Assembly (NCBI RefSeq): GCF_018760365.1
Contig: NZ_JAHIAB010000008.1
Span: 1-64,000 of the forward strand
Direction: 5' to 3'
Origin: Pseudooceanicola endophyticus
GTDB taxonomy: Bacteria > Pseudomonadota > Alphaproteobacteria > Rhodobacterales > Rhodobacteraceae
Length of the DNA: 64,000 nt
Positions within the stretch are counted from its first letter, which is position 1; every line of letters begins with the position of its first letter. Made by a program: the position numbers and the translations under genes. Of this stretch, positions 1 to 64,000 are shown piece by piece. The notes beneath the pieces were generated by a model. The model was not told the DNA's origin. It searched no databases and worked only from the letters and a program-made list of their open reading frames with translations.

Positions 1-3000
1 CCGCGGATCGCCCGGGCCAGCTCGGGCAGGGGGCAGGGTTTCGACAGCACCGGCACCGCCAGCGCCTGCACCTGGGCGGCATCGTATTCGGCAAAGCCCG
101 TGATCAGCACGATCGGCAGGCCCGGGTGGCGGCGGCGCACCTCCTGCGCCAGGGCCACCCCGGACAGCCCCCCGGGCAGGACGATGTCGCTCAGCACGAG
201 GTCCGGCAGCCGCCCGGCCTCCAGCCGCGCCCGCGCCACCACCGCCGAAGGCGCCGTCTCGACCACATAGCCGATGTCGCGCAGCAGGTCGGCCATCGGC
301 TCTCTCAGCTCGGCATTGTCCTCGACCAGCAGGATGCGGGCGCCCCGGCCCAGCGGCACCGCGTCGGGCGGCACCGGAGCCAGCGCCCCCCCCTCGGCCG
401 AGACGCGCGGCAGGCAGAGGCGCACCGTCGTCCCCTCGCCCGGCTCGGAATAGATCAGAAACCGCCCCGCCGCGCGGGTCACGAAGCTTTCGACCATCGC
501 CAGGCCCAGCCCGGAACCGCCCGAGGCCACCTTGGTCGAAAAGAACGGATCCGCCGCCCGCCGCCGGACTTCCTCGGTCATGCCGGGGCCGTTGTCGCTG
601 ACCGCGATCTCGGCCATCGGGCGAGGCTGGCCGGCGCCGTCCCCCGCATCAAGGTCGCGGCAGCGCACGGCGATCCGGATCCGGTCCCCCTGCCCCGCCT
701 GCTGGATCGCGTCGCGGGCGTTCAGCACCAGGTTCAGCAGCGCATTCTCCAGCTCGCCGCCGTCGCAGCCCAGGAACAGGTCCTCTTCGGGCAGCGCAAC
801 CTCCAGCCGCAGCGCCGCGCCGATCGCCGGGGCCGCCAGCGCCTCGACCTCGCGCAGGCTGTCGGCCAGCCGCACCGCCCCGCCGGCCTGCGCCCGCCGT
901 CGCGCGAAGCCCAGCAGCCGCCGCGTCAGGGCGCTGCCCTGCTCGACCGAGGCGATGATCCGGTCCAGCACCGTGGCACCCGGCCCCTCGGCGGTCAGCC
1001 GGGCAAGCTGGGCGTTGTAGAGGATGGTGGCCAGGATATTGTTGAAATCATGGGCCAGGCCACCGGTCAGCAGGCCCATGGACGACAGCCGCTGCGCCCG
1101 GATCAGCTTCTGGCGGGTCAGCTCGTTCTCGTCGTCATCCTCCAGGATCAGCACATGGGCCAGAGCGCTGTGCGGATCGGTGACGCGATCGATGGAGACG
1201 CGGACATAATGCGGCTCCGCCCCGGGGTCGGCGCGGAACAGGTAGACCGCGCCGCGCAGCAGCACGTCCCGGGACAGCCGGTCCAGCGGGTCCTCTCCCG
1301 GCGGCAGGGCCTCTGCGCTCAGCGGATCGAGGAAGACGGCCCGGGGCGGCCAGCGGCGCGGCACGGCTCCCTCCGGCAGCGACAGAAGCTGCCGGCCGCT
1401 GGGATTGATCACGGCGATCCCGCCCGCGGAATCGAATCCGAAGATCGCCTGGCGGGTGCTGGCCAGGATCGCGGCCAGCCGGTCACTGACGGCGGTGGTC
1501 TCGGCCCGCAGCCGCGCCTCCTGGCGGCGCGCCCGCCAGGTCTGCGCCAGAAAGGCCAGCGCCCCCAGAAGGGCCAGCGCCCCGCCCATCGCCAGCGCGC
1601 CATGCACCCGCGCGCGGGTCCAGAACGGCGGATCGTCAAACCAGCGCCGCACTAGGGTCTGATATTCGAGCGAGCCCAGAAAGCCCGGGATCACCACGTT
1701 CAGCCGGGCCTTCAGATCGCCCAGACCAGCACGCATCGCGATGGCAAGCTCTCCACGGAAGACCGGGGCGGCCAGCCGGTGCACCTGCCCGGCCTCGCCG
1801 CGCCCGGAGAGGTAATCCTCGAAGGAGACGGCGGGAAAGATCACCGCATCCAGCCGCCCGCTCCGCAGCGCCTCCACCCCGGCGGCGGCATCGGCCACAG
1901 GCAGCAGCGCGCGGCCCAGGTCCCGCGCAACCTCAGAGCGGATCGGGCTGGTGGCCAGGATGCCGATGCGCATCCGCCCCGGGTCCAGCCCCAGACCGGC
2001 CCGCGCCGCCGGTACGAAGACCGCGTATTCGATGGTCTGCACCGGCAGGGAGAACTGCATCCACTGGATCTCCTCGCGGGTGATGCTGCGCGCCGGAAGC
2101 AGGTCGAAGCTGCCGGGCCTCGGGCCGCGCAGCCAGTCCTCGGGCGTCACGACCTTGAATCGCAGCTTCAGGTCCGAACGTGCGGCCAGCGCCTTCAGCG
2201 TCTCGACCGAGAAGCCTGTGACCGAGCCGTCGGGCCGCACCACCTGGTAGGGCGGAAAGGGCTGCACGCCGACGGTCAGCACCTCGGGGATCGGCACCGG
2301 CGGCACCATCGACCAGCGGGTGCGCAGATCCGTCATCGCGCCCGAGGCCTCAAGCCGGGTCAGGGCCGCCTCGATCCGGGGGGCCAGCGCGGCGCGGTCG
2401 CGGTTGAGCAGCAGGTGCTGGACCACCACCTGGGCCGGCGGAAAGACCGGTCGGACCAGACCCGAGATGCCCGACAGGCGCAGCGTGCGTTCGGCAAAGG
2501 TATGGGCCATCAGCACGCCATCGACCCGTCCGGCCAGAAGCTGGGCGAAGGCCACGATCTGATCGTCGAAGACCACCCGTCTGGCGCCTTCGGGCAAGGC
2601 CAGCCGCGCCCCTGCGGTGCCCTGCATGACGCCGATCCGTCGCCCGCCCATTCCCGCCAGCGTGACCTCGGCGGGTTCGGACTGGCGGACATAGAGCAGC
2701 AGCTGCACCTCGGCCACCGGGGCCAGCGCCAGGTTGCGGGCGCGCAGCGGCGGCAGGTCGGCAATGAAGGCCAGGTCGCTGCGCCCGTCACCGATCGCCT
2801 CGATCAGCTGGCCGGGGGTGTCGTAACGTTCGAACCGCAGGGCAAGGCCCGCCTCCCCGGCGATCATCCGCGCAAGGTCAGCGGCGAAGCTGCGCACCTC
2901 TCCGGCGTCCGAGACGAAGCCCAGGCCGGCACTGTCGGTCCAGGGCACCCGCAGCGCCTCTGCGTCCACGGGGGCCTGTGCCTGCGCACCGGAGGGCAGG

Positions 3001-3119
3001 GCAAGTGCCAGGAAAAGCCCCGCCAGGACCGCGAAGATCCCGGGCCGCCGCCTGCATCCGGGATCGGCATTCCGCCGGACAAAGCGGCGAAGCTGCGGGG
3101 GAAGGGCGACTTTGATCAT
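1..3119 (-). CDS. Hybrid sensor histidine kinase with two periplasmic solute-binding sensor domains (C-terminus cut by window edge)
   Basis: Open from the ATG at 3119 to the left edge, about 1039 codons visible, so the 3' end is missing. Residues about 25-47 look like a signal sequence or membrane anchor. Two consecutive SBP_bac_3-like (BvgS/HisJ-type) sensor domains follow (about 50-255 and 260-480), then a membrane segment near 505-525 and a PAS-like linker. The kinase core has an H-box with AHDFNN (His about 690), N-box LNLVLNARDAI, DNGPGM and GSGLGLAMVES. The C-terminal receiver has its phospho-acceptor Asp in VLSDIVLP (about 978) and the Lys in LSKP, close to the edge, so only a short tail should be lost. 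It is probably an inner-membrane sensor of a small periplasmic ligand. No output domain is visible. It is divergent from the receiver gene at 3183, its likely partner. Confidence 0.9.
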   Translation of the reverse strand, partial: MIKVALPPQLRRFVRRNADPGCRRRPGIFAVLAGLFLALALPSGAQAQAPVDAEALRVPWTDSAGLGFVSDAGEVRSFAADLARMIAGEAGLALRFERYDTPGQLIEAIGDGRSDLAFIADLPPLRARNLALAPVAEVQLLLYVRQSEPAEVTLAGMGGRRIGVMQGTAGARLALPEGARRVVFDDQIVAFAQLLAGRVDGVLMAHTFAERTLRLSGISGLVRPVFPPAQVVVQHLLLNRDRAALAPRIEAALTRLEASGAMTDLRTRWSMVPPVPIPEVLTVGVQPFPPYQVVRPDGSVTGFSVETLKALAARSDLKLRFKVVTPEDWLRGPRPGSFDLLPARSITREEIQWMQFSLPVQTIEYAVFVPAARAGLGLDPGRMRIGILATSPIRSEVARDLGRALLPVADAAAGVEALRSGRLDAVIFPAVSFEDYLSGRGEAGQVHRLAAPVFRGELAIAMRAGLGDLKARLNVVIPGFLGSLEYQTLVRRWFDDPPFWTRARVHGALAMGGALALLGALAFLAQTWRARRQEARLRAETTAVSDRLAAILASTRQAIFGFDSAGGIAVINPSGRQLLSLPEGAVPRRWPPRAVFLDPLSAEALPPGEDPLDRLSRDVLLRGAVYLFRADPGAEPHYVRVSIDRVTDPHSALAHVLILEDDDENELTRQKLIRAQRLSSMGLLTGGLAHDFNNILATILYNAQLARLTAEGPGATVLDRIIASVEQGSALTRRLLGFARRRAQAGGAVRLADSLREVEALAAPAIGAALRLEVALPEEDLFLGCDGGELENALLNLVLNARDAIQQAGQGDRIRIAVRCRDLDAGDGAGQPRPMAEIAVSDNGPGMTEEVRRRAADPFFSTKVASGGSGLGLAMVESFVTRAAGRFLIYSEPGEGTTVRLCLPRVSAEGGALAPVPPDAVPLGRGARILLVEDNAELREPMADLLRDIGYVVETAPSAVVARARLEAGRLPDLVLSDIVLPGGLSGVALAQEVRRRHPGLPIVLITGFAEYDAAQVQALAVPVLSKPCPLPELARAIR

Positions 3120-3182
3120 GGTCTTCCGACGTTTACGATGGCACTGTGCCCGCACAGGGCCCCTCAGGAACCGGAGAAGCGC

Positions 3183-3554
3183 ATGGCCGCGGGCAGAACC
3201 GTCATGCTAATCGACGACAATGTAGACTTCCTTTCCATCGCCTCGGAGGCGCTGGACATGCTGGGCTATGCCGTCGAGGCCCTGTCGGATCCGGATCGCG
3301 CCCTGGTGCGCGTCGCCGAGGGCCCGGCCTTCGACATTCTGGTGGTCGATCTGAACCTCGGCCCCGGCCCCAGCGGGCGCCATCTGGCCGAGGCCGCCCT
3401 GGCCGCCCGTCCCGGCCTGCCGGTGATCCTGCTGACCGGCGCCGCCGATCCGCAGCACGATCATGGCCCCGCGATCACCGAGGTCGTCGCCAAGACCGCC
3501 GGCATCCTGGCGCTGAAGGCGGCGCTGGAGCGTGTCAGCGCGCCCCGCGCATAA
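3183..3554 (+). CDS. Single-domain response regulator (CheY-like receiver)
   Basis: 123 aa, one receiver domain and nothing else. The acidic pair is LIDDN near residue 10, the phospho-acceptor Asp is in VVDLNL (about 54), the conserved Thr is in LLTGAA, and the Lys is in VVAKTAG. I chose the ATG at 3183 because the receiver fold begins right after it and GGAGAAG precedes it; a longer reading frame upstream has no protein-like content. It lies 63 bp from the divergent hybrid kinase, so it is probably a phosphotransfer partner of that kinase or another one. There is no DNA-binding domain, so any output must pass through another protein. Confidence 0.88.
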   Translation: MAAGRTVMLIDDNVDFLSIASEALDMLGYAVEALSDPDRALVRVAEGPAFDILVVDLNLGPGPSGRHLAEAALAARPGLPVILLTGAADPQHDHGPAITEVVAKTAGILALKAALERVSAPRA

Positions 3555-3585
3555 CCCTCACCTGACCGTCCCCGAAAGGCCCCTG

Positions 3586-4365
3586 ATGTCCGACACCCTT
3601 CCCGGCCCGCGCCTGCGCGGCGCGCTGCTGACCCTCGCCGGCTGGATCGCGATCACCCTGCTGAGCGGTCATGTCCTGCATCCCGAACAGCAGTCCCTGC
3701 AGGACCTGGCCACCGGCGACATCGCCTGGCAGGTGCTGGCCGCCGGGCTGTTCCTGATCGTGGTGCTGCGCGCGCGCGGATGGCGCAACCTGCGGCTGGG
3801 CTGGCCGGAACGCGGCACGCTGCGGCTGCTGTGGCTGCCGGCACTGATGCTGGGGCTGCTGTTCGGCGGCGCGCTGCTGCTGGGCCTGCCGGCGCCGGCG
3901 ATGATGGGGCTGCTGCTGGTCAACGCCCTGCTGATCGGCTTCTCAGAAGAGGTGATGTTCCGCGGCGTGCTGTTCCGCGGCCTGCGCAGCCGGCTGCGAG
4001 CCTGGCCGGCGATCCTGCTGACCTCGGGCGGGTTCGGCGCGGTGCACGTGCTGAACGGGCTGGTCACCGGGGATTTCGTCGCCTCGGCGGTCCAGGCCTG
4101 CAATGCCGCCGGCACCGGGCTCTTGCTGATGGCGCTGATGCTGCGCACCGGTTCGCTCTGGGTGGCGATCCTCTACCATGCGCTCTGGGACTGGGTGACC
4201 TTCCTGGTGGCTCTGGCCGCCCAGGCCCGCATGAGCCAGACCGAGGTGCAGCAGATGGCCAGCCAGGGCATCGGCCTGAGCCAGGCGCTGATGCCGCTGG
4301 TGCTGGTGCTGCCGGGGGTGTTCTACGCGCTCTTCCTGCTGCGCCGGGGCCGTGCCGCGCTCTGA
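3586..4365 (+). CDS. CPBP-family intramembrane metalloprotease (CAAX/Abi type)
   Basis: 259 aa polytopic membrane protein of the CPBP family (prenyl-protein protease Rce1 and bacterial Abi-like proteases). The family motifs are present: EEVMFRGVLFRGL (EExxxR; about residues 122-134), FGAVH (FxxxH), and a third motif with HALWDW. The start at 3586 is favoured by GAAAGG upstream; the in-frame ATG at 3532 overlaps the preceding receiver gene. The gene lies 31 bp after the receiver gene and may be co-transcribed with it. Its substrate cannot be read from sequence. In bacteria such proteins are linked to bacteriocin self-immunity or membrane-protein processing. Confidence 0.85.
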   Translation: MSDTLPGPRLRGALLTLAGWIAITLLSGHVLHPEQQSLQDLATGDIAWQVLAAGLFLIVVLRARGWRNLRLGWPERGTLRLLWLPALMLGLLFGGALLLGLPAPAMMGLLLVNALLIGFSEEVMFRGVLFRGLRSRLRAWPAILLTSGGFGAVHVLNGLVTGDFVASAVQACNAAGTGLLLMALMLRTGSLWVAILYHALWDWVTFLVALAAQARMSQTEVQQMASQGIGLSQALMPLVLVLPGVFYALFLLRRGRAAL

Positions 4366-4384
4366 CGCGGCCCGAAGCGCGCGT

Positions 4385-5740
4385 TCAGCGGAAATCGCCG
4401 CTGCGGATGCCGTGTTTCGCCAGCTTGTCGTAGAAGGTCTTGCGCGGGATCTGCAGGCGCGCCATCGCCTCGGTCGCGTTGCCGCCGGCCTGGCGCAGGG
4501 CGTTCCTGAGCAGCGCCGCCTCGTAGCGGCTGACCAGTTCGGCAAGCGAGGCGCCTTCGCCCGGGGCCTCGGGCATGGCCTCCAGTCCCAGGCAGTAGGT
4601 TTCCGCGAATTGCTCCAGCTCGCGCAGGTTGCCCGGCCAGTCATGGGTGTCCAGATGCGCCTGATCGACCTCGCTCAGCGGCGGGGCGCGGCGCCCGGTG
4701 CGTTCGGCGAAGCGCTGGACGAAATGACGAAACAGCAGCGGCACGTCCTCGCGCCGGGCGCGCAGCGGCGGCAGGGTCAGCGACAGGCCGGAGAGGCGAT
4801 AGTAAAGGTCGTCGCGGAACCGCCCGGCGGCGACCTCGGCGGCCAGGTCCGTGCGGCTGGAGGCAATGACCCAGAGATCGACGGGGCGGGGCGCGGAGGC
4901 GCCGGTGGGCCAGACCGTGCCGGTCTCGATCACCTCCAGCATGCGGGCCTGAAGCCCCGGCGGCAGCGCCTCGATCCCGTCGAGATAAAGCATCCCGCGC
5001 GAGGCGCTCTCGATCCGGCCATAGTTGCGCAGATGCGGGCCGCCGCTGGCCACCGTGCCCAGGTATTCGGCATCGAAACGTTCGGGGGCGATGGCGGCGC
5101 AATTGACCGCGACGAAGGGCCGTGCCCGGCGCGGCGAGAGCGAATGGATATGGCGCGCCAGCCGTTCCTTGCCGACGCCGGCCTCGCCCAGGAAAAGCGC
5201 GTTGATGCCGGCGCCGGCGATGTGATCGGCGGTCTCGCGCATGTGGCGGATCGCCGGACTTTGACCGACCAGCCCGTCGGCGGGGCTGACCTGGGTCTTG
5301 TCCTGGGCCATCTGCTGGGCCTGCCGCAGGCGGCGGTTCTCAAGCACCAGACGGCGGGCGGCCAGGGCGCGGCGCAGCGTCGCCTCAAGCGGGCCGCGGC
5401 TGACCGGCTTGGTCAGGAAGTCGTAGACCCCGTCGTGCAGCGCCTGCACCGCCATCTCGACGTCGCCATGGCCGGTCAGCAGGATCACCGGCAGCTCCGG
5501 GTCCAGCGCCCGGATCCGCGCCGCCAGCTCGATCCCGTCGATCCCGGGCATCCGCACGTCCGACAGCACCACACCGGGCCAGTCCGGCCCCAGATCCGCC
5601 AGCGCCTCGGTCGAGATCGGGAAGGGTTCGGGGGTGAAACCCGCCATCTTCAGACCCTGCGCCTGGGCGGCCAGCAGGGCGGCGTCATCCTCGACCAGGC
5701 GGACCAGCCCGGCGCTGTCGGGGGCGGCGGTGTCGCTCAT
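4385..5740 (-). CDS. dctD: DctD-like NtrC-family response regulator lacking the GAFTGA loop
   Basis: 451 aa. The receiver domain has Asp about 61 in VLSDVRMPG, then an AAA+ domain with Walker A GEAGVGKE (about 185-192), then a Fis-type HTH at the C-terminus (GGNATEAMARL...RKTFYDKL). Two features are abnormal. The segment that should contain the sigma54-contact loop GAFTGA reads about EYLGTVASGGPHLRNYG, and Walker B is LYLDGIEAL where the family has a DE pair. Contact with sigma54 and normal ATPase-coupled remodelling are therefore doubtful. The start at 5740 gives an ATGA overlap with the kinase gene; an ATG at 5752 is an alternative. It is the partner of the DctB-like kinase and the likely controller of dctA. 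Confidence 0.88.
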   Translation of the reverse strand: MSDTAAPDSAGLVRLVEDDAALLAAQAQGLKMAGFTPEPFPISTEALADLGPDWPGVVLSDVRMPGIDGIELAARIRALDPELPVILLTGHGDVEMAVQALHDGVYDFLTKPVSRGPLEATLRRALAARRLVLENRRLRQAQQMAQDKTQVSPADGLVGQSPAIRHMRETADHIAGAGINALFLGEAGVGKERLARHIHSLSPRRARPFVAVNCAAIAPERFDAEYLGTVASGGPHLRNYGRIESASRGMLYLDGIEALPPGLQARMLEVIETGTVWPTGASAPRPVDLWVIASSRTDLAAEVAAGRFRDDLYYRLSGLSLTLPPLRARREDVPLLFRHFVQRFAERTGRRAPPLSEVDQAHLDTHDWPGNLRELEQFAETYCLGLEAMPEAPGEGASLAELVSRYEAALLRNALRQAGGNATEAMARLQIPRKTFYDKLAKHGIRSGDFR

Positions 5741-7380
5741 GGGGCGCTCCATCGTTGCAGCTCCAGCCGGAAGCAGGCGCCGGACAGGCCCGGGCGCGGG
5801 TCAGGGCGCAGATCGCCACCGAAATCACGCACAATGCCCTGGCAGATCACCAGACCCAGCCCCAGCCCGCCGGGCTTGGTGGTCTGGAACGGGGTGAAGG
5901 GCGCCTCGGCCACCTGCGGCGCCAGACCGGGGCCATTGTCGGAAATCCAGATCCGCACCCGCTCCTGCGATACCTCAAGGCGCATGTTGATGCGCCCGTC
6001 CTCGCGCCCGGCCAGCGCCTCCTGGGCATTCTGAAGCAGGTTCACCAGCACCTGTTCCAGCCGCACCGTCTCGGCCATGACGCGCAAGTCGGCAGGGATC
6101 GGATCCGAGCGCACCTCGACCGGGTTGGAAGCCCGCCGGCTGGCCGCCAGCCGCAGCGAGGCCAGCCAGGCCTCGGCCAAGGACACCGGCGCCTGTTCGC
6201 CCCGCGCCTTGCGGGCAAAGCCCTTCAGGTCCGAGGTGATCGTCTCGATCCGGTGCGACATGGCGACGATCTGGCACAGGTTCTCGCGCACCGGAACATC
6301 GCCCTCGGGCAGCATGTCCTGCCCGTATTCCGCCAGCAGCCGGATGGTCGAGAGCGGCTGGTTGATCTCATGCGCCACCCCGGCCGAAATCTGCCCGAGC
6401 GAGGCCAGCTTGTTGGCCTGTACCAGCGCCGCCTGCATCCCCGCCAGCTGGGCCTCGGCCTCCTCTCGCTCGTGGATCTGCTGGGACAGCGCGCGGGTGC
6501 GGGTCTCGACCGCGCGTTCCAGCCGGTCGCGGTAGCGCGCGGCCTCGGTCTGGCGGCGGCGCATTCCCTGCCACAGCAGCAGCCCGCCCGCCAGCATCAG
6601 GGCCACCACCAGAACCGCCACCGCGGCGCGCAGGTAGACCGGCCCGCGCGGCAGCGTCAGCACCAGCGCCCAGTCCGAGCGCGGCACCGGGGTCGAAACG
6701 CTCCAGTGTCCGGTCGCCGGGGCTCTTTGGAAGCGCAGCGCGGGGTCCGAGGTCAGCGTGACCGTGCCGGTCGCATCGACGACATAGCTGGGCCGGGCGG
6801 AGGCCCGCCAGTTGGCTTCCAGCGCGTGGAACTCCAGCTTGACGACGACGACGCCCAGGGGATCGGCCTTGCTGCCGATGCGCCGCGACAGGTAGAGCCC
6901 GGGCCGGTGGCTGACCGATCCGAGCGCATATTCCCGCCCCTCTCCCGAGGTCAGCGCCTGGGTGACATAGGCACGGTAGCCGTAGCTGGAGCCGACGAAG
7001 GAGCCGTCTTCGTCCCAGTTCGAAGCCGAGGTGGCATTGCCCTGGTCATCGGTGACATACAGCACGCTGGCGCCGATATCGTCGTTCAGCGCTTCAAGCC
7101 GGCGCGACAGGGCCAGATGGGCGGCCTCGGAGGGCGCCTTCTGCGCCGCGACGACCTGCGGATCGCTGGCAAGCACCGCGCCGGCGGTCTGCTGGCGCGA
7201 CAGTTCGGAGGCAATGGACAGCGCGCGGGTGCGGGCATCGGTGCGCGCCTCGGCGCGCAGGCCGGCCAGGGCGACCTCGAAGGCGATGAGCCAGACCAGC
7301 GCCAGCAGCACCAGCCCGGCAGCCAGCGGCCAGATCCAGCCCGGAAGGCGTTTGAGGACGGAGGGAGGAGTCGGGGTCAC
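5737..7380 (-). CDS. dctB: C4-dicarboxylate sensor histidine kinase (DctB-like)
   Basis: 547 aa. A membrane segment at about 15-35 and a second near 250-272 bracket a periplasmic double-Cache-type sensor domain (contains LYVTDDQG and SYGYRAYV). A cytoplasmic coiled-coil region follows, then the DHp helix with GVAHEINQPLS (phospho-accepting His about 337) and the ATPase core with NLLQNAQEAL, DNGPGL and GGLGLGLVICQGI. Length and order match DctB, which senses succinate, malate or fumarate in the periplasm. The stop codon overlaps the start of dctD (ATGA), so the two are translated as a pair. The gene is divergent from dctA across 197 bp. Confidence 0.92.
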   Translation of the reverse strand: MTPTPPSVLKRLPGWIWPLAAGLVLLALVWLIAFEVALAGLRAEARTDARTRALSIASELSRQQTAGAVLASDPQVVAAQKAPSEAAHLALSRRLEALNDDIGASVLYVTDDQGNATSASNWDEDGSFVGSSYGYRAYVTQALTSGEGREYALGSVSHRPGLYLSRRIGSKADPLGVVVVKLEFHALEANWRASARPSYVVDATGTVTLTSDPALRFQRAPATGHWSVSTPVPRSDWALVLTLPRGPVYLRAAVAVLVVALMLAGGLLLWQGMRRRQTEAARYRDRLERAVETRTRALSQQIHEREEAEAQLAGMQAALVQANKLASLGQISAGVAHEINQPLSTIRLLAEYGQDMLPEGDVPVRENLCQIVAMSHRIETITSDLKGFARKARGEQAPVSLAEAWLASLRLAASRRASNPVEVRSDPIPADLRVMAETVRLEQVLVNLLQNAQEALAGREDGRINMRLEVSQERVRIWISDNGPGLAPQVAEAPFTPFQTTKPGGLGLGLVICQGIVRDFGGDLRPDPRPGLSGACFRLELQRWSAP

Positions 7381-7396
7381 GGCGCTCCGGTGCGAT

Positions 7397-7420
7397 CAGA
7401 AGTGTTTCGAATTCCGCACT
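7397..7420 (+). promoter_or_regulatory. Candidate DctD-binding site 1 (upstream activator)
   Basis: A 24-bp element that recurs on the opposite strand at 7435-7458 with 20 of 24 positions identical. The first 13 bases (CAGAAGTGTTTCG) are an exact inverted match of 7446-7458. The element is itself a loose dyad (AGTG...CACT). The pair sits between dctB and dctA, where a bound regulator would be expected. Assignment to DctD is inference from position. Confidence 0.65.
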
Positions 7421-7434
7421 AGCAGAAAATACCC

Positions 7435-7458
7435 TGTGTGGAAACCGAAACACTTCTG
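7435..7458 (-). promoter_or_regulatory. Candidate DctD-binding site 2 (inverted copy)
   Basis: Inverted copy of the element at 7397-7420 (20/24 identical, including a perfect 13-bp block). The centres of the 13-bp blocks are 49 bp apart, about five helical turns, so two dimers could sit on one face of the helix. It lies about 60 bp upstream of the proposed dctA -35 element. Confidence 0.65.
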
Positions 7459-7516
7459 GGCACCCTCTCTGACAAATCATCAAGAAAAACGGCAGTTTGC
7501 CGGAAATGTCATCAGG

Positions 7517-7546
7517 TTGGCACGTTTTCGCTGCGCTTCCTATCCT
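7517..7546 (+). promoter_or_regulatory. Candidate sigma70-type promoter of dctA
   Basis: TTGGCA (7517-7522), an 18-bp spacer and TATCCT (7541-7546) lie 32 bp before the dctA start. The same stretch contains TGGCAC, the -24 half of a sigma54 promoter, but no GC doublet falls at the required -12 spacing, so the sigma70 reading fits better. That agrees with the missing GAFTGA loop in the neighbouring DctD. Not experimentally tested. Confidence 0.5.
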
Positions 7547-7577
7547 GTGGGCCGAACCATAGCATGTGGAGGAGCAG

Positions 7578-8912
7578 ATGCACTTCGAACCCGGCCCTGC
7601 TGCCGCGCCCAAACATATCCCCTTCTATCGCCATCTCTATTTCCAGGTGCTGATCGCCATCACGATCGGCGCGCTGCTGGGGCATTTCTACCCCCAGACC
7701 GGCGAGGCGATGAAGCCGCTGGGCGATGCCTTCATCAAGCTGGTGAAGATGATCATCGCGCCGGTGATCTTCCTGACCATCGTCACCGGCCTCGCGGGGA
7801 TGGGCAACCTCAAGCAGGTGGGCTCCGTCGCGGCCAAGGCCTTCGGCTACTTCCTGTTCTTCTCCACCCTCGCGCTGATCGTCGGCCTGATCATCGCCAA
7901 CGTGGTCCAGCCCGGCGCCGGCATGCATATCGACCCGGCCTCGCTGAACGGCGATGCGGTCGCAAGCTATGCCACCAAGGCACATGAGACCTCGCTTCAG
8001 GGTTTCCTGATGGGGATCATCCCGACGACGCTGCTGTCGGCCTTCACCGATGGCAACATCCTGCAGGTCCTGTTCGTCGCGATCCTGTTCGGCATTTCCT
8101 GCATCCTGGTGGGCGATCACGCCGCCCCGGTGGTGAACTTCTGCGAAAAGACCTCGATCATCATGTTCCGCCTTGTGGCGATCCTGATGAAAGCGGCACC
8201 GATCGGGGCCTTCGGCGCCTTCGCCTTCACCATCGGCAAGTACGGCATCGGCTCGATCGCCAACCTGGCGATGCTGGTCGGCACCTTCTACCTGACCGCC
8301 GTGATCTTCGTGGTCGGCGTCCTGGGCATCGTCGGCAAGCTCTGCGGCTTCTCGATCTTCAAGCTGATCGGCTACCTGAAGGCGGAACTGCTGCTGGTTC
8401 TGGGCACCTCGTCCTCCGAATCCGCGCTGCCCGCCCTGATGCAGAAGATGGAGCGCGCCGGCTGCGCCCGCCCCGTCGTCGGCCTGGTCGTGCCCACCGG
8501 CTATTCGTTCAACCTGGATGGCACCAACATCTACATGACGCTGGCCGCGCTGTTCATCGCGCAGTCGATGGACATCCACATCGGCCTCGGCGACCAGATC
8601 CTGCTGCTGCTGGTGGCAATGCTGTCCTCCAAAGGGGCCGCAGGCGTGACGGGGGCGGGCTTCATCACCCTCGCCGCGACCCTCTCGGTGGTGCCCACCG
8701 TTCCGGTCGCCGGCATGGCGCTGATCCTGGGCGTCGACCGCTTCATGTCCGAATGCCGCTCGCTGACCAACTTCATCGGCAACGCCGTGGCCACGATCGT
8801 GGTCAGCAAGTGGGAAGGCAAGCTCGACCACGAACAGCTGACGAAAGCGCTGAACGGCGACCTGCCGCCGCTTTCGGCCGAACCCGAGGCTCAGCTGAAA
8901 CCGGCGGAATAA
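7578..8912 (+). CDS. dctA: C4-dicarboxylate:cation symporter DctA
   Basis: 444 aa, normal family length, polytopic inner-membrane protein of the DAACS family, importing succinate, fumarate and malate with H+ or Na+. The family hallmarks are the serine-rich re-entrant loop [17 protein letters not shown] and the [20 protein letters not shown] motif, as well as [14 protein letters not shown] near the N-terminus. The ATG at 7578 follows GGAGGAG directly; a GTG four codons earlier is less likely. It is transcribed away from dctBD, and the intergenic region carries the paired inverted sites. Closed downstream by a hairpin shared with the convergent transaldolase gene. Confidence 0.96.
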
Positions 8913-8930
8913 GCACCCGCCAGATCGCAA

Positions 8931-8959
8931 AAGGGCCCGGAGCATCGCTCCGGGCCCTT
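8931..8959. terminator. Bidirectional terminator between dctA and the transaldolase gene
   Basis: Perfect 13-bp stem (8931-8943 with 8947-8959) around a 3-base loop. It is followed by a T-containing stretch on the plus strand and by TTTT on the minus strand. It lies 18 bp after the dctA stop and about 85 bp from the end of the convergent gene. Confidence 0.8.
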
Positions 8960-9044
8960 CGCATTTCCAGAGAGCGCCGGGCGCGCGCGCGATCCGCGCG
9001 CCGCGTTCCGGGGGCCTCGATGGCCCCGGAACGCGCCCCTGCCG

Positions 9045-9698
9045 TCACAGGATCGACTGCCCCGTCGCGGCCCAGTCCCTGGCGAACTGCTCAAGCCCCC
9101 TGTCGGTCAGCGGATGCCCGGCCAGGCCCTTGATCACCTTCGCCGGGATCGTCGCCACGTCGGCGCCGGCCAGCGCCGCCTCCTTCACATGGTTCGCCGT
9201 GCGCACCGAGGCCGCCAGGATCTCGGTCCCGAAGGCGTAATTGTCGTAGATCTCGCGGATCTCCCGGATCAGCTCCATGCCGTCCAGGTTGATGTCGTCC
9301 AGCCGTCCGACGAAGGGGCTGATGAACGTCGCCCCCGCTTTTGCGGCCAGCAGCGCCTGGTTGGCCGAAAAGCACAGCGTCACGTTCGTCGCGATCCCCT
9401 GGCCCGCAAAATGCCGGCAGGCCTTCAGCCCGTCCAGCGTCAGCGGCAGCTTGATCACCACGTTATCCGCGATCTGCGCCAGGCTCTCGCCCTCGGCGAT
9501 CATCGCGCCCGCCTCCATCGCCGCCACCTCGGCCGAGACCGGGCCCTCGACCACCGCGCAGATCTCCGCGATCACCTCGCGGAAATCGCGGCCAGATTTG
9601 GCGATCAGCGTCGGATTGGTGGTCACGCCGTCCAGCAGACCGTAATCGTTCAGCTCGCGGATCTCCTCCACGATGGCAGTGTCGACGAAGAATTTCAT
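9045..9698 (-). CDS. tal: Small transaldolase (TalC/fructose-6-phosphate aldolase family)
   Basis: 217 aa, the short single-domain form. It begins MKFFVDTA and has [11 protein letters not shown], the Schiff-base lysine in VVIKLPLT (about residue 86), SPFVGRLDD and the C-terminal TIPAKVI. It should catalyse dihydroxyacetone transfer between sugar phosphates in the non-oxidative pentose phosphate pathway. An F6P-aldolase activity cannot be excluded from sequence. AGGAGAACGAG precedes the ATG. It is the last gene of the minus-strand pentitol operon that starts near 20.8 kb, next to a dedicated transketolase. Confidence 0.92.
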
Positions 9699-9756
9699 CT
9701 CGTTCTCCTGAAAGGGACTTGGGGAAAGGCTGCGGCCCCCGAAGGGGCCGCGCGGA

Positions 9757-10482
9757 TCACACCGAAAGGAAACCGCCGTCCACCGGCAGCACCGCGCCGG
9801 TGATCATGCGCGCGTCCTGCGACAGCAGCATGGCGATGCTATCGGCGACCTCCTCGGCCTCGGCAAAGCGGTTCATCGGGTGGCGCACCATCATCGGCTG
9901 GGATTTCACCGGATCCGACCAGGCCTCGACCGCGAGTTCCGTCAGCGTGATCGTCGGCGCCACGCAGTTGACGCGGATGCCATGGGGCCCGAATTCCTTT
10001 GCCATGACGCGGCTTGCGCCCTCCAGCCCCGCCTTGGAGGCCGCGTAGCACAGGTGTTCGGTGAAGCCGCGATGCCCGGCAATCGAGGTAATGTTGACGA
10101 TGGCCCCGCCGCCGCCCTCTGCCACCCGGGCCCGGGCGAACTCCTGGCAGGTGATCAGGGCGGCGCGCAGGTTGATGCCCAGCACCGCCTCATAGCCCGC
10201 CTCGGTCATCTCGAAGCTGCTCTCCAGCACGTTGATCCCGGCCGAGTTGATCAAGAAATCGGCCGGGCCCGCCTCGGCCATGGCGGCGCGGGTGGCGGCG
10301 GGGTCCTGCAGATCCACCGCGATCGAACGCCCGCCGATCTCGGCGTGCAGGGTTTCAAGGTCGGCGGCGGTGCGGGTCATGGCGATGACCTCGGCGCCGC
10401 GGGCGGCCATGGCCAGGGCACAGGCACGTCCGATGCCCTTGCCCGCGCCGGTGATGATGACGGATTTTCCGGAAAACTGCAT
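9757..10482 (-). CDS. SDR oxidoreductase resembling L-xylulose reductase (DCXR type)
   Basis: 241 aa classical short-chain dehydrogenase. It has the cofactor motif TGAGKGIG (about 14-21), NSAG in place of NNAG, catalytic Ser in NITS and YAASK. Its spacing and the tail PVDGGF resemble dicarbonyl/L-xylulose reductase, which interconverts L-xylulose and xylitol with NADP(H). The ATG at 10482 lies 10 bp after the transketolase stop with GAGGCAG upstream; an in-frame ATG at 10515 would overlap transketolase. Context (xylitol-type dehydrogenase, pentulose kinase) supports a pentulose/pentitol role. The exact substrate is inferred. Confidence 0.82.
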
Positions 10483-10492
10483 TCTGCCTCTC

Positions 10493-12499
10493 TCAGGCCA
10501 GGTGATGTTTGACACGGGCGATCAGGCCCGCAGCGGTGATGCCGAATTCGGCGTAAAGACGCTCTGCCGGGGCCGAGGCGCCAAAGCCCCGAAGGCCCAG
10601 CACGTCCTCCTCGGTCGCGACATAGCGGGTCCAGCCGAAGGTCCCGGCGGCCTCGATGGCGACGCGGGGGGCGGTACCCAGAACGGCGGCGCGATAGGCG
10701 GCGGGCTGGGCCTCGAACAGCTCCCAGCAGGGCATGGAGACGACGGCGGCATGAATGCCCTGGGCTTTCAAAGCCTCTGCCGCATCGACCGCGATGGCGA
10801 CCTCGGTGCCGGTGGCAAGGATCGTCGCGTCTCGGGGGGCGTCGGTATCGCGGATCACATAGGCGCCCTTGGCGGAAAGGTTCTCCTCTCCCGCACCACG
10901 CAGCTGCGGCACCGCCTGACGCGACAGCGCCAGAAGCGAGGGCGTCTTGCGCGCGCGCAGCGCGATCTCCCAGCATTCCAGCGCCTCGACCGCATCGGCG
11001 GGGCGCATGACATTGAGGTTGGGCATCGCCCGCAGCGCGGCCAGGTGTTCGACCGGCTGGTGGGTGGGTCCGTCCTCTCCCAGCCCGATGGAATCATGGG
11101 TCATCACATAGACCACCCCCACCCCCATCAGCGCCGACAGCCGGATGGCGTTGCGTGCGTAATCCGAGAACACCAGGAAGGTGCCGCCATAGGGGATCAG
11201 CCCGCCATGGCAGGCGATGCCGTTCATCGCCGCCGCCATGCCGAATTCCCGCACACCGTAAGAGACATAGCGCCCGCCATAGGCGCCGGGCTGGAAATCG
11301 CTGTCGACCGCCGGCACCCGCGTCAGGTTCGATCCGGTCAGGTCGGCGGATCCGCCGATCATCTCGGGGCAGGCTGCGGTCAGGGGGGCAAGGGCCAGCT
11401 GGCTGGCCTTGCGGGTGGCAACGTTCTGCGGCGCCTCAAACAGCGCCTGCCGGGCGGCTGCCACGGCGGCGTCGAACCCTGCGGGCAGGTCCCCGGCCAT
11501 GCGGCGGGTGAATTCGCCTCCCTTGTCCGAGGCGGCCAGCCGCCCCTCCCATGCGATGCGATCCGCCTGCGCGCGGATGCCAGCCGCGCGCCATTCGGCC
11601 AGCAGATCGTCGGGGATGCTGAAATCCTGCGGCCCCAGCCCAAGCGCCTCGCGCGCCATTGCGCGTTCCGCGTCGCCCAGCGGAGAGCCATGCACGCCCG
11701 CCGTCCCGGCCTTGTGCGGCGCCCCCAGCCCGATCACCGTGCGCATCCGGATCAGCACCGGGCGGTCAATCCCCTTGGCCTGCGCGATGGCCGCATCAAC
11801 CTGCGCCACCGAATGGCCGTCGCAGGACAGCACCGCCCAACCCGCGGCCTCGAACCGGCCCGTCACGTCCTCGGTGAAGGCCTTCGAGGTCGGCCCGTCG
11901 ATGGAAATCCCGTTGTCATCGTAGAGCACCGTCAGCCGGTCCAGCCGCAGGTGCCCGGCCAGCGAAATCGCCTCCTGGCTGATCCCCTCCATCAGGCAGC
12001 CGTCACCGGCAAAGACCCAGGTGCGGTGGTCCACCAGATCATCGCCGAACTCGGCATTCAGCTTGCGTTCCGCCAGCGCCATGCCCACGGCGGATGCGAG
12101 GCCCTGCCCCAGCGGGCCAGTGGTGACCTCGATCCCCTTGGCGTGGCCGTATTCCGGGTGGCCTGCGGTCTTTGCCCCCCACTGACGGAAGTTCTTCAGC
12201 TGTTCCAGCGGCATGTCCTGATAGCCCGAAAGGTGCAGCAGCGCATAGAGCAGCATGGAGCCATGCCCGTTCGACAGCACGAAGCGGTCGCGGTCCGGCC
12301 AGTCGGGGCTCGAAGCATCAAACTTCAGATGCCGCATCCACAGGGCGGTTGCGGCCTCAGCCATGCCCATGGGGGCCCCGGGATGGCCGGAATTGGCGGC
12401 CTCGACCCCGTCAATGGCAAGGCCGCGCAGGCAGTTCGCCAGGGCAAAGGCATGGGTATCCTCGCGGGCCGTGGCGAGGGCGGTGGAAATCACGTTCAT
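10493..12499 (-). CDS. tkt: Transketolase
   Basis: 668 aa, full length for a ThDP-dependent transketolase. The N-terminal region has SGHPGAPMGMAEAA, the ThDP motif AGDGCLMEGISQEA and DDNGISIDG. The middle domain has HDSIGLGEDGPTHQPVEHLAALR. It transfers two-carbon units from xylulose 5-phosphate in the non-oxidative pentose phosphate pathway. It overlaps the upstream kinase gene by ATGA and is embedded in the pentitol operon. It is therefore probably an inducible copy that supplements a housekeeping enzyme elsewhere, although no second copy can be checked here. Confidence 0.96.
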   Translation of the reverse strand: MNVISTALATAREDTHAFALANCLRGLAIDGVEAANSGHPGAPMGMAEAATALWMRHLKFDASSPDWPDRDRFVLSNGHGSMLLYALLHLSGYQDMPLEQLKNFRQWGAKTAGHPEYGHAKGIEVTTGPLGQGLASAVGMALAERKLNAEFGDDLVDHRTWVFAGDGCLMEGISQEAISLAGHLRLDRLTVLYDDNGISIDGPTSKAFTEDVTGRFEAAGWAVLSCDGHSVAQVDAAIAQAKGIDRPVLIRMRTVIGLGAPHKAGTAGVHGSPLGDAERAMAREALGLGPQDFSIPDDLLAEWRAAGIRAQADRIAWEGRLAASDKGGEFTRRMAGDLPAGFDAAVAAARQALFEAPQNVATRKASQLALAPLTAACPEMIGGSADLTGSNLTRVPAVDSDFQPGAYGGRYVSYGVREFGMAAAMNGIACHGGLIPYGGTFLVFSDYARNAIRLSALMGVGVVYVMTHDSIGLGEDGPTHQPVEHLAALRAMPNLNVMRPADAVEALECWEIALRARKTPSLLALSRQAVPQLRGAGEENLSAKGAYVIRDTDAPRDATILATGTEVAIAVDAAEALKAQGIHAAVVSMPCWELFEAQPAAYRAAVLGTAPRVAIEAAGTFGWTRYVATEEDVLGLRGFGASAPAERLYAEFGITAAGLIARVKHHLA

Positions 12500-14115
12500 G
12501 TGGTAACCTTCTCGAGGGCGTGGCGGATGTCCCGCGCGGTGGATTGCAGCGCCAGGAAGGCGCGGTAACGGGCGTCATGCAGCGCCTTCAGCCCCGTGTC
12601 CGGCTGGCACAGGGTGGCGACGCGCGACAGGGCGGGCATCGCGGTGGGCAGGTCCGGGAAGGCCCCCGCCGCCACCGCCCCCAGCATGGCCGAGCCCAGC
12701 AGCACGGGTTCCTCGCAGGCCGTGACCTCGACCGGGAGGCCCGTGGCATCGGCCAGGATCTGGCGGGTCAGCGGATGCGCCCCCGCCCCCCCCGAGACCG
12801 AGATGGTGCGAATGGGCGCGCCATGGGCGGATTGCGTCTCGATGATCTGGCGCAGGCCGTAGCCCAGCCCGCAGACCCCCGCGACATAAAGCGCGACAAG
12901 GCTGTCGGTGCCTTCTTCCATCCCCTGCCCCGCGATCACGGCGCGGGCATGGGGATCGGCAAAGGGCGCGCGGTTGCCGAGGAACTCCGGCACCACATGC
13001 AGGGTATCGGCCAGCCGGACGGCCTCCGAAGCGCTACCCGCCAGCGCCAGCGCGCGGTCGGCCAGATAGGGGACCAGACCCTTGTCACCCGCCGCTTCGG
13101 TGGCCGCGGCGGTGGCGGGGTGCAGCTGCACCAGCTGGGCGATGGCGGCACCGGCGGCGGACTGGCCGCCCTCGTTCAGCCACATGCCCGGCACCATCGC
13201 GGAATAGTAGGGCCCCCAGACGCCCGGCACGAAGGCGGGTTCGGCGGTGGTCGTCATGGTGCAGGAGGAGGTGCCGAAGACATAGCCGAGGCAGGCTGTG
13301 GCATCCTGCGCGCCGCCCCTGGCCGCAACCGTGCCGATGCCGCCCGCATGGGCGTCGATCAGCCCGGCGGCGACGGCGGTGCCGGGATTCAGCCCCATGG
13401 ATCGGGCGGCCGTCTCGGTCAGGCCCTGGCCGAGGGCGGTGCCGGGATGCACGACCCTTGCCCCGATGCGCGCAAAGCCCTGGTCCGCCAGATCCCCCAG
13501 CCCGATGGCGTGGAAATACGCCGGATCCCAGCGGTCCTCATGCGCAAGGTAGGTCCATTTGCAGGTTACCGTGCAGGACGAGCGCTCCGTGGCGCCGGTG
13601 GCCTTCCAGGTCAGGAAGTCTGTCAGGTCGAAGAAATGCTGCGCGCCTTCATAGACCTCGGGGCGGTTTTCCTTCAGCCACAGCAGCTTGGGCGTTTCCA
13701 TTTCCGGAGAGATCACGCCGCCCACATATTTCAGCACGTCGTGGGACCCGGCGTTGATCCGTGCCGCCTGATCCAGCGCGCGGTGGTCCATCCAGACGAT
13801 GATGTCGCGTTCGGGATGGTCCGGCTCGCCCACCGGCAGGCCGCCTTCGGGCCCCTGCACCACCAGCGAACAGGTGGCGTCAAAGCCGATCCCGGTGATG
13901 GAGCCGGGCGCCACGCCCGATCCCCGCACGGCCTCGGCGACGCTCTCGCAGACGGCATCCCAGACCTGGATGCTGGATTGCTCGACATGGCCGGCGTCGG
14001 TGCGGTGCAGGGTGAGGGGGCGTTTCGCGGTGGCCAGCAGCTGGCCGCTGGCATCGAAGACACCCGCACGGGCCGATCCCGTGCCGACATCCACGCCGAT
14101 GAAATGCTGGGACAT
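12496..14115 (-). CDS. FGGY-family pentulose kinase (D-ribulokinase-like)
   Basis: 539 aa, the length of the long FGGY pentulose-kinase subgroup (YDR109C/human FGGY and bacterial ribulokinases). It has the N-terminal phosphate-1 motif VDVGTGSARAGVFD, a central substrate region (WMDHRA), and the C-terminal ADP-site loop SVSGGAGAHPL (about residues 435-445). It should phosphorylate a pentulose, D-ribulose or D-xylulose, to its 5-phosphate. AAGGAAA precedes the ATG. The gene follows the alditol dehydrogenase and overlaps tkt, an order that fits oxidation, phosphorylation, then sugar-phosphate rearrangement. No separate xylulokinase is seen in the operon. Confidence 0.9.
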   Translation of the reverse strand: MSQHFIGVDVGTGSARAGVFDASGQLLATAKRPLTLHRTDAGHVEQSSIQVWDAVCESVAEAVRGSGVAPGSITGIGFDATCSLVVQGPEGGLPVGEPDHPERDIIVWMDHRALDQAARINAGSHDVLKYVGGVISPEMETPKLLWLKENRPEVYEGAQHFFDLTDFLTWKATGATERSSCTVTCKWTYLAHEDRWDPAYFHAIGLGDLADQGFARIGARVVHPGTALGQGLTETAARSMGLNPGTAVAAGLIDAHAGGIGTVAARGGAQDATACLGYVFGTSSCTMTTTAEPAFVPGVWGPYYSAMVPGMWLNEGGQSAAGAAIAQLVQLHPATAAATEAAGDKGLVPYLADRALALAGSASEAVRLADTLHVVPEFLGNRAPFADPHARAVIAGQGMEEGTDSLVALYVAGVCGLGYGLRQIIETQSAHGAPIRTISVSGGAGAHPLTRQILADATGLPVEVTACEEPVLLGSAMLGAVAAGAFPDLPTAMPALSRVATLCQPDTGLKALHDARYRAFLALQSTARDIRHALEKVTT

Positions 14116-14169
14116 GGGATTTCCTTCGGGGCTTTGAGGCTGCGGGAGGCACGCCCCCCGCAGCAGGGA

Positions 14170-14901
14170 TCACATGCGGGCGAAGGCGGTCGGCAGGACC
14201 ACCAGGTCGCGCACCGTCACCTGACGGCGCCGGGTCAGCATGAACTCGACCGCCTCGGCGACCTCTTCGGCATCCATCAGGGCGCCTTCTTCCTTGGCCT
14301 TGCGCAGGTTTTCCTCGGGCCAGTCGGCCAAGAGGGCGCTGATGACGGGCCCGGGCGAGACCTGCGCCACCCGCACGCCATAGGGGATCATCTGCCGCCG
14401 CACGCCCTGCACGAAGCTGGTGATCGCCCATTTCGAGGCCGAGTAGACCGGCTCCCATTCCGCCGGGAAGTGACCCGAGATCGAGCAGGTCACGACGATA
14501 TCGCCGCTCTTGCGTTCCATCATGTGGGGTACGACGGCCTGGATGTTCTTGATCGCCGCATTGACGTTGAGGTTCAGCATCCGGTCAATCGTGTCGGCAT
14601 CGGTGTCCCACAGGTCACCGCCGATATAGGTGCCGGCATTGCAATAGAGGATGTCGATATGGCCGACCTTCTCCAGCACCTCGGGGACCATGGCCTTGCA
14701 GCTTTCGGGGTCCAGCAGGTTGGTGACCTGGGGGATGGCCTTCCCGCCCAGCTCGGCGGTAAGGGCGGCCAGGGCGGCCTCGTTCCAGTCGGCCATGACC
14801 ACGGTCACGCCATTGTCGAGAAGCATCTTCGTGGTGGCCAGCCCGATGCCCGAGGCCGCGCCGGTGACGACGGCAATCTTGCCTTCCAGCGATTGAGACA
14901 T
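14170..14901 (-). CDS. SDR alditol dehydrogenase (ribitol 2-dehydrogenase-like)
   Basis: 243 aa short-chain dehydrogenase with TGAASGIG, CNAGTY, Ser in CSISG and the catalytic YSASK. The tail lacks the usual G-G-F end and resembles ribitol 2-dehydrogenase-like SDRs. Ribitol oxidation would give D-ribulose, the expected substrate of the next gene's kinase. The ATG at 14901 is preceded by GGAG; the longer frame to 14979 runs through a GC-rich hairpin and is rejected. Substrate assignment rests on neighbours as much as on sequence. Confidence 0.8.
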   Translation of the reverse strand: MSQSLEGKIAVVTGAASGIGLATTKMLLDNGVTVVMADWNEAALAALTAELGGKAIPQVTNLLDPESCKAMVPEVLEKVGHIDILYCNAGTYIGGDLWDTDADTIDRMLNLNVNAAIKNIQAVVPHMMERKSGDIVVTCSISGHFPAEWEPVYSASKWAITSFVQGVRRQMIPYGVRVAQVSPGPVISALLADWPEENLRKAKEEGALMDAEEVAEAVEFMLTRRRQVTVRDLVVLPTAFARM

Positions 14902-14940
14902 GCACGTTCTCCAAAGGATTTCAAAGGGGAGAGAATTGGT

Positions 14941-14976
14941 GCGCGCGCCCCGAAGCGGGAGGGCGGGGGCGCGCGC
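14941..14976 (-). other. Intercistronic hairpin between permease and alditol dehydrogenase genes
   Basis: Perfect 11-bp stem (14941-14951 with 14966-14976) and 14-base loop in the 81-bp gap. There is no T-run, so it is more likely an mRNA-stabilising or attenuating element than a full terminator. Confidence 0.55.
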
Positions 14977-14982
14977 CAAGGA

Positions 14983-15960
14983 TCACCATTCGCGGCCGAT
15001 GTAGATCGCCAGGAGGATGATGGCGCCCTTGATGACGTCCTGAAGATAGGGGTTGATGCCCATCAGGTTCAGACCGTTGTTGAGGATCCCCAGAAGGATC
15101 GCCCCGATCAGCGTGCCCAGGATCAACCCGCGGCCGCCGGCAATCGCGGTACCGCCCAGCACGACGGCGGCGATGGCATCAAGTTCGAAGCCCACGCCCG
15201 CATTAGGCTGGCCCGACATCAGGCGGCCCGTCAGGACGATCGCCGCGAAGGCCGAGGTCAGCCCCGAAATGCCGTAGACCGCCAGCTTGACCCGCTGGGT
15301 CTTCACGCCGGACAGTTTCGCCGCCAGCTCATTGCCGCCGATGGCATAGACATGGCGTCCGAAGGGCGTGCGTTGCAGCAGCACCCAGGCCAGGGCATAG
15401 ATCACGAACATGAGGATGACGGGCACCGGGATGATGCCGATGCGGCCAATGCCGAACCACGAGATCCAGCCGGGCAGGCCCGAGATCGGGTAGCCGCCGG
15501 AATAAAGCAGGCCGAAGCCGCGCGCCATGCCCATGGTCGCCAGCGTCACGATGATCGCGGGCATCCGCCCCCAGGCCACCAGCACGCCGTTGAACAGGCC
15601 CAGCAGCACGCCGATCACCAGCCCGGCCAGCAGGCCGACGATGCCGGGCATCCCGAAGTTGACCATCAGCCCCGCCGAGATCGTGCCCGCCAGCGCCATC
15701 ACGGCGCCCACCGACAGGTCGATGCCGCCGGTCAGGATCACGAAGGTCATGCCGACCGCGATGATGCCGACGATCGACACCTGCCGCAGCACGTTCAGCA
15801 GGTTGTTGACCGAAAAGAAGTTGTCCGAGGCAAAGCCCATCAGGACCGAAACGACGATCAGCCCGATCAGCGGCAGCGCCAGCGGCGATTTCAGCAGGCC
15901 CGCGACGGAAAACCCCGTGCTGCGGCTCTGCGATGGTACGGTGTTGGCATCATGCGACAT
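14983..15960 (-). CDS. Sugar ABC transporter permease (RbsC family)
   Basis: 325 aa, about ten hydrophobic segments, of the RbsC/XylH/AraH family. Family features are [18 protein letters not shown] near residue 80 and [18 protein letters not shown], the cytoplasmic loop that meets the ATPase. The start at 15960 has GGGAGG upstream and overlaps the ATPase gene by 11 bp; the ATG at 15984 is an alternative. With the binding protein and double-ATPase genes upstream it forms a complete pentose/pentitol importer. Confidence 0.93.
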
Positions 15961-17452
15961 TCTGGACCCTCCCGGTCGTGGCATGGGTCATGATCTGTTC
16001 CGAGGTGATCTGATCGCCCTCGACCGTCGCGACGATCCCGCCCGAGCGGAAGACGCAGACGCGGTCCGACATGCCGATGACTTCGGGCAGTTCGGAAGAA
16101 ATCATGATGATGGAATAGCCCTTGGCGGTGAATTCGCGCATCAGGGCATAGATCTCGGCCTTGGCACCGACGTCGATGCCGCGGGTGGGCTCGTCGAAGA
16201 TCAGCACCTTCATCTGGTGGTTCAGCCAGCGCGCGATCACCACCTTCTGCTGGTTGCCCCCCGACAGCGTGTCGACGCGGGCATGGGGCCCCTGCGCCTT
16301 GACGCGGACCTGGGCCATCGCCTCTTCGGTGGCGGCCAGTTCCTGCTTCATGTCGATGAACCAGTGGTTCTTGCGGTACTTGCCGTAATTGTTGATCGAG
16401 ATGTTCTGAAGGATCGGGAAGCTGGTGATCAGCCCCTGTTCCTTGCGGCTTTCCGGCAGCAGGCCGATGCCATGGGCCAGCCCCTCGGCGGGTTCGCGGA
16501 AGCGCGTCTCGGCGCCGTCGACCAGCACCTTGCAGCGCACCGAAGGATGCGCGCCCAGCATCGCCAGCGCGGTTTCCGTGCGCCCCGAACCGACAAGGCC
16601 CGCAAAGCCAAGGATCTCTCCGGCGCGCAGGCGGAAGGACGACACCGGGCCGCCTTTCCTCAGCTGCACCTCCTCGCAGTCCAGCACCACGGGGGCATCG
16701 GCGGGAATGGCGGGCTTTTCGGGAAAGCTGTTCTCGATCCGGCGGCCCACCATCATCTCGACCAGGCGGTCGGTGTCGGTGTCGCTGACCGCGCAATCGC
16801 CGATGAATTCCCCGTCCCGCAGCACGGTGATGCGGTCGCAGATCTCGAAGATCTCCTCCAGGTGGTGCGAGATGAAGACGATGGCCACGCCGTTCAGGCG
16901 CAGCTGGCGCATCACCTTGAAAAGATGCTCGACCTCCGAAGGGGTCAGTGTCGCGGTGGGTTCGTCCAGCACCAGAATGCGGGCGTCCAGCGACAGCGCC
17001 TTGGCGATCTCGACGAACTGCTGTTCGGCGACCGACAGGCGGCTGATCGGCACGTCAAGCGGCAGATCGACGTCGAGCATCGCCAGGATCTCCCTGGCCC
17101 GCGCGGTCATGGCGCGGCGGTCCAGAAGGCCCAGGCGCGTCTTCATCTCGCGCGCGAGGAACATGTTTTCCACCGCCGTCAGATAGGGGATCAGGCTGAA
17201 TTCCTGAAACACGATGCCGATCCCCGCCGCGATGGCGGCATCGTAATCGGCAAAGTGGCGCTCTGTCCCGTCCAGGACGATCTTTCCGGCGGTCGGCTGA
17301 AGGATGCCGCTGAGGATCTTCATCAGCGTCGATTTCCCGGCGCCGTTCTCGCCCAGAAGGGCGTGGACCTCGCCGCCGCGGATGCTCAGGTTGACCCCGT
17401 GCAGGACCTCGATCTTGCCAAAGCTCTTGCGGATCCCTTGCAGTTCCAGCAT
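15950..17452 (-). CDS. Sugar ABC transporter ATP-binding protein (RbsA type, two nucleotide-binding domains)
   Basis: 500 aa with two fused ABC domains as in RbsA/XylG/AraG. The first has Walker [10 protein letters not shown], signature LSVAEQQ and Walker [11 protein letters not shown]. The second is degenerate, as usual for the family: its Walker A region reads about GLVGSGRTE, with LSGGNQQKV and [13 protein letters not shown]. It energises uptake through the permease next to it. GCAGGAGGAAGCG precedes the ATG at 17452. Located between the binding-protein and permease genes. Confidence 0.95.
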
Positions 17453-17480
17453 CGCTTCCTCCTGCTTGGTGTTGAGGGGG

Positions 17481-17506
17481 CCGCCCCCGGAAGGTTCCGG
17501 AGGCGG
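17481..17506 (-). other. Intercistronic hairpin after the sugar-binding-protein gene
   Basis: Imperfect 10-bp stem (17481-17490 with 17497-17506) directly after the binding-protein stop and before rbsA-type. Such hairpins commonly protect the binding-protein mRNA so that it is made in excess over membrane components. That role is inferred. Confidence 0.5.
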
Positions 17507-17515
17507 CAGAGGGGG

Positions 17516-18427
17516 TTACCAGGCAAAGCCTTCGGCGTTCTTCTGGTCCACGACTTCCACGTCGATCGGGACTTCCTTCGGCACCACCTGGGCGCCCCAG
17601 TGTTCCGCCAGCGCCATGCCGAGGGCGACGCGCACCTGATCGCGCGGGAACTGAGCCGTGGTCTCGATGAAGGGGGTGCCCTTGGCGATGGCATCGACCG
17701 CTTCCGGCGCCCCGTCGACCGAGGTCAGCTTGATGTCCTTGCCCGACCCCTGGATGGCGGCCAGAGCGCCCATCGCACCGCCGTCGTTGACGGAGAAGAG
17801 GCCGTTCAGGTTGGGATGGGACTGGATCATGTTCTCGACCACGCCCATGGCGACGGAGCGGTCCTGGCGACCGTTCTGGGTATCGACCAGCTTGATGTCG
17901 CTGTATTCGGCCAGCGCCTCCTTGCAGCCCTCGACCCGTTGCAGGATCGGCACCACCGGGATGCCGTCGAGGATCGCGACCTCGCCCTTGCCGCCCAGGT
18001 CCTCGGCCAGGTACTTGCAGGACTTGTAGCCGGCATCCTTGTTCTTGGAGCCGACGAAGCTGTCGACGGGGCCGTTGGCATTGGCATCCACCGCCACGAC
18101 GATGACGCCCTGCTGCTTGGCCATGCGCACGGCGCTTTCGATACCGGCGGTGTCGGTGGGGTTCAGCAGCAGGATGTCGATGTTCTGCTGCAGCATGTCC
18201 TCCACGTCCGAGATCTGCTTGGCCACGTCATGGCCGGCATCGGTAAAGACCACATCGGCGCCGATGCTGGCGGCGGCCTGTTGCAGCGCCTCCTTCATGG
18301 AGACGAAATAGGGGTTGTTGAGTTCCTGGAACGTCATGCCGATCTTCAGCTTGTCGGCAGCGAAGGCCGGGCTGGCGGCGGCAAGGCCCAGGGCCGCAAC
18401 CGAGGCGGCGCAAAGGAATTTCTTCAT
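17516..18427 (-). CDS. Periplasmic sugar-binding protein (RbsB/Peripla_BP_4 family)
   Basis: 303 aa. A clear Sec signal peptide (MKKFLCAASVAALG...ASPAFA; cleavage near residue 23) is followed by a type I periplasmic-binding fold with LKIGMTFQELNNPYF, LLLNPTDTAGIE, and the second-lobe region VNDGGAMGAL. It delivers a pentose or pentitol to the adjacent RbsA/RbsC-type transporter. The ATG at 18427 is chosen because the signal peptide begins there; the ORF extends 11 codons upstream without sense. The start of the importer operon lies in the 95-bp gap after araC. Confidence 0.92.
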   Translation of the reverse strand: MKKFLCAASVAALGLAAASPAFAADKLKIGMTFQELNNPYFVSMKEALQQAAASIGADVVFTDAGHDVAKQISDVEDMLQQNIDILLLNPTDTAGIESAVRMAKQQGVIVVAVDANANGPVDSFVGSKNKDAGYKSCKYLAEDLGGKGEVAILDGIPVVPILQRVEGCKEALAEYSDIKLVDTQNGRQDRSVAMGVVENMIQSHPNLNGLFSVNDGGAMGALAAIQGSGKDIKLTSVDGAPEAVDAIAKGTPFIETTAQFPRDQVRVALGMALAEHWGAQVVPKEVPIDVEVVDQKNAEGFAW

Positions 18428-18474
18428 GGTGTCTGTCCTCCCAGTGGTGCTGACGGGCATGATCTGCCCGCCTC

Positions 18475-18495
18475 CGGGCGACGTCCTGTCGCCCG
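18475..18495 (-). other. Hairpin between the AraC-type regulator and binding-protein genes
   Basis: Perfect 8-bp stem (18475-18482 with 18488-18495), 5-base loop, in the 95-bp gap. It lacks a T-run. It could attenuate transcription from the regulator gene into the transporter genes or simply mark an mRNA processing site. Confidence 0.45.
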
Positions 18496-18522
18496 AATTC
18501 TAGAAAAGCGTATGTGTGACGG

Positions 18523-19404
18523 CTACTTGGCGGCGAAGGCCCCGTTGGCGGCAAAGGTCGCCCGGAATTGCGAGGGCGACATTCCTTTCAGTTTCAGAAA
18601 GTGTCGGTTGAAATTCGACAGGTTGGAAAAGCCGACGTCGTAGCAGATGTCGGCCACTCTGGCCTCGGGATGCGTGAGCAGGATCTGGCAGGCCAGATCC
18701 ACCCGTAGCTGGTTCTTGTAGCGCACCAGCGTCGAGCCGGTGTGCCGTTTGAAGGCGCGCGAGAACGCCGAGGGGCTTTGCCCCACCAGCGCGGCCAGAT
18801 CACGTTCATCGACGCTTTCGGCCAGGTTCTCGCGCAGGTAGGCGATGGCGCGGTTGACGCCGCTCTCATGCAGCTCCTGCAGGTCGAGTTCGTAGCTGAG
18901 GCTGGCCAGGACCTCCGGATCGGGGGCCTGCGACAGGATGTCGAGCACCTCCCAGAACAGCGCCAGGCGTTTCAGGCCCCGGGCCTCGACCAGAGCGCGC
19001 ATCAGGGGCTCCACCCGGGCGCTGGTGGCACGATCGAACAGCAGCCCGCGGTGGCTGCGTTCCAGAAGCGGGCGCACCAGCTCCATCTCGGCCATGGTCT
19101 CCAGCGCGTCGGCGATGAAGCATTCGGGGAACTGGATCACGTAGGAACGCGCGGGCACGACCTGCCCCGGCGCGATGTCGGAAATCCAGTTCTGCGGCAG
19201 GTTCGGACCGGTCATGATCAGCTGGCCGGGGCCGAAGCTGCCGATATGGTCGCCGATGTAAAAGGTGCCGCTGGTGTCCACCACAAGGTGGATCTCGTAT
19301 TCGGGGTGGTAATGCCAGCGCACGGTCCGGAACGGGTAGCCGTGCATCCAGGCGGCAAAGCTCTCGCCCTTGCGGATGTGGACCAGTTCCAGATCGGGTT
19401 GCAT
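18523..19404 (-). CDS. AraC-family transcriptional regulator of the pentitol operon
   Basis: 293 aa. The N-terminal cupin-like sensing domain (HYHPEYEIHLVVDTSGTFYIGDHIG) is followed by two C-terminal helix-turn-helix motifs (ERDLAALVGQSPSAFSRAFKR and ARVADICYDVGFSNLSNFNRHF). It is placed between the polyol dehydrogenase gene and the importer genes on the same strand, so it is the probable activator of the operon, sensing a polyol or sugar. GGAGGAGACG precedes the ATG. Confidence 0.9.
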   Translation of the reverse strand: MQPDLELVHIRKGESFAAWMHGYPFRTVRWHYHPEYEIHLVVDTSGTFYIGDHIGSFGPGQLIMTGPNLPQNWISDIAPGQVVPARSYVIQFPECFIADALETMAEMELVRPLLERSHRGLLFDRATSARVEPLMRALVEARGLKRLALFWEVLDILSQAPDPEVLASLSYELDLQELHESGVNRAIAYLRENLAESVDERDLAALVGQSPSAFSRAFKRHTGSTLVRYKNQLRVDLACQILLTHPEARVADICYDVGFSNLSNFNRHFLKLKGMSPSQFRATFAANGAFAAK

Positions 19405-19780
19405 TGACGTCTCCTCCTGCCCCCGGGGTCCGGCTCCTCAACTGGCTGACCCGGGGTGTCTGGACCCTACCCCCGGTGGGACGGGGCCGCTACATCAGAA
19501 CGGAATTTTAACCGATACTTTTTTGCATCAATCCGGGCCGGAACTGGGCAAAGGGAAACGCGCGCGGGCCGGATCTCGGGGCAGGTCATGCCGCAGCGCG
19601 GCGCAAACGCCCTTGTTTTACGGGATATTGAAGGGGAAACCGCCACATGATACAGGCTTTGGTATCGCTAACGGCAACGCAACTGCCCACGGGGGCATCA
19701 TACTTTTTCCGGCGCCACGGTTGCGAATGGTGTCGGAGGGATTGCGGCCCGGGCCACGCCGCAGCGCAGCCCGGAGCAGG
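19405..19780. other. 376-bp gap between araC-type and xylitol-type dehydrogenase genes
   Basis: No supportable gene. It contains an AT-richer block near 19500-19530 (on the minus strand TTGATG, a 15-base spacer and TAAAAT) that could be the promoter of the AraC gene, and a GGCCCGGGCC palindrome at 19746-19755 beyond the dehydrogenase stop. No binding site could be identified with confidence. Confidence 0.4.
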
Positions 19781-20818
19781 TCATGCGGGCATGACGATCT
19801 GCAGTTTCACATCCGTCTCGCGGGCCTCGACGGCACGGTCGAACCCGGCGATGGCCTCCTCGAAGGGCAGCGAGGCCGAGATCAGCGGCTTCAGGTCCAC
19901 CTTGCCCGAAGCCATCAGCGCAATCGCCCGGTCATAGACATTGGCGTAGCGGAAGACGGTCTCGATCCGCAGCTCCTTCGCCTGCAGGCCGACGATGTCG
20001 ACGGGCACCGGATCGACCGGCATCCCCACCAGCACCACCGCACCGCCGGGCCGCGCCAGCTGCGGCACGCCCAGAACCGCAGGCGCGGCGCCGGAGCATT
20101 CGAAGACGACGTCGGCGCCCCAGCCATCGGTCATCTCGGCCACCGCCTGGGCGGCGGATTTTTCGCGGATGTTGACCGTTTCGATACCGTCATAGGCGCC
20201 GATGATGTCCAGCTTGGGCTGGGCCAGGTCCGCCACCAGCACCTTGGCGCAGCCCCCCGCCAGTGCGGCCAGCGCCACCATCATGCCGATGGGTCCGGCG
20301 CCGGTCACCACGGCGATGTCGCCGGGCTGGATGCGCGCGCGCAGCGCCGCCTGCATGCCGATGGCGAAGGGTTCGGCCATGGCGCCCTCGGCAAAGCTGA
20401 CCGCCTCGGGCAGCTTGTAGGTGAAGGCGGCGGGGTGGATGACCTCGGGCGTCAGGCAGCCATGCACCGGCGGCGTCGCCCAAAAGCGCACCGCCGGATC
20501 GACGTTGTAGATCCCGAGCTTCGCGGCACGCGAGGTCGGATCGGGGATGCCGGGCTCCATGCAGACGCGGTCGCCGGGGGCCAGATGGGTGACCGCCGCG
20601 CCGACCTCGATCACGGTGCCCGAGGCTTCGTGACCCAGCACCATGGGGTCGTTGACCACGAAATGGCCGATCTTGCCGTGGGTGTAGTAATGCACGTCCG
20701 AACCGCAGATCCCCACGGTATGGGTGCGGATGCGGACATCCGCGGGGCCGAGGGTTCCGGGAATGTCGAAATCCCGCAGGGACAGCCTGCCCTTTTCCTC
20801 CAGTACCAGCGCCTTCAT
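19781..20818 (-). CDS. Zinc-dependent polyol dehydrogenase (xylitol/sorbitol dehydrogenase type)
   Basis: 345 aa medium-chain dehydrogenase. The catalytic zinc ligands are in [10 protein letters not shown] (Cys about 38) and LGHEASG (His/Glu about 63). The cofactor motif is [13 protein letters not shown]. The four structural-zinc cysteines of alcohol dehydrogenases are absent from the CMEPGIPD region, as in sorbitol and xylitol dehydrogenases. It probably oxidises xylitol (or another polyol) to D-xylulose with NAD+. The start at 20818 is set by GAGGAGGAACCCG. First gene of the minus-strand pentitol cluster. Confidence 0.87.
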
Positions 20819-20965
20819 CGGGTTCCTCCTCCTCAAGTCAGGGTTCTGATCCGATGTGCTGGCCCGACGCCGCGCGGAAGTAAACGGAAACCCGGGACAG
20901 GACGCAATTTTTCCCCGGCGCTGGAAAAATCGTATCAGCCCGCGCGCCGGATCTGCGAAGAGGCG

Positions 20966-21008
20966 GGAAAAACGGGGCAATCCCGGCGGGATGCGGGCAT
21001 TGCCCCGT
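20966..21008 (-). terminator. Rho-independent terminator after the acyl-CoA dehydrogenase gene
   Basis: Perfect 10-bp stem (20972-20981 with 20999-21008) with a 17-base loop. On the minus strand it is followed by TTTTT (revcomp of 20967-20971). It lies 21 bp after the end of the hydroxycinnamate operon and insulates it from the pentitol operon downstream. Confidence 0.88.
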
Positions 21009-21029
21009 GATACGATTCGGACCCCGGGA

Positions 21030-22502
21030 TCAGGCGGCCAGCCGATGCCCGATCGCGGCGGCCAGAAGCGCCGCCGTTTCCTGGGCGAAGGCATGGGCCA
21101 CGGCGCGGACATCGGCTTTGGCCGCCAGAGCGGTGGCCTGCGCCATCCAGTCAGTGGGATCGACGCTGCCATCGGAAAGGGTGGTGACCAGCGCCGCGAA
21201 CTGGCCGATAGCCGCGCCGCCCTCCAGCTTCAGCCCCCGCGTCGCAAGGGTCAGCGCGTGGATGCCGTTCGCCCCTTCGTAGATCGCGGTGATCCGCGCG
21301 TCGCGCCAGACCTGCGCCAGCCCGTATTCTTCAAGGTAGCCGTAACCGCCCAGCACCTGGATCCCCAGATCCGCCGCCCGGATGCCGGCCTCGGTGGCGT
21401 AAAGCTTGCACAGCGGCGTCAGGAACTCGATCAGGGCGGGCCGGTCGCCGCGCTCCAGTTCGCCAAGCGCGATATGGACCATGGCGCGCGACACCTGCGC
21501 GGAGATGCGCTGTTCCTCCAGCATCCGCTGCACGTCCGGGTGATCGGCCAGCACCGCGGGGCTGCCATCGGGCAGGCGCCCCTGCCTGCGCTCGCCCGCA
21601 TAGGCTGAGGCAATCGCATGGGCGCGGGTGGCATGGGCCACCCCCTGCAAGGCCACGTCGAGGCGCGCGTGGTTCATCATCGTGAACATCGCCGCCAGGC
21701 CCCGCCCCTCGGTGCCGATCAGCTCGGCCTCGGCGCCGTCGAACTCCACCTGGCAGGTGGGCGAGGCGTGCAGGCCCAGCTTCTCCTCGATCCGGGTGAC
21801 GGTGATGGCGTTGCGCCCCGTCCCGGTGTCTGACCGGCAGAGGAAGAGGGACAGCCCCCTGACCCCCTCCTCTGCCGTACCCGTGCGTGCCAGCACGAGA
21901 TGCAGGATCCCCTCGGACATGTCCTGATCCCCGCCCGAGATAAAGATCTTCTGGCCGGTGATCGCCCATCCGGTCGCGGTCGCAACGGCGCGGCAGCGGA
22001 TGGTCGACAGGTCCGATCCCGCCCCGGCCTCGGTCAGGCACATGGTCGAGAGCCACTCTCCGGAGGTGAGGCGCGGGATATAAGCTTCCTGCTGGGCGGG
22101 CGTGCCATGCGCCAGCAGGGTCGAGATGGCGCCGGGCACCAGCCCCGTCACCATCTGAAGGGAATGGTTGGCGCCCGAGAAGATCTCGGACACGGCGGCG
22201 GCGGTCAGGTGGTCAAGCGCCTGGCCGCCGAAAGCCTCGGGCGCGGTCAGGCCCTGCCAGCCGCTTTCGGCAAGCTCCACATAGGCGGCGGCGAAACCGT
22301 CGGGCATCTTCACCCGGCCCGCGTCCAGCCGGCAGCCCTGACGGTCGCCGGGGGTGTTGAGGGGCGCCAGCACCCCTTCGGCGAAGGCGGCGAAATGGCC
22401 GGCAATCTCGGCCGAGAATTCGGCGTCCCAGTCGGGCAGATCGCCCGCGAACAGCGCGAAACTGCGGTAGATCTCGTCCACCGGGGCCTGAAAGGGGATC
22501 AT
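21030..22502 (-). CDS. Acyl-CoA dehydrogenase
   Basis: 490 aa flavoprotein of the acyl-CoA dehydrogenase family. The N-terminal helical domain, the FAD-contact stretch [12 protein letters not shown] (about 155-166), the middle-domain [16 protein letters not shown] and the C-terminal [22 protein letters not shown] with [10 protein letters not shown] are all present. It is shorter than the roughly 590-residue subgroup it resembles and stops soon after the core fold. In this cluster it could desaturate a 3-arylpropionyl-CoA to the cinnamoyl-CoA level, letting phenylpropanoates join the pathway. Last gene of the operon, followed by a terminator. Confidence 0.9.
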
Positions 22503-22514
22503 GCGCGGCCTCCC

Positions 22515-23390
22515 TCAGCCCGTCACGCCCAGCAGGCGCAGGGCGTTTTCCTTCAGGATCAGCGGGCGCACCTCGTCGCGGAACTCGGCCTTGTCGAAGG
22601 CGTCCAGCCATTTCTCGGGCGCGATCATCGGCCAGTCCGATCCGAACAGCATCTTCTTCTTCAGCAGCGTGTTGGCGTACTGGACCAGGATCTTGGGGAA
22701 ATACTTCGGCGACCAGCCGGACAGATCGATGTAGACATTGGGCTTGTGGGTCGCGACCGAAAGCGCCTCTTCCTGCCAGGGGAAGGAGGGATGCGCCAGG
22801 ATGATCGGCATGTCGGGGAAATCCACCGCCAGATCATCCATGTACATCGGGTTGGAATACTTCAGGCGCATGCCGTTGCCGCCGCGCATCCCCGACCCGA
22901 CCCCGGTCTGCCCGGTGTGGAACAGCGCCGGCACGCCCGCCTCGGCAATCGCTTCGTAAAGCGGATAGGCCATGCGGTCGTTGGGATAGAAGCCCTGCAT
23001 CGTGGGGTGGAACTTGAACCCCCTGATGCCGTGGTTTGCCACCAGATCGCGGGCCTCGCGCGCGCCAAGCTTGCCCTTTGCCGGGTCGATCGAGGCGAAG
23101 GGGATCAGGATGTCGCTGTGCTTCGCGCAGGCATCGGCGACCTCGTAGTTGTTGTAGCGGCGATAGCCCGTCTCGCGCTCTGCATCGACGGGGAAGATCA
23201 CCGCCGCGATGTTCTTTTCGCGGTAATGGGCCGCGGTCTGGTCGATGGTCGGCGGATGCGCCCAGGGGGCGTTGAAATACTGCGCCATGGTCGATTGCAG
23301 CTCATCATAGCCGTCATCAGCATGGCAGCCGCAGGATTCCTCGGCATGGGTGTGGAAGTCGATCGCGCGGACCTTGTCGAAGTCGATCAT
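22515..23390 (-). CDS. Amidohydrolase-family protein; candidate 4-hydroxyphenyl-beta-ketoacyl-CoA hydrolase
   Basis: 291 aa TIM-barrel amidohydrolase-2 family. Metal-binding motifs are IDFHTHAEE (HxH near residue 11), FKFHPTMQGF, LAHPSFPW and FGSDWPMI (Asp near the end). Relatives in Rhodococcus (CouO) and Rhodopseudomonas cleave 4-hydroxyphenyl-beta-ketoacyl-CoA to 4-hydroxybenzoate and acetyl-CoA. The neighbouring CoA ligase, hydratase, SDR and the nearby pobA fit exactly this reaction. Other family members are decarboxylases, so the call rests partly on context. GAGGAGAA precedes the ATG. Confidence 0.8.
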   Translation of the reverse strand: MIDFDKVRAIDFHTHAEESCGCHADDGYDELQSTMAQYFNAPWAHPPTIDQTAAHYREKNIAAVIFPVDAERETGYRRYNNYEVADACAKHSDILIPFASIDPAKGKLGAREARDLVANHGIRGFKFHPTMQGFYPNDRMAYPLYEAIAEAGVPALFHTGQTGVGSGMRGGNGMRLKYSNPMYMDDLAVDFPDMPIILAHPSFPWQEEALSVATHKPNVYIDLSGWSPKYFPKILVQYANTLLKKKMLFGSDWPMIAPEKWLDAFDKAEFRDEVRPLILKENALRLLGVTG

Positions 23391-23400
23391 GTCATTCTCC

Positions 23401-25299
23401 TCAGACGCGGATCAGCGCCGGGTCTTCATTGTCGTAAAGGCGTTCCAGCAGCGCCGCTCGGCGCGTCAGGATCTTGCGCACGTTGAGCGAGCCCTTGTCG
23501 GTCACCTCGTGATCGGCCAGCGACGGCGCCTCGGAGAGCATCAGCGCCCGGGTCACCCGCTTGGCAGAGCCCGAGGTCGTGGCGTTCAGCGCCCGCAGCG
23601 CTTCCTCGATCTTCGCGGCCAGGTGGGGCTCGATCAAAGCGCCCTCGGCCTCGGTCGCCTCGGCGGAAAGGCTGGCCTGCGGGAACAGGAAGACGCCGAT
23701 CTCTCCCCGGTCATGGCCGCAGATCACCACGTCCTGCACCAGCCCCTTCAGCCGGTCGAGGACATTCATCCGCAGCGTGCCGGCCTGCACCCAGGTCCCG
23801 GTGGAAAGCTTGAAATCCTCCGAGACGCGGCCATCGAAGATCAGCCCGCGCGAGGGATCGTCGGGGTTCACGAAGCGCACCGCGTCGCCGGTGATGAAGA
23901 AGCCCTCCTCGTCGAAGGCCTCGGCGGTCTTCTCGGGGGCGGCGTAGTAGCCCTTGGTGACGTTCGGCCCCTTCACGCGGATCTCGCAGCGCATCTCGTC
24001 ATCGGGGATCAGCTTGACCTCGACGCCCGGCAGCGGCACCCCGATGATGCCCGAGCGCCCGATGGGTTCGTGCACCATGACGCAGGCGGGGGCGGTTTCG
24101 GTCAGCCCCCAGCTGGAGGCCATCAGCGGCAGGCCGCCGCGCGCCTCGATGCAGAAGCGTTCCAGCCGCAGCCAGACCTCCTGCGGCAGAGAAGCGCCGG
24201 CGTAGAAGATCAGGTCCATGTCCCGAAACAGCGTGTGGCGCAGGGCCTCTTCTTCTTCCGCGGCCTCGGTGATCATCTGGAAGCCGACGGGAACGTTGAA
24301 GGCCAGGGTGCCGGGGCGTTCGCGGCGGCTGGCCAGGGTCACCGGGAAGGCCCGCTTGGTGGGCTTGCCGTGGTCGATGGTCAGGGTGCCGCCATGGGCC
24401 AGCATCATGTTGACGTTGTGGCTGCCGCCAAAGACGTGGTTCCAGGGCAGCCAGTCGGTGACCCGGGGCGGATGGGTCGAGAGATAGGGCATCACCGCCG
24501 ACATCTGCGTCTGGTTGGCGCACATCATGCCATGGGTGGTCAGCACCCCCTTGGGATCGGAGGAGGAGCCGGAGGTGAAGAGGATCTTCGCCAGCGTCTC
24601 GGGCCCGACGGTGGCGTGCACCTTGTCGAGGTCGGGATGCTCGGTCGTTTCCAGCATCTCGGAGAAGGCGGTGACGGGACGCGGCGCGCCGCCGGTCTGG
24701 GCGGCAACGCATTCGACACCCTCCAACTGCGGCAGTGCCAGCGCCCTGGCGTAGCGCCCGGCATCATCGACGAAGGCCATCTTCGGGCTCACCTTGTCCA
24801 GCACGTAGACCAGCCGGCCATGGGCCTCTTCGATCAGGGAATACTGCTCGGCCAGGGGGACAACCGGCACGCCCACGTACTGCGCAGCCAGCGACAGCAG
24901 CAGGTGGTCGACGCCGTTGCCCGACATCAGCGCGATGCAGTCGCCCTGCCCCAGCCCCCGCTCCAGCAGCGCCGAGGCGACGGCGCGCACCTGGATCAGC
25001 AGCTCTCCGTAGGTCACGTTGCGCCAGGGGCCGCGATCCAGCCCCGGCGTCACCCGTTCCGAGATCGCGACGCGGTAGGGCGCCTCTTCGGCCCAGCGGT
25101 GCAGCCAGGTGCCGGTGTTGGGCACGACCTCTCCCATCGGCTGGCGGGCACGCAGGCGGATCGTGCCGTCGGGCCGGTCCTCGCGCAGCGTGTCATGGGC
25201 GATCCACTGCGTCTTGGTATTGGCGCGCGCCCAGGCCGCGCGCTCCTCGATATTGTCCTGCATGAGCGGCGGGATATTGGTCATCGAGAAATCCTCCAT
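23401..25299 (-). CDS. Hydroxycinnamate-CoA ligase (feruloyl-CoA synthetase family)
   Basis: 632 aa acyl-adenylate-forming enzyme, the long form typical of feruloyl-CoA synthetases. The AMP/ATP motif is ILFTSGSSSDPKGVLTTHGMM (about 237-257 region), followed by SSWGLTETAPA, ITGDAVRF and the C-terminal SDRS-like hinge FDGRVSEDFKL. It activates p-coumarate, ferulate or related acids with ATP and CoA as the entry step of the cluster. GAGGAGGAG lies before the ATG at 25299; an ATG five codons later (25284) is also possible. Ring-substituent preference cannot be read from sequence. Confidence 0.9.
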   Translation of the reverse strand: MEDFSMTNIPPLMQDNIEERAAWARANTKTQWIAHDTLREDRPDGTIRLRARQPMGEVVPNTGTWLHRWAEEAPYRVAISERVTPGLDRGPWRNVTYGELLIQVRAVASALLERGLGQGDCIALMSGNGVDHLLLSLAAQYVGVPVVPLAEQYSLIEEAHGRLVYVLDKVSPKMAFVDDAGRYARALALPQLEGVECVAAQTGGAPRPVTAFSEMLETTEHPDLDKVHATVGPETLAKILFTSGSSSDPKGVLTTHGMMCANQTQMSAVMPYLSTHPPRVTDWLPWNHVFGGSHNVNMMLAHGGTLTIDHGKPTKRAFPVTLASRRERPGTLAFNVPVGFQMITEAAEEEEALRHTLFRDMDLIFYAGASLPQEVWLRLERFCIEARGGLPLMASSWGLTETAPACVMVHEPIGRSGIIGVPLPGVEVKLIPDDEMRCEIRVKGPNVTKGYYAAPEKTAEAFDEEGFFITGDAVRFVNPDDPSRGLIFDGRVSEDFKLSTGTWVQAGTLRMNVLDRLKGLVQDVVICGHDRGEIGVFLFPQASLSAEATEAEGALIEPHLAAKIEEALRALNATTSGSAKRVTRALMLSEAPSLADHEVTDKGSLNVRKILTRRAALLERLYDNEDPALIRV

Positions 25300-25323
25300 C
25301 GTCTCCTCCTCCTCAGGCGGGGT

Positions 25324-26097
25324 TCAGCGGAACACGGGCGCGCGTTTCTCCAGGAAGGCGCGCAGCCCCTCCTCCGCGTCCGGCGTGGTCTGCACCAGCG
25401 CGGCACAGAGACTTTCGGTAAACAGCCCGTCGGCGCGGGACATGTCGTTGATCCGGCTCAGGGCCTGAACCATGAAGTAGTTGGACATCGGCGCGTTCCC
25501 GGCGATCTGTTCCGCCAGCTTGCGGGCCAGCGGCAGCGCCTCGTCCGCGCCGACGCTGTAATGGGCAAGACCCAGCGACAGGCCCTCGTCGGCGTTGTAC
25601 TTGCGCCCGGTCAGCATCATCTCGACCATGCGGTCGGGGCCCAGGATGCGCCCCACCCGGACGCTGGCGCCGCCGCCCACGAAGATGCCGCGCCGCCCCT
25701 CGGGCAGCTGGAACATCACCGAGGGTTCCGCGATGCGCACATGGGTGGCCGCCGCCATTTCCAGCCCGCCGCCGATCACCGCGCCGGTCATGGCGCTGAT
25801 CGTCACCCGACCGCCGAACTGGATCATGTCCATGACCCGGTGCCAGTTGCGCGAATGGTAGACGCCCTCCTCGGCCGAGCGCGCCACATGTTCCGACAGG
25901 TCCAGCCCCGAGCAGTAATGCCCCCCCGCCCCTGTCAGGATGACCACGCGGATCTCCTTTGGCAGGCCGGCATAGGCGGCCTCCAGCGCGGCGATCAGCC
26001 CGTCGGACATCGCGTTGCGCTTGTCGGTGCGGATCAGGGTGATGGTGGCGATATGGCCGTCCAGCGCGGTGGTGAGGAATTGTTCGGGGGCGGACAT
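25324..26097 (-). CDS. Enoyl-CoA hydratase/isomerase (crotonase family)
   Basis: 257 aa crotonase fold. The oxyanion-hole region is HYCSGLDLSEH, and GGGLEMAAA and QLPEGRRGIFVGGGAS supply the two catalytic glutamates. It should hydrate the cinnamoyl-CoA double bond; a hydratase/lyase giving the aldehyde is the alternative. The dehydrogenase and amidohydrolase beside it favour the non-lyase, beta-oxidation-like path. AAGGAG sits 6 nt before the ATG at 26097. An ATG at 26121, overlapping the SDR stop as ATGA, is a real alternative start. Confidence 0.88.
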   Translation of the reverse strand: MSAPEQFLTTALDGHIATITLIRTDKRNAMSDGLIAALEAAYAGLPKEIRVVILTGAGGHYCSGLDLSEHVARSAEEGVYHSRNWHRVMDMIQFGGRVTISAMTGAVIGGGLEMAAATHVRIAEPSVMFQLPEGRRGIFVGGGASVRVGRILGPDRMVEMMLTGRKYNADEGLSLGLAHYSVGADEALPLARKLAEQIAGNAPMSNYFMVQALSRINDMSRADGLFTESLCAALVQTTPDAEEGLRAFLEKRAPVFR

Positions 26098-26117
26098 CAG
26101 CATCTCCTTCGGAGCTG

Positions 26118-26882
26118 TCATTTCGGGGCAAGCCGGACGGCACTGTCGAGGCGGATCACCTCGCCGTTCAGCAGCGGATTTTCGATGATCTGCTGGACCA
26201 GCATGGCATATTCGCCGGGCCGGCCCATGCGGGAGGGGAAGGGAAGCCCCGCTTCCAGCGTCTTGCGCACGTCAGGGGGCAGGCCCGCGCTCATCGCGGT
26301 CTCGAACAGGCCCGGCGCGATGGTCATGACCCGGATGCCCCAGCGGGCGAGTTCGCGGGCCGCCGGCAGCGTCAGTGAGGCGATACCCCCCTTGGAGGCC
26401 GCATAGGCCGCCTGGCCGATCTGGCCGTCCTGGTAGGCGACCGAGGCGGTGTTGACGATGACGCCGCGCGCGCCGTCCGCATCCAGCGGATCGGCAGCGG
26501 ACATGGCCTTGGCGGCATGGCTCAGGACCACGTAGCTGCCCAGCAGGTTGACCCGCAGCGTGCGCTCGAAAGCGTCGATGGGCAGGGCGCCGTCGCGGGG
26601 CAGGATGCGGGCAGCGGTGCCGATCCCGGCGCAGTTCACCACGATGCGCGGCGTACCGAGCTGCGCGGCGACCGTCGCGAAGGCAGCCTCGACCGCGGCA
26701 CTGTCCGCGACATCGGCGGCAACCGCGATCCCGCCGATCTGGTCCGCGACGCGGGCGGCGGCGGCCTCGGACAGGTCCATGACGGCGACCTTCGCGCCCA
26801 GCCCCGCCAGGCGGCGGGCGGTGGCTTCGCCAAGGCCGCTCCCGGCCCCGGTCACAAGCGCGATGGTATCGGAAATCTCCAT
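26118..26882 (-). CDS. SDR 3-hydroxyacyl-CoA dehydrogenase-like (HSD17B10 type)
   Basis: 254 aa short-chain dehydrogenase with TGAGSGLG, the NCAGIG motif, Ser in NTASVA and YAASK. The insert VAYQDGQIGQAAY and the tail (GEVIRLDSAVRLAP) are characteristic of type-2 3-hydroxyacyl-CoA dehydrogenases. It would oxidise the 3-hydroxy-3-arylpropionyl-CoA made by the hydratase to the beta-ketoacyl-CoA cleaved by the amidohydrolase. The ATG at 26882 is chosen because AAGGAC lies 8 nt upstream; the frame extends two codons to a TTG. Confidence 0.87.
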   Translation of the reverse strand: MEISDTIALVTGAGSGLGEATARRLAGLGAKVAVMDLSEAAAARVADQIGGIAVAADVADSAAVEAAFATVAAQLGTPRIVVNCAGIGTAARILPRDGALPIDAFERTLRVNLLGSYVVLSHAAKAMSAADPLDADGARGVIVNTASVAYQDGQIGQAAYAASKGGIASLTLPAARELARWGIRVMTIAPGLFETAMSAGLPPDVRKTLEAGLPFPSRMGRPGEYAMLVQQIIENPLLNGEVIRLDSAVRLAPK

Positions 26883-26894
26883 GTTCAAAAGTCC

Positions 26895-28175
26895 TTACAT
26901 GAAGCCGCGCAGGGCGAGCATGGTGGCAACCAGAGCCAGATCGGCCAGGATGAAGGGGACGATCCCGGCAAAGATCTGCTCCAGCCGCACGTAGTCGCGC
27001 GCGACGGAATGGATGACGAAGACGTTCAGACCCACCGGCGGCGTGATCATCCCGATCTCCAGCAGCTTGGCGACCAGCAGGCCGAACCACAGCTTGTCGA
27101 CGCCGTGTTCCGCCAGCACCGGCAGGAACAGCGGCAGGGTCAGCAGCAGCGCCCCGATGGGCTCAAGAAACATGCCGATGACCAGATAGATCAGCACGAT
27201 CAGCAGCAGCAGCGTCAGCGTGCCCAGCCCCAGCCCGTCTACGAAATCGCCCATCTGCATCGACAGCCCCGACATCGCCACCAGCCGGGTGAAGAGGTTC
27301 GCACCGATGGCGATGATGAAGAGCGAGCCCGAGGACAGCAGCGTATCGACCAGGCTTTCCTTGAAGCGCGCCCAGCTGAGGGTGCGGCGCCCGATGCCGA
27401 TGGCCAGCGCCATGAAACTGCCGAAGGCGCCCGCCTCGGTGGCGGTGAAGATACCCGAGAAAAGCCCGCCGAAGACCGCACCGATCAGCAGCAGCACCGG
27501 CCAGATCTCGAGCGTCTTCTTCCAGCGGTCGCCCATCGAATGGCCAGCGGCGCGGGGCAGGCGTTCGGGGTGGCGCCACCAGACGATCAGCACGGCGGCG
27601 ACGTAGAAGGCCAGCGATCCGAGACCCAGGATCAGGCCACCCAGGAACAGGTCGTTGATCGAGGTTTCGGCCTGGATGCCGAACAGGATCAGGATGATCG
27701 AGGGCGGGATCAGCGCCCCGATGGTGCCCCCGGCGGCGACCGATCCGGTGGCGATGCGCAGATCGTAGCCCGCCCGCGCCATTTCCGGCACCGCGATCCG
27801 GCCGATGGCGGCCGAGCAGGCCACCGACGAGCCCGAGACCGCCGCAAAGCCCGAGGCCCCGGCGAGCGAGGCGATGGCCAGCCCCCCCGGCAGCCAGCCC
27901 CACCAGACCCTTGCGGCCTCGAACAGGCCGCGGGTCAGGCCGGAATGGAAGGCGATGTAGCCCATCAGCAGGAACATCGGGATCGAGGACAGCGTCCAGC
28001 TGGCCGAGGTGGTGTAGGGAATGGTCGAGAGCATCGACATCGCCGGGCGCAGCCCCGCGACCGCCCAGATCCCCACGAAGGAGACCGCGATCAGGCTGGC
28101 GGCGATCGGCACCCGGAGGCCGATCAGGACCAGCAGTGCGACAAGGGCCAGAACCCCGATGGTGACCGGATCCAT
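26895..28175 (-). CDS. TRAP transporter large permease (DctM/TarM type)
   Basis: 426 aa, about 12 hydrophobic segments, family DctM. Typical features are VPIAASLIAVSFVGI near the start, IPMFLLMGYIAFHSGL, ASGFAAVSGSSVACSAAIG, and the central GTIGALIPPSI loop. It is the ion-coupled transport channel of the TRAP system and works with the small permease and binding protein upstream. The start overlaps the small-permease stop (TGATG). In Rhodopseudomonas palustris the TarPQM TRAP system imports p-coumarate, the likely role here. Confidence 0.95.
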   Translation of the reverse strand: MDPVTIGVLALVALLVLIGLRVPIAASLIAVSFVGIWAVAGLRPAMSMLSTIPYTTSASWTLSSIPMFLLMGYIAFHSGLTRGLFEAARVWWGWLPGGLAIASLAGASGFAAVSGSSVACSAAIGRIAVPEMARAGYDLRIATGSVAAGGTIGALIPPSIILILFGIQAETSINDLFLGGLILGLGSLAFYVAAVLIVWWRHPERLPRAAGHSMGDRWKKTLEIWPVLLLIGAVFGGLFSGIFTATEAGAFGSFMALAIGIGRRTLSWARFKESLVDTLLSSGSLFIIAIGANLFTRLVAMSGLSMQMGDFVDGLGLGTLTLLLLIVLIYLVIGMFLEPIGALLLTLPLFLPVLAEHGVDKLWFGLLVAKLLEIGMITPPVGLNVFVIHSVARDYVRLEQIFAGIVPFILADLALVATMLALRGFM

Positions 28176-28714
28176 CAGATTTCCTCCTGCATGTCTTCCA
28201 GGGCGCCGACCGGATCGTCGTCATGATCGCCAAAGCGGCCCGTCAGGGTTTCGAAGATGCGGATCAGCAGCACCACCAGCGCCAGGGCGAAAGAGATCGG
28301 CAGGATCCAGTAGCTGGGCCAGGTGATGAACTTCAGCGTGCCGGCCTCGATATAGGCGCCGCGCGACATCTGGCGGATCGCCTCCTGGCCGGAGCCCCAG
28401 GTCATCACCGCCAGCACTGCGGTAAAGATCCCGAAGCCCAGCATCTGCACCACCCGCAGCGGCACGCCGCGCAGGTTGTGGGTGAAGACGGTGGCCTCGA
28501 TATGGCGGCGCTTCAGCTCGGTCAGCGCCAGCGGCAGCACGCTGACCGCGACCATGTAGTACTTGCCCACAAGGTCGGGGGTAGCGGGAAAGCCGGCGCC
28601 CAGAAAGGTGCGCGTGAAGACGTCGATCACGACCTGAAGCATCATCGCCAGCAGCACCAGCGCACCCAATACCATGCTCAGCCGCGCAATGGCGGTTTCG
28701 AGAAGGTTCAGCAT
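28175..28714 (-). CDS. TRAP transporter small permease (DctQ/TarQ type)
   Basis: 179 aa with four hydrophobic segments, the normal layout of DctQ. The residues after the second segment (LTELKRRHIEATVFTHNL) match the conserved R-x-H-I cytoplasmic stretch. It binds the large permease to form the membrane part of the TRAP importer. CCCGGAG lies before the ATG. Follows the binding-protein gene after a strong hairpin. Confidence 0.92.
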   Translation of the reverse strand: MLNLLETAIARLSMVLGALVLLAMMLQVVIDVFTRTFLGAGFPATPDLVGKYYMVAVSVLPLALTELKRRHIEATVFTHNLRGVPLRVVQMLGFGIFTAVLAVMTWGSGQEAIRQMSRGAYIEAGTLKFITWPSYWILPISFALALVVLLIRIFETLTGRFGDHDDDPVGALEDMQEEI

Positions 28715-28741
28715 TTCGGTCTCCGGGGGAACGGGAAGATC

Positions 28742-28770
28742 GGGGGCGCGCCGGTTCGGGGCGCGCCCCC
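28742..28770 (-). other. Intercistronic hairpin after the TRAP binding-protein gene
   Basis: Perfect 11-bp GC stem (28742-28752 with 28760-28770), 7-base loop, immediately after the binding-protein stop and before dctQ. Probably raises binding-protein mRNA relative to the permeases; there is no T-run. Confidence 0.65.
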
Positions 28771-28777
28771 CGGGCCG

Positions 28778-29884
28778 TCACTCGCCGTAGGAGGCGAGGT
28801 CGATCTTCGACCAGATTTCCTTGGTGCGCAGGGCGGCCAGCTCATCCGGGGTCATCTCCGGGGTGATCAGGCCTTCCCACTTGTCGATCAGCGCCTTGTA
28901 GCGGTCGATCTTGGCCTGGGCGTCGGTGACGCCACGGCCTTCAAGGATCGTCGCGGCATTGGCCAGACGCTCGGCGTTGAAGCTGTCGCGGGCGTCGATC
29001 AGGCTCTGGTCCGGCGCGATGAAGGTCACCAGCTTCTCGGCGCGGACCTCCTCGATCTGCTTGCCGAAACCGTCCACCCCCGCGACCAGCCCGTATTGCG
29101 AGGCGGTGGCAAGGGCGCCGCGGTCCTCGGCGCTCATCCGGTCCCAGAGCATCTTTGAGGCCGTGGTGGTGGCGGCACCGTTGAAGACCCCCTCCTCGAT
29201 CTCGGTCACGTAATCGACGACATCGCCCAACCGGTTCGCGATCACCTCGTGCGGAGAGCTGAAGGTGGCGTCGATCACCCCCTGGCTGAGGCTCTCGAAC
29301 AGCTCGCTCGAGGGCATCTGCACCGGGGCGCCGCCGGTCTTCTCGATGAAGGCGGCATAGAAGGGCGAGCCCGAGCGGATCTTCAGCCCCTTCATGTCCT
29401 CCAGCGTCTTCACCGGCTTGGTCGACAGGATGTCGTAAAGCGGCGTCGCGTCCGAGCCGAGGTAAACCTGGCCGTTGCGCTTGAATTCCGCCTGGCAGGG
29501 GGCGCAGGTGACGACATATTCCGTCACCGCCGCCGAAACCACCTGCGCCGAGGAGCCCAGCATCGAAAGCTCTGACATCATGGCGCTTTCGGGATAATCG
29601 GCGATGAAATAGGGCATCAGCAACGGGCCGAAATCGGTCACGCCGTCGCGCAGGCCGGTCGACATCTCGTTCGGGGCGACCAGCCCCGAGGGCGTGTCGC
29701 GGCCCTTCCAGCGGCCGTCGGTCAGCTCCGAAAGCTTGGCGAACATCGCCGGATAGACATCCTTGGCGATGGCGTGGTTGGGGCCGAAGCCGCTGGTGGC
29801 GCGGATCGTGTCGGCCTGGGCGCTGGCAGCCGCCAGCGCAGCGACCGAACATGCAAGCACGGTCGCGGCAATGCGCGTTTTCAT
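28778..29884 (-). CDS. TRAP transporter substrate-binding protein (DctP/TarP type)
   Basis: 368 aa. A Sec signal peptide (MKTRIAATVLACSVAALAAASAQA) precedes a TRAP binding-protein fold. The segment MKGLKIRSGSPFYAAFIEKTGGAPV carries the family arginine that normally pairs with the substrate carboxylate. SSELFESLSQGVIDA is the usual following helix. Expected ligand is a carboxylate, most likely a hydroxycinnamate given the neighbours. GGGAGGAGATACC precedes the ATG. First structural gene after the MarR regulator. Confidence 0.92.
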   Translation of the reverse strand: MKTRIAATVLACSVAALAAASAQADTIRATSGFGPNHAIAKDVYPAMFAKLSELTDGRWKGRDTPSGLVAPNEMSTGLRDGVTDFGPLLMPYFIADYPESAMMSELSMLGSSAQVVSAAVTEYVVTCAPCQAEFKRNGQVYLGSDATPLYDILSTKPVKTLEDMKGLKIRSGSPFYAAFIEKTGGAPVQMPSSELFESLSQGVIDATFSSPHEVIANRLGDVVDYVTEIEEGVFNGAATTTASKMLWDRMSAEDRGALATASQYGLVAGVDGFGKQIEEVRAEKLVTFIAPDQSLIDARDSFNAERLANAATILEGRGVTDAQAKIDRYKALIDKWEGLITPEMTPDELAALRTKEIWSKIDLASYGE

Positions 29885-29947
29885 GGTATCTCCTCCCTGT
29901 GTGCAACCCGGGCCAGCGCTCCTCTCGCTGGCCGGGGCCCTCCCTCT

Positions 29948-30424
29948 TCAGCGCGCCCGCCGGGCCTCCAGCCGTTCCAGAACGGCCATCAGGCGGGCAC
30001 GGTCCTCCGCATCCAGACAGCCGACGACCGCGTCCTCGACCTGCCTGACCCGAAGGGCGGCGCGGTCGCGCAGACGGCGACCCCGCAATGTCGCGGTCAG
30101 CGCATAGCGCCGCCGGTCGGTGGGAACCTTCTTGCGTGCGATCAGGCCGCGATCCTCCAGCTCGTCGATGACGACGACCAGGTTGGAACGCTCCATCTGC
30201 AACGCCTCTGCCAGCTCGGACTGCACGATCCCCGGATTGTCGGTGATGATCGACAGGCAGGAAAAACTGACCACCCGCAGGTCATCCTCGGCCAGAACGC
30301 GCTGCGCCTCCGGCTGGATCTGCATGTAGGCCCGCTTCATCCGGTATCCGATCAGGTTGCCAAGCACCGTATCCTCCACGCCCGACGCCTCCCGATGGTC
30401 CGGATTCTCTTCCGATTTCGGCAT
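29948..30424 (-). CDS. MarR-family regulator of the hydroxycinnamate operon (CouR-like)
   Basis: 158 aa winged-helix protein. The recognition region is GIVQSELAEALQMERSNLVVVIDELEDRGLIARKKVPTDRR split over helix, turn and wing, with the conserved DRR. MarR proteins such as CouR repress coumarate genes and are released by p-coumaroyl-CoA. This gene is first in the minus-strand operon, 63 bp before the TRAP binding-protein gene, so it probably represses its own transcript and that of the operon. AGAGGAGGAGCGG precedes the ATG. Confidence 0.88.
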   Translation of the reverse strand: MPKSEENPDHREASGVEDTVLGNLIGYRMKRAYMQIQPEAQRVLAEDDLRVVSFSCLSIITDNPGIVQSELAEALQMERSNLVVVIDELEDRGLIARKKVPTDRRRYALTATLRGRRLRDRAALRVRQVEDAVVGCLDAEDRARLMAVLERLEARRAR

Positions 30425-30444
30425 CCGCTCCTCCTCTTATCGGA

Positions 30445-30485
30445 ACGCTATATGGGATAATGATTATGGTCAATAACTATATTGT
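30445..30485 (-). promoter_or_regulatory. AT-rich promoter/operator region upstream of the MarR gene
   Basis: A sharply AT-rich block in GC-rich surroundings, with the perfect palindrome ATAATGATTAT (30457-30467) and, on the minus strand, TTGACC about 15 bases before TATAGC. It lies 20-60 bp before the MarR start, where an autoregulatory MarR operator overlapping the promoter would be expected. Confidence 0.55.
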
Positions 30486-30599
30486 GGAGGCCGATTTTGC
30501 GGAAATTCTTCGCTCTATCCCACTGAATTTACATGACATGTGAGTCGGATCGCCCCGAGAAGGACAGGAGGGCGCCTCCGGTTTTTCCGCCAGAATCCG

Positions 30600-31448
30600 C
30601 TAGCCTGCGACCCGGGCACGATAGGCCGAGGGGGTCTCTCCGCGCAGCGCCCGGAAGCGGCGGGAAAAGTAGGAAGGATCCTCGAATCCCAGCCGGTAGC
30701 CGATCTCGGCGGCATTGATCCGGGTGAAGGCCAGCAATCGCGCGGCCTCGGTCATCACGGCAGTCTCCAGGTAGCGCGAGGCGCTGAGGCCGGTGGCGGC
30801 ACGACAAATCCGCGTCAGGTGGCCCGGCGTGATCCCGAGGGCGCGGGCATGGTCGGCCACCCGCCAGCCCTCGCCCAGATGGGCGGCCACCTGCGCCTCG
30901 AAGGCGCGCATCCGCAGATCGGCGGGGCTGGCAGGCGCGGGGTCCTGGGGTTGATCGGCGGCCAGGGTGGCGAACAGCGCATGGGCCAGTGCCACCAGCC
31001 GGGTTGCGCGAAAAGTGCCAGAGCTGGCGAATTGCTGCGCGATTTCATCCATCAGGGTGACGGCGAAATCGGGCGCCTGGCCGCTGAAAGGCGCGCGCAG
31101 GGCCTGTCCCAGATCCCCCGAAGCCCGCGCCATCCCGGCGATCACCGTGGCGGGAAAGGACAGAACCAGCCCCTCGCAGCCCTTGCGGAACTGGAAGGCA
31201 TGGACGATGCCCGCCGGCACGAACAGGAAGTCTCCGTCCTGCAAACCACTGTCCCGCCCGTCCAATCGCACCTTCGCGGCGCCCTGCCGCATGAAGAAGA
31301 CCTGCACCATCTCGTGGTGGCGATGCGGGGAAATCACCCAGTCATGCAGACGCGCCCGGTCCCAGATCCGTTCGCAGTGGATCACGTCCGGAAAGGCACC
31401 GGTTTCGCCAAACAGCGTGAAGGCGGGGATGAGGTCAGTTCGCATCAT
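30600..31448 (-). CDS. AraC-family regulator, probable activator of pobA (PobR-like)
   Basis: 282 aa. The N-terminal cupin (SPHRHHEMVQVFFMRQG, FVPAGIVHAF) is followed by two C-terminal helix-turn-helix motifs (VADHARALGITPGHLTRI and INAAEIGYRLGFEDPSYFSRRF). It is divergent from pobA with 92 bp between the starts, the classical layout of PobR-type activators that respond to 4-hydroxybenzoate. The start is the ATG-ATG pair at 31448/31445; the longer frame to 31502 would run into the pobA promoter. Confidence 0.87.
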   Translation of the reverse strand: MMRTDLIPAFTLFGETGAFPDVIHCERIWDRARLHDWVISPHRHHEMVQVFFMRQGAAKVRLDGRDSGLQDGDFLFVPAGIVHAFQFRKGCEGLVLSFPATVIAGMARASGDLGQALRAPFSGQAPDFAVTLMDEIAQQFASSGTFRATRLVALAHALFATLAADQPQDPAPASPADLRMRAFEAQVAAHLGEGWRVADHARALGITPGHLTRICRAATGLSASRYLETAVMTEAARLLAFTRINAAEIGYRLGFEDPSYFSRRFRALRGETPSAYRARVAG

Positions 31449-31540
31449 GCCCGAAAAGTACCAGCCTTTGCGAGGCCCGTCCATTCGCCCCGCCCTGGCC
31501 AAGGTCTATCTTCGCCGCAGATTTTAGGAGGAAATCACCC

Positions 31541-32710
31541 ATGGATACCCAGGTCGTCATCATCGGCGGCGGGCCTTCCGGCCTGCTGCTGTCGCAAATG
31601 CTGAACCGCGCGGGGATCGCCACGACCATCCTGGAACGTTCGACCCGCGAACACGTCCTGTCGCGCATCCGCGCCGGGATCCTGGAATGGGGTTCGGTCG
31701 AGATGCTGCGCGAGGCGGGCGTGTCGGAGCGGATGGACCGCATGGGCCTGCCCCATGACGGCACCTACATCACCGACGGCGACCGGATGGTGCATATCGA
31801 CTTCAAGCGGCTGACCGGCAAGCAGGTGATGGTCTACGGCCAGACCGAGGTGACCGAAGACCTTTACGGCGCGCAGGATGCCATGGGCACGACGATCCTG
31901 CACAATGTCGAGGACGTGGTGATCAAGGATCTGGATGCTTCCCAGGCCAAGGTGTCCTTCACCGTCGCCGGCGAGCGCCGCAGCCTCAGCTGCGCCTATG
32001 TCGCCGGTTGCGACGGCTTCCATGGCGTCAGCCGCAAGACCATCCCCGAGGAAAAGCGCCGCGAATTCGAACGGGTCTACCCCTTCGGCTGGCTGGGCAT
32101 CCTGTCGCGCACGCCCCCCGTCCATGACGAGCTGATCTATGCCAATTCGGACCACGGCTTTGCCCTGGCCTCGATGCGCAGCGAAAGCCTGGTGCGCTAC
32201 TACGTCCAGGTGCCGCTGAGCGACAAGGTCGAGGACTGGTCGGACGAGCGCTTCTGGAGCGAATTCAAGCGCCGCATCCCCGCCAGCGCCGCCGCCAGGC
32301 TGATCACCGGACCCTCGATCGAGAAAAGCATCGCGCCGCTGCGCAGCTTCGTGTCGGAGCCGTTGCGGTGGGGCCGGCTGTTCCTGGTGGGCGATGCGGC
32401 GCATATCGTGCCGCCGACCGGCGCCAAGGGGCTGAACCTGGCGGTGTCGGACGTGCATTACCTGTCCGAGGCGCTGATCAGGGTCTTCAGGTCGGGCGAT
32501 GAAAGCGGCATCGACGGCTATTCCGAACGCGCGCTGGCGCGGATCTGGAAGGCGATGCGTTTCTCCTGGCAGATGACGACGATGCTGCACCGTTTCGACG
32601 GCGAGGACAGCTTTGCCGCGCAGATGCGCCGCGCCACCCTGGCCCATCTGGCCGAATCCGAGACCGCCCAGAAGGACCTGGCCGAGAATTACATCGGCCT
32701 GCCCTTCTGA
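31541..32710 (+). CDS. pobA: 4-Hydroxybenzoate 3-monooxygenase
   Basis: 389 aa, the normal PobA length. FAD-binding motifs GGGPSGLLLS (about residue 9), the DG-containing VAGCDGFHG (about 160) and GDAAHIVPPTGAKGLNLAVSD (about 285-305) are all present, as is the early SRIRAGILEWG segment of the family. It hydroxylates 4-hydroxybenzoate to protocatechuate with NAD(P)H and O2. It takes the product of the hydroxycinnamate operon to the ring-cleavage level. No protocatechuate dioxygenase is in the window. AGGAGG precedes the ATG. Confidence 0.97.
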   Translation: MDTQVVIIGGGPSGLLLSQMLNRAGIATTILERSTREHVLSRIRAGILEWGSVEMLREAGVSERMDRMGLPHDGTYITDGDRMVHIDFKRLTGKQVMVYGQTEVTEDLYGAQDAMGTTILHNVEDVVIKDLDASQAKVSFTVAGERRSLSCAYVAGCDGFHGVSRKTIPEEKRREFERVYPFGWLGILSRTPPVHDELIYANSDHGFALASMRSESLVRYYVQVPLSDKVEDWSDERFWSEFKRRIPASAAARLITGPSIEKSIAPLRSFVSEPLRWGRLFLVGDAAHIVPPTGAKGLNLAVSDVHYLSEALIRVFRSGDESGIDGYSERALARIWKAMRFSWQMTTMLHRFDGEDSFAAQMRRATLAHLAESETAQKDLAENYIGLPF

Positions 32711-32717
32711 CCCATCC

Positions 32718-32746
32718 GGCCTGCGCCCCTAGGCGCGGCGCAGGCC
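32718..32746. terminator. Hairpin between convergent pobA and tetR-type genes
   Basis: Perfect 10-bp stem (32718-32727 with 32737-32746) and 9-base loop, overlapping the end of the TetR-family gene. There is no T-run, so terminator strength is uncertain, but the position fits a shared terminator. Confidence 0.55.
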
Positions 32747-33289
32747 GTCGATGAAGATGTCGAGCAGACGCAGCACATGGGCGCGCCACTCCGGCCCCGG
32801 TTCGCGCGCATAGCAGAAGGCGTACATCGTCTGCAGCAGATCCTCGGCGGCAATGCCCTCGCGGATCTGGCCGCGTGCCACGCCCGCCGCCAGCAGCCGG
32901 TTCAGCGCCCGGACCACGCGACCGGTCAGCTCTGCGTAGGTCTGCTTGGATTCCTCGCTCATCACCACCGAAAGCGCGCCGAGCATCCCCCGCTTGGTCT
33001 CGACCAGGGCCACGTTGGCATGAAGCCAGCCGCGCACCGCCTCCAGCGGCGCCTCGCCCGGTTCCAGCGCCTCGGCCTGCTCCACCAGCCCCTCAAGGTC
33101 CTGCCGGAACACCGCATGGAACAGCACCTCGCGGTTCGGGAAATGCCGGTAGAGCGTGCCGATTCCCACGCCCGCGCGCCGCGCCACCGCTTCCAGACTG
33201 GCCTCGGGGCCGCCGCCGCCCAGCACCTCGCGGGCCGCGTCAATCAGCTTTTCACGGTTCTTCTGGGCATCCGCCCGGGGTTTGCGCAT
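32729..33289 (-). CDS. TetR-family transcriptional regulator
   Basis: 186 aa. The N-terminal helix-turn-helix spans AREVLGGGGPEASLEAVARRAGVGIGTLYRHFPNR (split over helices 1-3), followed by an all-helical ligand domain. The start is taken at the ATG at 33289; a TTG at 33301 is in frame. It is divergent from the molybdenum-hydroxylase genes, and a perfect palindrome lies in the shared 169-bp gap, so it probably represses that operon and itself. The inducer is unknown, perhaps an aromatic aldehyde or its relative. Confidence 0.87.
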   Translation of the reverse strand: MRKPRADAQKNREKLIDAAREVLGGGGPEASLEAVARRAGVGIGTLYRHFPNREVLFHAVFRQDLEGLVEQAEALEPGEAPLEAVRGWLHANVALVETKRGMLGALSVVMSEESKQTYAELTGRVVRALNRLLAAGVARGQIREGIAAEDLLQTMYAFCYAREPGPEWRAHVLRLLDIFIDGLRRA

Positions 33290-33325
33290 CTGGGCCTGCA
33301 AGAAATCGTCACCCCGCCCTTGAAA

Positions 33326-33342
33326 ACGGAGGGTGCCTCCGT
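33326..33342. promoter_or_regulatory. Candidate TetR operator (perfect palindrome)
   Basis: ACGGAGG-GTG-CCTCCGT: a perfect 7-3-7 inverted repeat flanked by A/T runs, 37 bp from the tetR start and about 117 bp from the molybdenum-hydroxylase start. Symmetry and location fit a TetR-family dimer site. Confidence 0.65.
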
Positions 33343-33458
33343 ATTATTATCCCATCAGCCGCCCCGACCGGCGCGGCTGGCCCGATCATACGGAACTCTC
33401 TCCCCGGGCGCGAGGCCCGGATCTTCGCATAATCGTCACATGAGCCAAGGGGGGACGC

Positions 33459-33968
33459 ATGTCACTCTCCATCACCCTGACCCTGAACGGGGTCACCCGC
33501 GCCATCGCGTTCGAGGACGCGCGCGTGACGCTACTGGACCTGCTGCGCGACCGGCTGGACCTGCCGGGCACCAAGAAGGGCTGCGACCGCGGCCAGTGCG
33601 GCGCCTGCACCGTGCTGGTGAACGGGCGGCGCACCACCGCCTGCCTGACGCTTGCCGCGACCCTGGAGGGCGCCGAGGTCACCACGATCGAAGGGCTGGC
33701 ACCGGAGGGCACGCTGCATCCCGTGCAGCAGGCCTTCATCGACAACGACGCCTTCCAGTGCGGCTACTGCACCCCCGGCCAGATCATGAGCGCGGTCGGC
33801 CTGATCGCCGAGGGCCGCGCCGGCACCGATCCGGAGCGCATCCGCGAAGGCATGAGCGGCAACATCTGCCGCTGTGCCGCCTACCACGGGATCACCCTGG
33901 CGGTGCAGCAGGCCACCCGCAGCATGGTCCATCCCGACACCGCCGCAAAGACCGGAGACGCCGCATGA
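33459..33968 (+). CDS. Molybdenum hydroxylase small subunit, two [2Fe-2S] clusters (PaoA/XdhA-like)
   Basis: 169 aa. The plant-type ferredoxin cluster ligands are in KKGCDRGQCGACTVLV plus TTAC (about 43-66). The second cluster ligands are in QCGYCTPGQI and GNICRCAAY. This is the electron-transfer subunit of a xanthine-oxidase-family enzyme. Unlike E. coli PaoA it has no twin-arginine signal, as the protein begins directly with MSLSITLTLNG, so the enzyme is probably cytoplasmic. The stop overlaps the next gene (ATGA). Confidence 0.94.
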   Translation: MSLSITLTLNGVTRAIAFEDARVTLLDLLRDRLDLPGTKKGCDRGQCGACTVLVNGRRTTACLTLAATLEGAEVTTIEGLAPEGTLHPVQQAFIDNDAFQCGYCTPGQIMSAVGLIAEGRAGTDPERIREGMSGNICRCAAYHGITLAVQQATRSMVHPDTAAKTGDAA

Positions 33969-35014
33969 AGCCCTTCGATTTCAAGCAACCCGCAACGCTT
34001 GAGCAGGCCCTGACGCTCTGGCATCCCGGCGCCGCCTGGCTGGGCGGGGGCACCAATCTGGTGGACCTGATGAAGATCGGCGTCGCCCGACCCGACACCG
34101 TGATCGACATCACCCGCATTCCCGGCCTATCAGAGATCGATCTGGCCGACGACGGCAGCGCCCGGATCGGCGCGCTGGTGAAGAACAGCGACCTGGCCGA
34201 TCACCCGGGCTTCGCCGCGCGCTTCCCCATGGTGGCCGAGGCGCTGCTGTCGGGCGCCTCGGGACAGCTGCGCAATGCCGCGACGCTGGGCGGCAACCTG
34301 ATGCAGGCGCCCCGCTGCCCCTGGTTCCAGCTGCCCGAAAGCGCCTGCAACCGCCGCAATCCCGGCAGCGGCTGCGATGCCCGGCAGGTGGGCGGGCTGG
34401 CCCTGATCGGGGCAAGCGAGGGCTGTTCGGCGATCCACCCCAGCGACCTCTGCGTGCCGCTGCTGGCGCTGGACGCGGTGGTCGAGGTCGCCGGCCCCGA
34501 CGGGCACCGCGAGGTTCCCTTTGCCACGCTGCACCGCCTGCCGGGCGAGCATCCCGAAACCGCCACCACCCTCGCCCCCGGAGAGCTGATCGTGGCGCTG
34601 CGCCTGCCCGCCGGGGCGGCCCGCTTTGCCGGTCATGCCGCCTATCTGAAAGTGCGCGAGCGCACCTCCTTCGCCTTCGCGCTGACCTCGGCCGCCGCCG
34701 CGCTGGAGCTGCGCGACGGGCGCATCACCGCTGCCCGGCTGGCCCTGGGCGGTATCGCCCCGAAACCCTGGCGCGTCCCCGAAGCCGAGGCGCTGCTGAT
34801 CGGCCAGCCCCCCGGGGCCGAGGTCTTTGCCCGCGCCGCGGCCCATGCGCTTGAGGGCGCCGACCCTGCCGCGCGCAAGAACTGGCGCCGGCTGCTGGCG
34901 ATCCGCACCGCCCAGAAAGCCCTGCACATGGCGGCCCTCGGCACCCCCGAAACCCTGCCCGCCCTGCCCGGATCGGTCTTCCGTTCCCCCGCCCAGGAGG
35001 TATCCCATGCCTGA
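33965..35014 (+). CDS. Molybdenum hydroxylase FAD subunit with extra Fe-S cysteines (PaoB-like)
   Basis: 349 aa of the CO-dehydrogenase flavoprotein fold. FAD motifs are WLGGGTNLVDLMK (about 27-39) and NAATLGGNLMQ. Cysteines at RCPWF, SACNRR, GSGCDA and EGCSAIHPSD match the [4Fe-4S] insertion of E. coli PaoB and 4-hydroxybenzoyl-CoA reductase-like FAD subunits, absent from ordinary xanthine dehydrogenases. It passes electrons between the iron-sulphur subunit and FAD. ATG at 33965, translationally coupled to both neighbours. Confidence 0.92.
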   Translation: MKPFDFKQPATLEQALTLWHPGAAWLGGGTNLVDLMKIGVARPDTVIDITRIPGLSEIDLADDGSARIGALVKNSDLADHPGFAARFPMVAEALLSGASGQLRNAATLGGNLMQAPRCPWFQLPESACNRRNPGSGCDARQVGGLALIGASEGCSAIHPSDLCVPLLALDAVVEVAGPDGHREVPFATLHRLPGEHPETATTLAPGELIVALRLPAGAARFAGHAAYLKVRERTSFAFALTSAAAALELRDGRITAARLALGGIAPKPWRVPEAEALLIGQPPGAEVFARAAAHALEGADPAARKNWRRLLAIRTAQKALHMAALGTPETLPALPGSVFRSPAQEVSHA

Positions 35015-37250
35015 GATCGCCCAGCCCTTCCGCTTCGGCTCCAACGCCGGGCAGCCGGTGACCCGGCGCGACGGTATCGCCAAGGTGACCGGCGCCGCCG
35101 CCTTCGCCGCCGACACCGCACCTGCGGGCCTGCTGCACGCGCTCTGCGCCCCCGCCGCCATCGCCCGGGGCCGCGTCACCCATCTGGATATCGCCCGCGC
35201 CGAGTCCCATCCCGGCGTGGTGCGCGTGCTGACCCCCGCCAACCGCCCCTTCCTTGAGGGCGATCCCGCCGAAAAGCCCACCATGTTCTCGTTCCGGATC
35301 GAGGTCTTGCAGGACGACAGCGTGCGCTATGCCGGCCAGCCCATCGCCATGGTCCTGGCCGAAACCCCCGAGGCCGCCGCCGAGGGCGTGCGCCTGCTGA
35401 ACCCGCAATACGCCGCCGAAACGCCCCGGGTCACCCTGGACGAAGAGGCCGCCTACCCGGTGGAACCGGGCGGGTTCGGGCGCCCCGCCGCCACGCTGCA
35501 CGGCGATATCGAGGCGGCCCATGGGGCGGCGACCCGGGCGCTGGATGTGACCTACACGACCGCGCCGCAGTACCATAACGCCATGGAAACCCACGCGGTC
35601 GTGGCGGAATGGACGGGGGACCGGCTGCACCTGGCGCTGCCCAGCCAGGCCCTGGCCATGTCCTGCGCCGCCTATGCCTGGTTCTTCGGCATCCCGGTCG
35701 AGAACGTCACCCTCTCCAGCCCCTATCTGGGCGGCGGCTTCGGCTCCAAGGCGATCCCCACCGGCCCGCAGGTGCTGGCAATCCTGGCGGCGCGCGTCCT
35801 GGGCCGCCCGGTGAAGCTGATGCTGCCGCGCGCCCAGATGTTCGGCCCCACCGGCCATCGCGGCGCCACCCGGCAGCGGCTGCGGCTGGGGATCGACGAT
35901 GATTTCGCGCTGACCGCGCTGGATCACGACAGCCTGTCCGAGACCTCAAGCTTCGACGATTTCCACGAACCTGCCGCCAATGCCTCCCAGGGGCTCTATG
36001 CGGCGCAGGCGCTGCGCTCGACCCACCGGGGCGTGCGGCTGGATGTCGGCACCCCCGGCCCGATGCGCGCGCCCGGAGAGGCCTCGGGCTCCGCCGCGCT
36101 GGAATGCGCCATGGACGAGATGGCCGAGCAGGCGGGCCTCGATCCGCTGGCCTTCCGGCTGCTGAACTATGCCGAGACGGAGCCCGGCACCGGGCGGCCC
36201 TATTCCTCCAAGGCGCTGCGGGACTGCTACCGACTGGGAGCCGAGCGTTTCGGCTGGGCGCACCGCCCGCTGACGCCGCGCCAGATGCGTGACGCCGAGG
36301 GCATGCTGGTGGGCTGGGGCATGGGCACGGCGCTGTTCCCGGCGCCGATGTTCCAGGCCCAGGCCCGCGCCACGCTGAACCCCGACGGCACCGCCCTGGT
36401 CGAGACCGCCGCCGCCGACATGGGCCAGGGTGCCTGGACGGCGCTGGCGCAGATCGCCGCCGATGCGCTTGGCCTGCCGCTGGAGAAGGTGACCTTCCAT
36501 TCCGGCCATTCCTCTCTGCCCGATGGCGGGGTCGCCGGGGGATCGGGGCATACCGCCACCGCCGGCGGCGCGCTCCATGCCGCCGGGACCGACGTGATCC
36601 GCCAGCTGGCGGAGATCGCCACCGCCGATCCGGCCTCTCCGCTGCATGGCGCCGGCAATGCCCGGGTCGCGGCCCGCGACGGACAGCTGTTCCTGGTGGA
36701 TGACGAAACCCGCGCCGAGGCCTTCGAGGCGATCCTGGCCCGGCATGGCGGCCAGTCCCTGACCGGGGGCGGCAGCGCCGCGCGTCCGCCCGAGGATGCG
36801 CAGCGCCACGCCATGTCCTCTCATGGCGCGGTCTTTGCCGAGGTGAAGGTGGATCCGGAGCTGTGTCAGGTGCGTGTCACCCGTCTGGTCGGGGCCTTTG
36901 CCGCCGGACGGATCATCAACCCGCGCCTGGCCGACAGCCAGCTTTACGGCGGCATGATCTGGGGCATCGGCATGGCGCTTCACGAGGAGGCGCATCACGA
37001 TCCGCGCACCGGGCGGGTGCTGAATGCCGATCTGGCGGGCTACCACGTGCCGGTGAATGCCGACGTGACCGGCCTTGAGGTGCTGACCGTGCACGAGGAG
37101 GATCCCCATGTGAACATCCTCGGCATCAAGGGCGTCGGAGAAATCGGCGTCACCGGCACCGTCGGCGCCATCGGCAATGCGATCTGGCACGCCACCGGCA
37201 AGCGCATCCGCCGCTTTCCGATCCGGATCGAGGATCTGCTGGCCGAATGA
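35007..37250 (+). CDS. Molybdenum hydroxylase large subunit, Moco-binding (PaoC/XdhB-like)
   Basis: 747 aa. The N-terminal RRDGIAKVTGAAAFAADT, the substrate-channel region with LGGGFGSKA (about 240) and the C-terminal GIKGVGEIGVTG (about 712, containing the catalytic Glu) identify the molybdopterin subunit of the xanthine-oxidase family. AGGAGG precedes the ATG at 35007, which overlaps the FAD-subunit gene by 8 bp. PaoABC oxidises aromatic aldehydes to acids; the location beside pobA and the coumarate cluster makes an aromatic aldehyde a reasonable guess, but an N-heterocycle is also possible. Confidence 0.93.
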   Translation: MPEIAQPFRFGSNAGQPVTRRDGIAKVTGAAAFAADTAPAGLLHALCAPAAIARGRVTHLDIARAESHPGVVRVLTPANRPFLEGDPAEKPTMFSFRIEVLQDDSVRYAGQPIAMVLAETPEAAAEGVRLLNPQYAAETPRVTLDEEAAYPVEPGGFGRPAATLHGDIEAAHGAATRALDVTYTTAPQYHNAMETHAVVAEWTGDRLHLALPSQALAMSCAAYAWFFGIPVENVTLSSPYLGGGFGSKAIPTGPQVLAILAARVLGRPVKLMLPRAQMFGPTGHRGATRQRLRLGIDDDFALTALDHDSLSETSSFDDFHEPAANASQGLYAAQALRSTHRGVRLDVGTPGPMRAPGEASGSAALECAMDEMAEQAGLDPLAFRLLNYAETEPGTGRPYSSKALRDCYRLGAERFGWAHRPLTPRQMRDAEGMLVGWGMGTALFPAPMFQAQARATLNPDGTALVETAAADMGQGAWTALAQIAADALGLPLEKVTFHSGHSSLPDGGVAGGSGHTATAGGALHAAGTDVIRQLAEIATADPASPLHGAGNARVAARDGQLFLVDDETRAEAFEAILARHGGQSLTGGGSAARPPEDAQRHAMSSHGAVFAEVKVDPELCQVRVTRLVGAFAAGRIINPRLADSQLYGGMIWGIGMALHEEAHHDPRTGRVLNADLAGYHVPVNADVTGLEVLTVHEEDPHVNILGIKGVGEIGVTGTVGAIGNAIWHATGKRIRRFPIRIEDLLAE

Positions 37251-37256
37251 GCCACC

Positions 37257-37280
37257 GCGGGGGGCCGCAACGCCCCCCGC
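37257..37280 (+). terminator. Hairpin after the molybdenum hydroxylase operon
   Basis: Perfect 9-bp stem (37257-37265 with 37272-37280), 6-base loop, seven bases after the stop. No clear T-run follows. I see no FMN-riboswitch signature in the rest of the 144-bp gap before the riboflavin synthase gene. Confidence 0.55.
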
Positions 37281-37394
37281 CCTGCCTGCGATCACGGCGC
37301 CCCTGCAAGGGCGCACCGATCAAGGGGCGGGAAACCCTTTCGCCCGGGCCCGGCTGCGCTTATCTGTCGGGCAACGAACCGAAAGGGCCACAGC

Positions 37395-38024
37395 ATGTAC
37401 ACCGGCATCGTCCAGACCGTCGCCTCCGTCGCCTCCGTGACAGAGCACAAGGGTTTCCGCAGCTTCGTCATCGACATTGATCCGGACCACCTGGAGGATC
37501 TGAAGATCGGCGGCAGCGTCGCCATTGAGGGGGTCTGCCTCTCGGCAACCGTGATCGAGGGCTCGAAGGTCTCTTTCGATGCCATGACCATGACGCTGGA
37601 GCGCACCAACCTGTCCCGCCTCGCCCCCGGCATGGCCGTCAATGTCGAACGCTCTGCCAAGATGTCGGACGAGAACGGCGGCCATCCGATTGCCGGCCAC
37701 ATCTCCTGCACCGCCGAGATCGTGGCGCTGAAGACCGAGGAGGACGGCGCCTTCCTGCGTTTCCGCGTGCCCGCCGAATGGTCGAAATACATCTTCGACC
37801 GGGGCTTCATCGCGATCAACGGCGCCAGCCTGACCGTCGCCGAGGCGGAAGGCCAGGAGTTCACCGTCTACCTGATCCCCGAGACCCTGCGCCAGACCAC
37901 CTTCCGCGACTACCAACCCGGCGATCACGTCAATATCGAGGTCGATCACCAGACCAAGGTCACCGTCGACGTGATGGAGCGGACTCTGGAAAGGCTGATG
38001 CCGCAATACCTTGGCGGGCGCTGA
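37395..38024 (+). CDS. ribE: Riboflavin synthase, alpha chain type
   Basis: 209 aa with two lumazine-binding barrels. The first starts MYTGIVQ and contains the EGVCLSAT and SDENGGHPIAGHIS stretches; the second contains FIAINGASLTVAEAE and LIPETLRQTTF. It dismutates two 6,7-dimethyl-8-ribityllumazine to riboflavin. It stands alone, without ribD, ribBA or ribH, so it may be a second copy. The location after a flavin-containing hydroxylase operon may be coincidental. AACCGAAAGG precedes the ATG. Confidence 0.92.
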   Translation: MYTGIVQTVASVASVTEHKGFRSFVIDIDPDHLEDLKIGGSVAIEGVCLSATVIEGSKVSFDAMTMTLERTNLSRLAPGMAVNVERSAKMSDENGGHPIAGHISCTAEIVALKTEEDGAFLRFRVPAEWSKYIFDRGFIAINGASLTVAEAEGQEFTVYLIPETLRQTTFRDYQPGDHVNIEVDHQTKVTVDVMERTLERLMPQYLGGR

Positions 38025-38237
38025 GCCGCGCCGCCTCGCCTGATGCGGCAGGCTGAGCCAAAGCTTGCCCAGCCGCGCCCCCTGCCCCCGGACCCGCCTT
38101 GCGGGTTCCCAGGGGACACGGCACACCGCGCTGACGCTACGTGCCAGGATTTTTTTCACGAAATCGGATTTTTTCGGAACGGAACCCGACGGCCGCTGCG
38201 TTCAATACCTATCGCAATCAGGCAAGTGACCATAATC

Positions 38238-38690
38238 ATGAACAAGACTTTTGCACTCGCAGTGACCGCCCTTCTGGCCTTCGGCCCGGTCTCCGGCGCC
38301 TTCGCGCAGACCCAGGGCAACATGCAGCAGCAGCAGGATTGCACCTCCAAGTCCGGCTGCAAGGATCAGAAATCCACCCAGCAGAAACAGCATTCCACCG
38401 CCCCGGCGACCTCGACCACGCCGAAGGCCTCGAGCCACCAGACCGCGACCAAGCAGCAGCCCGCAGCGCAGTCTTCCTCGACCGCGAAGGCCGCCACCAG
38501 CAAGGCCAAGGCGCCCAAGGTCGGCGAAAGCGGCAAGTCCGGCCACAAGTTCACCCCGGCTGCGAACAGCAAGCTGGGCAAGGCCCCCTCGGGCCAGGAA
38601 TATCGCGTCGTCAACGACTATGTCGTGCTGATCACCAAGACCACCCAGGCCATTGCCAAGGTCGTCGGCCCCGCCGCCAACTACAAGTAA
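38238..38690 (+). CDS. Small exported protein, low-complexity Lys/Gln/Ser/Thr/Ala linker
   Basis: 150 aa. A signal peptide (MNKTFALAVTALLAFGPVSGAFA) is followed by QxxxQQQQ, two cysteines (DCTSKSGCKD, about 34-40) and a long Ala/Lys/Ser/Thr/Gln-rich basic segment. The last 25 residues (EYRVVNDYVVLI...IAKVVG) resemble the short beta-motif at the end of DUF1236/RcnB-like periplasmic proteins. Function unknown. The gene has its own upstream region with T-rich repeats and a strong terminator, so it is probably monocistronic. Confidence 0.78.
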   Translation: MNKTFALAVTALLAFGPVSGAFAQTQGNMQQQQDCTSKSGCKDQKSTQQKQHSTAPATSTTPKASSHQTATKQQPAAQSSSTAKAATSKAKAPKVGESGKSGHKFTPAANSKLGKAPSGQEYRVVNDYVVLITKTTQAIAKVVGPAANYK

Positions 38691-38713
38691 TCGCAGCGTT
38701 ACCGCGCAATGAG

Positions 38714-38733
38714 AGGCCCCCTTCGGGGGGCCT
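38714..38733 (+). terminator. Rho-independent terminator after the small exported protein gene
   Basis: AGGCCCCC-TTCG-GGGGGCCT stem-loop (8 bp, UUCG tetraloop) followed by TT, 23 bp after the stop. It also lies just beyond the end of the convergent LysR gene, so may act in both directions. Confidence 0.82.
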
Positions 38734-38741
38734 TTCCCGTG

Positions 38742-39623
38742 TCAGGCGCCAGGCGTCACCAGGTGGTCGATCAGCAGCCGCAGCCGCCGGGGCAAGGCCC
38801 GGGCCGCCGGCCAGACCAGGAAGAATTCGCCGGTCTCGTCCACTTCCTCCTCCAGCACCCGCGCCAGCCGGCCCCGGGCCAGGTCCTCTGCCAGGATGAA
38901 ATCGGGCAGCCAGGCGATGCCCATCCCCGCCACCGCCGCCGTCCGCGCGCCCTCGATCGCGGTCGTCACCAGGCGCGGGGCCGACAGGTCCAGCACCCGG
39001 CCATCACGCGCCAGCCAGGGTTGCAGCCGCCCGGTTTCGGAAAAGCGGAAAGTGATGCGGTCATGGGCTTCCAGCGTTTCCAGTGTCGGGGTGCCATGTG
39101 CCGCCAGATAGCCGGGCGCGGCAAAAAGACCATGGCGATAGCTGCCGAAGCGCCGATGTTTCAGGCTGCTGTCGCGCAGCGGCCCGTTGCGGATGCCCAG
39201 GTCCACCCCCTCCTGGATCAGGTCCACCATGGTATCGGCAAAGCGGATGTCCAGCCGCACCCCCGGATAGCGCGCCAGAAAGTCCTTCAGCCGCGCGTTG
39301 ACCAGGTGATAGCCCACCAGCGGCACCGTCAGAACCACCGGCCCCTCGATCCGCTCGGTCCTGTCGCGCGCCTCCGAGACGACCTCTTCCAGCATGTCGA
39401 GCGCCGGGGCCAGTCCCGTCAGAAGATGCCGCCCGGCCTCCGTCAGCTCAAGCTGGCGGGTGGTGCGGCGGAACAGCGCCAGCTCCATCTCCTCCTCCAG
39501 CCGCTGGATCGCCTTGCCCACCGCCGAGGCCGAGACCCCCAGCCGACGCCCCGCCGCCGCGAAGGAACCGAGCCGCGCCGTGGTGGCGAAACTTTCCAGA
39601 AGGGTCAGGCTGGGCAGCGCCAT
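38742..39623 (-). CDS. LysR-family transcriptional regulator
   Basis: 293 aa. The N-terminal helix-turn-helix is LESFATTARLGSFAAAGRRLGVSASAVGKAIQRLEEEM (split), followed by the two-lobed periplasmic-binding-like effector domain. It is divergent from the MFS exporter gene at 39728, the usual arrangement for a LysR regulator and its target. Confidence 0.93.
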   Translation of the reverse strand: MALPSLTLLESFATTARLGSFAAAGRRLGVSASAVGKAIQRLEEEMELALFRRTTRQLELTEAGRHLLTGLAPALDMLEEVVSEARDRTERIEGPVVLTVPLVGYHLVNARLKDFLARYPGVRLDIRFADTMVDLIQEGVDLGIRNGPLRDSSLKHRRFGSYRHGLFAAPGYLAAHGTPTLETLEAHDRITFRFSETGRLQPWLARDGRVLDLSAPRLVTTAIEGARTAAVAGMGIAWLPDFILAEDLARGRLARVLEEEVDETGEFFLVWPAARALPRRLRLLIDHLVTPGA

Positions 39624-39640
39624 TCGGGAATTCCTATCCT

Positions 39641-39675
39641 GAATATACGGAATTAATGGATTATTACGGATATTT
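39641..39675. promoter_or_regulatory. AT-rich divergent promoter/LysR operator region
   Basis: An AT-rich stretch in the 104-bp lysR/MFS gap with two TACGGA copies (39646-39651 and 39665-39670), spaced 19 bp and separated by AT-rich sequence. It is the only sequence in the gap that looks like a regulator site. The exact LysR box cannot be fixed by eye. Confidence 0.5.
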
Positions 39676-39727
39676 CCTTGGGTCGTACAGTGCCTGGGTC
39701 TCTCCCCGGACCTGCAAGGAGTTCCCG

Positions 39728-41170
39728 ATGACCCATGTCCTTCCTCCCCTCGCGCGGCACGCCGCCACGCACAGGCGGATGGTGCTGTCGATCTGCCTGG
39801 CTGCCGCCGTCATGCCGATGACCTTCACCGGCGGCGCCATCGCCACGCCCGAGCTGGGGCGCAGTTTCCAGAACACCGGCCCGGCGCTGAGCTGGGTCGT
39901 AAACGCCTTCATGATGGTCTTCGGAGCCCTGCCGCTGATCGCCGGGGCGCTGGCCGACCGGATCGGCCGGCGGCGGGTGTTCCGCTTTGGCGTGACGGGC
40001 TTTGCACTGACCGGCGTCGCACTGGCCCTCGCGCCCTCCCTGCTGGTGATCGACCTGCTGCGCGGGCTTCAGGGGGTCTTTGCCGCCGCCACGCTGGCGG
40101 GCGGCACGGCGGTTCTGGCGCAGATCCCCGACGAGGGACCCCGGCGCCGCGCCTTCTCGATGATCGGGGCGACCTTCGGACTGGGGCTGGCCTTCGGACC
40201 GCTGGTCGCGGGCTGGGCCCTGTCGCTGGGCGGCTGGCGCGGCGTCTTCCTGGCCGCCTCGGCGCTGGCCGTTGCCTCTCTGATCAGCGGGGCGGGGGCC
40301 GTGCCGGAAAGCCGGGCACCGCAGGCCGGACGCTTCGATGCACCCGGGGCGGCCCTGTTCGCCGGGCTTCTGTGCAGCCTGACCGCCTGGGCGATCCTGG
40401 TGCCGCAAAGCGGCCTGATCGCGGGACCGCAGGGCCTGCTGATCGCCGCCTTCGTGCTGCTGCTGATCGCCTTCATCGCCTGGGAACGCCGCTGCCCGGC
40501 GCCGATGTTCGACCTTACCCTGCTGCGCGACCCGGCCTTCCTGGGGGTGCAGGCCCTGCCGGTCGCCACCTGCTTCGGCTTCGTCTCGCTTCTGGTGATC
40601 GTGCCGGTCCAGCTGATCGGCGCCGGCCATTCCGAAGTCATGGCCGCGGCAATCTCCCTGGCGCTCTCGGCGCCGGTCTTTCTGGTGCCGATGCTGCTGG
40701 CACGCTTCAGCCCGCCCCGGCGCGACCGTCTGATCGCGGGCGGGCTGTCGCTGGCCGCGCTCGGGCTGTTCGCCCTGGGGCTGACGCCCTTCGACGGATC
40801 CCTGGCGGCGCTGATCCCGGCCCTGCTGCTGATCGGTCTCGGCTCGGGCCTGCCCTGGGGGCTGATGGACGGCCTCGCGATCGAGGTGGCACCGCGCGAC
40901 AAGGCGGGCGTCGCGACGGGGATGTTCTCGACCGTGCGGGTCGCCTCCGAGGGGATCGTGCTGGCGCTGGTCTCGGCGATCTATGCCGGGCTGATCACCT
41001 GGCTGGGTGGCACCGACAGCGCCACCGCCTCGGGGATCGTGGCGGGCGGCGCGGTGCCCCGGGCGCTGCATCCGGCGGTGACCGAGGCCTGTCGGGCCCT
41101 GTTCTGGGGCCTTGCCGCGCTGACGCTGCTGATGGCGCTGCTGATCCGCCGCAGGCTCGGCCCGCGCTGA
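39728..41170 (+). CDS. MFS multidrug-type transporter
   Basis: 480 aa, highly hydrophobic, about 14 membrane segments as in the DHA2 drug:H+ antiporter family. Motif A is ADRIGRRRVFRFG (loop 2-3), and GATFGLGLAFGPLVAGW resembles the antiporter motif C region. The start at 39728 follows AAGGAG; the frame extends further upstream without protein-like sequence. Divergent from the LysR gene, which probably controls it. Substrate unknown. Confidence 0.88.
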   Translation: MTHVLPPLARHAATHRRMVLSICLAAAVMPMTFTGGAIATPELGRSFQNTGPALSWVVNAFMMVFGALPLIAGALADRIGRRRVFRFGVTGFALTGVALALAPSLLVIDLLRGLQGVFAAATLAGGTAVLAQIPDEGPRRRAFSMIGATFGLGLAFGPLVAGWALSLGGWRGVFLAASALAVASLISGAGAVPESRAPQAGRFDAPGAALFAGLLCSLTAWAILVPQSGLIAGPQGLLIAAFVLLLIAFIAWERRCPAPMFDLTLLRDPAFLGVQALPVATCFGFVSLLVIVPVQLIGAGHSEVMAAAISLALSAPVFLVPMLLARFSPPRRDRLIAGGLSLAALGLFALGLTPFDGSLAALIPALLLIGLGSGLPWGLMDGLAIEVAPRDKAGVATGMFSTVRVASEGIVLALVSAIYAGLITWLGGTDSATASGIVAGGAVPRALHPAVTEACRALFWGLAALTLLMALLIRRRLGPR

Positions 41171-41188
41171 ACACGGGCCGGGGCCGGC

Positions 41189-41641
41189 TTATTTCGCAGC
41201 CATCGCGTGGCTCTTCTTGGCTGCGGCCGACATCTCGGTCGCGGCGGCGGAGAACACCTTGTTGGCCTCGTCCGTGACATCCTTGAGCGCCGCGATCGTC
41301 AGCTCGACCGTGTCGACCTGCATCTTCTTGGAGATCTCGGCAAAGGCCGCGAGATGCTCTGAGGAAAGCGCCGAACAGGAGGCCATGCATTCCGACATTG
41401 CCTCGACATAGGCGGCGGGTTCCTTCTTGGCCTTGGTCAGCTCGTAGAGCTCGGCGATGGTGCCCTTGCTCCATTTCGAGGCAAGATCGGCAGCCTTTCC
41501 GGAGGCTTCGATCACGGCACCGGCGAAATCCTCGCCAAAGCTGGCCTGCGCCTTGAAGGCCTTTTCCATCGCGCTGTTGTCAACCGGGAAGGACCCCATG
41601 AAATCCTTCATGATTGCGGAGAAGTCCTGAGCTTTTGCCAT
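41189..41641 (-). CDS. Phasin family protein (PHB granule-associated)
   Basis: 150 aa, almost wholly amphipathic helix, Ala/Lys/Glu-rich, with FKAQASFGEDFAGAVIEASGKAADLASKW (split), typical of phasin_2 proteins. Phasins coat polyhydroxybutyrate granules and limit their size. The ATG at 41641 follows GGGAGGAA. The upstream gap has TGC-rich repeats like those bound by PhaR in Paracoccus denitrificans. It implies that the host stores PHB. Confidence 0.85.
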   Translation of the reverse strand: MAKAQDFSAIMKDFMGSFPVDNSAMEKAFKAQASFGEDFAGAVIEASGKAADLASKWSKGTIAELYELTKAKKEPAAYVEAMSECMASCSALSSEHLAAFAEISKKMQVDTVELTIAALKDVTDEANKVFSAAATEMSAAAKKSHAMAAK

Positions 41642-41717
41642 TGGTTCCTCCCATACTGGCAGCGGAACAGGTGTCCGGCCGGAAAGACCGCACTGCCGTC
41701 CCATGGTCATAGTGGAA

Positions 41718-41756
41718 TGCTGCAGCGCAGAAATGCAAGGAATTTCTCGGCAATGC
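41718..41756 (-). promoter_or_regulatory. TGC-rich region upstream of the phasin gene, candidate PhaR site
   Basis: TGCTGCAGCGCA, ATGCAAGG and CAATGCTA lie within 40 bases, 75-115 bp before the phasin start. PhaR of Paracoccus denitrificans recognises TGC-rich DNA at phasin promoters. The assignment is by analogy. Confidence 0.5.
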
Positions 41757-41808
41757 TACGGGCTGCGAGCGCATTTGCCCGCAGCCGCCGTCTTTGTCCC
41801 GGGGGCCC

Positions 41809-42552
41809 TCAGCGCCACCAGACCAGCCGCGCATCGAGCGCCGCGAGGAGACCGTACAGCACCAGACTGCCTGCCGAGGCCACCAGAACCGCCGCCCAGA
41901 CCGTTACGTAATCCACCACCGAGGTCGCCTGGTAGATCACCTGACCGATGCCGGAATAGGCGCCCAGCATCTCGGTCACGATGACGGTGATGGTGGCGCG
42001 CGACAGGCCCACCCGCATCCCCGTCATGATCGAGGGCATGGCAGCGGGCAGTTGCAGCTTCAGCAGCACCTTGAAGCGGCTGGCCCCGAAGCTGCGCAGC
42101 AGGTTCACCTGATCGCGAGGGCTGGATTGCAGGCCGGTCACGGCATTCAGCAGCACAGCGAAGCTGACCGCCAGCGCCGCCATGGCGATCTTGGATTCAT
42201 CGCCCATGCCGAACCAGATCAGCGCCAGCGGCACGAAGGCCGCCGTCGGCACCGAGGAGATCGCCACCGCCACCGGCATGACGAAATCGTAGATCCAGCC
42301 CGACAGCACCATGACCACCGCCAGACCCAGCCCGATGGCCGTGCCGATGACGAAACCGATCAGCGTGTTGCCAAGGGTGACGGTGATGTTGCTGCCGAGC
42401 TTGTCGCTCTGGTCCCAGATGCCGCCGAAGATCTCGACCGGGCCGGGCAGGATGTAGGTGGGCAGCTTGAACATCAGCACCGCCAGCTGCCAGACCACGA
42501 ACAGCAGCAGCACCGAGATCGCCGGCATCAGGGCCTTCTTGAAACGGGTCAT
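41809..42552 (-). CDS. ABC transporter permease (SsuC/TauC/ThiX family), copy 1
   Basis: 247 aa, six membrane segments. The ATPase-contact EAA loop is LLRSFGASRFKVLLKLQLPAAMP (split about residues 140-162). It pairs with the second permease, whose gene ends next to it. No ATPase gene adjoins: the candidate partners are the binding protein at 45.9 kb and the ATPase at 61.4 kb. An imported pyrimidine-, amide- or sulfonate-like compound is typical for this family. Confidence 0.9.
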   Translation of the reverse strand: MTRFKKALMPAISVLLLFVVWQLAVLMFKLPTYILPGPVEIFGGIWDQSDKLGSNITVTLGNTLIGFVIGTAIGLGLAVVMVLSGWIYDFVMPVAVAISSVPTAAFVPLALIWFGMGDESKIAMAALAVSFAVLLNAVTGLQSSPRDQVNLLRSFGASRFKVLLKLQLPAAMPSIMTGMRVGLSRATITVIVTEMLGAYSGIGQVIYQATSVVDYVTVWAAVLVASAGSLVLYGLLAALDARLVWWR

Positions 42553-42553
42553 G

Positions 42554-43315
42554 TCATTTCCACCAGATAAAGCGTTTCTCGATGCTGCTGAGCAGCACGA
42601 ACAGGATCTGCCCGATCACCCCCAGCAGCAGGATCAGCAGCCAGACGCGCTCGGTGTCCTCGAAGTAGAGGCTTTGCAGCAGCAGCGTGCCAAGGCCGGT
42701 GGTATCGCCGAACCATTCGCCGACCAGCGCGCCCACAAGGCTCAGCTGGATGCCGAGCTTGAGGCCCGTCATGATCGAGGACAGCGCCGTCGGCAGCGAC
42801 ACGGTGCGGAAGATCCGCATCTCGCTGGCGCCGAAGCTGCGCAGCAGGCGGATCAGCTCGGGGTCGGTACGATCCAGCCCCCGCGCGGTGTTCACCGCCA
42901 CCGGGAAGAAGGTAAGATAGAGCGCGATCACCACCTTGGAGGCCATGCCGTTGCCGAACCAGATCACCACGATGGCGCCGAAGGCGATGATCGGCACCGT
43001 CTGAAGCGCCACGAAGATCGGCAGCAGCATCTGCTCGGCCCGCTTGGAGCGCCAGAAGAGGATGCCGCTCAGGATGCCGATCAGCCCCCCGGCCAGGAAG
43101 CCGAAGAAGGTCTCGGTCAGGGTGTAGACGGTGCTGTGCAGCAGGTCGGTCCAGATCTTGGCGCCACTGGCCAGCACATCGGGCAGGGGCGGCAGGGTGC
43201 GCGCCGAGATGCCCAGCAGCGGCACCAGGATCAGCCACAGCAGGAGCACGATGGCCCCCACCGCCGGGGCGCTGCGCAGGACCCGCGCCGTGGGAGAGAG
43301 AGGTTTGTCGGTCAT
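42554..43315 (-). CDS. ABC transporter permease (SsuC/TauC/ThiX family), copy 2
   Basis: 253 aa, six membrane segments, EAA loop LLRSFGASEMRIFRTVSLPTA. The start is set at 43315, where MTDKPLSP begins; a longer open frame upstream runs through the regulatory gap and is not credible. It is co-directional with copy 1 and separated from it by 1 bp. The two probably form a heterodimeric channel. Divergent from the amidase gene across a gap that holds two TTTGCATACA elements. Confidence 0.9.
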   Translation of the reverse strand: MTDKPLSPTARVLRSAPAVGAIVLLLWLILVPLLGISARTLPPLPDVLASGAKIWTDLLHSTVYTLTETFFGFLAGGLIGILSGILFWRSKRAEQMLLPIFVALQTVPIIAFGAIVVIWFGNGMASKVVIALYLTFFPVAVNTARGLDRTDPELIRLLRSFGASEMRIFRTVSLPTALSSIMTGLKLGIQLSLVGALVGEWFGDTTGLGTLLLQSLYFEDTERVWLLILLLGVIGQILFVLLSSIEKRFIWWK

Positions 43316-43379
43316 ACGTCCATCTGTTCTGAGAGGCCGCCCTGCCCTGCGCCGGGGCTGCGAAGACAAAGGGCCATTG

Positions 43380-43390
43380 TTTGCATACAG
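43380..43390. promoter_or_regulatory. Candidate FCD-GntR operator A1 (TTTGCATACA)
   Basis: TTTGCATACAG in the 270-bp permease/amidase gap, 65 bp before the permease start. One of a set of TGCATAC/GTATGCA elements repeated in gaps of the 43-55 kb region. The rest of the gap has no gene. Confidence 0.6.
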
Positions 43391-43545
43391 AAAACGCCGT
43401 TCATTTCTCTTCCGCCAGAAATCTTGGTCAAACAGGCGCCCAAAATCCGTAATTTCGCGTGGGAGCCCGCTTGCATGACCGAAAATGCGGCGAATTTTCG
43501 CGAGGCCCTCCAAATTTTCGCCTTTCCGAATCCCCTGGTGATGAT

Positions 43546-43555
43546 TTTGCATACA
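43546..43555. promoter_or_regulatory. Candidate FCD-GntR operator A2 (TTTGCATACA)
   Basis: TTTGCATACA, identical over ten bases to element A1, 31 bp before the amidase start. Placement close to the start fits a repressor site. Confidence 0.6.
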
Positions 43556-43585
43556 CAGAAAGAGTGGGCGGCGTAGACCGATCCC

Positions 43586-44980
43586 ATGGACATGACTTCC
43601 CTGTACAGGCTTTCCCTGACCGAGACTTCCGAGGCGCTGGCCTCGGGGCGGCTGCGGGCGCGCGACCTGACCGAGGCCCTGCTGGAGCGGATCGCGCAAA
43701 CCGAGCCCCGCTTTCATGCCTTCGCCCAGCTGACCCCGGCCCGCGCCCGGGCCGAGGCCGACCAGGCCGATGCGCTGCTGCGCGCCGGCCACAGCCCCGG
43801 GCCGCTGTGCGGTGCGCCTGTGGCGGTGAAGGATGCGATCGACGCGCCGGATCAGCCGGCGCTCTTCGGCAACCCGGTGCTGCACCGGGGCCGCAGGGGC
43901 GGCCCTTCGGCGGTCGACAGCCGCCTGCGCGCCGCCGGCATGGTCCGCATGGGCGCCCTGACCCTGACCGAGGGCGTCTGGGTCCAGCACCATTCCAGCG
44001 TGACCGAGCCGGTGAACCCCCACGGCGCCGATCACTGGACCGGCAATTCCTCAAGCGGGTCGGGGGTGGCGCTGGCCGCAGGCATGGTGCCCGCCAGCGT
44101 TGGCACCGATACCGGCGGCTCGATCCGGCTGCCCTCGGGCTGTTGCGGGGTGACGGGGCTGAAGCCCAGCTGGGGGCGTATCGGGGTCTCGGGGGTGCAT
44201 CCGCTGGCGCCCTCCTTCGACACGGTGGGCCCGATGGCACGCACCGCCCGCGACGTGGCGCTGCTGATGGATGTGCTGGCGGGGCCCGATCCGCAGGATC
44301 CGACCAGCCTGCGCGCCCGCCCCCTGCCCTGCCGGGTCGAGGGACGACCAGACCTGCGCGGCTTGCGCCTGGGCCTGCCCGAGGCAGAGATCGCCCAAGC
44401 CGACGACAGCGTGCGCGCGGCGCTGGCCGGGGCGGCAGACACCTTTGCCCGCCTGGGCGCGACACTGGTGCCGCTGGCCCTGCCCGACCCCGAACCCGCC
44501 ATCGACGCCTGGAGCCTCCTGCTGGCCGCCGAGGCCGCCCGTATCCATGCCGAAAGCTACCCCGCCCACCGGGCGCTTTACGGCAGCGCCCTGAGTGCCC
44601 TGATCGAACGGGGTCTGCGGCATTCCGGCGCCCAGATCATCGACGCCATGGCGCTGCGGCGGAGCTACAGCGGCGCGCTGGTCGCGGCCTTCGAGGGGCT
44701 GGACGCCGTGCTGCTGCCGGCGCTGCCGGTGGGCGGCCCGTCGAAGGCCTACATGGCCGCCTTCCCGTCGGACCGTGCCTCCAGCCAGGTGATCGGGCGC
44801 TATACCGTGCCCTTCAACATGAGCGGTCTGCCGACCCTGACCCTGCCCTGCGGGCGCAGCGCCGAGGGCATCCCGATCGGAATGCAGCTTTGCGGCAACC
44901 GCCTGGCCGAACCGGTGCTGTGCCGGATCGGGGCGGCCTATCAGGACGCCACCGACTGGCACGGGGTCGCCCCCGACTAG
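43586..44980 (+). CDS. Amidase (amidase-signature family)
   Basis: 464 aa. The Ser-cisSer-Lys triad is visible: Lys in PVAVKDAID (about 79), cis-Ser in NSSSGSGVALAAG (about 153) and nucleophile Ser in DTGGSIRLPS (about 178). It should hydrolyse a carboxylic amide or a related C-N bond, releasing ammonia. It is divergent from the ABC permeases and lies inside the GntR-controlled region, so is likely a step in the same pathway. Its stop shares a CTAG with the stop of the convergent next gene. Confidence 0.92.
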   Translation: MDMTSLYRLSLTETSEALASGRLRARDLTEALLERIAQTEPRFHAFAQLTPARARAEADQADALLRAGHSPGPLCGAPVAVKDAIDAPDQPALFGNPVLHRGRRGGPSAVDSRLRAAGMVRMGALTLTEGVWVQHHSSVTEPVNPHGADHWTGNSSSGSGVALAAGMVPASVGTDTGGSIRLPSGCCGVTGLKPSWGRIGVSGVHPLAPSFDTVGPMARTARDVALLMDVLAGPDPQDPTSLRARPLPCRVEGRPDLRGLRLGLPEAEIAQADDSVRAALAGAADTFARLGATLVPLALPDPEPAIDAWSLLLAAEAARIHAESYPAHRALYGSALSALIERGLRHSGAQIIDAMALRRSYSGALVAAFEGLDAVLLPALPVGGPSKAYMAAFPSDRASSQVIGRYTVPFNMSGLPTLTLPCGRSAEGIPIGMQLCGNRLAEPVLCRIGAAYQDATDWHGVAPD

Positions 44981-45864
44981 ACCGGCCAGGCCGGCAGAGG
45001 GCCAAGGCCCCGCGCCGCCAAGGCCGCCCCCAGCAGATCGCAGTCGGCCCCCGGCGCCAGGGCGACCCGGTGATCATGGGCCAGATAATCCTGCACCTGA
45101 TCAACAAGGTAGGAAAGCGCCCGGTCGCGGGCGTCGGTTTCCAGCCCGTCGGGGGGCAGTTGCAGAAGGCCCCAACCCTCGGCCTCCATCCGGGCACACA
45201 GGGCCGCGTCGTTCATGCCGCCTTCGGGCAGAACCAGAACGCTGCGGCTGCGCGGCGTCCGGCTGTGGGCCTTGGGCGCCTCCTTGCGGGCGGGCGGCGG
45301 CGTCGGCTCGGCCTCGTGGCGAGGGCTGTTGAGGAAGGCGCGCACACGCTCCAGCTCCTGCGGCTGGTCATAGCCGACAAGCTCCGTCCCGACCCCGATC
45401 AGGCGCGGCTCTGCCAGGCCCCGGGCGGCGAAGACCTCCAGCAGGACCTCCATCCAGACACCGCGCCCGTAGACATGTTTCGAAGGATGATGCATCGGCC
45501 GCCCGCCCCATCCCTCTGCGAAAGAGGTTACGCCGACCCCGCTGGAGGGAGAGCCGTCGATGCCGAACAGCACCACGTCCTCGGCCTCGGCCGCCCCGGC
45601 GCCCTCCAGCAGGTCGGCCACGGTTTCGGCCAGGGCGCGGCAGTGGCGACGGTAGCCGGGGGTGTCGTATTGCGGGCGCGACTGCCACCAGCGGCCACAT
45701 CCCAGAAAGGTCATCTCCGGGCAGGGCATCTGGAGGATCCGGTAATCGGCGGCGCGCAGGATCTCGACCAGCGGGAACATCGCGCCGGCGCAGACCTCGA
45801 ATTCGGCGACCTTGGCATTCTGGTTGGCAAGGCAGTTGGACAGCACGGCCAGGCGTCTGGGCAT
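44977..45864 (-). CDS. DUF523/TudS-like predicted Fe-S or metal-binding protein
   Basis: 295 aa. Three motifs recall DUF523 and thiouracil desulfidase TudS: SNCLANQN near the N-terminus, MPCPE (about residue 49), and GIDGSPSSGV (about 112). TudS holds a [4Fe-4S] cluster on three cysteines, and the usual SPSCG is SPSSG here, so the third ligand is a serine. A long low-complexity linker follows, then a C-terminal part (LVLPEGGMNDAALCARME). The ATG at 45864 follows GGAG. It sits behind the NMT1-type binding-protein gene. Function uncertain; a sulphur-handling role is only a suggestion. Confidence 0.6.
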   Translation of the reverse strand: MPRRLAVLSNCLANQNAKVAEFEVCAGAMFPLVEILRAADYRILQMPCPEMTFLGCGRWWQSRPQYDTPGYRRHCRALAETVADLLEGAGAAEAEDVVLFGIDGSPSSGVGVTSFAEGWGGRPMHHPSKHVYGRGVWMEVLLEVFAARGLAEPRLIGVGTELVGYDQPQELERVRAFLNSPRHEAEPTPPPARKEAPKAHSRTPRSRSVLVLPEGGMNDAALCARMEAEGWGLLQLPPDGLETDARDRALSYLVDQVQDYLAHDHRVALAPGADCDLLGAALAARGLGPLPAWPV

Positions 45865-45890
45865 CTTGGAATCTCCGGGGGAAAACACGA

Positions 45891-45912
45891 CGGGCGCCCC
45901 GAAGGGCGCCCG
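45891..45912 (-). other. Intercistronic hairpin after the NMT1-type binding-protein gene
   Basis: Perfect 9-bp stem (45891-45899 with 45904-45912), CGAA loop on the plus strand, directly after the binding-protein stop. It probably stabilises that part of the transcript. Confidence 0.65.
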
Positions 45913-45934
45913 GATCTGCGTCAGGCGGGATGGA

Positions 45935-46936
45935 TCACTTGTCCATCAGCTTGTCTTCGGCGGGCACCTTGTCCCAGAAGGAGGGGTCGAAGGCGTCCGA
46001 GATCTCGACCGGCTTGGTGATCGCCTCGTATTTCACCAGGTTCTTCTCGACGGCGGAAATGGCATCGAGGTTCAGGTAGCCCAGCCCCTTGGAGGCGCCG
46101 GTGGAGCCGGTCATCAGGTCCTTCACCTTGTCCAGCATCTTGGCCTGGTGATCGCGGTCCAGGCCGGTGCCGGCATCCATCACGATATCGACGGCCTCAT
46201 CGGGGTGCTGGAAGGCGTATTTCCAGCCGCGCAGGGTGGCGTTCAGGAAGGCCTGCACCACCTCGGGCTTCTCGGCGATCATCTTGTCGGAGGTGATGAT
46301 CGCATCCTGCTGAGAGGTCATGCCGCTGTCTTCGGGCGAAATCACCGTCAGATCGGTCAGGCCCTTTTCCAGCAGGGTGTTGTATTCATTGTAAAGCGTC
46401 GCGGTGGCCACATCGAAATCACCGTCGATGAAGGGCTGCAGCGTCACGGATTGCGAGATGATGTCGACATCCTTGCGATCGATCCCGTTGGCCGCCAGCA
46501 CCGAATACAGCACGTATTGCGGGCCGGTGAACCAGGTGGCGACCTTCTTGCCCTTGAAGTCGGCGGCGGTCTTGATGCCGGAATCGGGCTTGGTCACGTA
46601 GACATAGGGGGTGATCTGCTGATCCATGCCGATGGCCTTGATCGGCAGGCCCTTGGCGCGCGAGGCCAGCACGCCCTCGGTGCCCGAGGCGATGCCGAAG
46701 GTGTCGGCGCCCGAGGCGACCAGGGTTTCCACGTTGATGTTGGGGCCACCCGGCTGGATCGTCATGTCCAAGCCGGCGTCCGAATAGAAGCCCTTGGCCT
46801 TGGCGACGTAAACGCCGGCGAACTGGGCCTGGGTCAGCCATTTCAGACGCAGGGAAACGGCTTCGTTGGCATGCGCGGACGCCGCGCCGAACACGGAGAC
46901 AGCTGCGAGAAGCGAGGCGGTGAGGATCTTTCTCAT
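45935..46936 (-). CDS. ABC transporter substrate-binding protein (NMT1/THI5/SsuA family)
   Basis: 333 aa. A signal peptide (MRKILTASLLAAVSVFGAASAHA) is followed by an NMT1-like binding fold with LKWLTQAQFAGVYVAKAKGFY (split) and PGGPNINVETLVASGADTFG, closely resembling pyrimidine-precursor and related binding proteins. It likely serves the orphan permeases at 41.8-43.3 kb and the ATPase at 61.4 kb. A TTGCATAC element lies 9 bp upstream of the start. Confidence 0.9.
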   Translation of the reverse strand: MRKILTASLLAAVSVFGAASAHANEAVSLRLKWLTQAQFAGVYVAKAKGFYSDAGLDMTIQPGGPNINVETLVASGADTFGIASGTEGVLASRAKGLPIKAIGMDQQITPYVYVTKPDSGIKTAADFKGKKVATWFTGPQYVLYSVLAANGIDRKDVDIISQSVTLQPFIDGDFDVATATLYNEYNTLLEKGLTDLTVISPEDSGMTSQQDAIITSDKMIAEKPEVVQAFLNATLRGWKYAFQHPDEAVDIVMDAGTGLDRDHQAKMLDKVKDLMTGSTGASKGLGYLNLDAISAVEKNLVKYEAITKPVEISDAFDPSFWDKVPAEDKLMDK

Positions 46937-46943
46937 GGTATCA

Positions 46944-46953
46944 CGTATGCAAT
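46944..46953. promoter_or_regulatory. Candidate FCD-GntR operator B1 (ATTGCATACG, inverted)
   Basis: CGTATGCAAT on the plus strand, starting 8 bp before the binding-protein gene. Same core as A1/A2. Confidence 0.6.
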
Positions 46954-47027
46954 CATTCTGTTTCGGGATACCTAACCTTAGATACCTCGAAGCATTTCCG
47001 GAGAAATTATCGCTAGAATCCGGAAAA

Positions 47028-47037
47028 ATTGCATATG
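47028..47037. promoter_or_regulatory. Candidate FCD-GntR operator B2 (ATTGCATATG)
   Basis: Variant of the core with TATG in place of TACA, in the same 258-bp gap between binding protein and GntR genes. Confidence 0.45.
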
Positions 47038-47112
47038 ACGCTCAAATCCTCGCCAGCGGAAGGCAGCTGCTTCGGGAACTGCGTGATATTGAAGCGGGTT
47101 TGAAACCTTATT

Positions 47113-47136
47113 TATGCAGATACGTGATTTCTGCAT
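47113..47136. promoter_or_regulatory. Candidate FCD-GntR operator B3 (paired half-sites)
   Basis: ATGCAGA (47114-47120) and its inverted partner TCTGCAT (47130-47136), nine bases apart. The 11 bases TATGCAGATAC reappear exactly at 55401-55411. Lies 60-80 bp beyond the GntR stop. Confidence 0.55.
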
Positions 47137-47194
47137 CCAAATCACCCAAACCGCGCCCGAGTCACCCTGCCCGGGCGCGTTACAGCCCCGGACC

Positions 47195-47896
47195 TCAGCC
47201 CAGAAGATGCGGGGGAATGGTGGCGATGAAATCCGACAGATGATCGCCCAGCAGGCGGACATGTTCGCTGGCCGCAACCATGGCGGCATCGGAATCCCCG
47301 GCCTCGATGGCGTCGATGATGCTCTGATGCTCGGTCAGGGTGGCGCGCATCTTGCCCGGCTGGAAGGTCACCTGGCGGCGATAGGGCGACAGGCGCAGCC
47401 GCAGCGCGATGGTCTGGTCGGCCAGGAAATGGGTATGCGCCGCGAGGTAGAGAAGATCATGGAACTCCTCGTTGATCTTGTAGAAGGCCTCGGGCTCGTT
47501 CTCTTCGAAGGCGCGCACCAGACGGGCCTGGACCTCGGACATGCGGTCCTTTTCCTCGCGGGAGGCGCGGCGCGCGGCCAGCCGGGCGCACAGCCCTTCC
47601 AGCGCCGCCATCAGGTCGAACATCTCGATCAGCATCGGGATCGACAGGGTGGCGACCATGGTGCCCTGACGGCCTCGGACCTCGACCAGGCCGGTGGCGA
47701 CCAGCGCCTTGATCGCTTCACGCACCGGGGTGCGCGAGACGTTGAACCGCTTGGCGATCTCGGTTTCATCCAGACGGTCGCCGGGCTTCAGCTCTCCGGC
47801 CACGATCATCCCTTCCAGATCCCGCCGCAGCTCCTCAGCCCGCGTCGGCTGGCGACGCCCCGTGGTTTCAGAGCGGGTCTCAAGTGTCTGGGTCAT
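47195..47896 (-). CDS. FCD-domain GntR-family regulator, probable master regulator of the 42-64 kb region
   Basis: 233 aa. The winged helix contains LDETEIAKRFNVSRTPVREAI (split) near residue 45. The C-terminal FCD domain carries the metal/ligand histidines in EEFHDLL, LTEHQSII and SEHVRLLG. FCD-GntR proteins usually repress catabolic genes and are released by a carboxylate or sugar-acid ligand. The gene lies at the centre of the divergent catabolic operons, and TGCATAC-type elements flank it. The start is taken at 47896 with only a weak ribosome site; ATGs upstream at 47929 or 47944 are possible. Confidence 0.9.
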   Translation of the reverse strand: MTQTLETRSETTGRRQPTRAEELRRDLEGMIVAGELKPGDRLDETEIAKRFNVSRTPVREAIKALVATGLVEVRGRQGTMVATLSIPMLIEMFDLMAALEGLCARLAARRASREEKDRMSEVQARLVRAFEENEPEAFYKINEEFHDLLYLAAHTHFLADQTIALRLRLSPYRRQVTFQPGKMRATLTEHQSIIDAIEAGDSDAAMVAASEHVRLLGDHLSDFIATIPPHLLG

Positions 47897-47960
47897 CGGG
47901 ATACTTTCTTTGTTGGTCAGGGCAATCATGGCATGCGGGGCCATTTATACCAAATCGGCG

Positions 47961-47983
47961 CGTTGTATATGCAAAATCTGCAT
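47961..47983. promoter_or_regulatory. Candidate FCD-GntR operator C (upstream of the GntR gene)
   Basis: TTGTATATGCAA overlapping an inverted repeat ATGCA-AAATC-TGCAT (47969-47983), 70-90 bp before the GntR start. Fits autoregulation. Confidence 0.55.
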
Positions 47984-47996
47984 GAAGGTGTTCTGG

Positions 47997-48791
47997 TCAG
48001 CGCAAAACCAGCGCGGCAAGTTCAGCCTTCAGGAACGGCAACAGCGCGTCGGGGGCCTCGATCTGGGGGAAATGCCCCTGACCATAGACGGTTTGGGGCA
48101 CGTCACGCAGGCATTCCAGCGGATCGCGGCGATGGGCCGCATCCACGACGCCCGAGTTCAGCAGCCGCAGCGGAACGGCAAGGGCCGGCAAGCGATCAGC
48201 AATGCGCCAGGCGAACATGGCGTCGCGCAGCGCCAGAAGATCCTGCGGGTCGGCCTGAAGAATATCGCGGGTCATCGCGGCGCGCAGCGCGTCCGAGGTA
48301 TCGGGTGCGGTGATCGCGTCGATCATGGCGCGGGTCTGGCCCGGCAGATCGGCGCCGAAAACCTTGCGGCGAAAGGCGATCTCCTCGGGCGGGGCCCCGC
48401 CGTAGAAGACCTTGTCGGCCAGCGTATCCAGCCCCAGGATCCCCGCCACCCGCTCCGGCGCAGCCAGGGCGGCCTCGACCGCGACGGGACCGCCCATGGA
48501 ATGGCCCAGCAGCAGGACATCCCGCAGATCCGCCTGCACCAGGGCGGCGGCGATGCCCCGGCCCAGGGCCGGCAGATCGACCGGACCGTCCAGCGGCAGC
48601 ACCGGGCCGCCGGGCATGTCCACAAGCCACAGCACATAGTCCCCGGCAAGACCGGGAAGCAGCGCATCCCATTGCCCCGCCTCCCCGCCCCAGCCGTGGA
48701 TCAGCACCAGGGGCCGCCCCTGCCCGCCCGCGCAGGTCAGCCGGAACCGACCCACGGGCTGGACAATATCGAGGCGGTCCCCGGCCTTCAT
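47997..48791 (-). CDS. Alpha/beta hydrolase, copy 1
   Basis: 264 aa. Oxyanion strand HGWGGEAGQW (about 33), nucleophile elbow GHSMGG (about 96), and catalytic His in GQGHFPQ near residue 243. It resembles BioH-like carboxylesterases. The ATG overlaps the flavin monooxygenase stop (ATGA), so it is translationally coupled to it and probably hydrolyses the product of that enzyme or a related ester, amide or enol-lactone. Confidence 0.88.
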   Translation of the reverse strand: MKAGDRLDIVQPVGRFRLTCAGGQGRPLVLIHGWGGEAGQWDALLPGLAGDYVLWLVDMPGGPVLPLDGPVDLPALGRGIAAALVQADLRDVLLLGHSMGGPVAVEAALAAPERVAGILGLDTLADKVFYGGAPPEEIAFRRKVFGADLPGQTRAMIDAITAPDTSDALRAAMTRDILQADPQDLLALRDAMFAWRIADRLPALAVPLRLLNSGVVDAAHRRDPLECLRDVPQTVYGQGHFPQIEAPDALLPFLKAELAALVLR

Positions 48792-50068
48792 GCGGGCAGG
48801 CCCAGCTTGTCGCGCAGCGTGCCCTCGGCATAGGCGTTCTTGTAGAGGCCCCGGTCCTGAAGGATCGGCACCACCAGGTCGATGAAGTCGGTGAAGCCCT
48901 CCATGAACCAGCCGGGCATGATGTTGAACCCGTCGGCGGCGCCGCTTTCGAACCAGTCCTGCAACGTGTCGGCGACCTGCTCGGCAGAGCCGCAGAGCAC
49001 CCAGTGCCCGCGCGCCGCCGCGACCAGAGCGTAAAGATCGCGCAGGCGCATGTTCTCGCGCCGCGCCTTCGACAGCATGGCGGCGGCGAAGGCGTGATAG
49101 GCGTCGTTCTCGCCCAGATCGGGGATCGGCCCGTCCAGATCATAGCCCGACATGTCGGTGTTGAACCGCTCCGACAACATGCCAAGCGCGGTGTCGTCAT
49201 CGACGAAGCTCATCAGGCGAGAGAGCTTTTCGCGCGCCTCCGCCTCGGTCCGCCCGACCACGGGCATGACGCCCGGCAGCACGACCATGCTGTCCGCCCC
49301 GCGCCCGTTCTTCGGCAGCCGCGCCTTCAGACCGTCGTAGAAGGCAATCGCCTCGTCGCGGTCCTGGGTCACGGTGAAGACCACGTCGGCATGTTTCGCC
49401 GCCAGCTCCTGCCCGGGCTCGGAGCCCCCGGCCTGAAGGATCAGCGGGCGCCCCTGCGGCGGACGGGTGATGTTGACCGGCCCCTTCACCTTGAAGAATT
49501 CGCCGTCATGGTCGATGGCGTGAATCTTCGCGGCGTCGAAATACTGCCCCGTTTCGGGATCCTTCGGCGTCGCGCCCTCTTCCCAGGCGGTCCAGAGGGC
49601 ATTGACCACCGCGATGAATTCCGCCGACATCTCGTAACGGCGGGCATGGTCGGGATGGACCTTGCCGAAATTCGCCGCCGCCTGCGGCGCAGAGGTGGTG
49701 ACGGAGTTCCAAGCCGCCCGCCCGCCCGAGATATGATCGAGCGAGGCGAAGGCGCGCGCCAGCGTCCAGGGATCGCCGTAGGTCGTCGAGGAGGTCGCAC
49801 CGAGGCCGATGTGCTTCGTCACCATCGACACGGCAGACAGCATGGTCAGCGGTTCCAGACGCGAACAGTAGGACGGGTGGGCCTTGGGATCGGCATTCAG
49901 GTTGTCGCCCATGAAGATCAGGTCGAACAGGCCGCGCTCGGCCTCCTGGCAGATCGCGGTGATCTGGCCGATATCCTCGAAACTGTCGACGGCGCCGGGC
50001 ATCCGCCAGCCGGAAATGTGGCTGCCCGTCCCCAGAAGGAACAGGCCAAGACGCATCTGGCGGCTCAT
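48788..50068 (-). CDS. Flavin-dependent monooxygenase, NtaA/SnaA/DszA type (LLM class)
   Basis: 426 aa of the luciferase-like monooxygenase superfamily, long NtaA/DszA/RutA-like subgroup. Marks include FMGDNLN, LEPLTMLSAVSMVTKHIGLGATSSTTY (split), HISGGRAAWNSVTT, and GRPLILQAGGSEPGQELAAKHADVVF (split). Such enzymes use FMNH2 and O2 to cleave C-N or C-S bonds, or open pyrimidine rings. No flavin reductase gene was seen in the window. The start at 50068 overlaps the aldolase stop (ATGA). Central oxidative step of the unassigned pathway. Confidence 0.9.
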   Translation of the reverse strand: MSRQMRLGLFLLGTGSHISGWRMPGAVDSFEDIGQITAICQEAERGLFDLIFMGDNLNADPKAHPSYCSRLEPLTMLSAVSMVTKHIGLGATSSTTYGDPWTLARAFASLDHISGGRAAWNSVTTSAPQAAANFGKVHPDHARRYEMSAEFIAVVNALWTAWEEGATPKDPETGQYFDAAKIHAIDHDGEFFKVKGPVNITRPPQGRPLILQAGGSEPGQELAAKHADVVFTVTQDRDEAIAFYDGLKARLPKNGRGADSMVVLPGVMPVVGRTEAEAREKLSRLMSFVDDDTALGMLSERFNTDMSGYDLDGPIPDLGENDAYHAFAAAMLSKARRENMRLRDLYALVAAARGHWVLCGSAEQVADTLQDWFESGAADGFNIMPGWFMEGFTDFIDLVVPILQDRGLYKNAYAEGTLRDKLGLPA

Positions 50069-50838
50069 GCCCGGTACCCCGCATCGCCGCGATCCAGATC
50101 GCGCAGCAGCGCGGGCCATTCGCGTTCGCCCGGGATCAGGATATCGCCCTGAAGCTCCCAGAACTGGCGGGCGGCCTTTTCGCAGACATCGTGTTCGGGG
50201 ATGACAAGGCCGATCCCCGAGGCGCAGGCGGCCTGCATCTGAAGCTGGATCTTCGCGGCGCGCTCGAAATAATAGAGCAGCATGAAGGCCTCTCCGGGGG
50301 TGCGGCCCACGGTCAGGATGCCGTGGTTGCGCATCAGCATGACCGGGTTGTCGCCCAGATGCGCGACGATGCGCTGCTGCTCGGCCTCGTCGATGGCGAC
50401 GCCTTCGTATTCATGGAAGCCCTGGCGGTTGTAGAAGCGCATGGCAAATTGCGACAGCGGCAGCAGGCCGTCGGGCTGGCCCGACACGGCGGTCGAGGCA
50501 TCCGAATGGGTGTGCAGCACGCAATGGCCATCCTCCCGCGTCTTGTGGACGGCGGCATGGATGACGAAGGCGGCCTTGTTCACCGTATATTCGGTGTCCT
50601 CGATGATGTCGCCCCGGGTGTTGATCTTCACCAGGGAAGAGGCCGTGATCTCGTTGAACAGCAGGCCGTAGGGGTTGATCAGGAACTCGTCCGACTTGCC
50701 CGGCACCCGCATCGAGATGTGGTTGTAGATCAGGTCGTCGAGGCCCAGCTTGGCCACCATGCGATAGGTCGCGGCCAGCGACACGCGGGCCTGCCATTCG
50801 GCGTCATCATAGCGCTCGGGTTTCGGATATTCGGTCAT
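50065..50838 (-). CDS. Class II aldolase/adducin-family protein
   Basis: 257 aa. Zinc ligands are in VLHTHSDAS (His-x-His, about 108) and LMRNHGIL (His about 174). N-terminal YNHISMRVPG is the phosphate-loop-like stretch of the family. Members are retro-aldolases, epimerases or decarboxylases acting on sugar phosphates or hydroxy-keto acids. It is placed between the ABC permeases and the monooxygenase and could break the carbon skeleton produced later in the pathway. Confidence 0.88.
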   Translation of the reverse strand: MTEYPKPERYDDAEWQARVSLAATYRMVAKLGLDDLIYNHISMRVPGKSDEFLINPYGLLFNEITASSLVKINTRGDIIEDTEYTVNKAAFVIHAAVHKTREDGHCVLHTHSDASTAVSGQPDGLLPLSQFAMRFYNRQGFHEYEGVAIDEAEQQRIVAHLGDNPVMLMRNHGILTVGRTPGEAFMLLYYFERAAKIQLQMQAACASGIGLVIPEHDVCEKAARQFWELQGDILIPGEREWPALLRDLDRGDAGYRA

Positions 50839-50871
50839 GTCGGTCCCTCTCAGGATCTTTTCGGGGAAGGG

Positions 50872-51723
50872 TCAGCCCTTGATGCCGCTCATCGCCATCC
50901 CTTGCGTGAAATACTTCTGCAAGAGGAGGAAGAGCAGGATCAGGGGCAGCGTGGCCACCGTGGCACCGGCGAAGGTCTCGCCCCAGTTCGGCAGCTGCGT
51001 CGGAGAGCCCTGTTGGGCAATGGCGACCTGGATCAGCTGGATCTCGGGGGCCTGGGCAATCACCAGGGGCCACAGGAAGCTGTTCCAGGAAAACAGGAAG
51101 GTCACCAGCCCCAGCGTCAGGAGGGGCACCTTGACGTTGGGCAGGATGACGGAAACGAAGGTGCGCAGGTGGCCGGCGCCGTCGATGCGGGCGGCGTCCT
51201 CCAGATCGCGAGGCAGTTCCTCGAAGGATTGCTTCAGCAGGAACAGCCCGAAGGGCGAGGCGATCCAGGGGATCATCACCCCCAGCAGGGTATTGTCGAG
51301 GCCGAGTCCCGAAACCACCTGGTACAGCGGCACCAGCATCGCCTCGACCGGCAGCAGGAAGGTCAGCAGGATCAGCGCGAAGACGACCTTGCTGCCGCGA
51401 AACCTGATCCGGGTCAGCGCATAGGCCGCCATGGAACACAGCACCAGCGTCAGCGCCACCTGCGCCGCCGAAACGATGGCGGTGTTGAGCAGCGCGTGCA
51501 GAATATTGGTGCGCGCAAACAGGGTGCGGTAGTTCTCCAGCACCGGGTGCACCGGCAGGAAGGTCTTCCACGACAGCGGTGTCACATCGGCAAAGATCGT
51601 CAGCTGCGGCTTGAAGGAATTCGACACGATCCACAGGAAGGGCGTGAAGAAGCACAGAACGATCGCGACAAGGATCAGCGACACGCCCAGGACGCGGCGG
51701 GAGCGGGAGCGGTTTTCGGTCAT
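50872..51723 (-). CDS. Carbohydrate-type ABC transporter permease (MalG/UgpE family)
   Basis: 283 aa, six membrane segments, EAA loop ELPRDLEDAARIDGAGHLRTF (split). The start at 51723 overlaps the stop of the MalF-like gene (TGATG). Forms the channel with the next gene and serves the family-1 binding protein at 52.7-54.0 kb. Confidence 0.93.
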   Translation of the reverse strand: MTENRSRSRRVLGVSLILVAIVLCFFTPFLWIVSNSFKPQLTIFADVTPLSWKTFLPVHPVLENYRTLFARTNILHALLNTAIVSAAQVALTLVLCSMAAYALTRIRFRGSKVVFALILLTFLLPVEAMLVPLYQVVSGLGLDNTLLGVMIPWIASPFGLFLLKQSFEELPRDLEDAARIDGAGHLRTFVSVILPNVKVPLLTLGLVTFLFSWNSFLWPLVIAQAPEIQLIQVAIAQQGSPTQLPNWGETFAGATVATLPLILLFLLLQKYFTQGMAMSGIKG

Positions 51724-52658
51724 CAGTAGTTCCACCTTGCGCGCAGGATCCACATTTGCAGCAGCGAGATGCCCAGCACGATCACCAGCAGCACCAGCGA
51801 CAGCGCCGAGGCATAGCCCGCGTTCTGCATCACGAAGGCGGTCTTGTAGATGTGGTAGACGATCAGGTTGGTGCTGTCGCGGGGGCCGCCGTCGGTCATC
51901 AGGAAGGCCGGCGCGAAGGCCTGCAGGGAAAACACCGTCATGATCACCACGACGAACAGCGTGGTGCGCGACAGCAGCGGGATGGTGATGTTCCACAGCA
52001 CCTGGCGTTTCGTGGCGCCGTCGATGCGGGCGGCCTCGGCCAGTTCGTTCGGCACGCCCTGAAGGCCGCCCAGGAACAGGATGGCGGCAAAGCCCACCTG
52101 CTGCCAGGCGGTCATGATCGACACCATCAGCAGCGCCTGATCCGGCGAGGTCAGGAAGGGCTGGCGCGGCAGGCCAAGGGCGGTGATCACCCCGTTCAGC
52201 AAGCCGTTCGACGGGTCCAGCAGGAAGTTCCACATCGTCGCCACCACCACGGCCGAGGTCACCACCGGCAGCATGATGATGGTGCGCACGAGGCCGCGCG
52301 CGCGCAGCTTCGAATTCAGGAACAGCGCCAGTGCAAAGCCCAGCGGGATGACGATCACCACGACGCCGAGCGCGAACAGGAAGGTCGCCGCCAGGCTTTC
52401 GCGCATGTCCTCGTAGTCCAGCATGTCGGTGAAATTGCGCAGGCCGACGAACTTGGCCGCATGGGGGTTCAGCAGCGAGTAATCCAGCACCGAGTTCTTC
52501 GCCATCATCGCCAGCGGCAGGTACTGGAAGATCAGCAGCAGCAGCAGGAAGGGCGCCAGAAAGGCCAGCGCCGTGGCGGTGTCGCGGCGCCTGCGGCGGC
52601 GGCGGTCGGGGGCCAGGCCCGCCATATCGGATGAGGTCTGCTCGAACGTCGCGGACAT
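51723..52658 (-). CDS. Carbohydrate-type ABC transporter permease (MalF/UgpA family)
   Basis: 311 aa with six membrane segments. The EAA loop is PNELAEAARIDGATKRQVLWNITIP (split about 205-229). GACGGAGG precedes the ATG. Second channel subunit with the MalG-like neighbour. Lies after the binding-protein gene and an intercistronic hairpin. Confidence 0.93.
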   Translation of the reverse strand: MSATFEQTSSDMAGLAPDRRRRRRRDTATALAFLAPFLLLLLIFQYLPLAMMAKNSVLDYSLLNPHAAKFVGLRNFTDMLDYEDMRESLAATFLFALGVVVIVIPLGFALALFLNSKLRARGLVRTIIMLPVVTSAVVVATMWNFLLDPSNGLLNGVITALGLPRQPFLTSPDQALLMVSIMTAWQQVGFAAILFLGGLQGVPNELAEAARIDGATKRQVLWNITIPLLSRTTLFVVVIMTVFSLQAFAPAFLMTDGGPRDSTNLIVYHIYKTAFVMQNAGYASALSLVLLVIVLGISLLQMWILRARWNY

Positions 52659-52685
52659 GCGGCCTCCGTCGGGATCGGGAAAAGG

Positions 52686-52709
52686 GCCGGGCCCCCGAAA
52701 GGGCCCGGC
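52686..52709 (-). other. Intercistronic hairpin after the family-1 binding-protein gene
   Basis: Perfect 9-bp stem (52686-52694 with 52701-52709), 6-base loop, followed on the minus strand by CCTTTTCC. Placed between the binding-protein and permease genes; a partial terminator or stabiliser would favour the binding protein. Confidence 0.65.
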
Positions 52710-52720
52710 AGTCGGGGAGG

Positions 52721-54016
52721 TCAGCGGCGCATCGCGCGATCCACTTCGCGCTCCGCGTCCTTCATCGCCTCTTCGGGATCGCCGCCGAAGGCGACCGAGC
52801 GCAGCGCATCGGTGACGATCCGGTCGTACTGGGCGAAATAGGGGCTGGGCGGACGCGGCTGGCCCCAGTGCTCAAGCTGGTCGACGAAAATCTTCATCGG
52901 ATAGCTCTGATACTCGGGGAAGCGCGGGAAGAGCGATTTCAGCGTCGGCAGGTTGCCGCGCTCTTCGACGTTCATGTAGGCATATTCGCCCCATTCCATG
53001 TCCACCGCGAACTGCGCGGCGATGTCGGCATGTTTCGAACGCGCCGTCACGCCGATGGTGGTCGATCCGGTGTGCACGATGGGCGTCTTGAAATAGGGCA
53101 TCGGCGTCACGCCCCATTCGATCACCGGATCCTTCAGCAGCGCATTGCCGGCAGCGGGGGTATCGACATAGAAGCAGGCCTTGCCGTCGAAGAAGGCGTT
53201 CGGGATGCCGGCCTTGGGCGCCACGCCCTCGGAATTGAAGAGCGAGCGGTAGAATTTCAGCGCCTCGATCGCCTCGGGCGTATCCAGGTAGCCCTTCACG
53301 GTCGAGCCATCGGGCGCCATCGCCCAGAAGGTCTTGTAGGCGGAACTGGAGGGATCGGCCTTGGGATCACCGGCAGAACGCTGGTAGATCAGGTCGTTGT
53401 AGACCAGACCGGGCTGACCATTGCCAAAGCGGGTCGGGCCAAGGCCCCAGATCTCGGGCGCGCCGGGCTCGCCCTTCTGGCAGGCCTTGAAGGCGGCCAG
53501 CGCCTCGGGCCAGGTCCAGGCGTCCTCCAGCGTCTTCGGCGGGTGGATGCCGGCAGCGTCGGTCAGGGTCTTGTTGTAGTACATCGCCACGGTGGTCTGC
53601 TCGATCCCCGGGGAATAGACATGGCCCTGGTAGGAATGCTCGGCCTTCGTCGCGGGCAGGATATCGTCGCTCCAGCCCTCGGGCAGGTACTTGTCGAGCG
53701 GCAGCAGGATGCCGGCCTTGGCGTAGGACTGGGTGTTCGGCCCGTCATAGACCAGGATATCGGGCGGATTGTCCGAGGAGGCCTGCACCGAGATCGTGTC
53801 GGCAAGCTGCGCGAAGGGCACCTCGTTGATCTCGAACGAGACGCAGGGATGGTCCTTCTGCCAAAGCTTCATCGGCGCGGGATAGGGATAGTTTCCGGGA
53901 GTGCGCAGGATGCGCAGCGTCACCGGATCACCATCGCATTGCGCGTCCTGCGCGAAGGCGGGTGCCGCCGCAAGGGCGGTTCCGCCTGCCAGCACCGCAA
54001 GGATGAGGGTTTTCAT
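52721..54016 (-). CDS. ABC transporter substrate-binding protein, family 1 (MalE/UgpB type)
   Basis: 431 aa. A signal peptide (MKTLILAVLAGGTALAAAPAFA) precedes a family-1 binding fold with DNPPDILVYDG (about 82), GIEQTTVAMYYNKTL, and WTWPEALAAFKACQKG. Normally binds sugars, glycerol phosphodiesters or nucleoside-like compounds. CAGGAG precedes the ATG. Second uptake system of the GntR region; the presence of a nucleoside hydrolase downstream makes a glycosidic ligand plausible. Confidence 0.92.
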   Translation of the reverse strand: MKTLILAVLAGGTALAAAPAFAQDAQCDGDPVTLRILRTPGNYPYPAPMKLWQKDHPCVSFEINEVPFAQLADTISVQASSDNPPDILVYDGPNTQSYAKAGILLPLDKYLPEGWSDDILPATKAEHSYQGHVYSPGIEQTTVAMYYNKTLTDAAGIHPPKTLEDAWTWPEALAAFKACQKGEPGAPEIWGLGPTRFGNGQPGLVYNDLIYQRSAGDPKADPSSSAYKTFWAMAPDGSTVKGYLDTPEAIEALKFYRSLFNSEGVAPKAGIPNAFFDGKACFYVDTPAAGNALLKDPVIEWGVTPMPYFKTPIVHTGSTTIGVTARSKHADIAAQFAVDMEWGEYAYMNVEERGNLPTLKSLFPRFPEYQSYPMKIFVDQLEHWGQPRPPSPYFAQYDRIVTDALRSVAFGGDPEEAMKDAEREVDRAMRR

Positions 54017-54063
54017 GAGAGGGCTCCTGTCGGGTTCGGGTTCTTGTTGTTTTCAGACGTATT

Positions 54064-55131
54064 TCAGACGGCGCGGCCCGTTTCCGCGTCGAACAGAGAG
54101 ATCCTGTCGGGCGCCAGCGTCAGCCCGATCACCGCGCCCGCGCGGGGCGCCTGCGCGGGCGGGACCAGCGCCGTGCAGGGCTGATCCGCATGGCTGAAAT
54201 GCACCAGAGAGGTCGCGCCCAGCAGTTCCACCAGATCGGCGCGCGGGCTGAGGATCGCAGCCCCCGGCGCGGCAACTGCGAAAGCCTCGGGGCGGATGCC
54301 GACATCCAGCTTGCGCCCCTCGGCCAGCGCGTGGCCGGGCGGCAGTGCCAGCACCAGACCGGCGCCCAGATCCAGCGCGCCCTGGCGCACCTCCCCGGCC
54401 AGGAAATTCATCTGCGGAGAGCCCAGGAACCCCGCCACGAAGCGGGTCGCGGGGCGATCATACAGCTCCTGCGGGGTGCCCTGCTGCTCGATCCGGCCAT
54501 CCTTCAGCACCACCACACGATCCGCGAGGGTCATGGCCTCGACCTGATCATGGGTGACGTAGACGGTGGTCGCCGACAGGCGGTCATGCAGGCGGCGGAT
54601 CTCGGCACGCATCTGGCCGCGCAGCTGCGCATCCAGGTTCGAAAGCGGCTCGTCGAAAAGGAAGACTCCCGGTTCGCGCACAATGGCGCGCCCCATGGCG
54701 ACGCGCTGACGCTGCCCGCCCGACAGCGCCTTGGGGTGCCGCCCCAGCAGAGCGCTCAGCCCCAGGGTTTCGGCGGCGGCCTCGACCCGGCGGCGGATCT
54801 CGGGTTTCGGCACCTTCGCCAGCCGCAGCCCGAAGCTCATGTTCTGGGCGACGGTCATGTGCGGATAAAGCGCGTAGTTCTGGAACACCATCGCGATGTC
54901 ACGCTCGCGCGGCTCCAGCCCGTCAACCCGGCGGTTGCCGATCCAGATCGCGCCCTCGGTCGGTTCTTCCAGCCCGGCGATCATCCGCAGCGTCGTCGAC
55001 TTGCCGCAGCCCGACGGCCCCACCAGCACCAAGAATTCGCCATCCTGCACCTCCAGATCAAGGCCCCGGATCGTGTTGGCGGTGGCGCCCTCGTAGGTCT
55101 TGCCGATGCTTGCGAGTCTGACCTGAGCCAT
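54064..55131 (-). CDS. ABC transporter ATP-binding protein (MalK/UgpC type)
   Basis: 355 aa. Walker A GPSGCGKST (about 38), signature LSGGQRQRVAMGRA (about 135), Walker B VFLFDEPLSNLD, H-loop VYVTHDQVEA, and a C-terminal OB-fold regulatory domain as in MalK/UgpC. The ATG at 55131 starts MAQVRLAS; the open frame extends 15 codons upstream, probably not used. First gene of the minus-strand operon and divergent from the SDR operon. Confidence 0.94.
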   Translation of the reverse strand: MAQVRLASIGKTYEGATANTIRGLDLEVQDGEFLVLVGPSGCGKSTTLRMIAGLEEPTEGAIWIGNRRVDGLEPRERDIAMVFQNYALYPHMTVAQNMSFGLRLAKVPKPEIRRRVEAAAETLGLSALLGRHPKALSGGQRQRVAMGRAIVREPGVFLFDEPLSNLDAQLRGQMRAEIRRLHDRLSATTVYVTHDQVEAMTLADRVVVLKDGRIEQQGTPQELYDRPATRFVAGFLGSPQMNFLAGEVRQGALDLGAGLVLALPPGHALAEGRKLDVGIRPEAFAVAAPGAAILSPRADLVELLGATSLVHFSHADQPCTALVPPAQAPRAGAVIGLTLAPDRISLFDAETGRAV

Positions 55132-55210
55132 GACGATCCTTTCCGGAAGGCGGATATTCGGGGAGTACACCGGCACTGAAGCCGCGCAATTGGCATCCGT
55201 AAAGTCATTT

Positions 55211-55220
55211 CATGCATACA
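55211..55220. promoter_or_regulatory. Candidate FCD-GntR operator D1 (CATGCATACA)
   Basis: Shares TGCATACA with elements A1/A2, 80 bp before the MalK-type gene start. Confidence 0.58.
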
Positions 55221-55398
55221 CATGGGAATTTTCAGGACGTGACTTCCCGGGCTGTTCACTTTCAAGGCGCCGCTTCCGGAAGCCCGCCCAAAAGGCAGGC
55301 ACGTAAAAATATGCTGGATAAACAGACAATCATAAGGAGGAAATCTCTGGATTCCGCCAACCCTCCGCAAATGAAGTATGGACAGGGCCTTGCGATTG

Positions 55399-55414
55399 CG
55401 TATGCAGATACAAG
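55399..55414. promoter_or_regulatory. Candidate FCD-GntR operator D2 (GTATGCAGATAC)
   Basis: Contains GTATGCA and the 11-base block TATGCAGATAC seen also at 47113-47123. Lies about 30 bp before the SDR start, where a repressor would block the plus-strand operon. Confidence 0.6.
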
Positions 55415-55441
55415 ACTTTTGTATTCATTTTGGAGACTTCG

Positions 55442-56224
55442 ATGGAACTCAACCTGACCGGCAAGACGGCCCTGATCACCGGCGCCTCCAAGGGGATCGG
55501 TTACAGCTGCGCCCTGACCCTTGCGGCAGAGGGCTGCAACCTGCACCTCGCGGCCCGCAACGGCGCGGCGCTGGCGGCCCTCAAGGCAGAGATCGAAGCC
55601 AAGCACGACGTCACCGTCACCATCCACCCCGCCGATCTGGGCTCTGCCGAGGCGATGATCGCCCTCGACGCCGCCGCCGGCGACTACGACATCCTGATCA
55701 ACAACGCCGGCGACATCCCCGCCGGCCCGCTGGAGGAAGTCACCGACGAAGCGATCCGCACCGGGTTCGAGCTGAAGGTCTTCGGCTACATCACCCTGTC
55801 GCGGCTGTTCTGGCAGAAGCGCAAGGGCAAACCCGACAGCGTGATCATCAACGTCATCGGCAACTCGGGCGAGAACTGGGATGCGGCCTATTTCGCGGGC
55901 TCGACCGGCAATGCCTCTCTGATGTCCTTCACCAAGGCGATCGGCGGGCGTTCTCTGGATGAGGGCATCCGCGTCGTCGGCGTGAACCCCGGCCCCGTCG
56001 ACACCGACCGCATGTTCAAGATCATGAAGCGCAAGGCCATCGACATGCTGGGCGATGAGAGCCGCTGGAAAGAACTTTACGAGAAATACCCGGGCAAGCG
56101 CCCCGCCACCGCCCAGGAAGTGGCCGACCTCTGCGCCTTCCTGGCCTCGCCCAAGGCCGGCTACATCACCGGCACCGTGGTCACCATCGATGGCGGCATC
56201 TCGGCCCGGGGCTCCGTGATCTGA
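55442..56224 (+). CDS. SDR-family protein with YxxxS in place of YxxxK
   Basis: 260 aa. Cofactor motif TGASKGIG (about 13-20) and NNAGD are normal, and the tail has GYITGTVVTIDGG. The expected catalytic YxxxK reads YFAGS, followed by TGNASLMSFTKAIGG, so the usual lysine is a serine. It may bind NAD(P) with altered chemistry, or belong to a subgroup with another proton relay. The ATG at 55442 follows GGAG. First gene of the plus-strand operon; the next gene overlaps by one base (TGATG). Confidence 0.82.
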   Translation: MELNLTGKTALITGASKGIGYSCALTLAAEGCNLHLAARNGAALAALKAEIEAKHDVTVTIHPADLGSAEAMIALDAAAGDYDILINNAGDIPAGPLEEVTDEAIRTGFELKVFGYITLSRLFWQKRKGKPDSVIINVIGNSGENWDAAYFAGSTGNASLMSFTKAIGGRSLDEGIRVVGVNPGPVDTDRMFKIMKRKAIDMLGDESRWKELYEKYPGKRPATAQEVADLCAFLASPKAGYITGTVVTIDGGISARGSVI

Positions 56225-57354
56225 TGGCCGACCTCTCTGTCCGGAACCGGTATTTCGACGATCTCTTCTCCACGCCGGACCTGGCGTGGATGGGGCAGAA
56301 CACCAACCACATCCCCGCCCACCCCGCCGTGACCGCCGCCATGGTGGCCTCGATCGAGGCGGGAGAGTTCAACGCCTATGCGCCCCCCCTGGGGTTCGAG
56401 GCCCTGCGCGCCGCCATCGTCGAGGATTTCGGCGTGCCCGGCCTTGAGGCGCTGGTGACCGAGGGCGGCGTGAACGCGCTGGCGCTGATCACCCGGGCGC
56501 GTGCCAAGCCCGGCACCACGCTGGTCACCACCGACCCCACCTGGAAATGGCCCTGCCAGTTCGCCGAGCAGCAGGGCGCCGAGGTGATCCAGACGCCGAT
56601 CTACGGTCCCGAGACCGGCTACAAACTGACGCCCGACCTGCTGCGTGCCCATATCGACGAACGTTGCGCGATCCTCTACGTGGTCGATCCCAATAACCCG
56701 CTGGGCGTGACCTACTCGGCCGAGGAAATCACCGAGTTCGCCGCCATCGCGAAGGAGAACGGCGCGCTTCTGGTGCATGACTGCACCTATCGCGACTTCG
56801 CCGAGGGCCACACCCCCGCCGTCGCCGTGGATGCCGAGAACTGCATTTGCTCGCTCTCCTTCTCCAAGTGGCTGGGCCTTGCGGGGATGCGCATCGGCGG
56901 GCTGGTCGGCCGCCCCGAGCTGATCGCCGAGCTGGCCGCGGTGTCGACCTCGGTGCTGGGGGGCAACGTGGTGGCGCAGCGCGGCGCCATGGCCGGCCTC
57001 AAGGTCAAGGCCGAATGGATGGCCGAGGTCCGCCGCATCGACTTCGCCAACAAGGTCAAGATCAGGGCGGCAGCCGAAGCCATCGGCATGACCGTGCCGG
57101 TCTGGCCCTCGCATGGCAACTTCCTGGTGATCGAGACCGGTGCCACCGGCGTCACGCCGGAGGCCATCGTCGAGGCGGCGCGCCTGGATGGCGTGATGAT
57201 CCGTCAGGGTGCCTACCATACGGCCGCGTTCGGCGACCGCTTCATCAAGGTGTCGACCACGGTCCCCGAGGCCTGGGCCGACAAGCTTGCCACCAACCTC
57301 GCGGGGTATGTCGAGACGGCCAGGGGCCTGACCGACGTCCCCGCCCTGTTCTGA
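56224..57354 (+). CDS. PLP-dependent aminotransferase, class I/II
   Basis: 376 aa fold-type I aminotransferase. EGGVNALALI is the PLP phosphate-side loop, DPNNPLGVTYS holds the conserved Asn-Pro, HDCTYRDF the Asp/Tyr pair, and SLSFSKWLGLAGMRIGG the Schiff-base lysine (about 221). C-terminal FIKVSTTVPE replaces the usual FxRIS/FxRLS, so the substrate-carboxylate arginine is not in its usual place. It may act on an amino compound released by the pathway. Overlaps the SDR by one base. Confidence 0.88.
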   Translation: MADLSVRNRYFDDLFSTPDLAWMGQNTNHIPAHPAVTAAMVASIEAGEFNAYAPPLGFEALRAAIVEDFGVPGLEALVTEGGVNALALITRARAKPGTTLVTTDPTWKWPCQFAEQQGAEVIQTPIYGPETGYKLTPDLLRAHIDERCAILYVVDPNNPLGVTYSAEEITEFAAIAKENGALLVHDCTYRDFAEGHTPAVAVDAENCICSLSFSKWLGLAGMRIGGLVGRPELIAELAAVSTSVLGGNVVAQRGAMAGLKVKAEWMAEVRRIDFANKVKIRAAAEAIGMTVPVWPSHGNFLVIETGATGVTPEAIVEAARLDGVMIRQGAYHTAAFGDRFIKVSTTVPEAWADKLATNLAGYVETARGLTDVPALF

Positions 57355-57364
57355 GAGGGTGATC

Positions 57365-58243
57365 ATGTACGCGACCGCACAGGACGGCACGAAGATCTAC
57401 TACGAAACCGCCGGAGAGACCGGGACCCCGATCCTGTTCATCCATGAATTCGGCGGCAATTACGACGCGTGGGAGCCTCAGATGAGCTACTTCGCGCGCC
57501 GTCACCGCTGCATCACCTATGCGGCGCGGGGCTATGCGCCCTCCGACATTCCGACCGATCTGGAGCAGTATTCCCAGGCCATCGCGGTCGAGGATGCGGT
57601 GGCGGTGCTGGATGATCTGGGCATCGAGAAGGCCCATATCGTCGGCCTGTCGATGGGCGGCTTTGCCGTGGTGCATTTCGGCCTGACCCATCCCGACCGC
57701 GCCCTGTCGCTGACCATCGCCGGCGCGGGCTATGGCTGCGAGAAGGAGACGGAAGAGTACTTCAAGGGCGTCTCCCTGACCGTGGCCGACAAGTTCGAGG
57801 AAGATCCCGTGGCCTTCGCCGAGGTCTACGGCCGGGGCGCCAGCCGCGTCCAGTTCGAGAACAAGGACCCGCGCGAACATCTGAAGTTCGTCGCCCGCCT
57901 GGCCCGTCACGACAAGGTCGGCGCCGCCAACACCATGCGCGGCGTGCAGGCGCGCCGTCCCTCGTTCTGGGATCTCGAAGAGGGGCTGAAGGCCTGCACC
58001 CTGCCGACGCTGATCATGGTCGGCGACGAGGATGACCACTGCCTGCAGCCGGGCATCTACCTCAAGAAGATGATGCCCGCCTCGGGGCTGCTGATCCTGC
58101 CCAAGACCGGCCATACGCTGAACCTTGAGGAACCCGCGCTGTTCAACCTCCACCTGGCCGAGTTCCTGGCCCAGGCCGAGGCCGGTGCCTGGAAGCAGCG
58201 CGATCCGCGCGCCGATCCCGGCCAGGTCATGCGGACGGACTGA
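57365..58243 (+). CDS. Alpha/beta hydrolase, copy 2
   Basis: 292 aa. Oxyanion strand HEFGGNYDAW (about 29), nucleophile elbow GLSMGG (about 97), acid in VGDEDDHC (about 220) and His in KTGHTLNLEEP (about 246), all intact. A 3-oxoadipate enol-lactonase/haloperoxidase-like member. ATG at 57365 preferred to a GTG two codons earlier. Probably hydrolyses an ester, lactone or C-C bond in the same pathway. Confidence 0.88.
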   Translation: MYATAQDGTKIYYETAGETGTPILFIHEFGGNYDAWEPQMSYFARRHRCITYAARGYAPSDIPTDLEQYSQAIAVEDAVAVLDDLGIEKAHIVGLSMGGFAVVHFGLTHPDRALSLTIAGAGYGCEKETEEYFKGVSLTVADKFEEDPVAFAEVYGRGASRVQFENKDPREHLKFVARLARHDKVGAANTMRGVQARRPSFWDLEEGLKACTLPTLIMVGDEDDHCLQPGIYLKKMMPASGLLILPKTGHTLNLEEPALFNLHLAEFLAQAEAGAWKQRDPRADPGQVMRTD

Positions 58244-58246
58244 GCC

Positions 58247-59500
58247 ATGACGGATGCCCCCCTGATCAACCCCGACCGGCTGTGGAAACGGCTGATGGAC
58301 ATGGCCCGGATCGGTGCCATCCCCGGCGATGGCGTGAACCGCCAGTCGCTCTCCGCCGAGGACCGCGCCGCCATGGCCTGCCTCATCGGCTGGGGCCGCG
58401 CCATCGGCCTGACGCCCGCCTTCGACCGGGCCGGGAACCTGTTCCTGACGATGGCGGGGACGACCGGGGGGGCGCCGGTGCTGATCGGCTCTCACCTTGA
58501 CAGCCAGCCGACGGGGGGGCGTTTCGACGGCGTCTACGGCGTTCTGGCCGCCTTCGAGGCGCTGGAAACCCTGCATGAGGCCGGGATCACCCCACCCCGC
58601 CCGATCACCCTGGTCGCCTGGATGAACGAGGAAGGCAGCCGCTTTGCCCCCGGCATGATGGGATCGGAGGTTTTCGCGGGCGTGCGGACCCTAGACCAGA
58701 TCCGCGCGGTCACCGATGCGGAGGGCATCAGCGTCGGGGCCGAGCTGGACGTGCTGGCCGAAAGCTTTGCCGGCATTGCGGTGCAGGAGCCGGGCTTTGC
58801 CCTTCATGCCTATCTAGAGCCGCATATCGAACAGGCCGACCACCTTGAGGCGACGGCGAATGTGATCGGCGCGGTGACCGGCATCCAGGGCAAGAAGACC
58901 TTCGAGGTCACGATCCTCGGACAGGAGGCCCATGCGGGCACCGAACCCATGGCGCGGCGCCGCGACGCGGTGCAGGCCTTCGCCCGGGTGGCGCTGGCCA
59001 TGCAGGAGGCCGCGCTGGCCGCCGGCGAGGACATCCGCTTTACCATCGGCCGGGTCGAGGTGCTGCCCAATGCGCCCTCCGTCGTGCCCGCCCGGGTGCG
59101 CTTCCGCATCGACCTGCGCCATCCCGAAAACGCCGTTCTGGACGCCACCGCCACGGCGATTGAGGCCGCCTGCGACCAGGCCGCCCCCTGCGAGGTGCAG
59201 ATCCGCCCCATGGTGGATGCCCCCGCCAACGCCTTTGCCGCCCCCCTGCGCGCCGCGATCCGCGACAGCGCCAAAAGCCACGGCTTTCCCGCCACCGACC
59301 TGCTGTCGGCGGCGGGTCACGATGCCCGCCACATGGCGCCCCTCGCCCCCTCGGCGATGATCTTCGTGCCCTGTCGCGGCGGGCTCAGCCATCACCCCGA
59401 CGAATGGGCCGATCCCGCCCATCTGGCCGCCGGCGCCCAGGTTCTGCTGGATGTCTGCCTGCGCGCCGCTGCCACCCCCGACCAAGGAGACCTCTCATGA
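58247..59500 (+). CDS. M20-family Zn-dependent amidohydrolase (hydantoinase/carbamoylase family)
   Basis: 417 aa. Metal ligands are in GSHLDSQPTGGRFDG (His/Asp, about 83-95), WMNEEGSRFAP (Glu-Glu, about 126), LEPHIEQ (His) and RGGLSHHPDEW (terminal His). This is the family of N-carbamoyl-L-amino acid hydrolase, beta-ureidopropionase and allantoate amidohydrolase, which cleave linear ureides to release CO2 and ammonia. The stop overlaps the cupin gene (ATGA). Strong hint that the pathway yields a ureide or N-acyl intermediate. Confidence 0.92.
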   Translation: MTDAPLINPDRLWKRLMDMARIGAIPGDGVNRQSLSAEDRAAMACLIGWGRAIGLTPAFDRAGNLFLTMAGTTGGAPVLIGSHLDSQPTGGRFDGVYGVLAAFEALETLHEAGITPPRPITLVAWMNEEGSRFAPGMMGSEVFAGVRTLDQIRAVTDAEGISVGAELDVLAESFAGIAVQEPGFALHAYLEPHIEQADHLEATANVIGAVTGIQGKKTFEVTILGQEAHAGTEPMARRRDAVQAFARVALAMQEAALAAGEDIRFTIGRVEVLPNAPSVVPARVRFRIDLRHPENAVLDATATAIEAACDQAAPCEVQIRPMVDAPANAFAAPLRAAIRDSAKSHGFPATDLLSAAGHDARHMAPLAPSAMIFVPCRGGLSHHPDEWADPAHLAAGAQVLLDVCLRAAATPDQGDLS

Positions 59501-60423
59501 CGATGAACGACATGGCGGAAATGCCGGTCCAGCTGCCGACCGATCCGAAGACCGGCGCCGAGGCGCGGGGCCGCTACTTCAACTCCGGCAATGCCTTCAA
59601 CATCAAGCTGCCCCCGGTGCCGCCGCGCATCCTGCGCGAGGAGCCCGCGCAGGCGCTGGCCAAATCCGCGACCGGCTGGGTGCTGTGCGATCTTTCGGCG
59701 GAACTCGACTGTCCCTTCCCCGCCACCACGCCGCTGATGCTGGCGCGCTATGCGACCGTGCTGGCGGGCGAGAGCCTGGACACCACCTTCACTTGCACCG
59801 CCTCGATCTGGTACGTGATCGAGGGGACGGCCACGATCCATGTGGGCGAGGAGACCGCGATCCTGGGCAAGGGCGATGTCTTCCTGCTGCCCGGCGGCGT
59901 CGAAAGCCGCATCGAGGCCACGGCAACCTCCGTCTTCTGGGCCGTCGGCAACGATCCCCAGCTGGCGTTCGAGAAGGCCGCCCCGATCACCGGCCCCGAA
60001 GCCGCCACCGCCTTCGTCCACTACCCCGCCGCCGAAATCACCCACCAGCTCGACGTGGTCTACAACCGCGATGCGAACGAGACGACCTCGGGCCACGCGC
60101 TGATCTTCTCGGCCGAGCAGACCGAGGCCTCGCGCAATATCGCCCCCACCCTGACGCTCTCTCTCAACACGCTGAAGCCGCACAGCTTCCAGCCGCCGCA
60201 CCGGCACAACTCGGCGGCGCTGACGCTGGCGGTGGCGGGCGATCCTGCCTATTCCATGGTCGATGACCTGAAATGCGACTGGTCTCCCTGGGCGACGCTC
60301 TTGACCCCGCCGACCGCCAAGCACAGCCATCACAATGACGGCGACACCAGGGCCGAGTTCCTGATCGTGCAGGACGGGGGCTTCTACTACCACGGTCGCA
60401 CCATGGGGTTCGAATTCTTCTGA
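59497..60423 (+). CDS. Cupin-domain protein
   Basis: 308 aa, two cupin-like barrels. The first has IWYVIEGTATIHVGEE and GDVFLLPGG; the second has PPHRHNSAALTLAVAG and KHSHHNDGDTRAEFLIVQD, a His-rich metal site. It recalls gentisate-dioxygenase-like cupins but is shorter. It could be a ring or C-C cleaving dioxygenase or an isomerase; I cannot decide. ATG at 59497 overlaps the M20 gene and the stop overlaps the nucleoside hydrolase start by one base. Confidence 0.8.
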   Translation: MTMNDMAEMPVQLPTDPKTGAEARGRYFNSGNAFNIKLPPVPPRILREEPAQALAKSATGWVLCDLSAELDCPFPATTPLMLARYATVLAGESLDTTFTCTASIWYVIEGTATIHVGEETAILGKGDVFLLPGGVESRIEATATSVFWAVGNDPQLAFEKAAPITGPEAATAFVHYPAAEITHQLDVVYNRDANETTSGHALIFSAEQTEASRNIAPTLTLSLNTLKPHSFQPPHRHNSAALTLAVAGDPAYSMVDDLKCDWSPWATLLTPPTAKHSHHNDGDTRAEFLIVQDGGFYYHGRTMGFEFF

Positions 60424-61364
60424 TGCGCCTGATCATCGACACCGATACCGCCGGGGATGACTGCTTTTCGCTGCTGCTGGCGATGAAGACCCCCGGCGTG
60501 ACGCTGGAGGCGGTCACGATCTGCAACGGCAATGTCGATTTCGACCAGCAGGCGGAAAATGCCCTGGCCACGATCGAGGCCGCCGGCCTGTCCGGGCAGG
60601 TGCCGGTCTACCTTGGCGCCCGCAAACCGCTGCTGGCCGAATGGGAGCCCGCCCAGATGCACGGCGCCGACGGCATGAGCGGCGCGAACCTGCCCCGCGC
60701 CCGCCAGCGCCCCGAGGATCAGCACGCGGTCGATGCGCTGATCGAACGCATCATGGCCGCCCCGGGCGAGATCGAGATGATCGCCCAGGCGCCGCTGACC
60801 AACCTGGCGCTTGCCGTCACGAAAGAGCCGCGCATCGCCAAGGCGCTGAAACATCTGTGGATCATGGGCGGCACCGACAACTCGGTCGGCAATGTCACCC
60901 CCTGCGCCGAGTTCAACTTCTACGTCGATCCCGAGGCCGCCGAAATCGTCTTCCGCGCCGGGTTCGACATCACCGTCTCGACCTGGACGCTGACCATGCG
61001 CGCCTCGACCTTCGATGCGGACCAGCTGGCGCGCCTCGATGCGCTGGAAACGCCGCTGTCGGAATTCTACCGCAAGGTCTCGGACACGCCGCGCAAGGTG
61101 GCGCTGGAACGCTACGGCCGGGTGATCTGCACCCATCCCGACACGCTGACCTGCGCCTGTGCCATCGACCCCTCGATCATCCGCGCCGCCCGCCCCGCCG
61201 TGGTCCGGATCGAGACCGCCGGCAAGATCACCCGCGGGTTTTCGGCCATGCATCCGGCCAAGCTTGGCGCGCGCTGGCCCGAGTACCACGACAACGCCCG
61301 CATCATCGAAGACGCCGACAACACCGCCTTCTTCGCCATGCTGGAACGGGCGTTCTCCGCATGA
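60423..61364 (+). CDS. Nucleoside hydrolase (IunH family)
   Basis: 313 aa. The Ca-binding aspartate cluster at the N-terminus reads DTDTAGDD (about 6-13): all Asp residues are kept, but the usual Pro-Gly is Thr-Ala. TNLALAV, MGG and the later N-FY-D stretch (AEFNFYVDPEAAEIV) are family-typical, and the C-terminal Asp lies in THPDTLTCACAIDP. It should cleave an N-glycosidic bond to base and ribose. Its place in the operon suggests the imported compound, or an intermediate, is a nucleoside-like N-glycoside. Confidence 0.9.
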   Translation: MRLIIDTDTAGDDCFSLLLAMKTPGVTLEAVTICNGNVDFDQQAENALATIEAAGLSGQVPVYLGARKPLLAEWEPAQMHGADGMSGANLPRARQRPEDQHAVDALIERIMAAPGEIEMIAQAPLTNLALAVTKEPRIAKALKHLWIMGGTDNSVGNVTPCAEFNFYVDPEAAEIVFRAGFDITVSTWTLTMRASTFDADQLARLDALETPLSEFYRKVSDTPRKVALERYGRVICTHPDTLTCACAIDPSIIRAARPAVVRIETAGKITRGFSAMHPAKLGARWPEYHDNARIIEDADNTAFFAMLERAFSA

Positions 61365-61397
61365 CCCTCCCTCCCTTCCCCTTTCCCGGAGCCCCCG

Positions 61398-62192
61398 ATG
61401 TCCGCTGACCAGAAGCCGATCCTCGATCTGCGCAACCTCTCCAAGACCTTCGGCGACATGAAGGCCCTGACCGATGTCAACCTCGCGGTGCAGCCGGGTG
61501 AATTCGTTACCGTCGTCGGCCCCTCGGGCTGCGGCAAGTCCACGCTGTTCAACATCGTGGCGGGGCTGGAAGAGCCCGACACCGGCGCCACCGTGCGCTT
61601 CGAGGACCGTTCGGTCATGGCAAAGGACCTGCTGGGGCGGGTGTCGTTCATGCCGCAGCGCGACCTGCTGCTGGCCTGGCGCAACGTGATCGACAACGCC
61701 ATCCTGCCGCTGGAAATGGAGGGCGCCAACCGCGCCGAGGCCCGCAAGGAGGCGGCGCGGATGCTGCCGGAATTCGGCCTCTCGGGCTTTGACGGCAAGT
61801 ACCCGCATGAACTTTCGGGCGGCATGCGCCAGCGCGTCGCCCTGATGCGCACCTTCATGTTCAAGCGCGACCTGATGCTGCTGGACGAACCCTTCGGGGC
61901 GCTGGACGCGCTGACGCGCACGATGATGCAGCGCTGGCTGCTGGATGTCTGGCAGAAGCACAAGCGCACCGTCCTTTTCATCACCCACGACGTGGACGAG
62001 GCGATCTTCCTGGGCGACCGGGTGCTGGTGATGTCGGCCCGCCCCGGCACCATCAAGCTGGAACGCCGGATCGAGCTGGAGCGCCCGCGCGGCGGCAACG
62101 TCGTCACCGCGCCCGAGTTCATCGCGCTGAAACGCGAGCTGCTGGAAGCCATCGAAGAGGAAAGCATGAAGACCTTCGGCCCCGTCGGCTGA
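61398..62192 (+). CDS. ABC transporter ATP-binding protein (SsuB/TauB/ThiZ type)
   Basis: 264 aa. Walker A GPSGCGKST (about 42), Q-loop MPQRDLLLAWRNV, signature LSGGMRQRV (about 137), Walker B LMLLDEPFGALD, H-loop FITHDVDEA. The LLAWRNV and EAI motifs are typical of nitrate/sulfonate/pyrimidine-precursor importers. It is the natural energy subunit for the two orphan permeases at 41.8-43.3 kb and the NMT1-type binding protein at 45.9 kb, although 15-20 kb away. GGAG precedes the ATG. Confidence 0.93.
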   Translation: MSADQKPILDLRNLSKTFGDMKALTDVNLAVQPGEFVTVVGPSGCGKSTLFNIVAGLEEPDTGATVRFEDRSVMAKDLLGRVSFMPQRDLLLAWRNVIDNAILPLEMEGANRAEARKEAARMLPEFGLSGFDGKYPHELSGGMRQRVALMRTFMFKRDLMLLDEPFGALDALTRTMMQRWLLDVWQKHKRTVLFITHDVDEAIFLGDRVLVMSARPGTIKLERRIELERPRGGNVVTAPEFIALKRELLEAIEEESMKTFGPVG

Positions 62193-62279
62193 GGGTCCGG
62201 GCGCTCTGGACAATCCCGGCGCGGTGGTTTCCTTTCGCCCCGGAGGGCCCCGGCCCTTCGCGAAGGAGAGGAGACCGCC

Positions 62280-63725
62280 ATGCAGATTTCGATGATCATC
62301 AACGGGGCCGATGCCCAGGCCTCTGACGGGCGCTGCTATGACCGGCTGGACCCGGTGACCGGCGAGGTCGCCACCCGGGCGCCCGCCGCCACCCCCGAGG
62401 ACGTGGCCACCGTCGCCCGCGCCGCCGGGGCCGCCTTCCCCGGCTGGGCCGCCACCGCCCCCGCCGAACGGCGCGCGCTGCTGCTGAAGGCCGCCGATGC
62501 GCTGGAGGCGATGACGCCCGAGATCGTCGCCACCGCCATCACCGAGACCGGCGCCACCGCCCCCTGGACCGGCTTCAACTGCATGCTCTCTGCCGGCATC
62601 CTGCGCGAGGCCGCCAGCATGACCACCCAGATCACCGGAGAGGTGATCCCGTCGAACAAGCCCGGCACCCTGGCGATGGCGCAGCGCAAGCCGCTGGGCG
62701 TATGCCTGGGCATCGCCCCCTGGAACGCGCCGGTGATCCTGGGCACCCGCGCCGTCGCCATGGCCATCGCCTGCGGCAACACCGCGATCCTGAAGGCCTC
62801 AGAGCTGTGCCCGGCCACCCATCTGGCCATCGGCGAAGCCTTCCGCCGCGCCGGCTTCCCGCCCGGGGTGATGAACGTGATCACCAATGCCCCCGAGGAT
62901 GCCGCGCAGATCGTCGGTGCCCTGATCGCCGCCCCCGAAGTGCGCCATGTGAACTTTACCGGCTCGACCGCCGTGGGCCGGATCATCGCCCGCGCCGCCG
63001 CCGATCAGCTGAAGCCGGTGCTGCTGGAACTGGGCGGCAAGGCGCCGCTGGTGATCCTGGACGATGCCGATGTCGAGGCCGCAGTGAACGGCGCGGCCTT
63101 CGGCGCCTTCATGAACCAGGGCCAGATCTGCATGTCCACCGAACGGATCATCGTCCACGAGGGGATCGCCGACCGCTTCATCCCCGCGCTGGCCGCCAAG
63201 GTCGCGGGCCTGCCGGCGGGCGATCCCCGGGACCAGGTGGTGCTGGGCGCTCTGGTCACCCCGGAGGCGGCGCAGAAGATGGACCGGCTGATCGCCGACG
63301 CCACCGCCAAGGGGGCTACGCTGCTGGCCGGCGGCACCCGCGACGGTGCCGTGGTCGCGGCGACGCTGCTGGATCACGTGACCCCCGAGATGACGATCTA
63401 TGCCGAGGAGAGCTTTGGCCCGGTGAAGCCGATCATCCGGGTGCGCGACGACGAAGAGGCGATCCGGGTCGCGAACGACACCGCCTATGGCCTCTCGGCG
63501 GCGGTCTACGGATCGGACATCACCCGCGCCCTCTCGGTCGCCGACCGGATCGAAAGCGGGATCTGCCACATCAACGGCCCCACGGTCGCCGACGAGGCGC
63601 AGATGCCCTTTGGCGGCGTGAAGGATTCGGGCTATGGCCGCTTCGGTGGCAAGGCCGCCATCGACGCCTTCACCTCGACCCGCTGGGTCACCATCGAGGA
63701 TCCGCATCAGCACTTCCCGTTCTGA
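62280..63725 (+). CDS. Aldehyde dehydrogenase (vanillin/salicylaldehyde dehydrogenase-like)
   Basis: 481 aa. Catalytic Glu in LELGGKAPLVILDD (about 247), catalytic Cys in NQGQICMSTERI (about 284), cofactor region APWNAPVIL and FTGST. The NQGQICMSTERI sequence resembles vanillin and salicylaldehyde dehydrogenases. It oxidises an aldehyde to acid with NAD(P)+. GGAGAGGAG precedes the ATG. 87 bp after the ATPase gene, possibly in the same transcript; the next gene encodes a ThDP enzyme of decarboxylase type, whose aldehyde product it could take. Confidence 0.93.
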   Translation: MQISMIINGADAQASDGRCYDRLDPVTGEVATRAPAATPEDVATVARAAGAAFPGWAATAPAERRALLLKAADALEAMTPEIVATAITETGATAPWTGFNCMLSAGILREAASMTTQITGEVIPSNKPGTLAMAQRKPLGVCLGIAPWNAPVILGTRAVAMAIACGNTAILKASELCPATHLAIGEAFRRAGFPPGVMNVITNAPEDAAQIVGALIAAPEVRHVNFTGSTAVGRIIARAAADQLKPVLLELGGKAPLVILDDADVEAAVNGAAFGAFMNQGQICMSTERIIVHEGIADRFIPALAAKVAGLPAGDPRDQVVLGALVTPEAAQKMDRLIADATAKGATLLAGGTRDGAVVAATLLDHVTPEMTIYAEESFGPVKPIIRVRDDEEAIRVANDTAYGLSAAVYGSDITRALSVADRIESGICHINGPTVADEAQMPFGGVKDSGYGRFGGKAAIDAFTSTRWVTIEDPHQHFPF

Positions 63726-63787
63726 ACCGCCCTTTTGCCAGGCGTTGACAGCGCCCCCCGATTGATCGCAGCCTGACCTCCGGAGGA

Positions 63788-63832
63788 TCCCGCCCGCGCG
63801 GGACAGGAGGACGGGGCGCCAGGGCGCGCCCC
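63788..63832 (+). other. Tandem hairpins between aldehyde dehydrogenase and ThDP-enzyme genes
   Basis: Two stems: 6 bp (63788-63793 with 63798-63803) and 7 bp (63813-63819 with 63826-63832) in the 135-bp gap. No T-run follows. Could be an attenuator or an mRNA-processing site. Confidence 0.4.
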
Positions 63833-63860
63833 GCATGGCACGGCAGAGGAGGCCCGCCAG

Positions 63861-64000
63861 ATGCGCGATCAGGACAATCCCCCCGGGCTGAGCGCCGGGG
63901 GGGCCATCTTCGGTACGCTGAAGGCCCTCGGCGTGGATTATGTCTTTGCCAATTCCGGCACCGACTTCCCGCCGGTGATCGAGGGTCTGGCCACTGCCCG
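63861..64000 (+). CDS. ThDP-dependent enzyme, N-terminal part (cut by window edge)
   Basis: 46 codons visible. After a short leader, GGAIFGTLKALGVDYVFANSGTDFPPVIEGLA matches the first strand-helix of acetolactate-synthase/benzoylformate-decarboxylase-like enzymes. The Glu that activates ThDP is normally a few residues after the FxNxG turn; here GTDFPP occupies that place. GAGGAGG precedes the ATG. Its role with the aldehyde dehydrogenase, e.g. decarboxylating a 2-keto acid, is inferred. Confidence 0.8.
   Translation, partial: MRDQDNPPGLSAGGAIFGTLKALGVDYVFANSGTDFPPVIEGLATA

Follow-up and report, generated by a model that had tools for sequence, protein, structure and literature searches.

The region at 41809–62192 bp of the window (the 64,000-nucleotide stretch of Pseudooceanicola endophyticus DNA that was analysed) is, by its gene order, one conserved, unstudied gene cluster, and no pathway was found described with such a combination of enzymes. 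Its gene content points to a nucleobase catabolic island that most likely serves a pyrimidine or modified pyrimidine and has an optional front end for nucleosides (probability roughly 0.55). Nucleosides and bases commonly serve as nutrients and, to our knowledge, few ways of opening the pyrimidine ring have been described. A further route built from other enzyme families would explain many genes that are labelled by family alone, and would show an importer and a nucleoside-cleaving enzyme being gained or dropped as a unit.

Table 1. Genes of the locus, with positions in the window and supporting profile matches.
Feature	Position	Strand	Evidence
permB1, NMT1/SsuA-type importer permease	41809..42552	-	PF00528
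permB2, second NMT1/SsuA-type permease	42554..43315	-	PF00528; ATG at 43315, in frame of longer ORF
Amidase-signature amidase, accessory	43586..44980	+	PF01425 293 bits, cut-off 27
TudS-related protein, accessory	44977..45888	-	NF045597 109.9 bits, below cut-off 130
SBP_B, NMT1/THI5-type binding protein	45935..46936	-	PF09084 188 bits
GntR/FCD regulator	47195..47944	-	PF00392, PF07729
ABH1, alpha/beta hydrolase	47997..48791	-	PF12697
LLM, NtaA/DmoA-family FMN monooxygenase	48788..50068	-	TIGR03860; ATG at 50068, ORF to 50119
Class II aldolase/adducin-family enzyme (PRK07044)	50065..50838	-	NF005451 340 bits, cut-off 207
permA2, CUT1 importer permease	50872..51723	-	PF00528; start at 51723
permA1, CUT1 importer permease	51723..52658	-	PF00528
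SBP_A, CUT1 binding protein	52721..54016	-	PF01547, PF13416
UgpC/MalK-type ATPase, CUT1 importer	54064..55176	-	NF008653 488 bits, cut-off 432
SDR, PRK06125 family, altered active site; proposed ene-reductase	55442..56224	+	NF004779 376 bits, cut-off 261
PLP aminotransferase (PRK06225 family)	56224..57354	+	NF004870 499 bits, cut-off 351
ABH2, alpha/beta hydrolase, proposed ring-opening hydrolase	57359..58243	+	PF00561
M20 hydantoinase/carbamoylase-family amidohydrolase	58247..59500	+	TIGR01879 375.4 bits, cut-off 204
Bicupin, gentisate-dioxygenase fold, His cluster in C-terminal barrel	59497..60423	+	conserved His; AF2 model
Nucleoside hydrolase (NH), cluster-specific subfamily	60423..61364	+	PF01156 270.2 bits, cut-off 34.2
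ATPB, likely ATPase of NMT1-type importer	61398..62192	+	PF00005

The core is a tetrad of SDR, aminotransferase (AT), ABH2 and M20 carbamoylase genes, which, with the cupin gene, are arranged identically in 38 of 49 related loci. These 38 tetrad loci, compared with up to 10 kb of flank on either side, all kept the SDR-AT-ABH2-M20-cupin order (37 by script and L044 by a separate check; there the script had picked a second M20 gene, and the M20 at 8673–9872 bp sits in the expected place). Such an order is far from chance, and the core was found in rhizobia, Methylobacterium, Xanthobacter, Variovorax and roseobacters. The class II aldolase was present in 38/38 tetrad loci, and the GntR/FCD regulator had a relative of at least 45% identity in 33/38.

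Profile searches recovered every gene class listed in the sequence-only reading except the ThDP enzyme, including its two ABC importers, one of CUT1/UgpC type (50872–55176 bp, minus strand) and one of NMT1/SsuA type. The ATGA overlap that it reported between aldolase and monooxygenase is real (50065–50068 bp), as is the tightly packed plus-strand run, in which SDR, AT, ABH2, M20, cupin and NH are separated by gaps of -4 to +4 bases. The co-occurrence check that it proposed was run and came out in favour of the core. Its right edge was drawn too far: across the 38 tetrad loci and their flanks of up to 10 kb, neither the aldehyde dehydrogenase nor the putative ThDP gene had a counterpart (E ≤ 1e-8), and neither is supported as part of the locus. 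The latter gene (63861–65582 bp) lies nearly all beyond the window end; the profile search covered just the first 46 residues and gave no match, so its name derives from the earlier reading and a look at the sequence.

Analysis of the 38 tetrad loci revealed NH and the CUT1 importer together in 24, one alone in none and neither in 14. On a tree of the loci this joint label needs at least four changes, and three lineages nested among carriers lack NH and CUT1 and show traces of one or both of them: broken remnants of both in L018, and of CUT1 only in L038 and L017. The distribution marks NH and its importer as an optional front end, the core also occurring by itself. The locus NH, whose DxDxxxDD motif is present as a conserved DTDTAGDD, was 55–87% identical to the other cluster NHs and 32–36% identical to this genome's four other NHs; by sequence it was closer to an enzyme from Sulfolobus named purine nucleosidase, which speaks against a pyrimidine, and IunH-2 was nearest. 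Outside the 38 loci the tie to CUT1 is not universal. L134 has NH but no CUT1, in L114 the genes for NH, CUT1 binding protein and permeases are ordered differently and no ATPase was detected, and the rearranged L015 has NH with neither tetrad nor CUT1 in its stretch.

The same core was also found beside unlike nucleoside modules. On plasmids of Rhizobium CB3060 and CB3171, a gene of the uridine phosphorylase family (217 bits against a TIGR01718 cut-off of 280) lies 10 bases behind M20 and is followed by deoC, and the same stretch encodes deoA, phosphopentomutase and a BMP importer. By family and annotation the CB3060 phosphorylases are pyrimidine types; such enzymes were seen in these two strains only, which are related to each other. 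In L134 the core adjoins an NH of the same subfamily and an ECF transporter, with a PfkB kinase nearby. At least six other tetrad contexts showed no nucleoside-cleaving gene. Because unlike nucleoside modules partner the same core, its substrate would be a nucleobase, probably a pyrimidine, and these independent nucleoside-cleaving partners in CB3060, CB3171 and L134 lend support to the earlier suggestion of nucleoside-like uptake and N-glycoside cleavage. Breakdown of an N-containing base through the ureide step that it gave to M20 is also supported; its ring opening by a RutA-like enzyme and its counting of the aldehyde dehydrogenase and ThDP genes as members are not. In L118 a polysaccharide-deacetylase-family hydrolase and an isochorismatase adjoin AT, SDR (only 30% identical) and M20, and ABH2 was not detected.

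The NMT1/SsuA-type importer comprises SBP_B, two permeases (41809–43315 bp) and a likely ATPase on the plus strand. Relatives of permB1 were 55% identical in L120 and 41–49% in core loci, and ATPB had a relative of at least 55% identity in 37/38 tetrad loci. The SBP_B counterpart in L014 (44% identical) has 4nmy and 3ix1 as its nearest solved structures, the latter being the FAMP (pyrimidine) binding protein ThiY. The CUT1 importer would take up an N-riboside from which NH would free the base, and the NMT1/ThiY-like importer may take up the free base.

Within the core, the SDR could reduce a ring double bond. Its residues K116, Y154 and S158 (counted from TTG 55430, where the ORF opens) were invariant in 16 alignment rows; relative to the classical YxxxK active site Y154 is kept and S158 occupies the Lys position, which is T or A in the SDRs of CB3060 and M. 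aquaticum. Its AF2 model was nearest to AerF (rank 1), with YwfH/BacG at rank 12, both conjugate-hydride ene-reductases. Since all SDR-fold matches were close in score, the first rank of AerF is only suggestive, and the active-site loop (146–153) was modelled below pLDDT 50. ABH2, with conserved GLSMGG, GDEDDHC and GHT motifs, is the candidate for opening the reduced ring. M20 carries the full carbamoylase profile above its curated cut-off, the best subfamily match being named allantoate amidohydrolase (407.8 bits, below the cut-off of 452), and would release NH3 and CO2 by removing the carbamoyl group; AT would then convert the beta-amino acid to a semialdehyde. In marine genomes SDR, ABH2 and cupin occur apart from AT; in ten whole genomes that have a cupin locus without the tetrad, no AT was found at E ≤ 1e-30. 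Near one such marine set, in L061, lies an aromatic hydroxylase gene, and the role of SDR and ABH2 may thus be a wider one.

Upstream of these steps, LLM or a TfdA-like dioxygenase may work together with the cupin and the class II aldolase to remove or oxidise a substituent. LLM belongs to the NtaA/DmoA family (TIGR03860 510.1 bits, cut-off 279.7) and an orthologue accompanies 35/38 tetrad loci; in all three Burkholderiales loci (Variovorax, Caballeronia) a TfdA/RdpA-like dioxygenase replaces it, and L134, with no LLM in the fetched stretch, has a PhyH-family dioxygenase. Both dioxygenase families hydroxylate aliphatic carbons. Because a TfdA-like enzyme can replace it, LLM probably acts on a side group; the RutA-type ring opening formerly ascribed to it is not supported, given these stand-ins and its score against RutA (63.9 bits, cut-off 498.3). 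Rhizobial loci have a flavin reductase gene next to LLM (PF01613 in L020), and no match to one was found within 82 kb counted from the window start. ABH1 relatives were 62% identical in L018 and 37–42% in 20 rhizobial loci. In the cupin, H235, H237, H276 and H278 were invariant (28 rows), and its AF2 model, nearest to the gentisate/salicylate dioxygenases 3bu7 and 2phd (TM about 0.72), also resembled ureidoglycine aminohydrolase (TM 0.55/0.65). The L053 cupin sits among hydantoinase A and B genes.

The amidase, the TudS-like gene and the SBP_B/permB pair vary between loci, and amidase and TudS-like protein may be accessories for some substrate variants. Amidase relatives of 44–48% identity adjoin the cluster in L038, L136, L120, L049 and Tistrella, and the TudS-related protein was also found in L019, L021, L024 and L026 (Neorhizobium clade). 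In all five sequences seen, SPSS replaces the usual TudS motif SPSC, the third cluster cysteine being Ser. TudS identity was rejected on this replacement and on the profile score (Table 1); according to PMC10611767, three cysteines ligate the [4Fe-4S] cluster of the TudS desulfidase.

Known pyrimidine routes are common in the carriers. PreA or RutA exceeded its cut-off in 12 of 16 cluster genomes tested (PreA 9/16, RutA 5/16), and the D-hydantoinase model TIGR02033, used as a stand-in for dihydropyrimidinase, did so in 14/16; in this genome PreA lies 3 kb from a hydantoinase, on a contig other than the locus contig. Plain uracil or thymine therefore need not be the substrate, and a modified base is likely. 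More tentatively, the locus could encode a complete undescribed nucleobase pathway, in which an SDR ene-reductase, a serine alpha/beta hydrolase, M20 and a fold-type I AT replace the FMN/Fe-S dehydrogenase and zinc dihydropyrimidinase, and an oxygenase-cupin-aldolase upper part strips the substituent of a modified pyrimidine, for example from a tRNA-derived nucleoside.

The substrate might instead be a non-nucleobase hydroxyaromatic or pyridine-type acid in N-glycosidic linkage, with the cupin cleaving the ring, ABH2 acting as a C-C hydrolase on the resulting product, and M20 and AT handling an amide-linked amino acid. The dioxygenase-like cupin fold with its conserved His cluster, the hydroxylase in L061 and a 40% ABH2 relative in Sphingobium CFD-2, whose neighbours belong to the VOC and fumarylacetoacetate hydrolase families, agree with this, but we consider it improbable: M20 is of carbamoylase type, CB3060 and CB3171 carry pyrimidine phosphorylases, and no cupin was detected in the fetched stretch of tetrad loci L096, L097, L098, L113, L117 and L131–L134, so cupin ring cleavage is not obligatory unless the cupin lies elsewhere. 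A purine base, or a ureide derived from one, is somewhat less probable still; here NH would free the purine, and M20, cupin and AT would act as in allantoate and ureidoglycine metabolism. The sub-threshold allantoate amidohydrolase match, the resemblance to ureidoglycine aminohydrolase and the closeness of NH to IunH-2 would fit, but no uricase, allantoinase or OHCU-type gene was among the genes profiled at 38043–63998 bp, and the CB3060 phosphorylases are pyrimidine types. Chance juxtaposition of several unrelated operons, joined in the sequence-only reading, holds for the right edge, and amidase, TudS-like gene and SBP_B/permB pair do differ between loci; for the core the fixed order and the joint presence or absence of NH and CUT1 largely refute it, leaving it very improbable.

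The preferred reading, catabolism of a pyrimidine-type base, shares with reductive pyrimidine catabolism (PydA/PreTA, dihydropyrimidinase, beta-ureidopropionase) the proposed reduction, ring hydrolysis, M20-type decarbamoylation and transamination, whereas the locus SDR and serine-type alpha/beta hydrolase would replace PreA and dihydropyrimidinase, and oxygenase, cupin and aldolase are extra. PreA had no match on the locus contig at E ≤ 1e-60 and none among the locus genes profiled; likewise, no dihydropyrimidinase was found in the locus among the TIGR02033 matches listed or among the genes profiled. AerF and YwfH/BacG, which rank among the closest solved folds to the SDR model, are about 30% identical to the locus SDR and act on a substrate class unlike that proposed here. 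The locus resembles the Rut pathway of uracil in having a flavin monooxygenase of LLM type, an alpha/beta hydrolase and an amidase that cleaves ureides, but the locus LLM is of NtaA/DmoA and not RutA type and has TfdA-like replacements in three Burkholderiales loci. The modelled cupin shares its bicupin fold and HxH...H pattern with gentisate/salicylate 1,2-dioxygenases, but its His cluster is in the C-terminal barrel and it scores 51.5 bits against gentisate 1,2-dioxygenase (TIGR02272), far under the equivalog cut-off of 442.1. The nucleoside hydrolases RihA/B/C and UriH have the IU_nuc_hydro domain and DxDxxxDD motif in common with the locus NH, whereas the latter forms its own subfamily and, in most loci where it occurs, is tied to a sugar-type importer of the CUT1 class.

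The locus probably serves the breakdown of nucleosides and nucleobases through a set of enzymes not known to have been described, and an account of this gene set was not found in the open-licence literature searched. It is carried by contig C45 (239,319 bases) of a 5.2 Mb genome in 46 contigs, and the nearest relatives of its core proteins are those of Poseidonocella and Mangrovicoccus. Its left part encodes an NMT1-type binding protein, a TudS-related protein, an amidase (plus strand) and two permeases. A minus-strand run encodes the sugar-type CUT1 importer, a class II aldolase, an NtaA-type FMN monooxygenase, the alpha/beta hydrolase ABH1 and GntR. The divergent plus-strand run encodes a short-chain dehydrogenase (SDR), a PLP aminotransferase (AT), the alpha/beta hydrolase ABH2, a carbamoylase-family M20 protein, a cupin, a nucleoside hydrolase (NH) and an ATPase. 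SDR, AT, ABH2 and M20 are designated the tetrad and, usually with the cupin, the core. The sequence-only reading had also counted an aldehyde dehydrogenase (ALDH) and a ThDP gene as region members; these were unmatched near other clusters, the sole match being a 31% ALDH in a locus without the tetrad (L061), and they are no longer included.

Coordinates of features in the window and in related loci
Sequence	Position	Feature	Remark
Window	41809-62192	Locus under study	
Window	43378	TGTATGCATACA-like box	Upstream of permB2, a permease gene of the NMT1-type importer
Window	48788-50068	NtaA-type monooxygenase	Minus strand
Window	50872-55176	CUT1 importer	Minus strand
Window	55209	TGTATGCATACA-like box	Between the divergent runs of the cluster
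Window	55408	ATACAAGACTTTTGTAT repeat	
Window; L006	62280-64000; 1861-6643	ALDH, putative ThDP enzyme, three TRAP-transporter-like ORFs	Separate unit adjoining the cluster
	63861-65582	Putative ThDP enzyme	
	65557-68643	Three TRAP-transporter-like ORFs	Assigned by look
L019, L021, L024, L026	~12351-13247	TudS-like proteins	SPSS for SPSC; third [4Fe-4S] cysteine gone, CPE and serines kept
L049 (Solirubrobacterales contig)	1267-2457	PrnB-family protein (PF08933, 532 bits)	Adjoins NtaA-type monooxygenase
L093 (Variovorax PBL-E5 plasmid)	13944-15767	Cupin (38% identical) adjoining TauD/TfdA dioxygenase	Acyl-CoA catabolic region; further instance of the cupin-TauD pairing
L134	13016-15951	ECF parts: S component PF12822, CbiQ-type T component, two ATPases	Adjoins NH and core

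Searching with the cupin, with one genome taken per species, revealed 49 loci, 38 of which carried the tetrad with the cupin in the identical order SDR-AT-ABH2-M20; a class II aldolase was present in all 38. In the genomes sampled the cluster was seldom found. Few candidates were scored per genome in these samples, so that the counts are lower bounds, and this genome was included each time: the cupin was found in at least 2 of 244 genomes of the order (E ≤ 1e-20) and at least 5 of 398 of the phylum (E ≤ 1e-30), and the aminotransferase in at least 4 of 398 and at least 9 of 385 genomes (E ≤ 1e-70). SDR, ABH2 and cupin also occurred without AT in marine genomes, and AT was not found (E ≤ 1e-30) in any of ten whole genomes whose cupin locus lacks the tetrad, which argues for a broader role of these three proteins.

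The partners of the core varied. On plasmids of Rhizobium sp. CB3060 and CB3171 a BMP importer, AT, SDR, ABH2 and M20 are accompanied by a nucleoside phosphorylase, whose gene starts 10 bases after M20, deoC and a transhydrogenase, with deoA beyond and a phosphopentomutase and an ABC importer upstream. The phosphorylase, tested in CB3060, belongs to the uridine phosphorylase family at a score below the cut-off (217 bits against 280). The related locus L134 combines an NH (55%) and the tetrad with a PhyH-family dioxygenase, a PfkB kinase, an ABC importer beside the kinase that is taken for a ribose type, and an ECF transporter (S, T and two ATPase genes) that is a candidate nucleoside importer. 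L113 has the tetrad, the monooxygenase, a flavin reductase and the aldolase, the cupin being absent from its stretch; L120 and L049 have the monooxygenase, cupin, amidase, SDR and aldolase, with AT, ABH2 and M20 absent from theirs. In L053 the cupin occurs with hydantoinase A and B, a class III aminotransferase and a BKACE gene, and in L118 AT, SDR and M20 occur with a polysaccharide deacetylase-family hydrolase and an isochorismatase. A nucleoside-cleaving gene was not detected in the contexts of Tistrella, Methylobacterium aquaticum, L117, L131, L132 and L133. Where a sugar-cleaving enzyme is attached to the core it is of a nucleoside-acting family, those in CB3060 being pyrimidine families. 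Given these varied partners, the core is read as a lower pathway that combines with various importers, cleaving enzymes and upper enzymes.

NH and CUT1 would form a nucleoside front end: among the tetrad loci, NH and all four CUT1 genes were present together in 24 of 38 and both missing from 14, and one was never found without the other (0/38). Xanthobacter is among the cluster carriers without NH, Neorhizobium galegae among those with it. As many loci are near copies, the four core proteins of the window and of 37 other loci were combined in a tree of 38 rows, from which L022 was omitted since one or more of the four sets had no protein from it. The joint NH/CUT1 label requires at least four changes on this tree, and three loci lacking both, L017, L018 and L038, are nested among carriers. 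Remnants persist in all three: in L018 both ends of an NH gene with parts of the ATPase and of a permease, in L038 part of the ATPase, and in L017 a 27-residue permease tail; from these scars we infer that NH and CUT1 were lost in the three loci rather than gained elsewhere. Beyond the 38 loci the association loosens: L134 has its NH with a different importer, L114 has an NH with the CUT1 binding protein and permeases in rearranged order, the CUT1 ATPase not being detected in its stretch, and in L015 the cluster breaks off upstream of the cupin, an NH being present in the stretch but neither the tetrad nor CUT1. The NH forms a separate subfamily: the cluster NHs that were compared share 55-87% identity, whereas identity to this genome's four other NHs is 32-36%.

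The monooxygenase gene fell inside the fetched stretch in 30 of the 38; in five more (L041, L042, L043, L045 and L047) an orthologue of 67-68% identity lay at or just past the stretch end. The other three, two from Variovorax and one from Caballeronia, encoded instead a TauD/TfdA-family dioxygenase whose closest solved relative is the phenoxypropionate dioxygenase RdpA. Neither Variovorax genome had a monooxygenase match at E ≤ 1e-60, and Caballeronia had paralogues only (≤48%). In the marine locus L056 a 62% identical copy of the dioxygenase lies less than 3 kb from the cupin, and SDR and ABH2 follow roughly 6 kb beyond. The alternation of the monooxygenase with TfdA-like enzymes suggests that either oxidises a side group. 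For the monooxygenase, a leading role in RutA-like ring opening was rejected on the RutA profile score and on this replacement.

Within the Neorhizobium clade the TudS-related gene was also present in four loci (L019, L021, L024 and L026), the third cluster cysteine, which is a ligand in TudS (PMC10611767), being missing. For want of this cysteine, TudS activity on thiolated bases was not retained as a firm claim, and the SPSS-bearing proteins possibly have a different activity. Relatives of the amidase (44-48%) were found near the cluster in L038, L136, L120, L049 and Tistrella.

The repeat ATACAAGACTTTTGTAT had a single occurrence in the 82 kb scanned, and its full form was absent upstream of SDR in other loci; it was set aside as a GntR operator. 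Two matches in the window (at least 10 of 12) to a box derived post hoc, TGTATGCATACA, are possible GntR operators; similar boxes in other loci were weak, with a mean best score of 9.05 against 7.64 in shuffles, and neither sequence is counted as evidence. Promoter and terminator scans yielded about as much as shuffles, or less.

The SDR kept its cofactor motif and Tyr154 and had Ser158 and Lys116, positions usually occupied by Lys and Asn respectively; all were invariant in 16 rows. The AF2 model of the SDR, with a mean pLDDT of 82 and low values in loop 146-153, was nearest to AerF, with YwfH at rank 12, and both of these enzymes reduce a conjugated C=C by hydride addition. Such an activity would suit pyrimidine ring reduction; as all SDR folds score closely, the AerF match is a lead. 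ABH2 had an intact serine-hydrolase set, M20 a full carbamoylase profile, and the cupin a gentisate-dioxygenase fold whose His cluster lies in the second barrel. The order would be reduction, ring hydrolysis, decarbamoylation and then transamination. Counting against a pyrimidine, the nearest enzyme to the NH is one from Sulfolobus deposited as a purine nucleosidase.

Mimosine, vitamin B6, trigonelline/homarine, riboflavin and cytokinins, as well as the tRNA wobble uridines cmo5U and cmnm5s2U as a specific claim, were considered as substrates and not kept, since their gene sets fitted poorly or the idea offered no test. Analysis of 16 cluster genomes for known pyrimidine genes placed PreA above the cut-off in nine, RutA in five and at least one of the two in 12; a D-hydantoinase model, standing in for dihydropyrimidinase, matched above the cut-off in 14, and in Limoniibacter (L030) none of the three did. 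As known pyrimidine genes thus coexist with the cluster, its substrate is perhaps a modified base.
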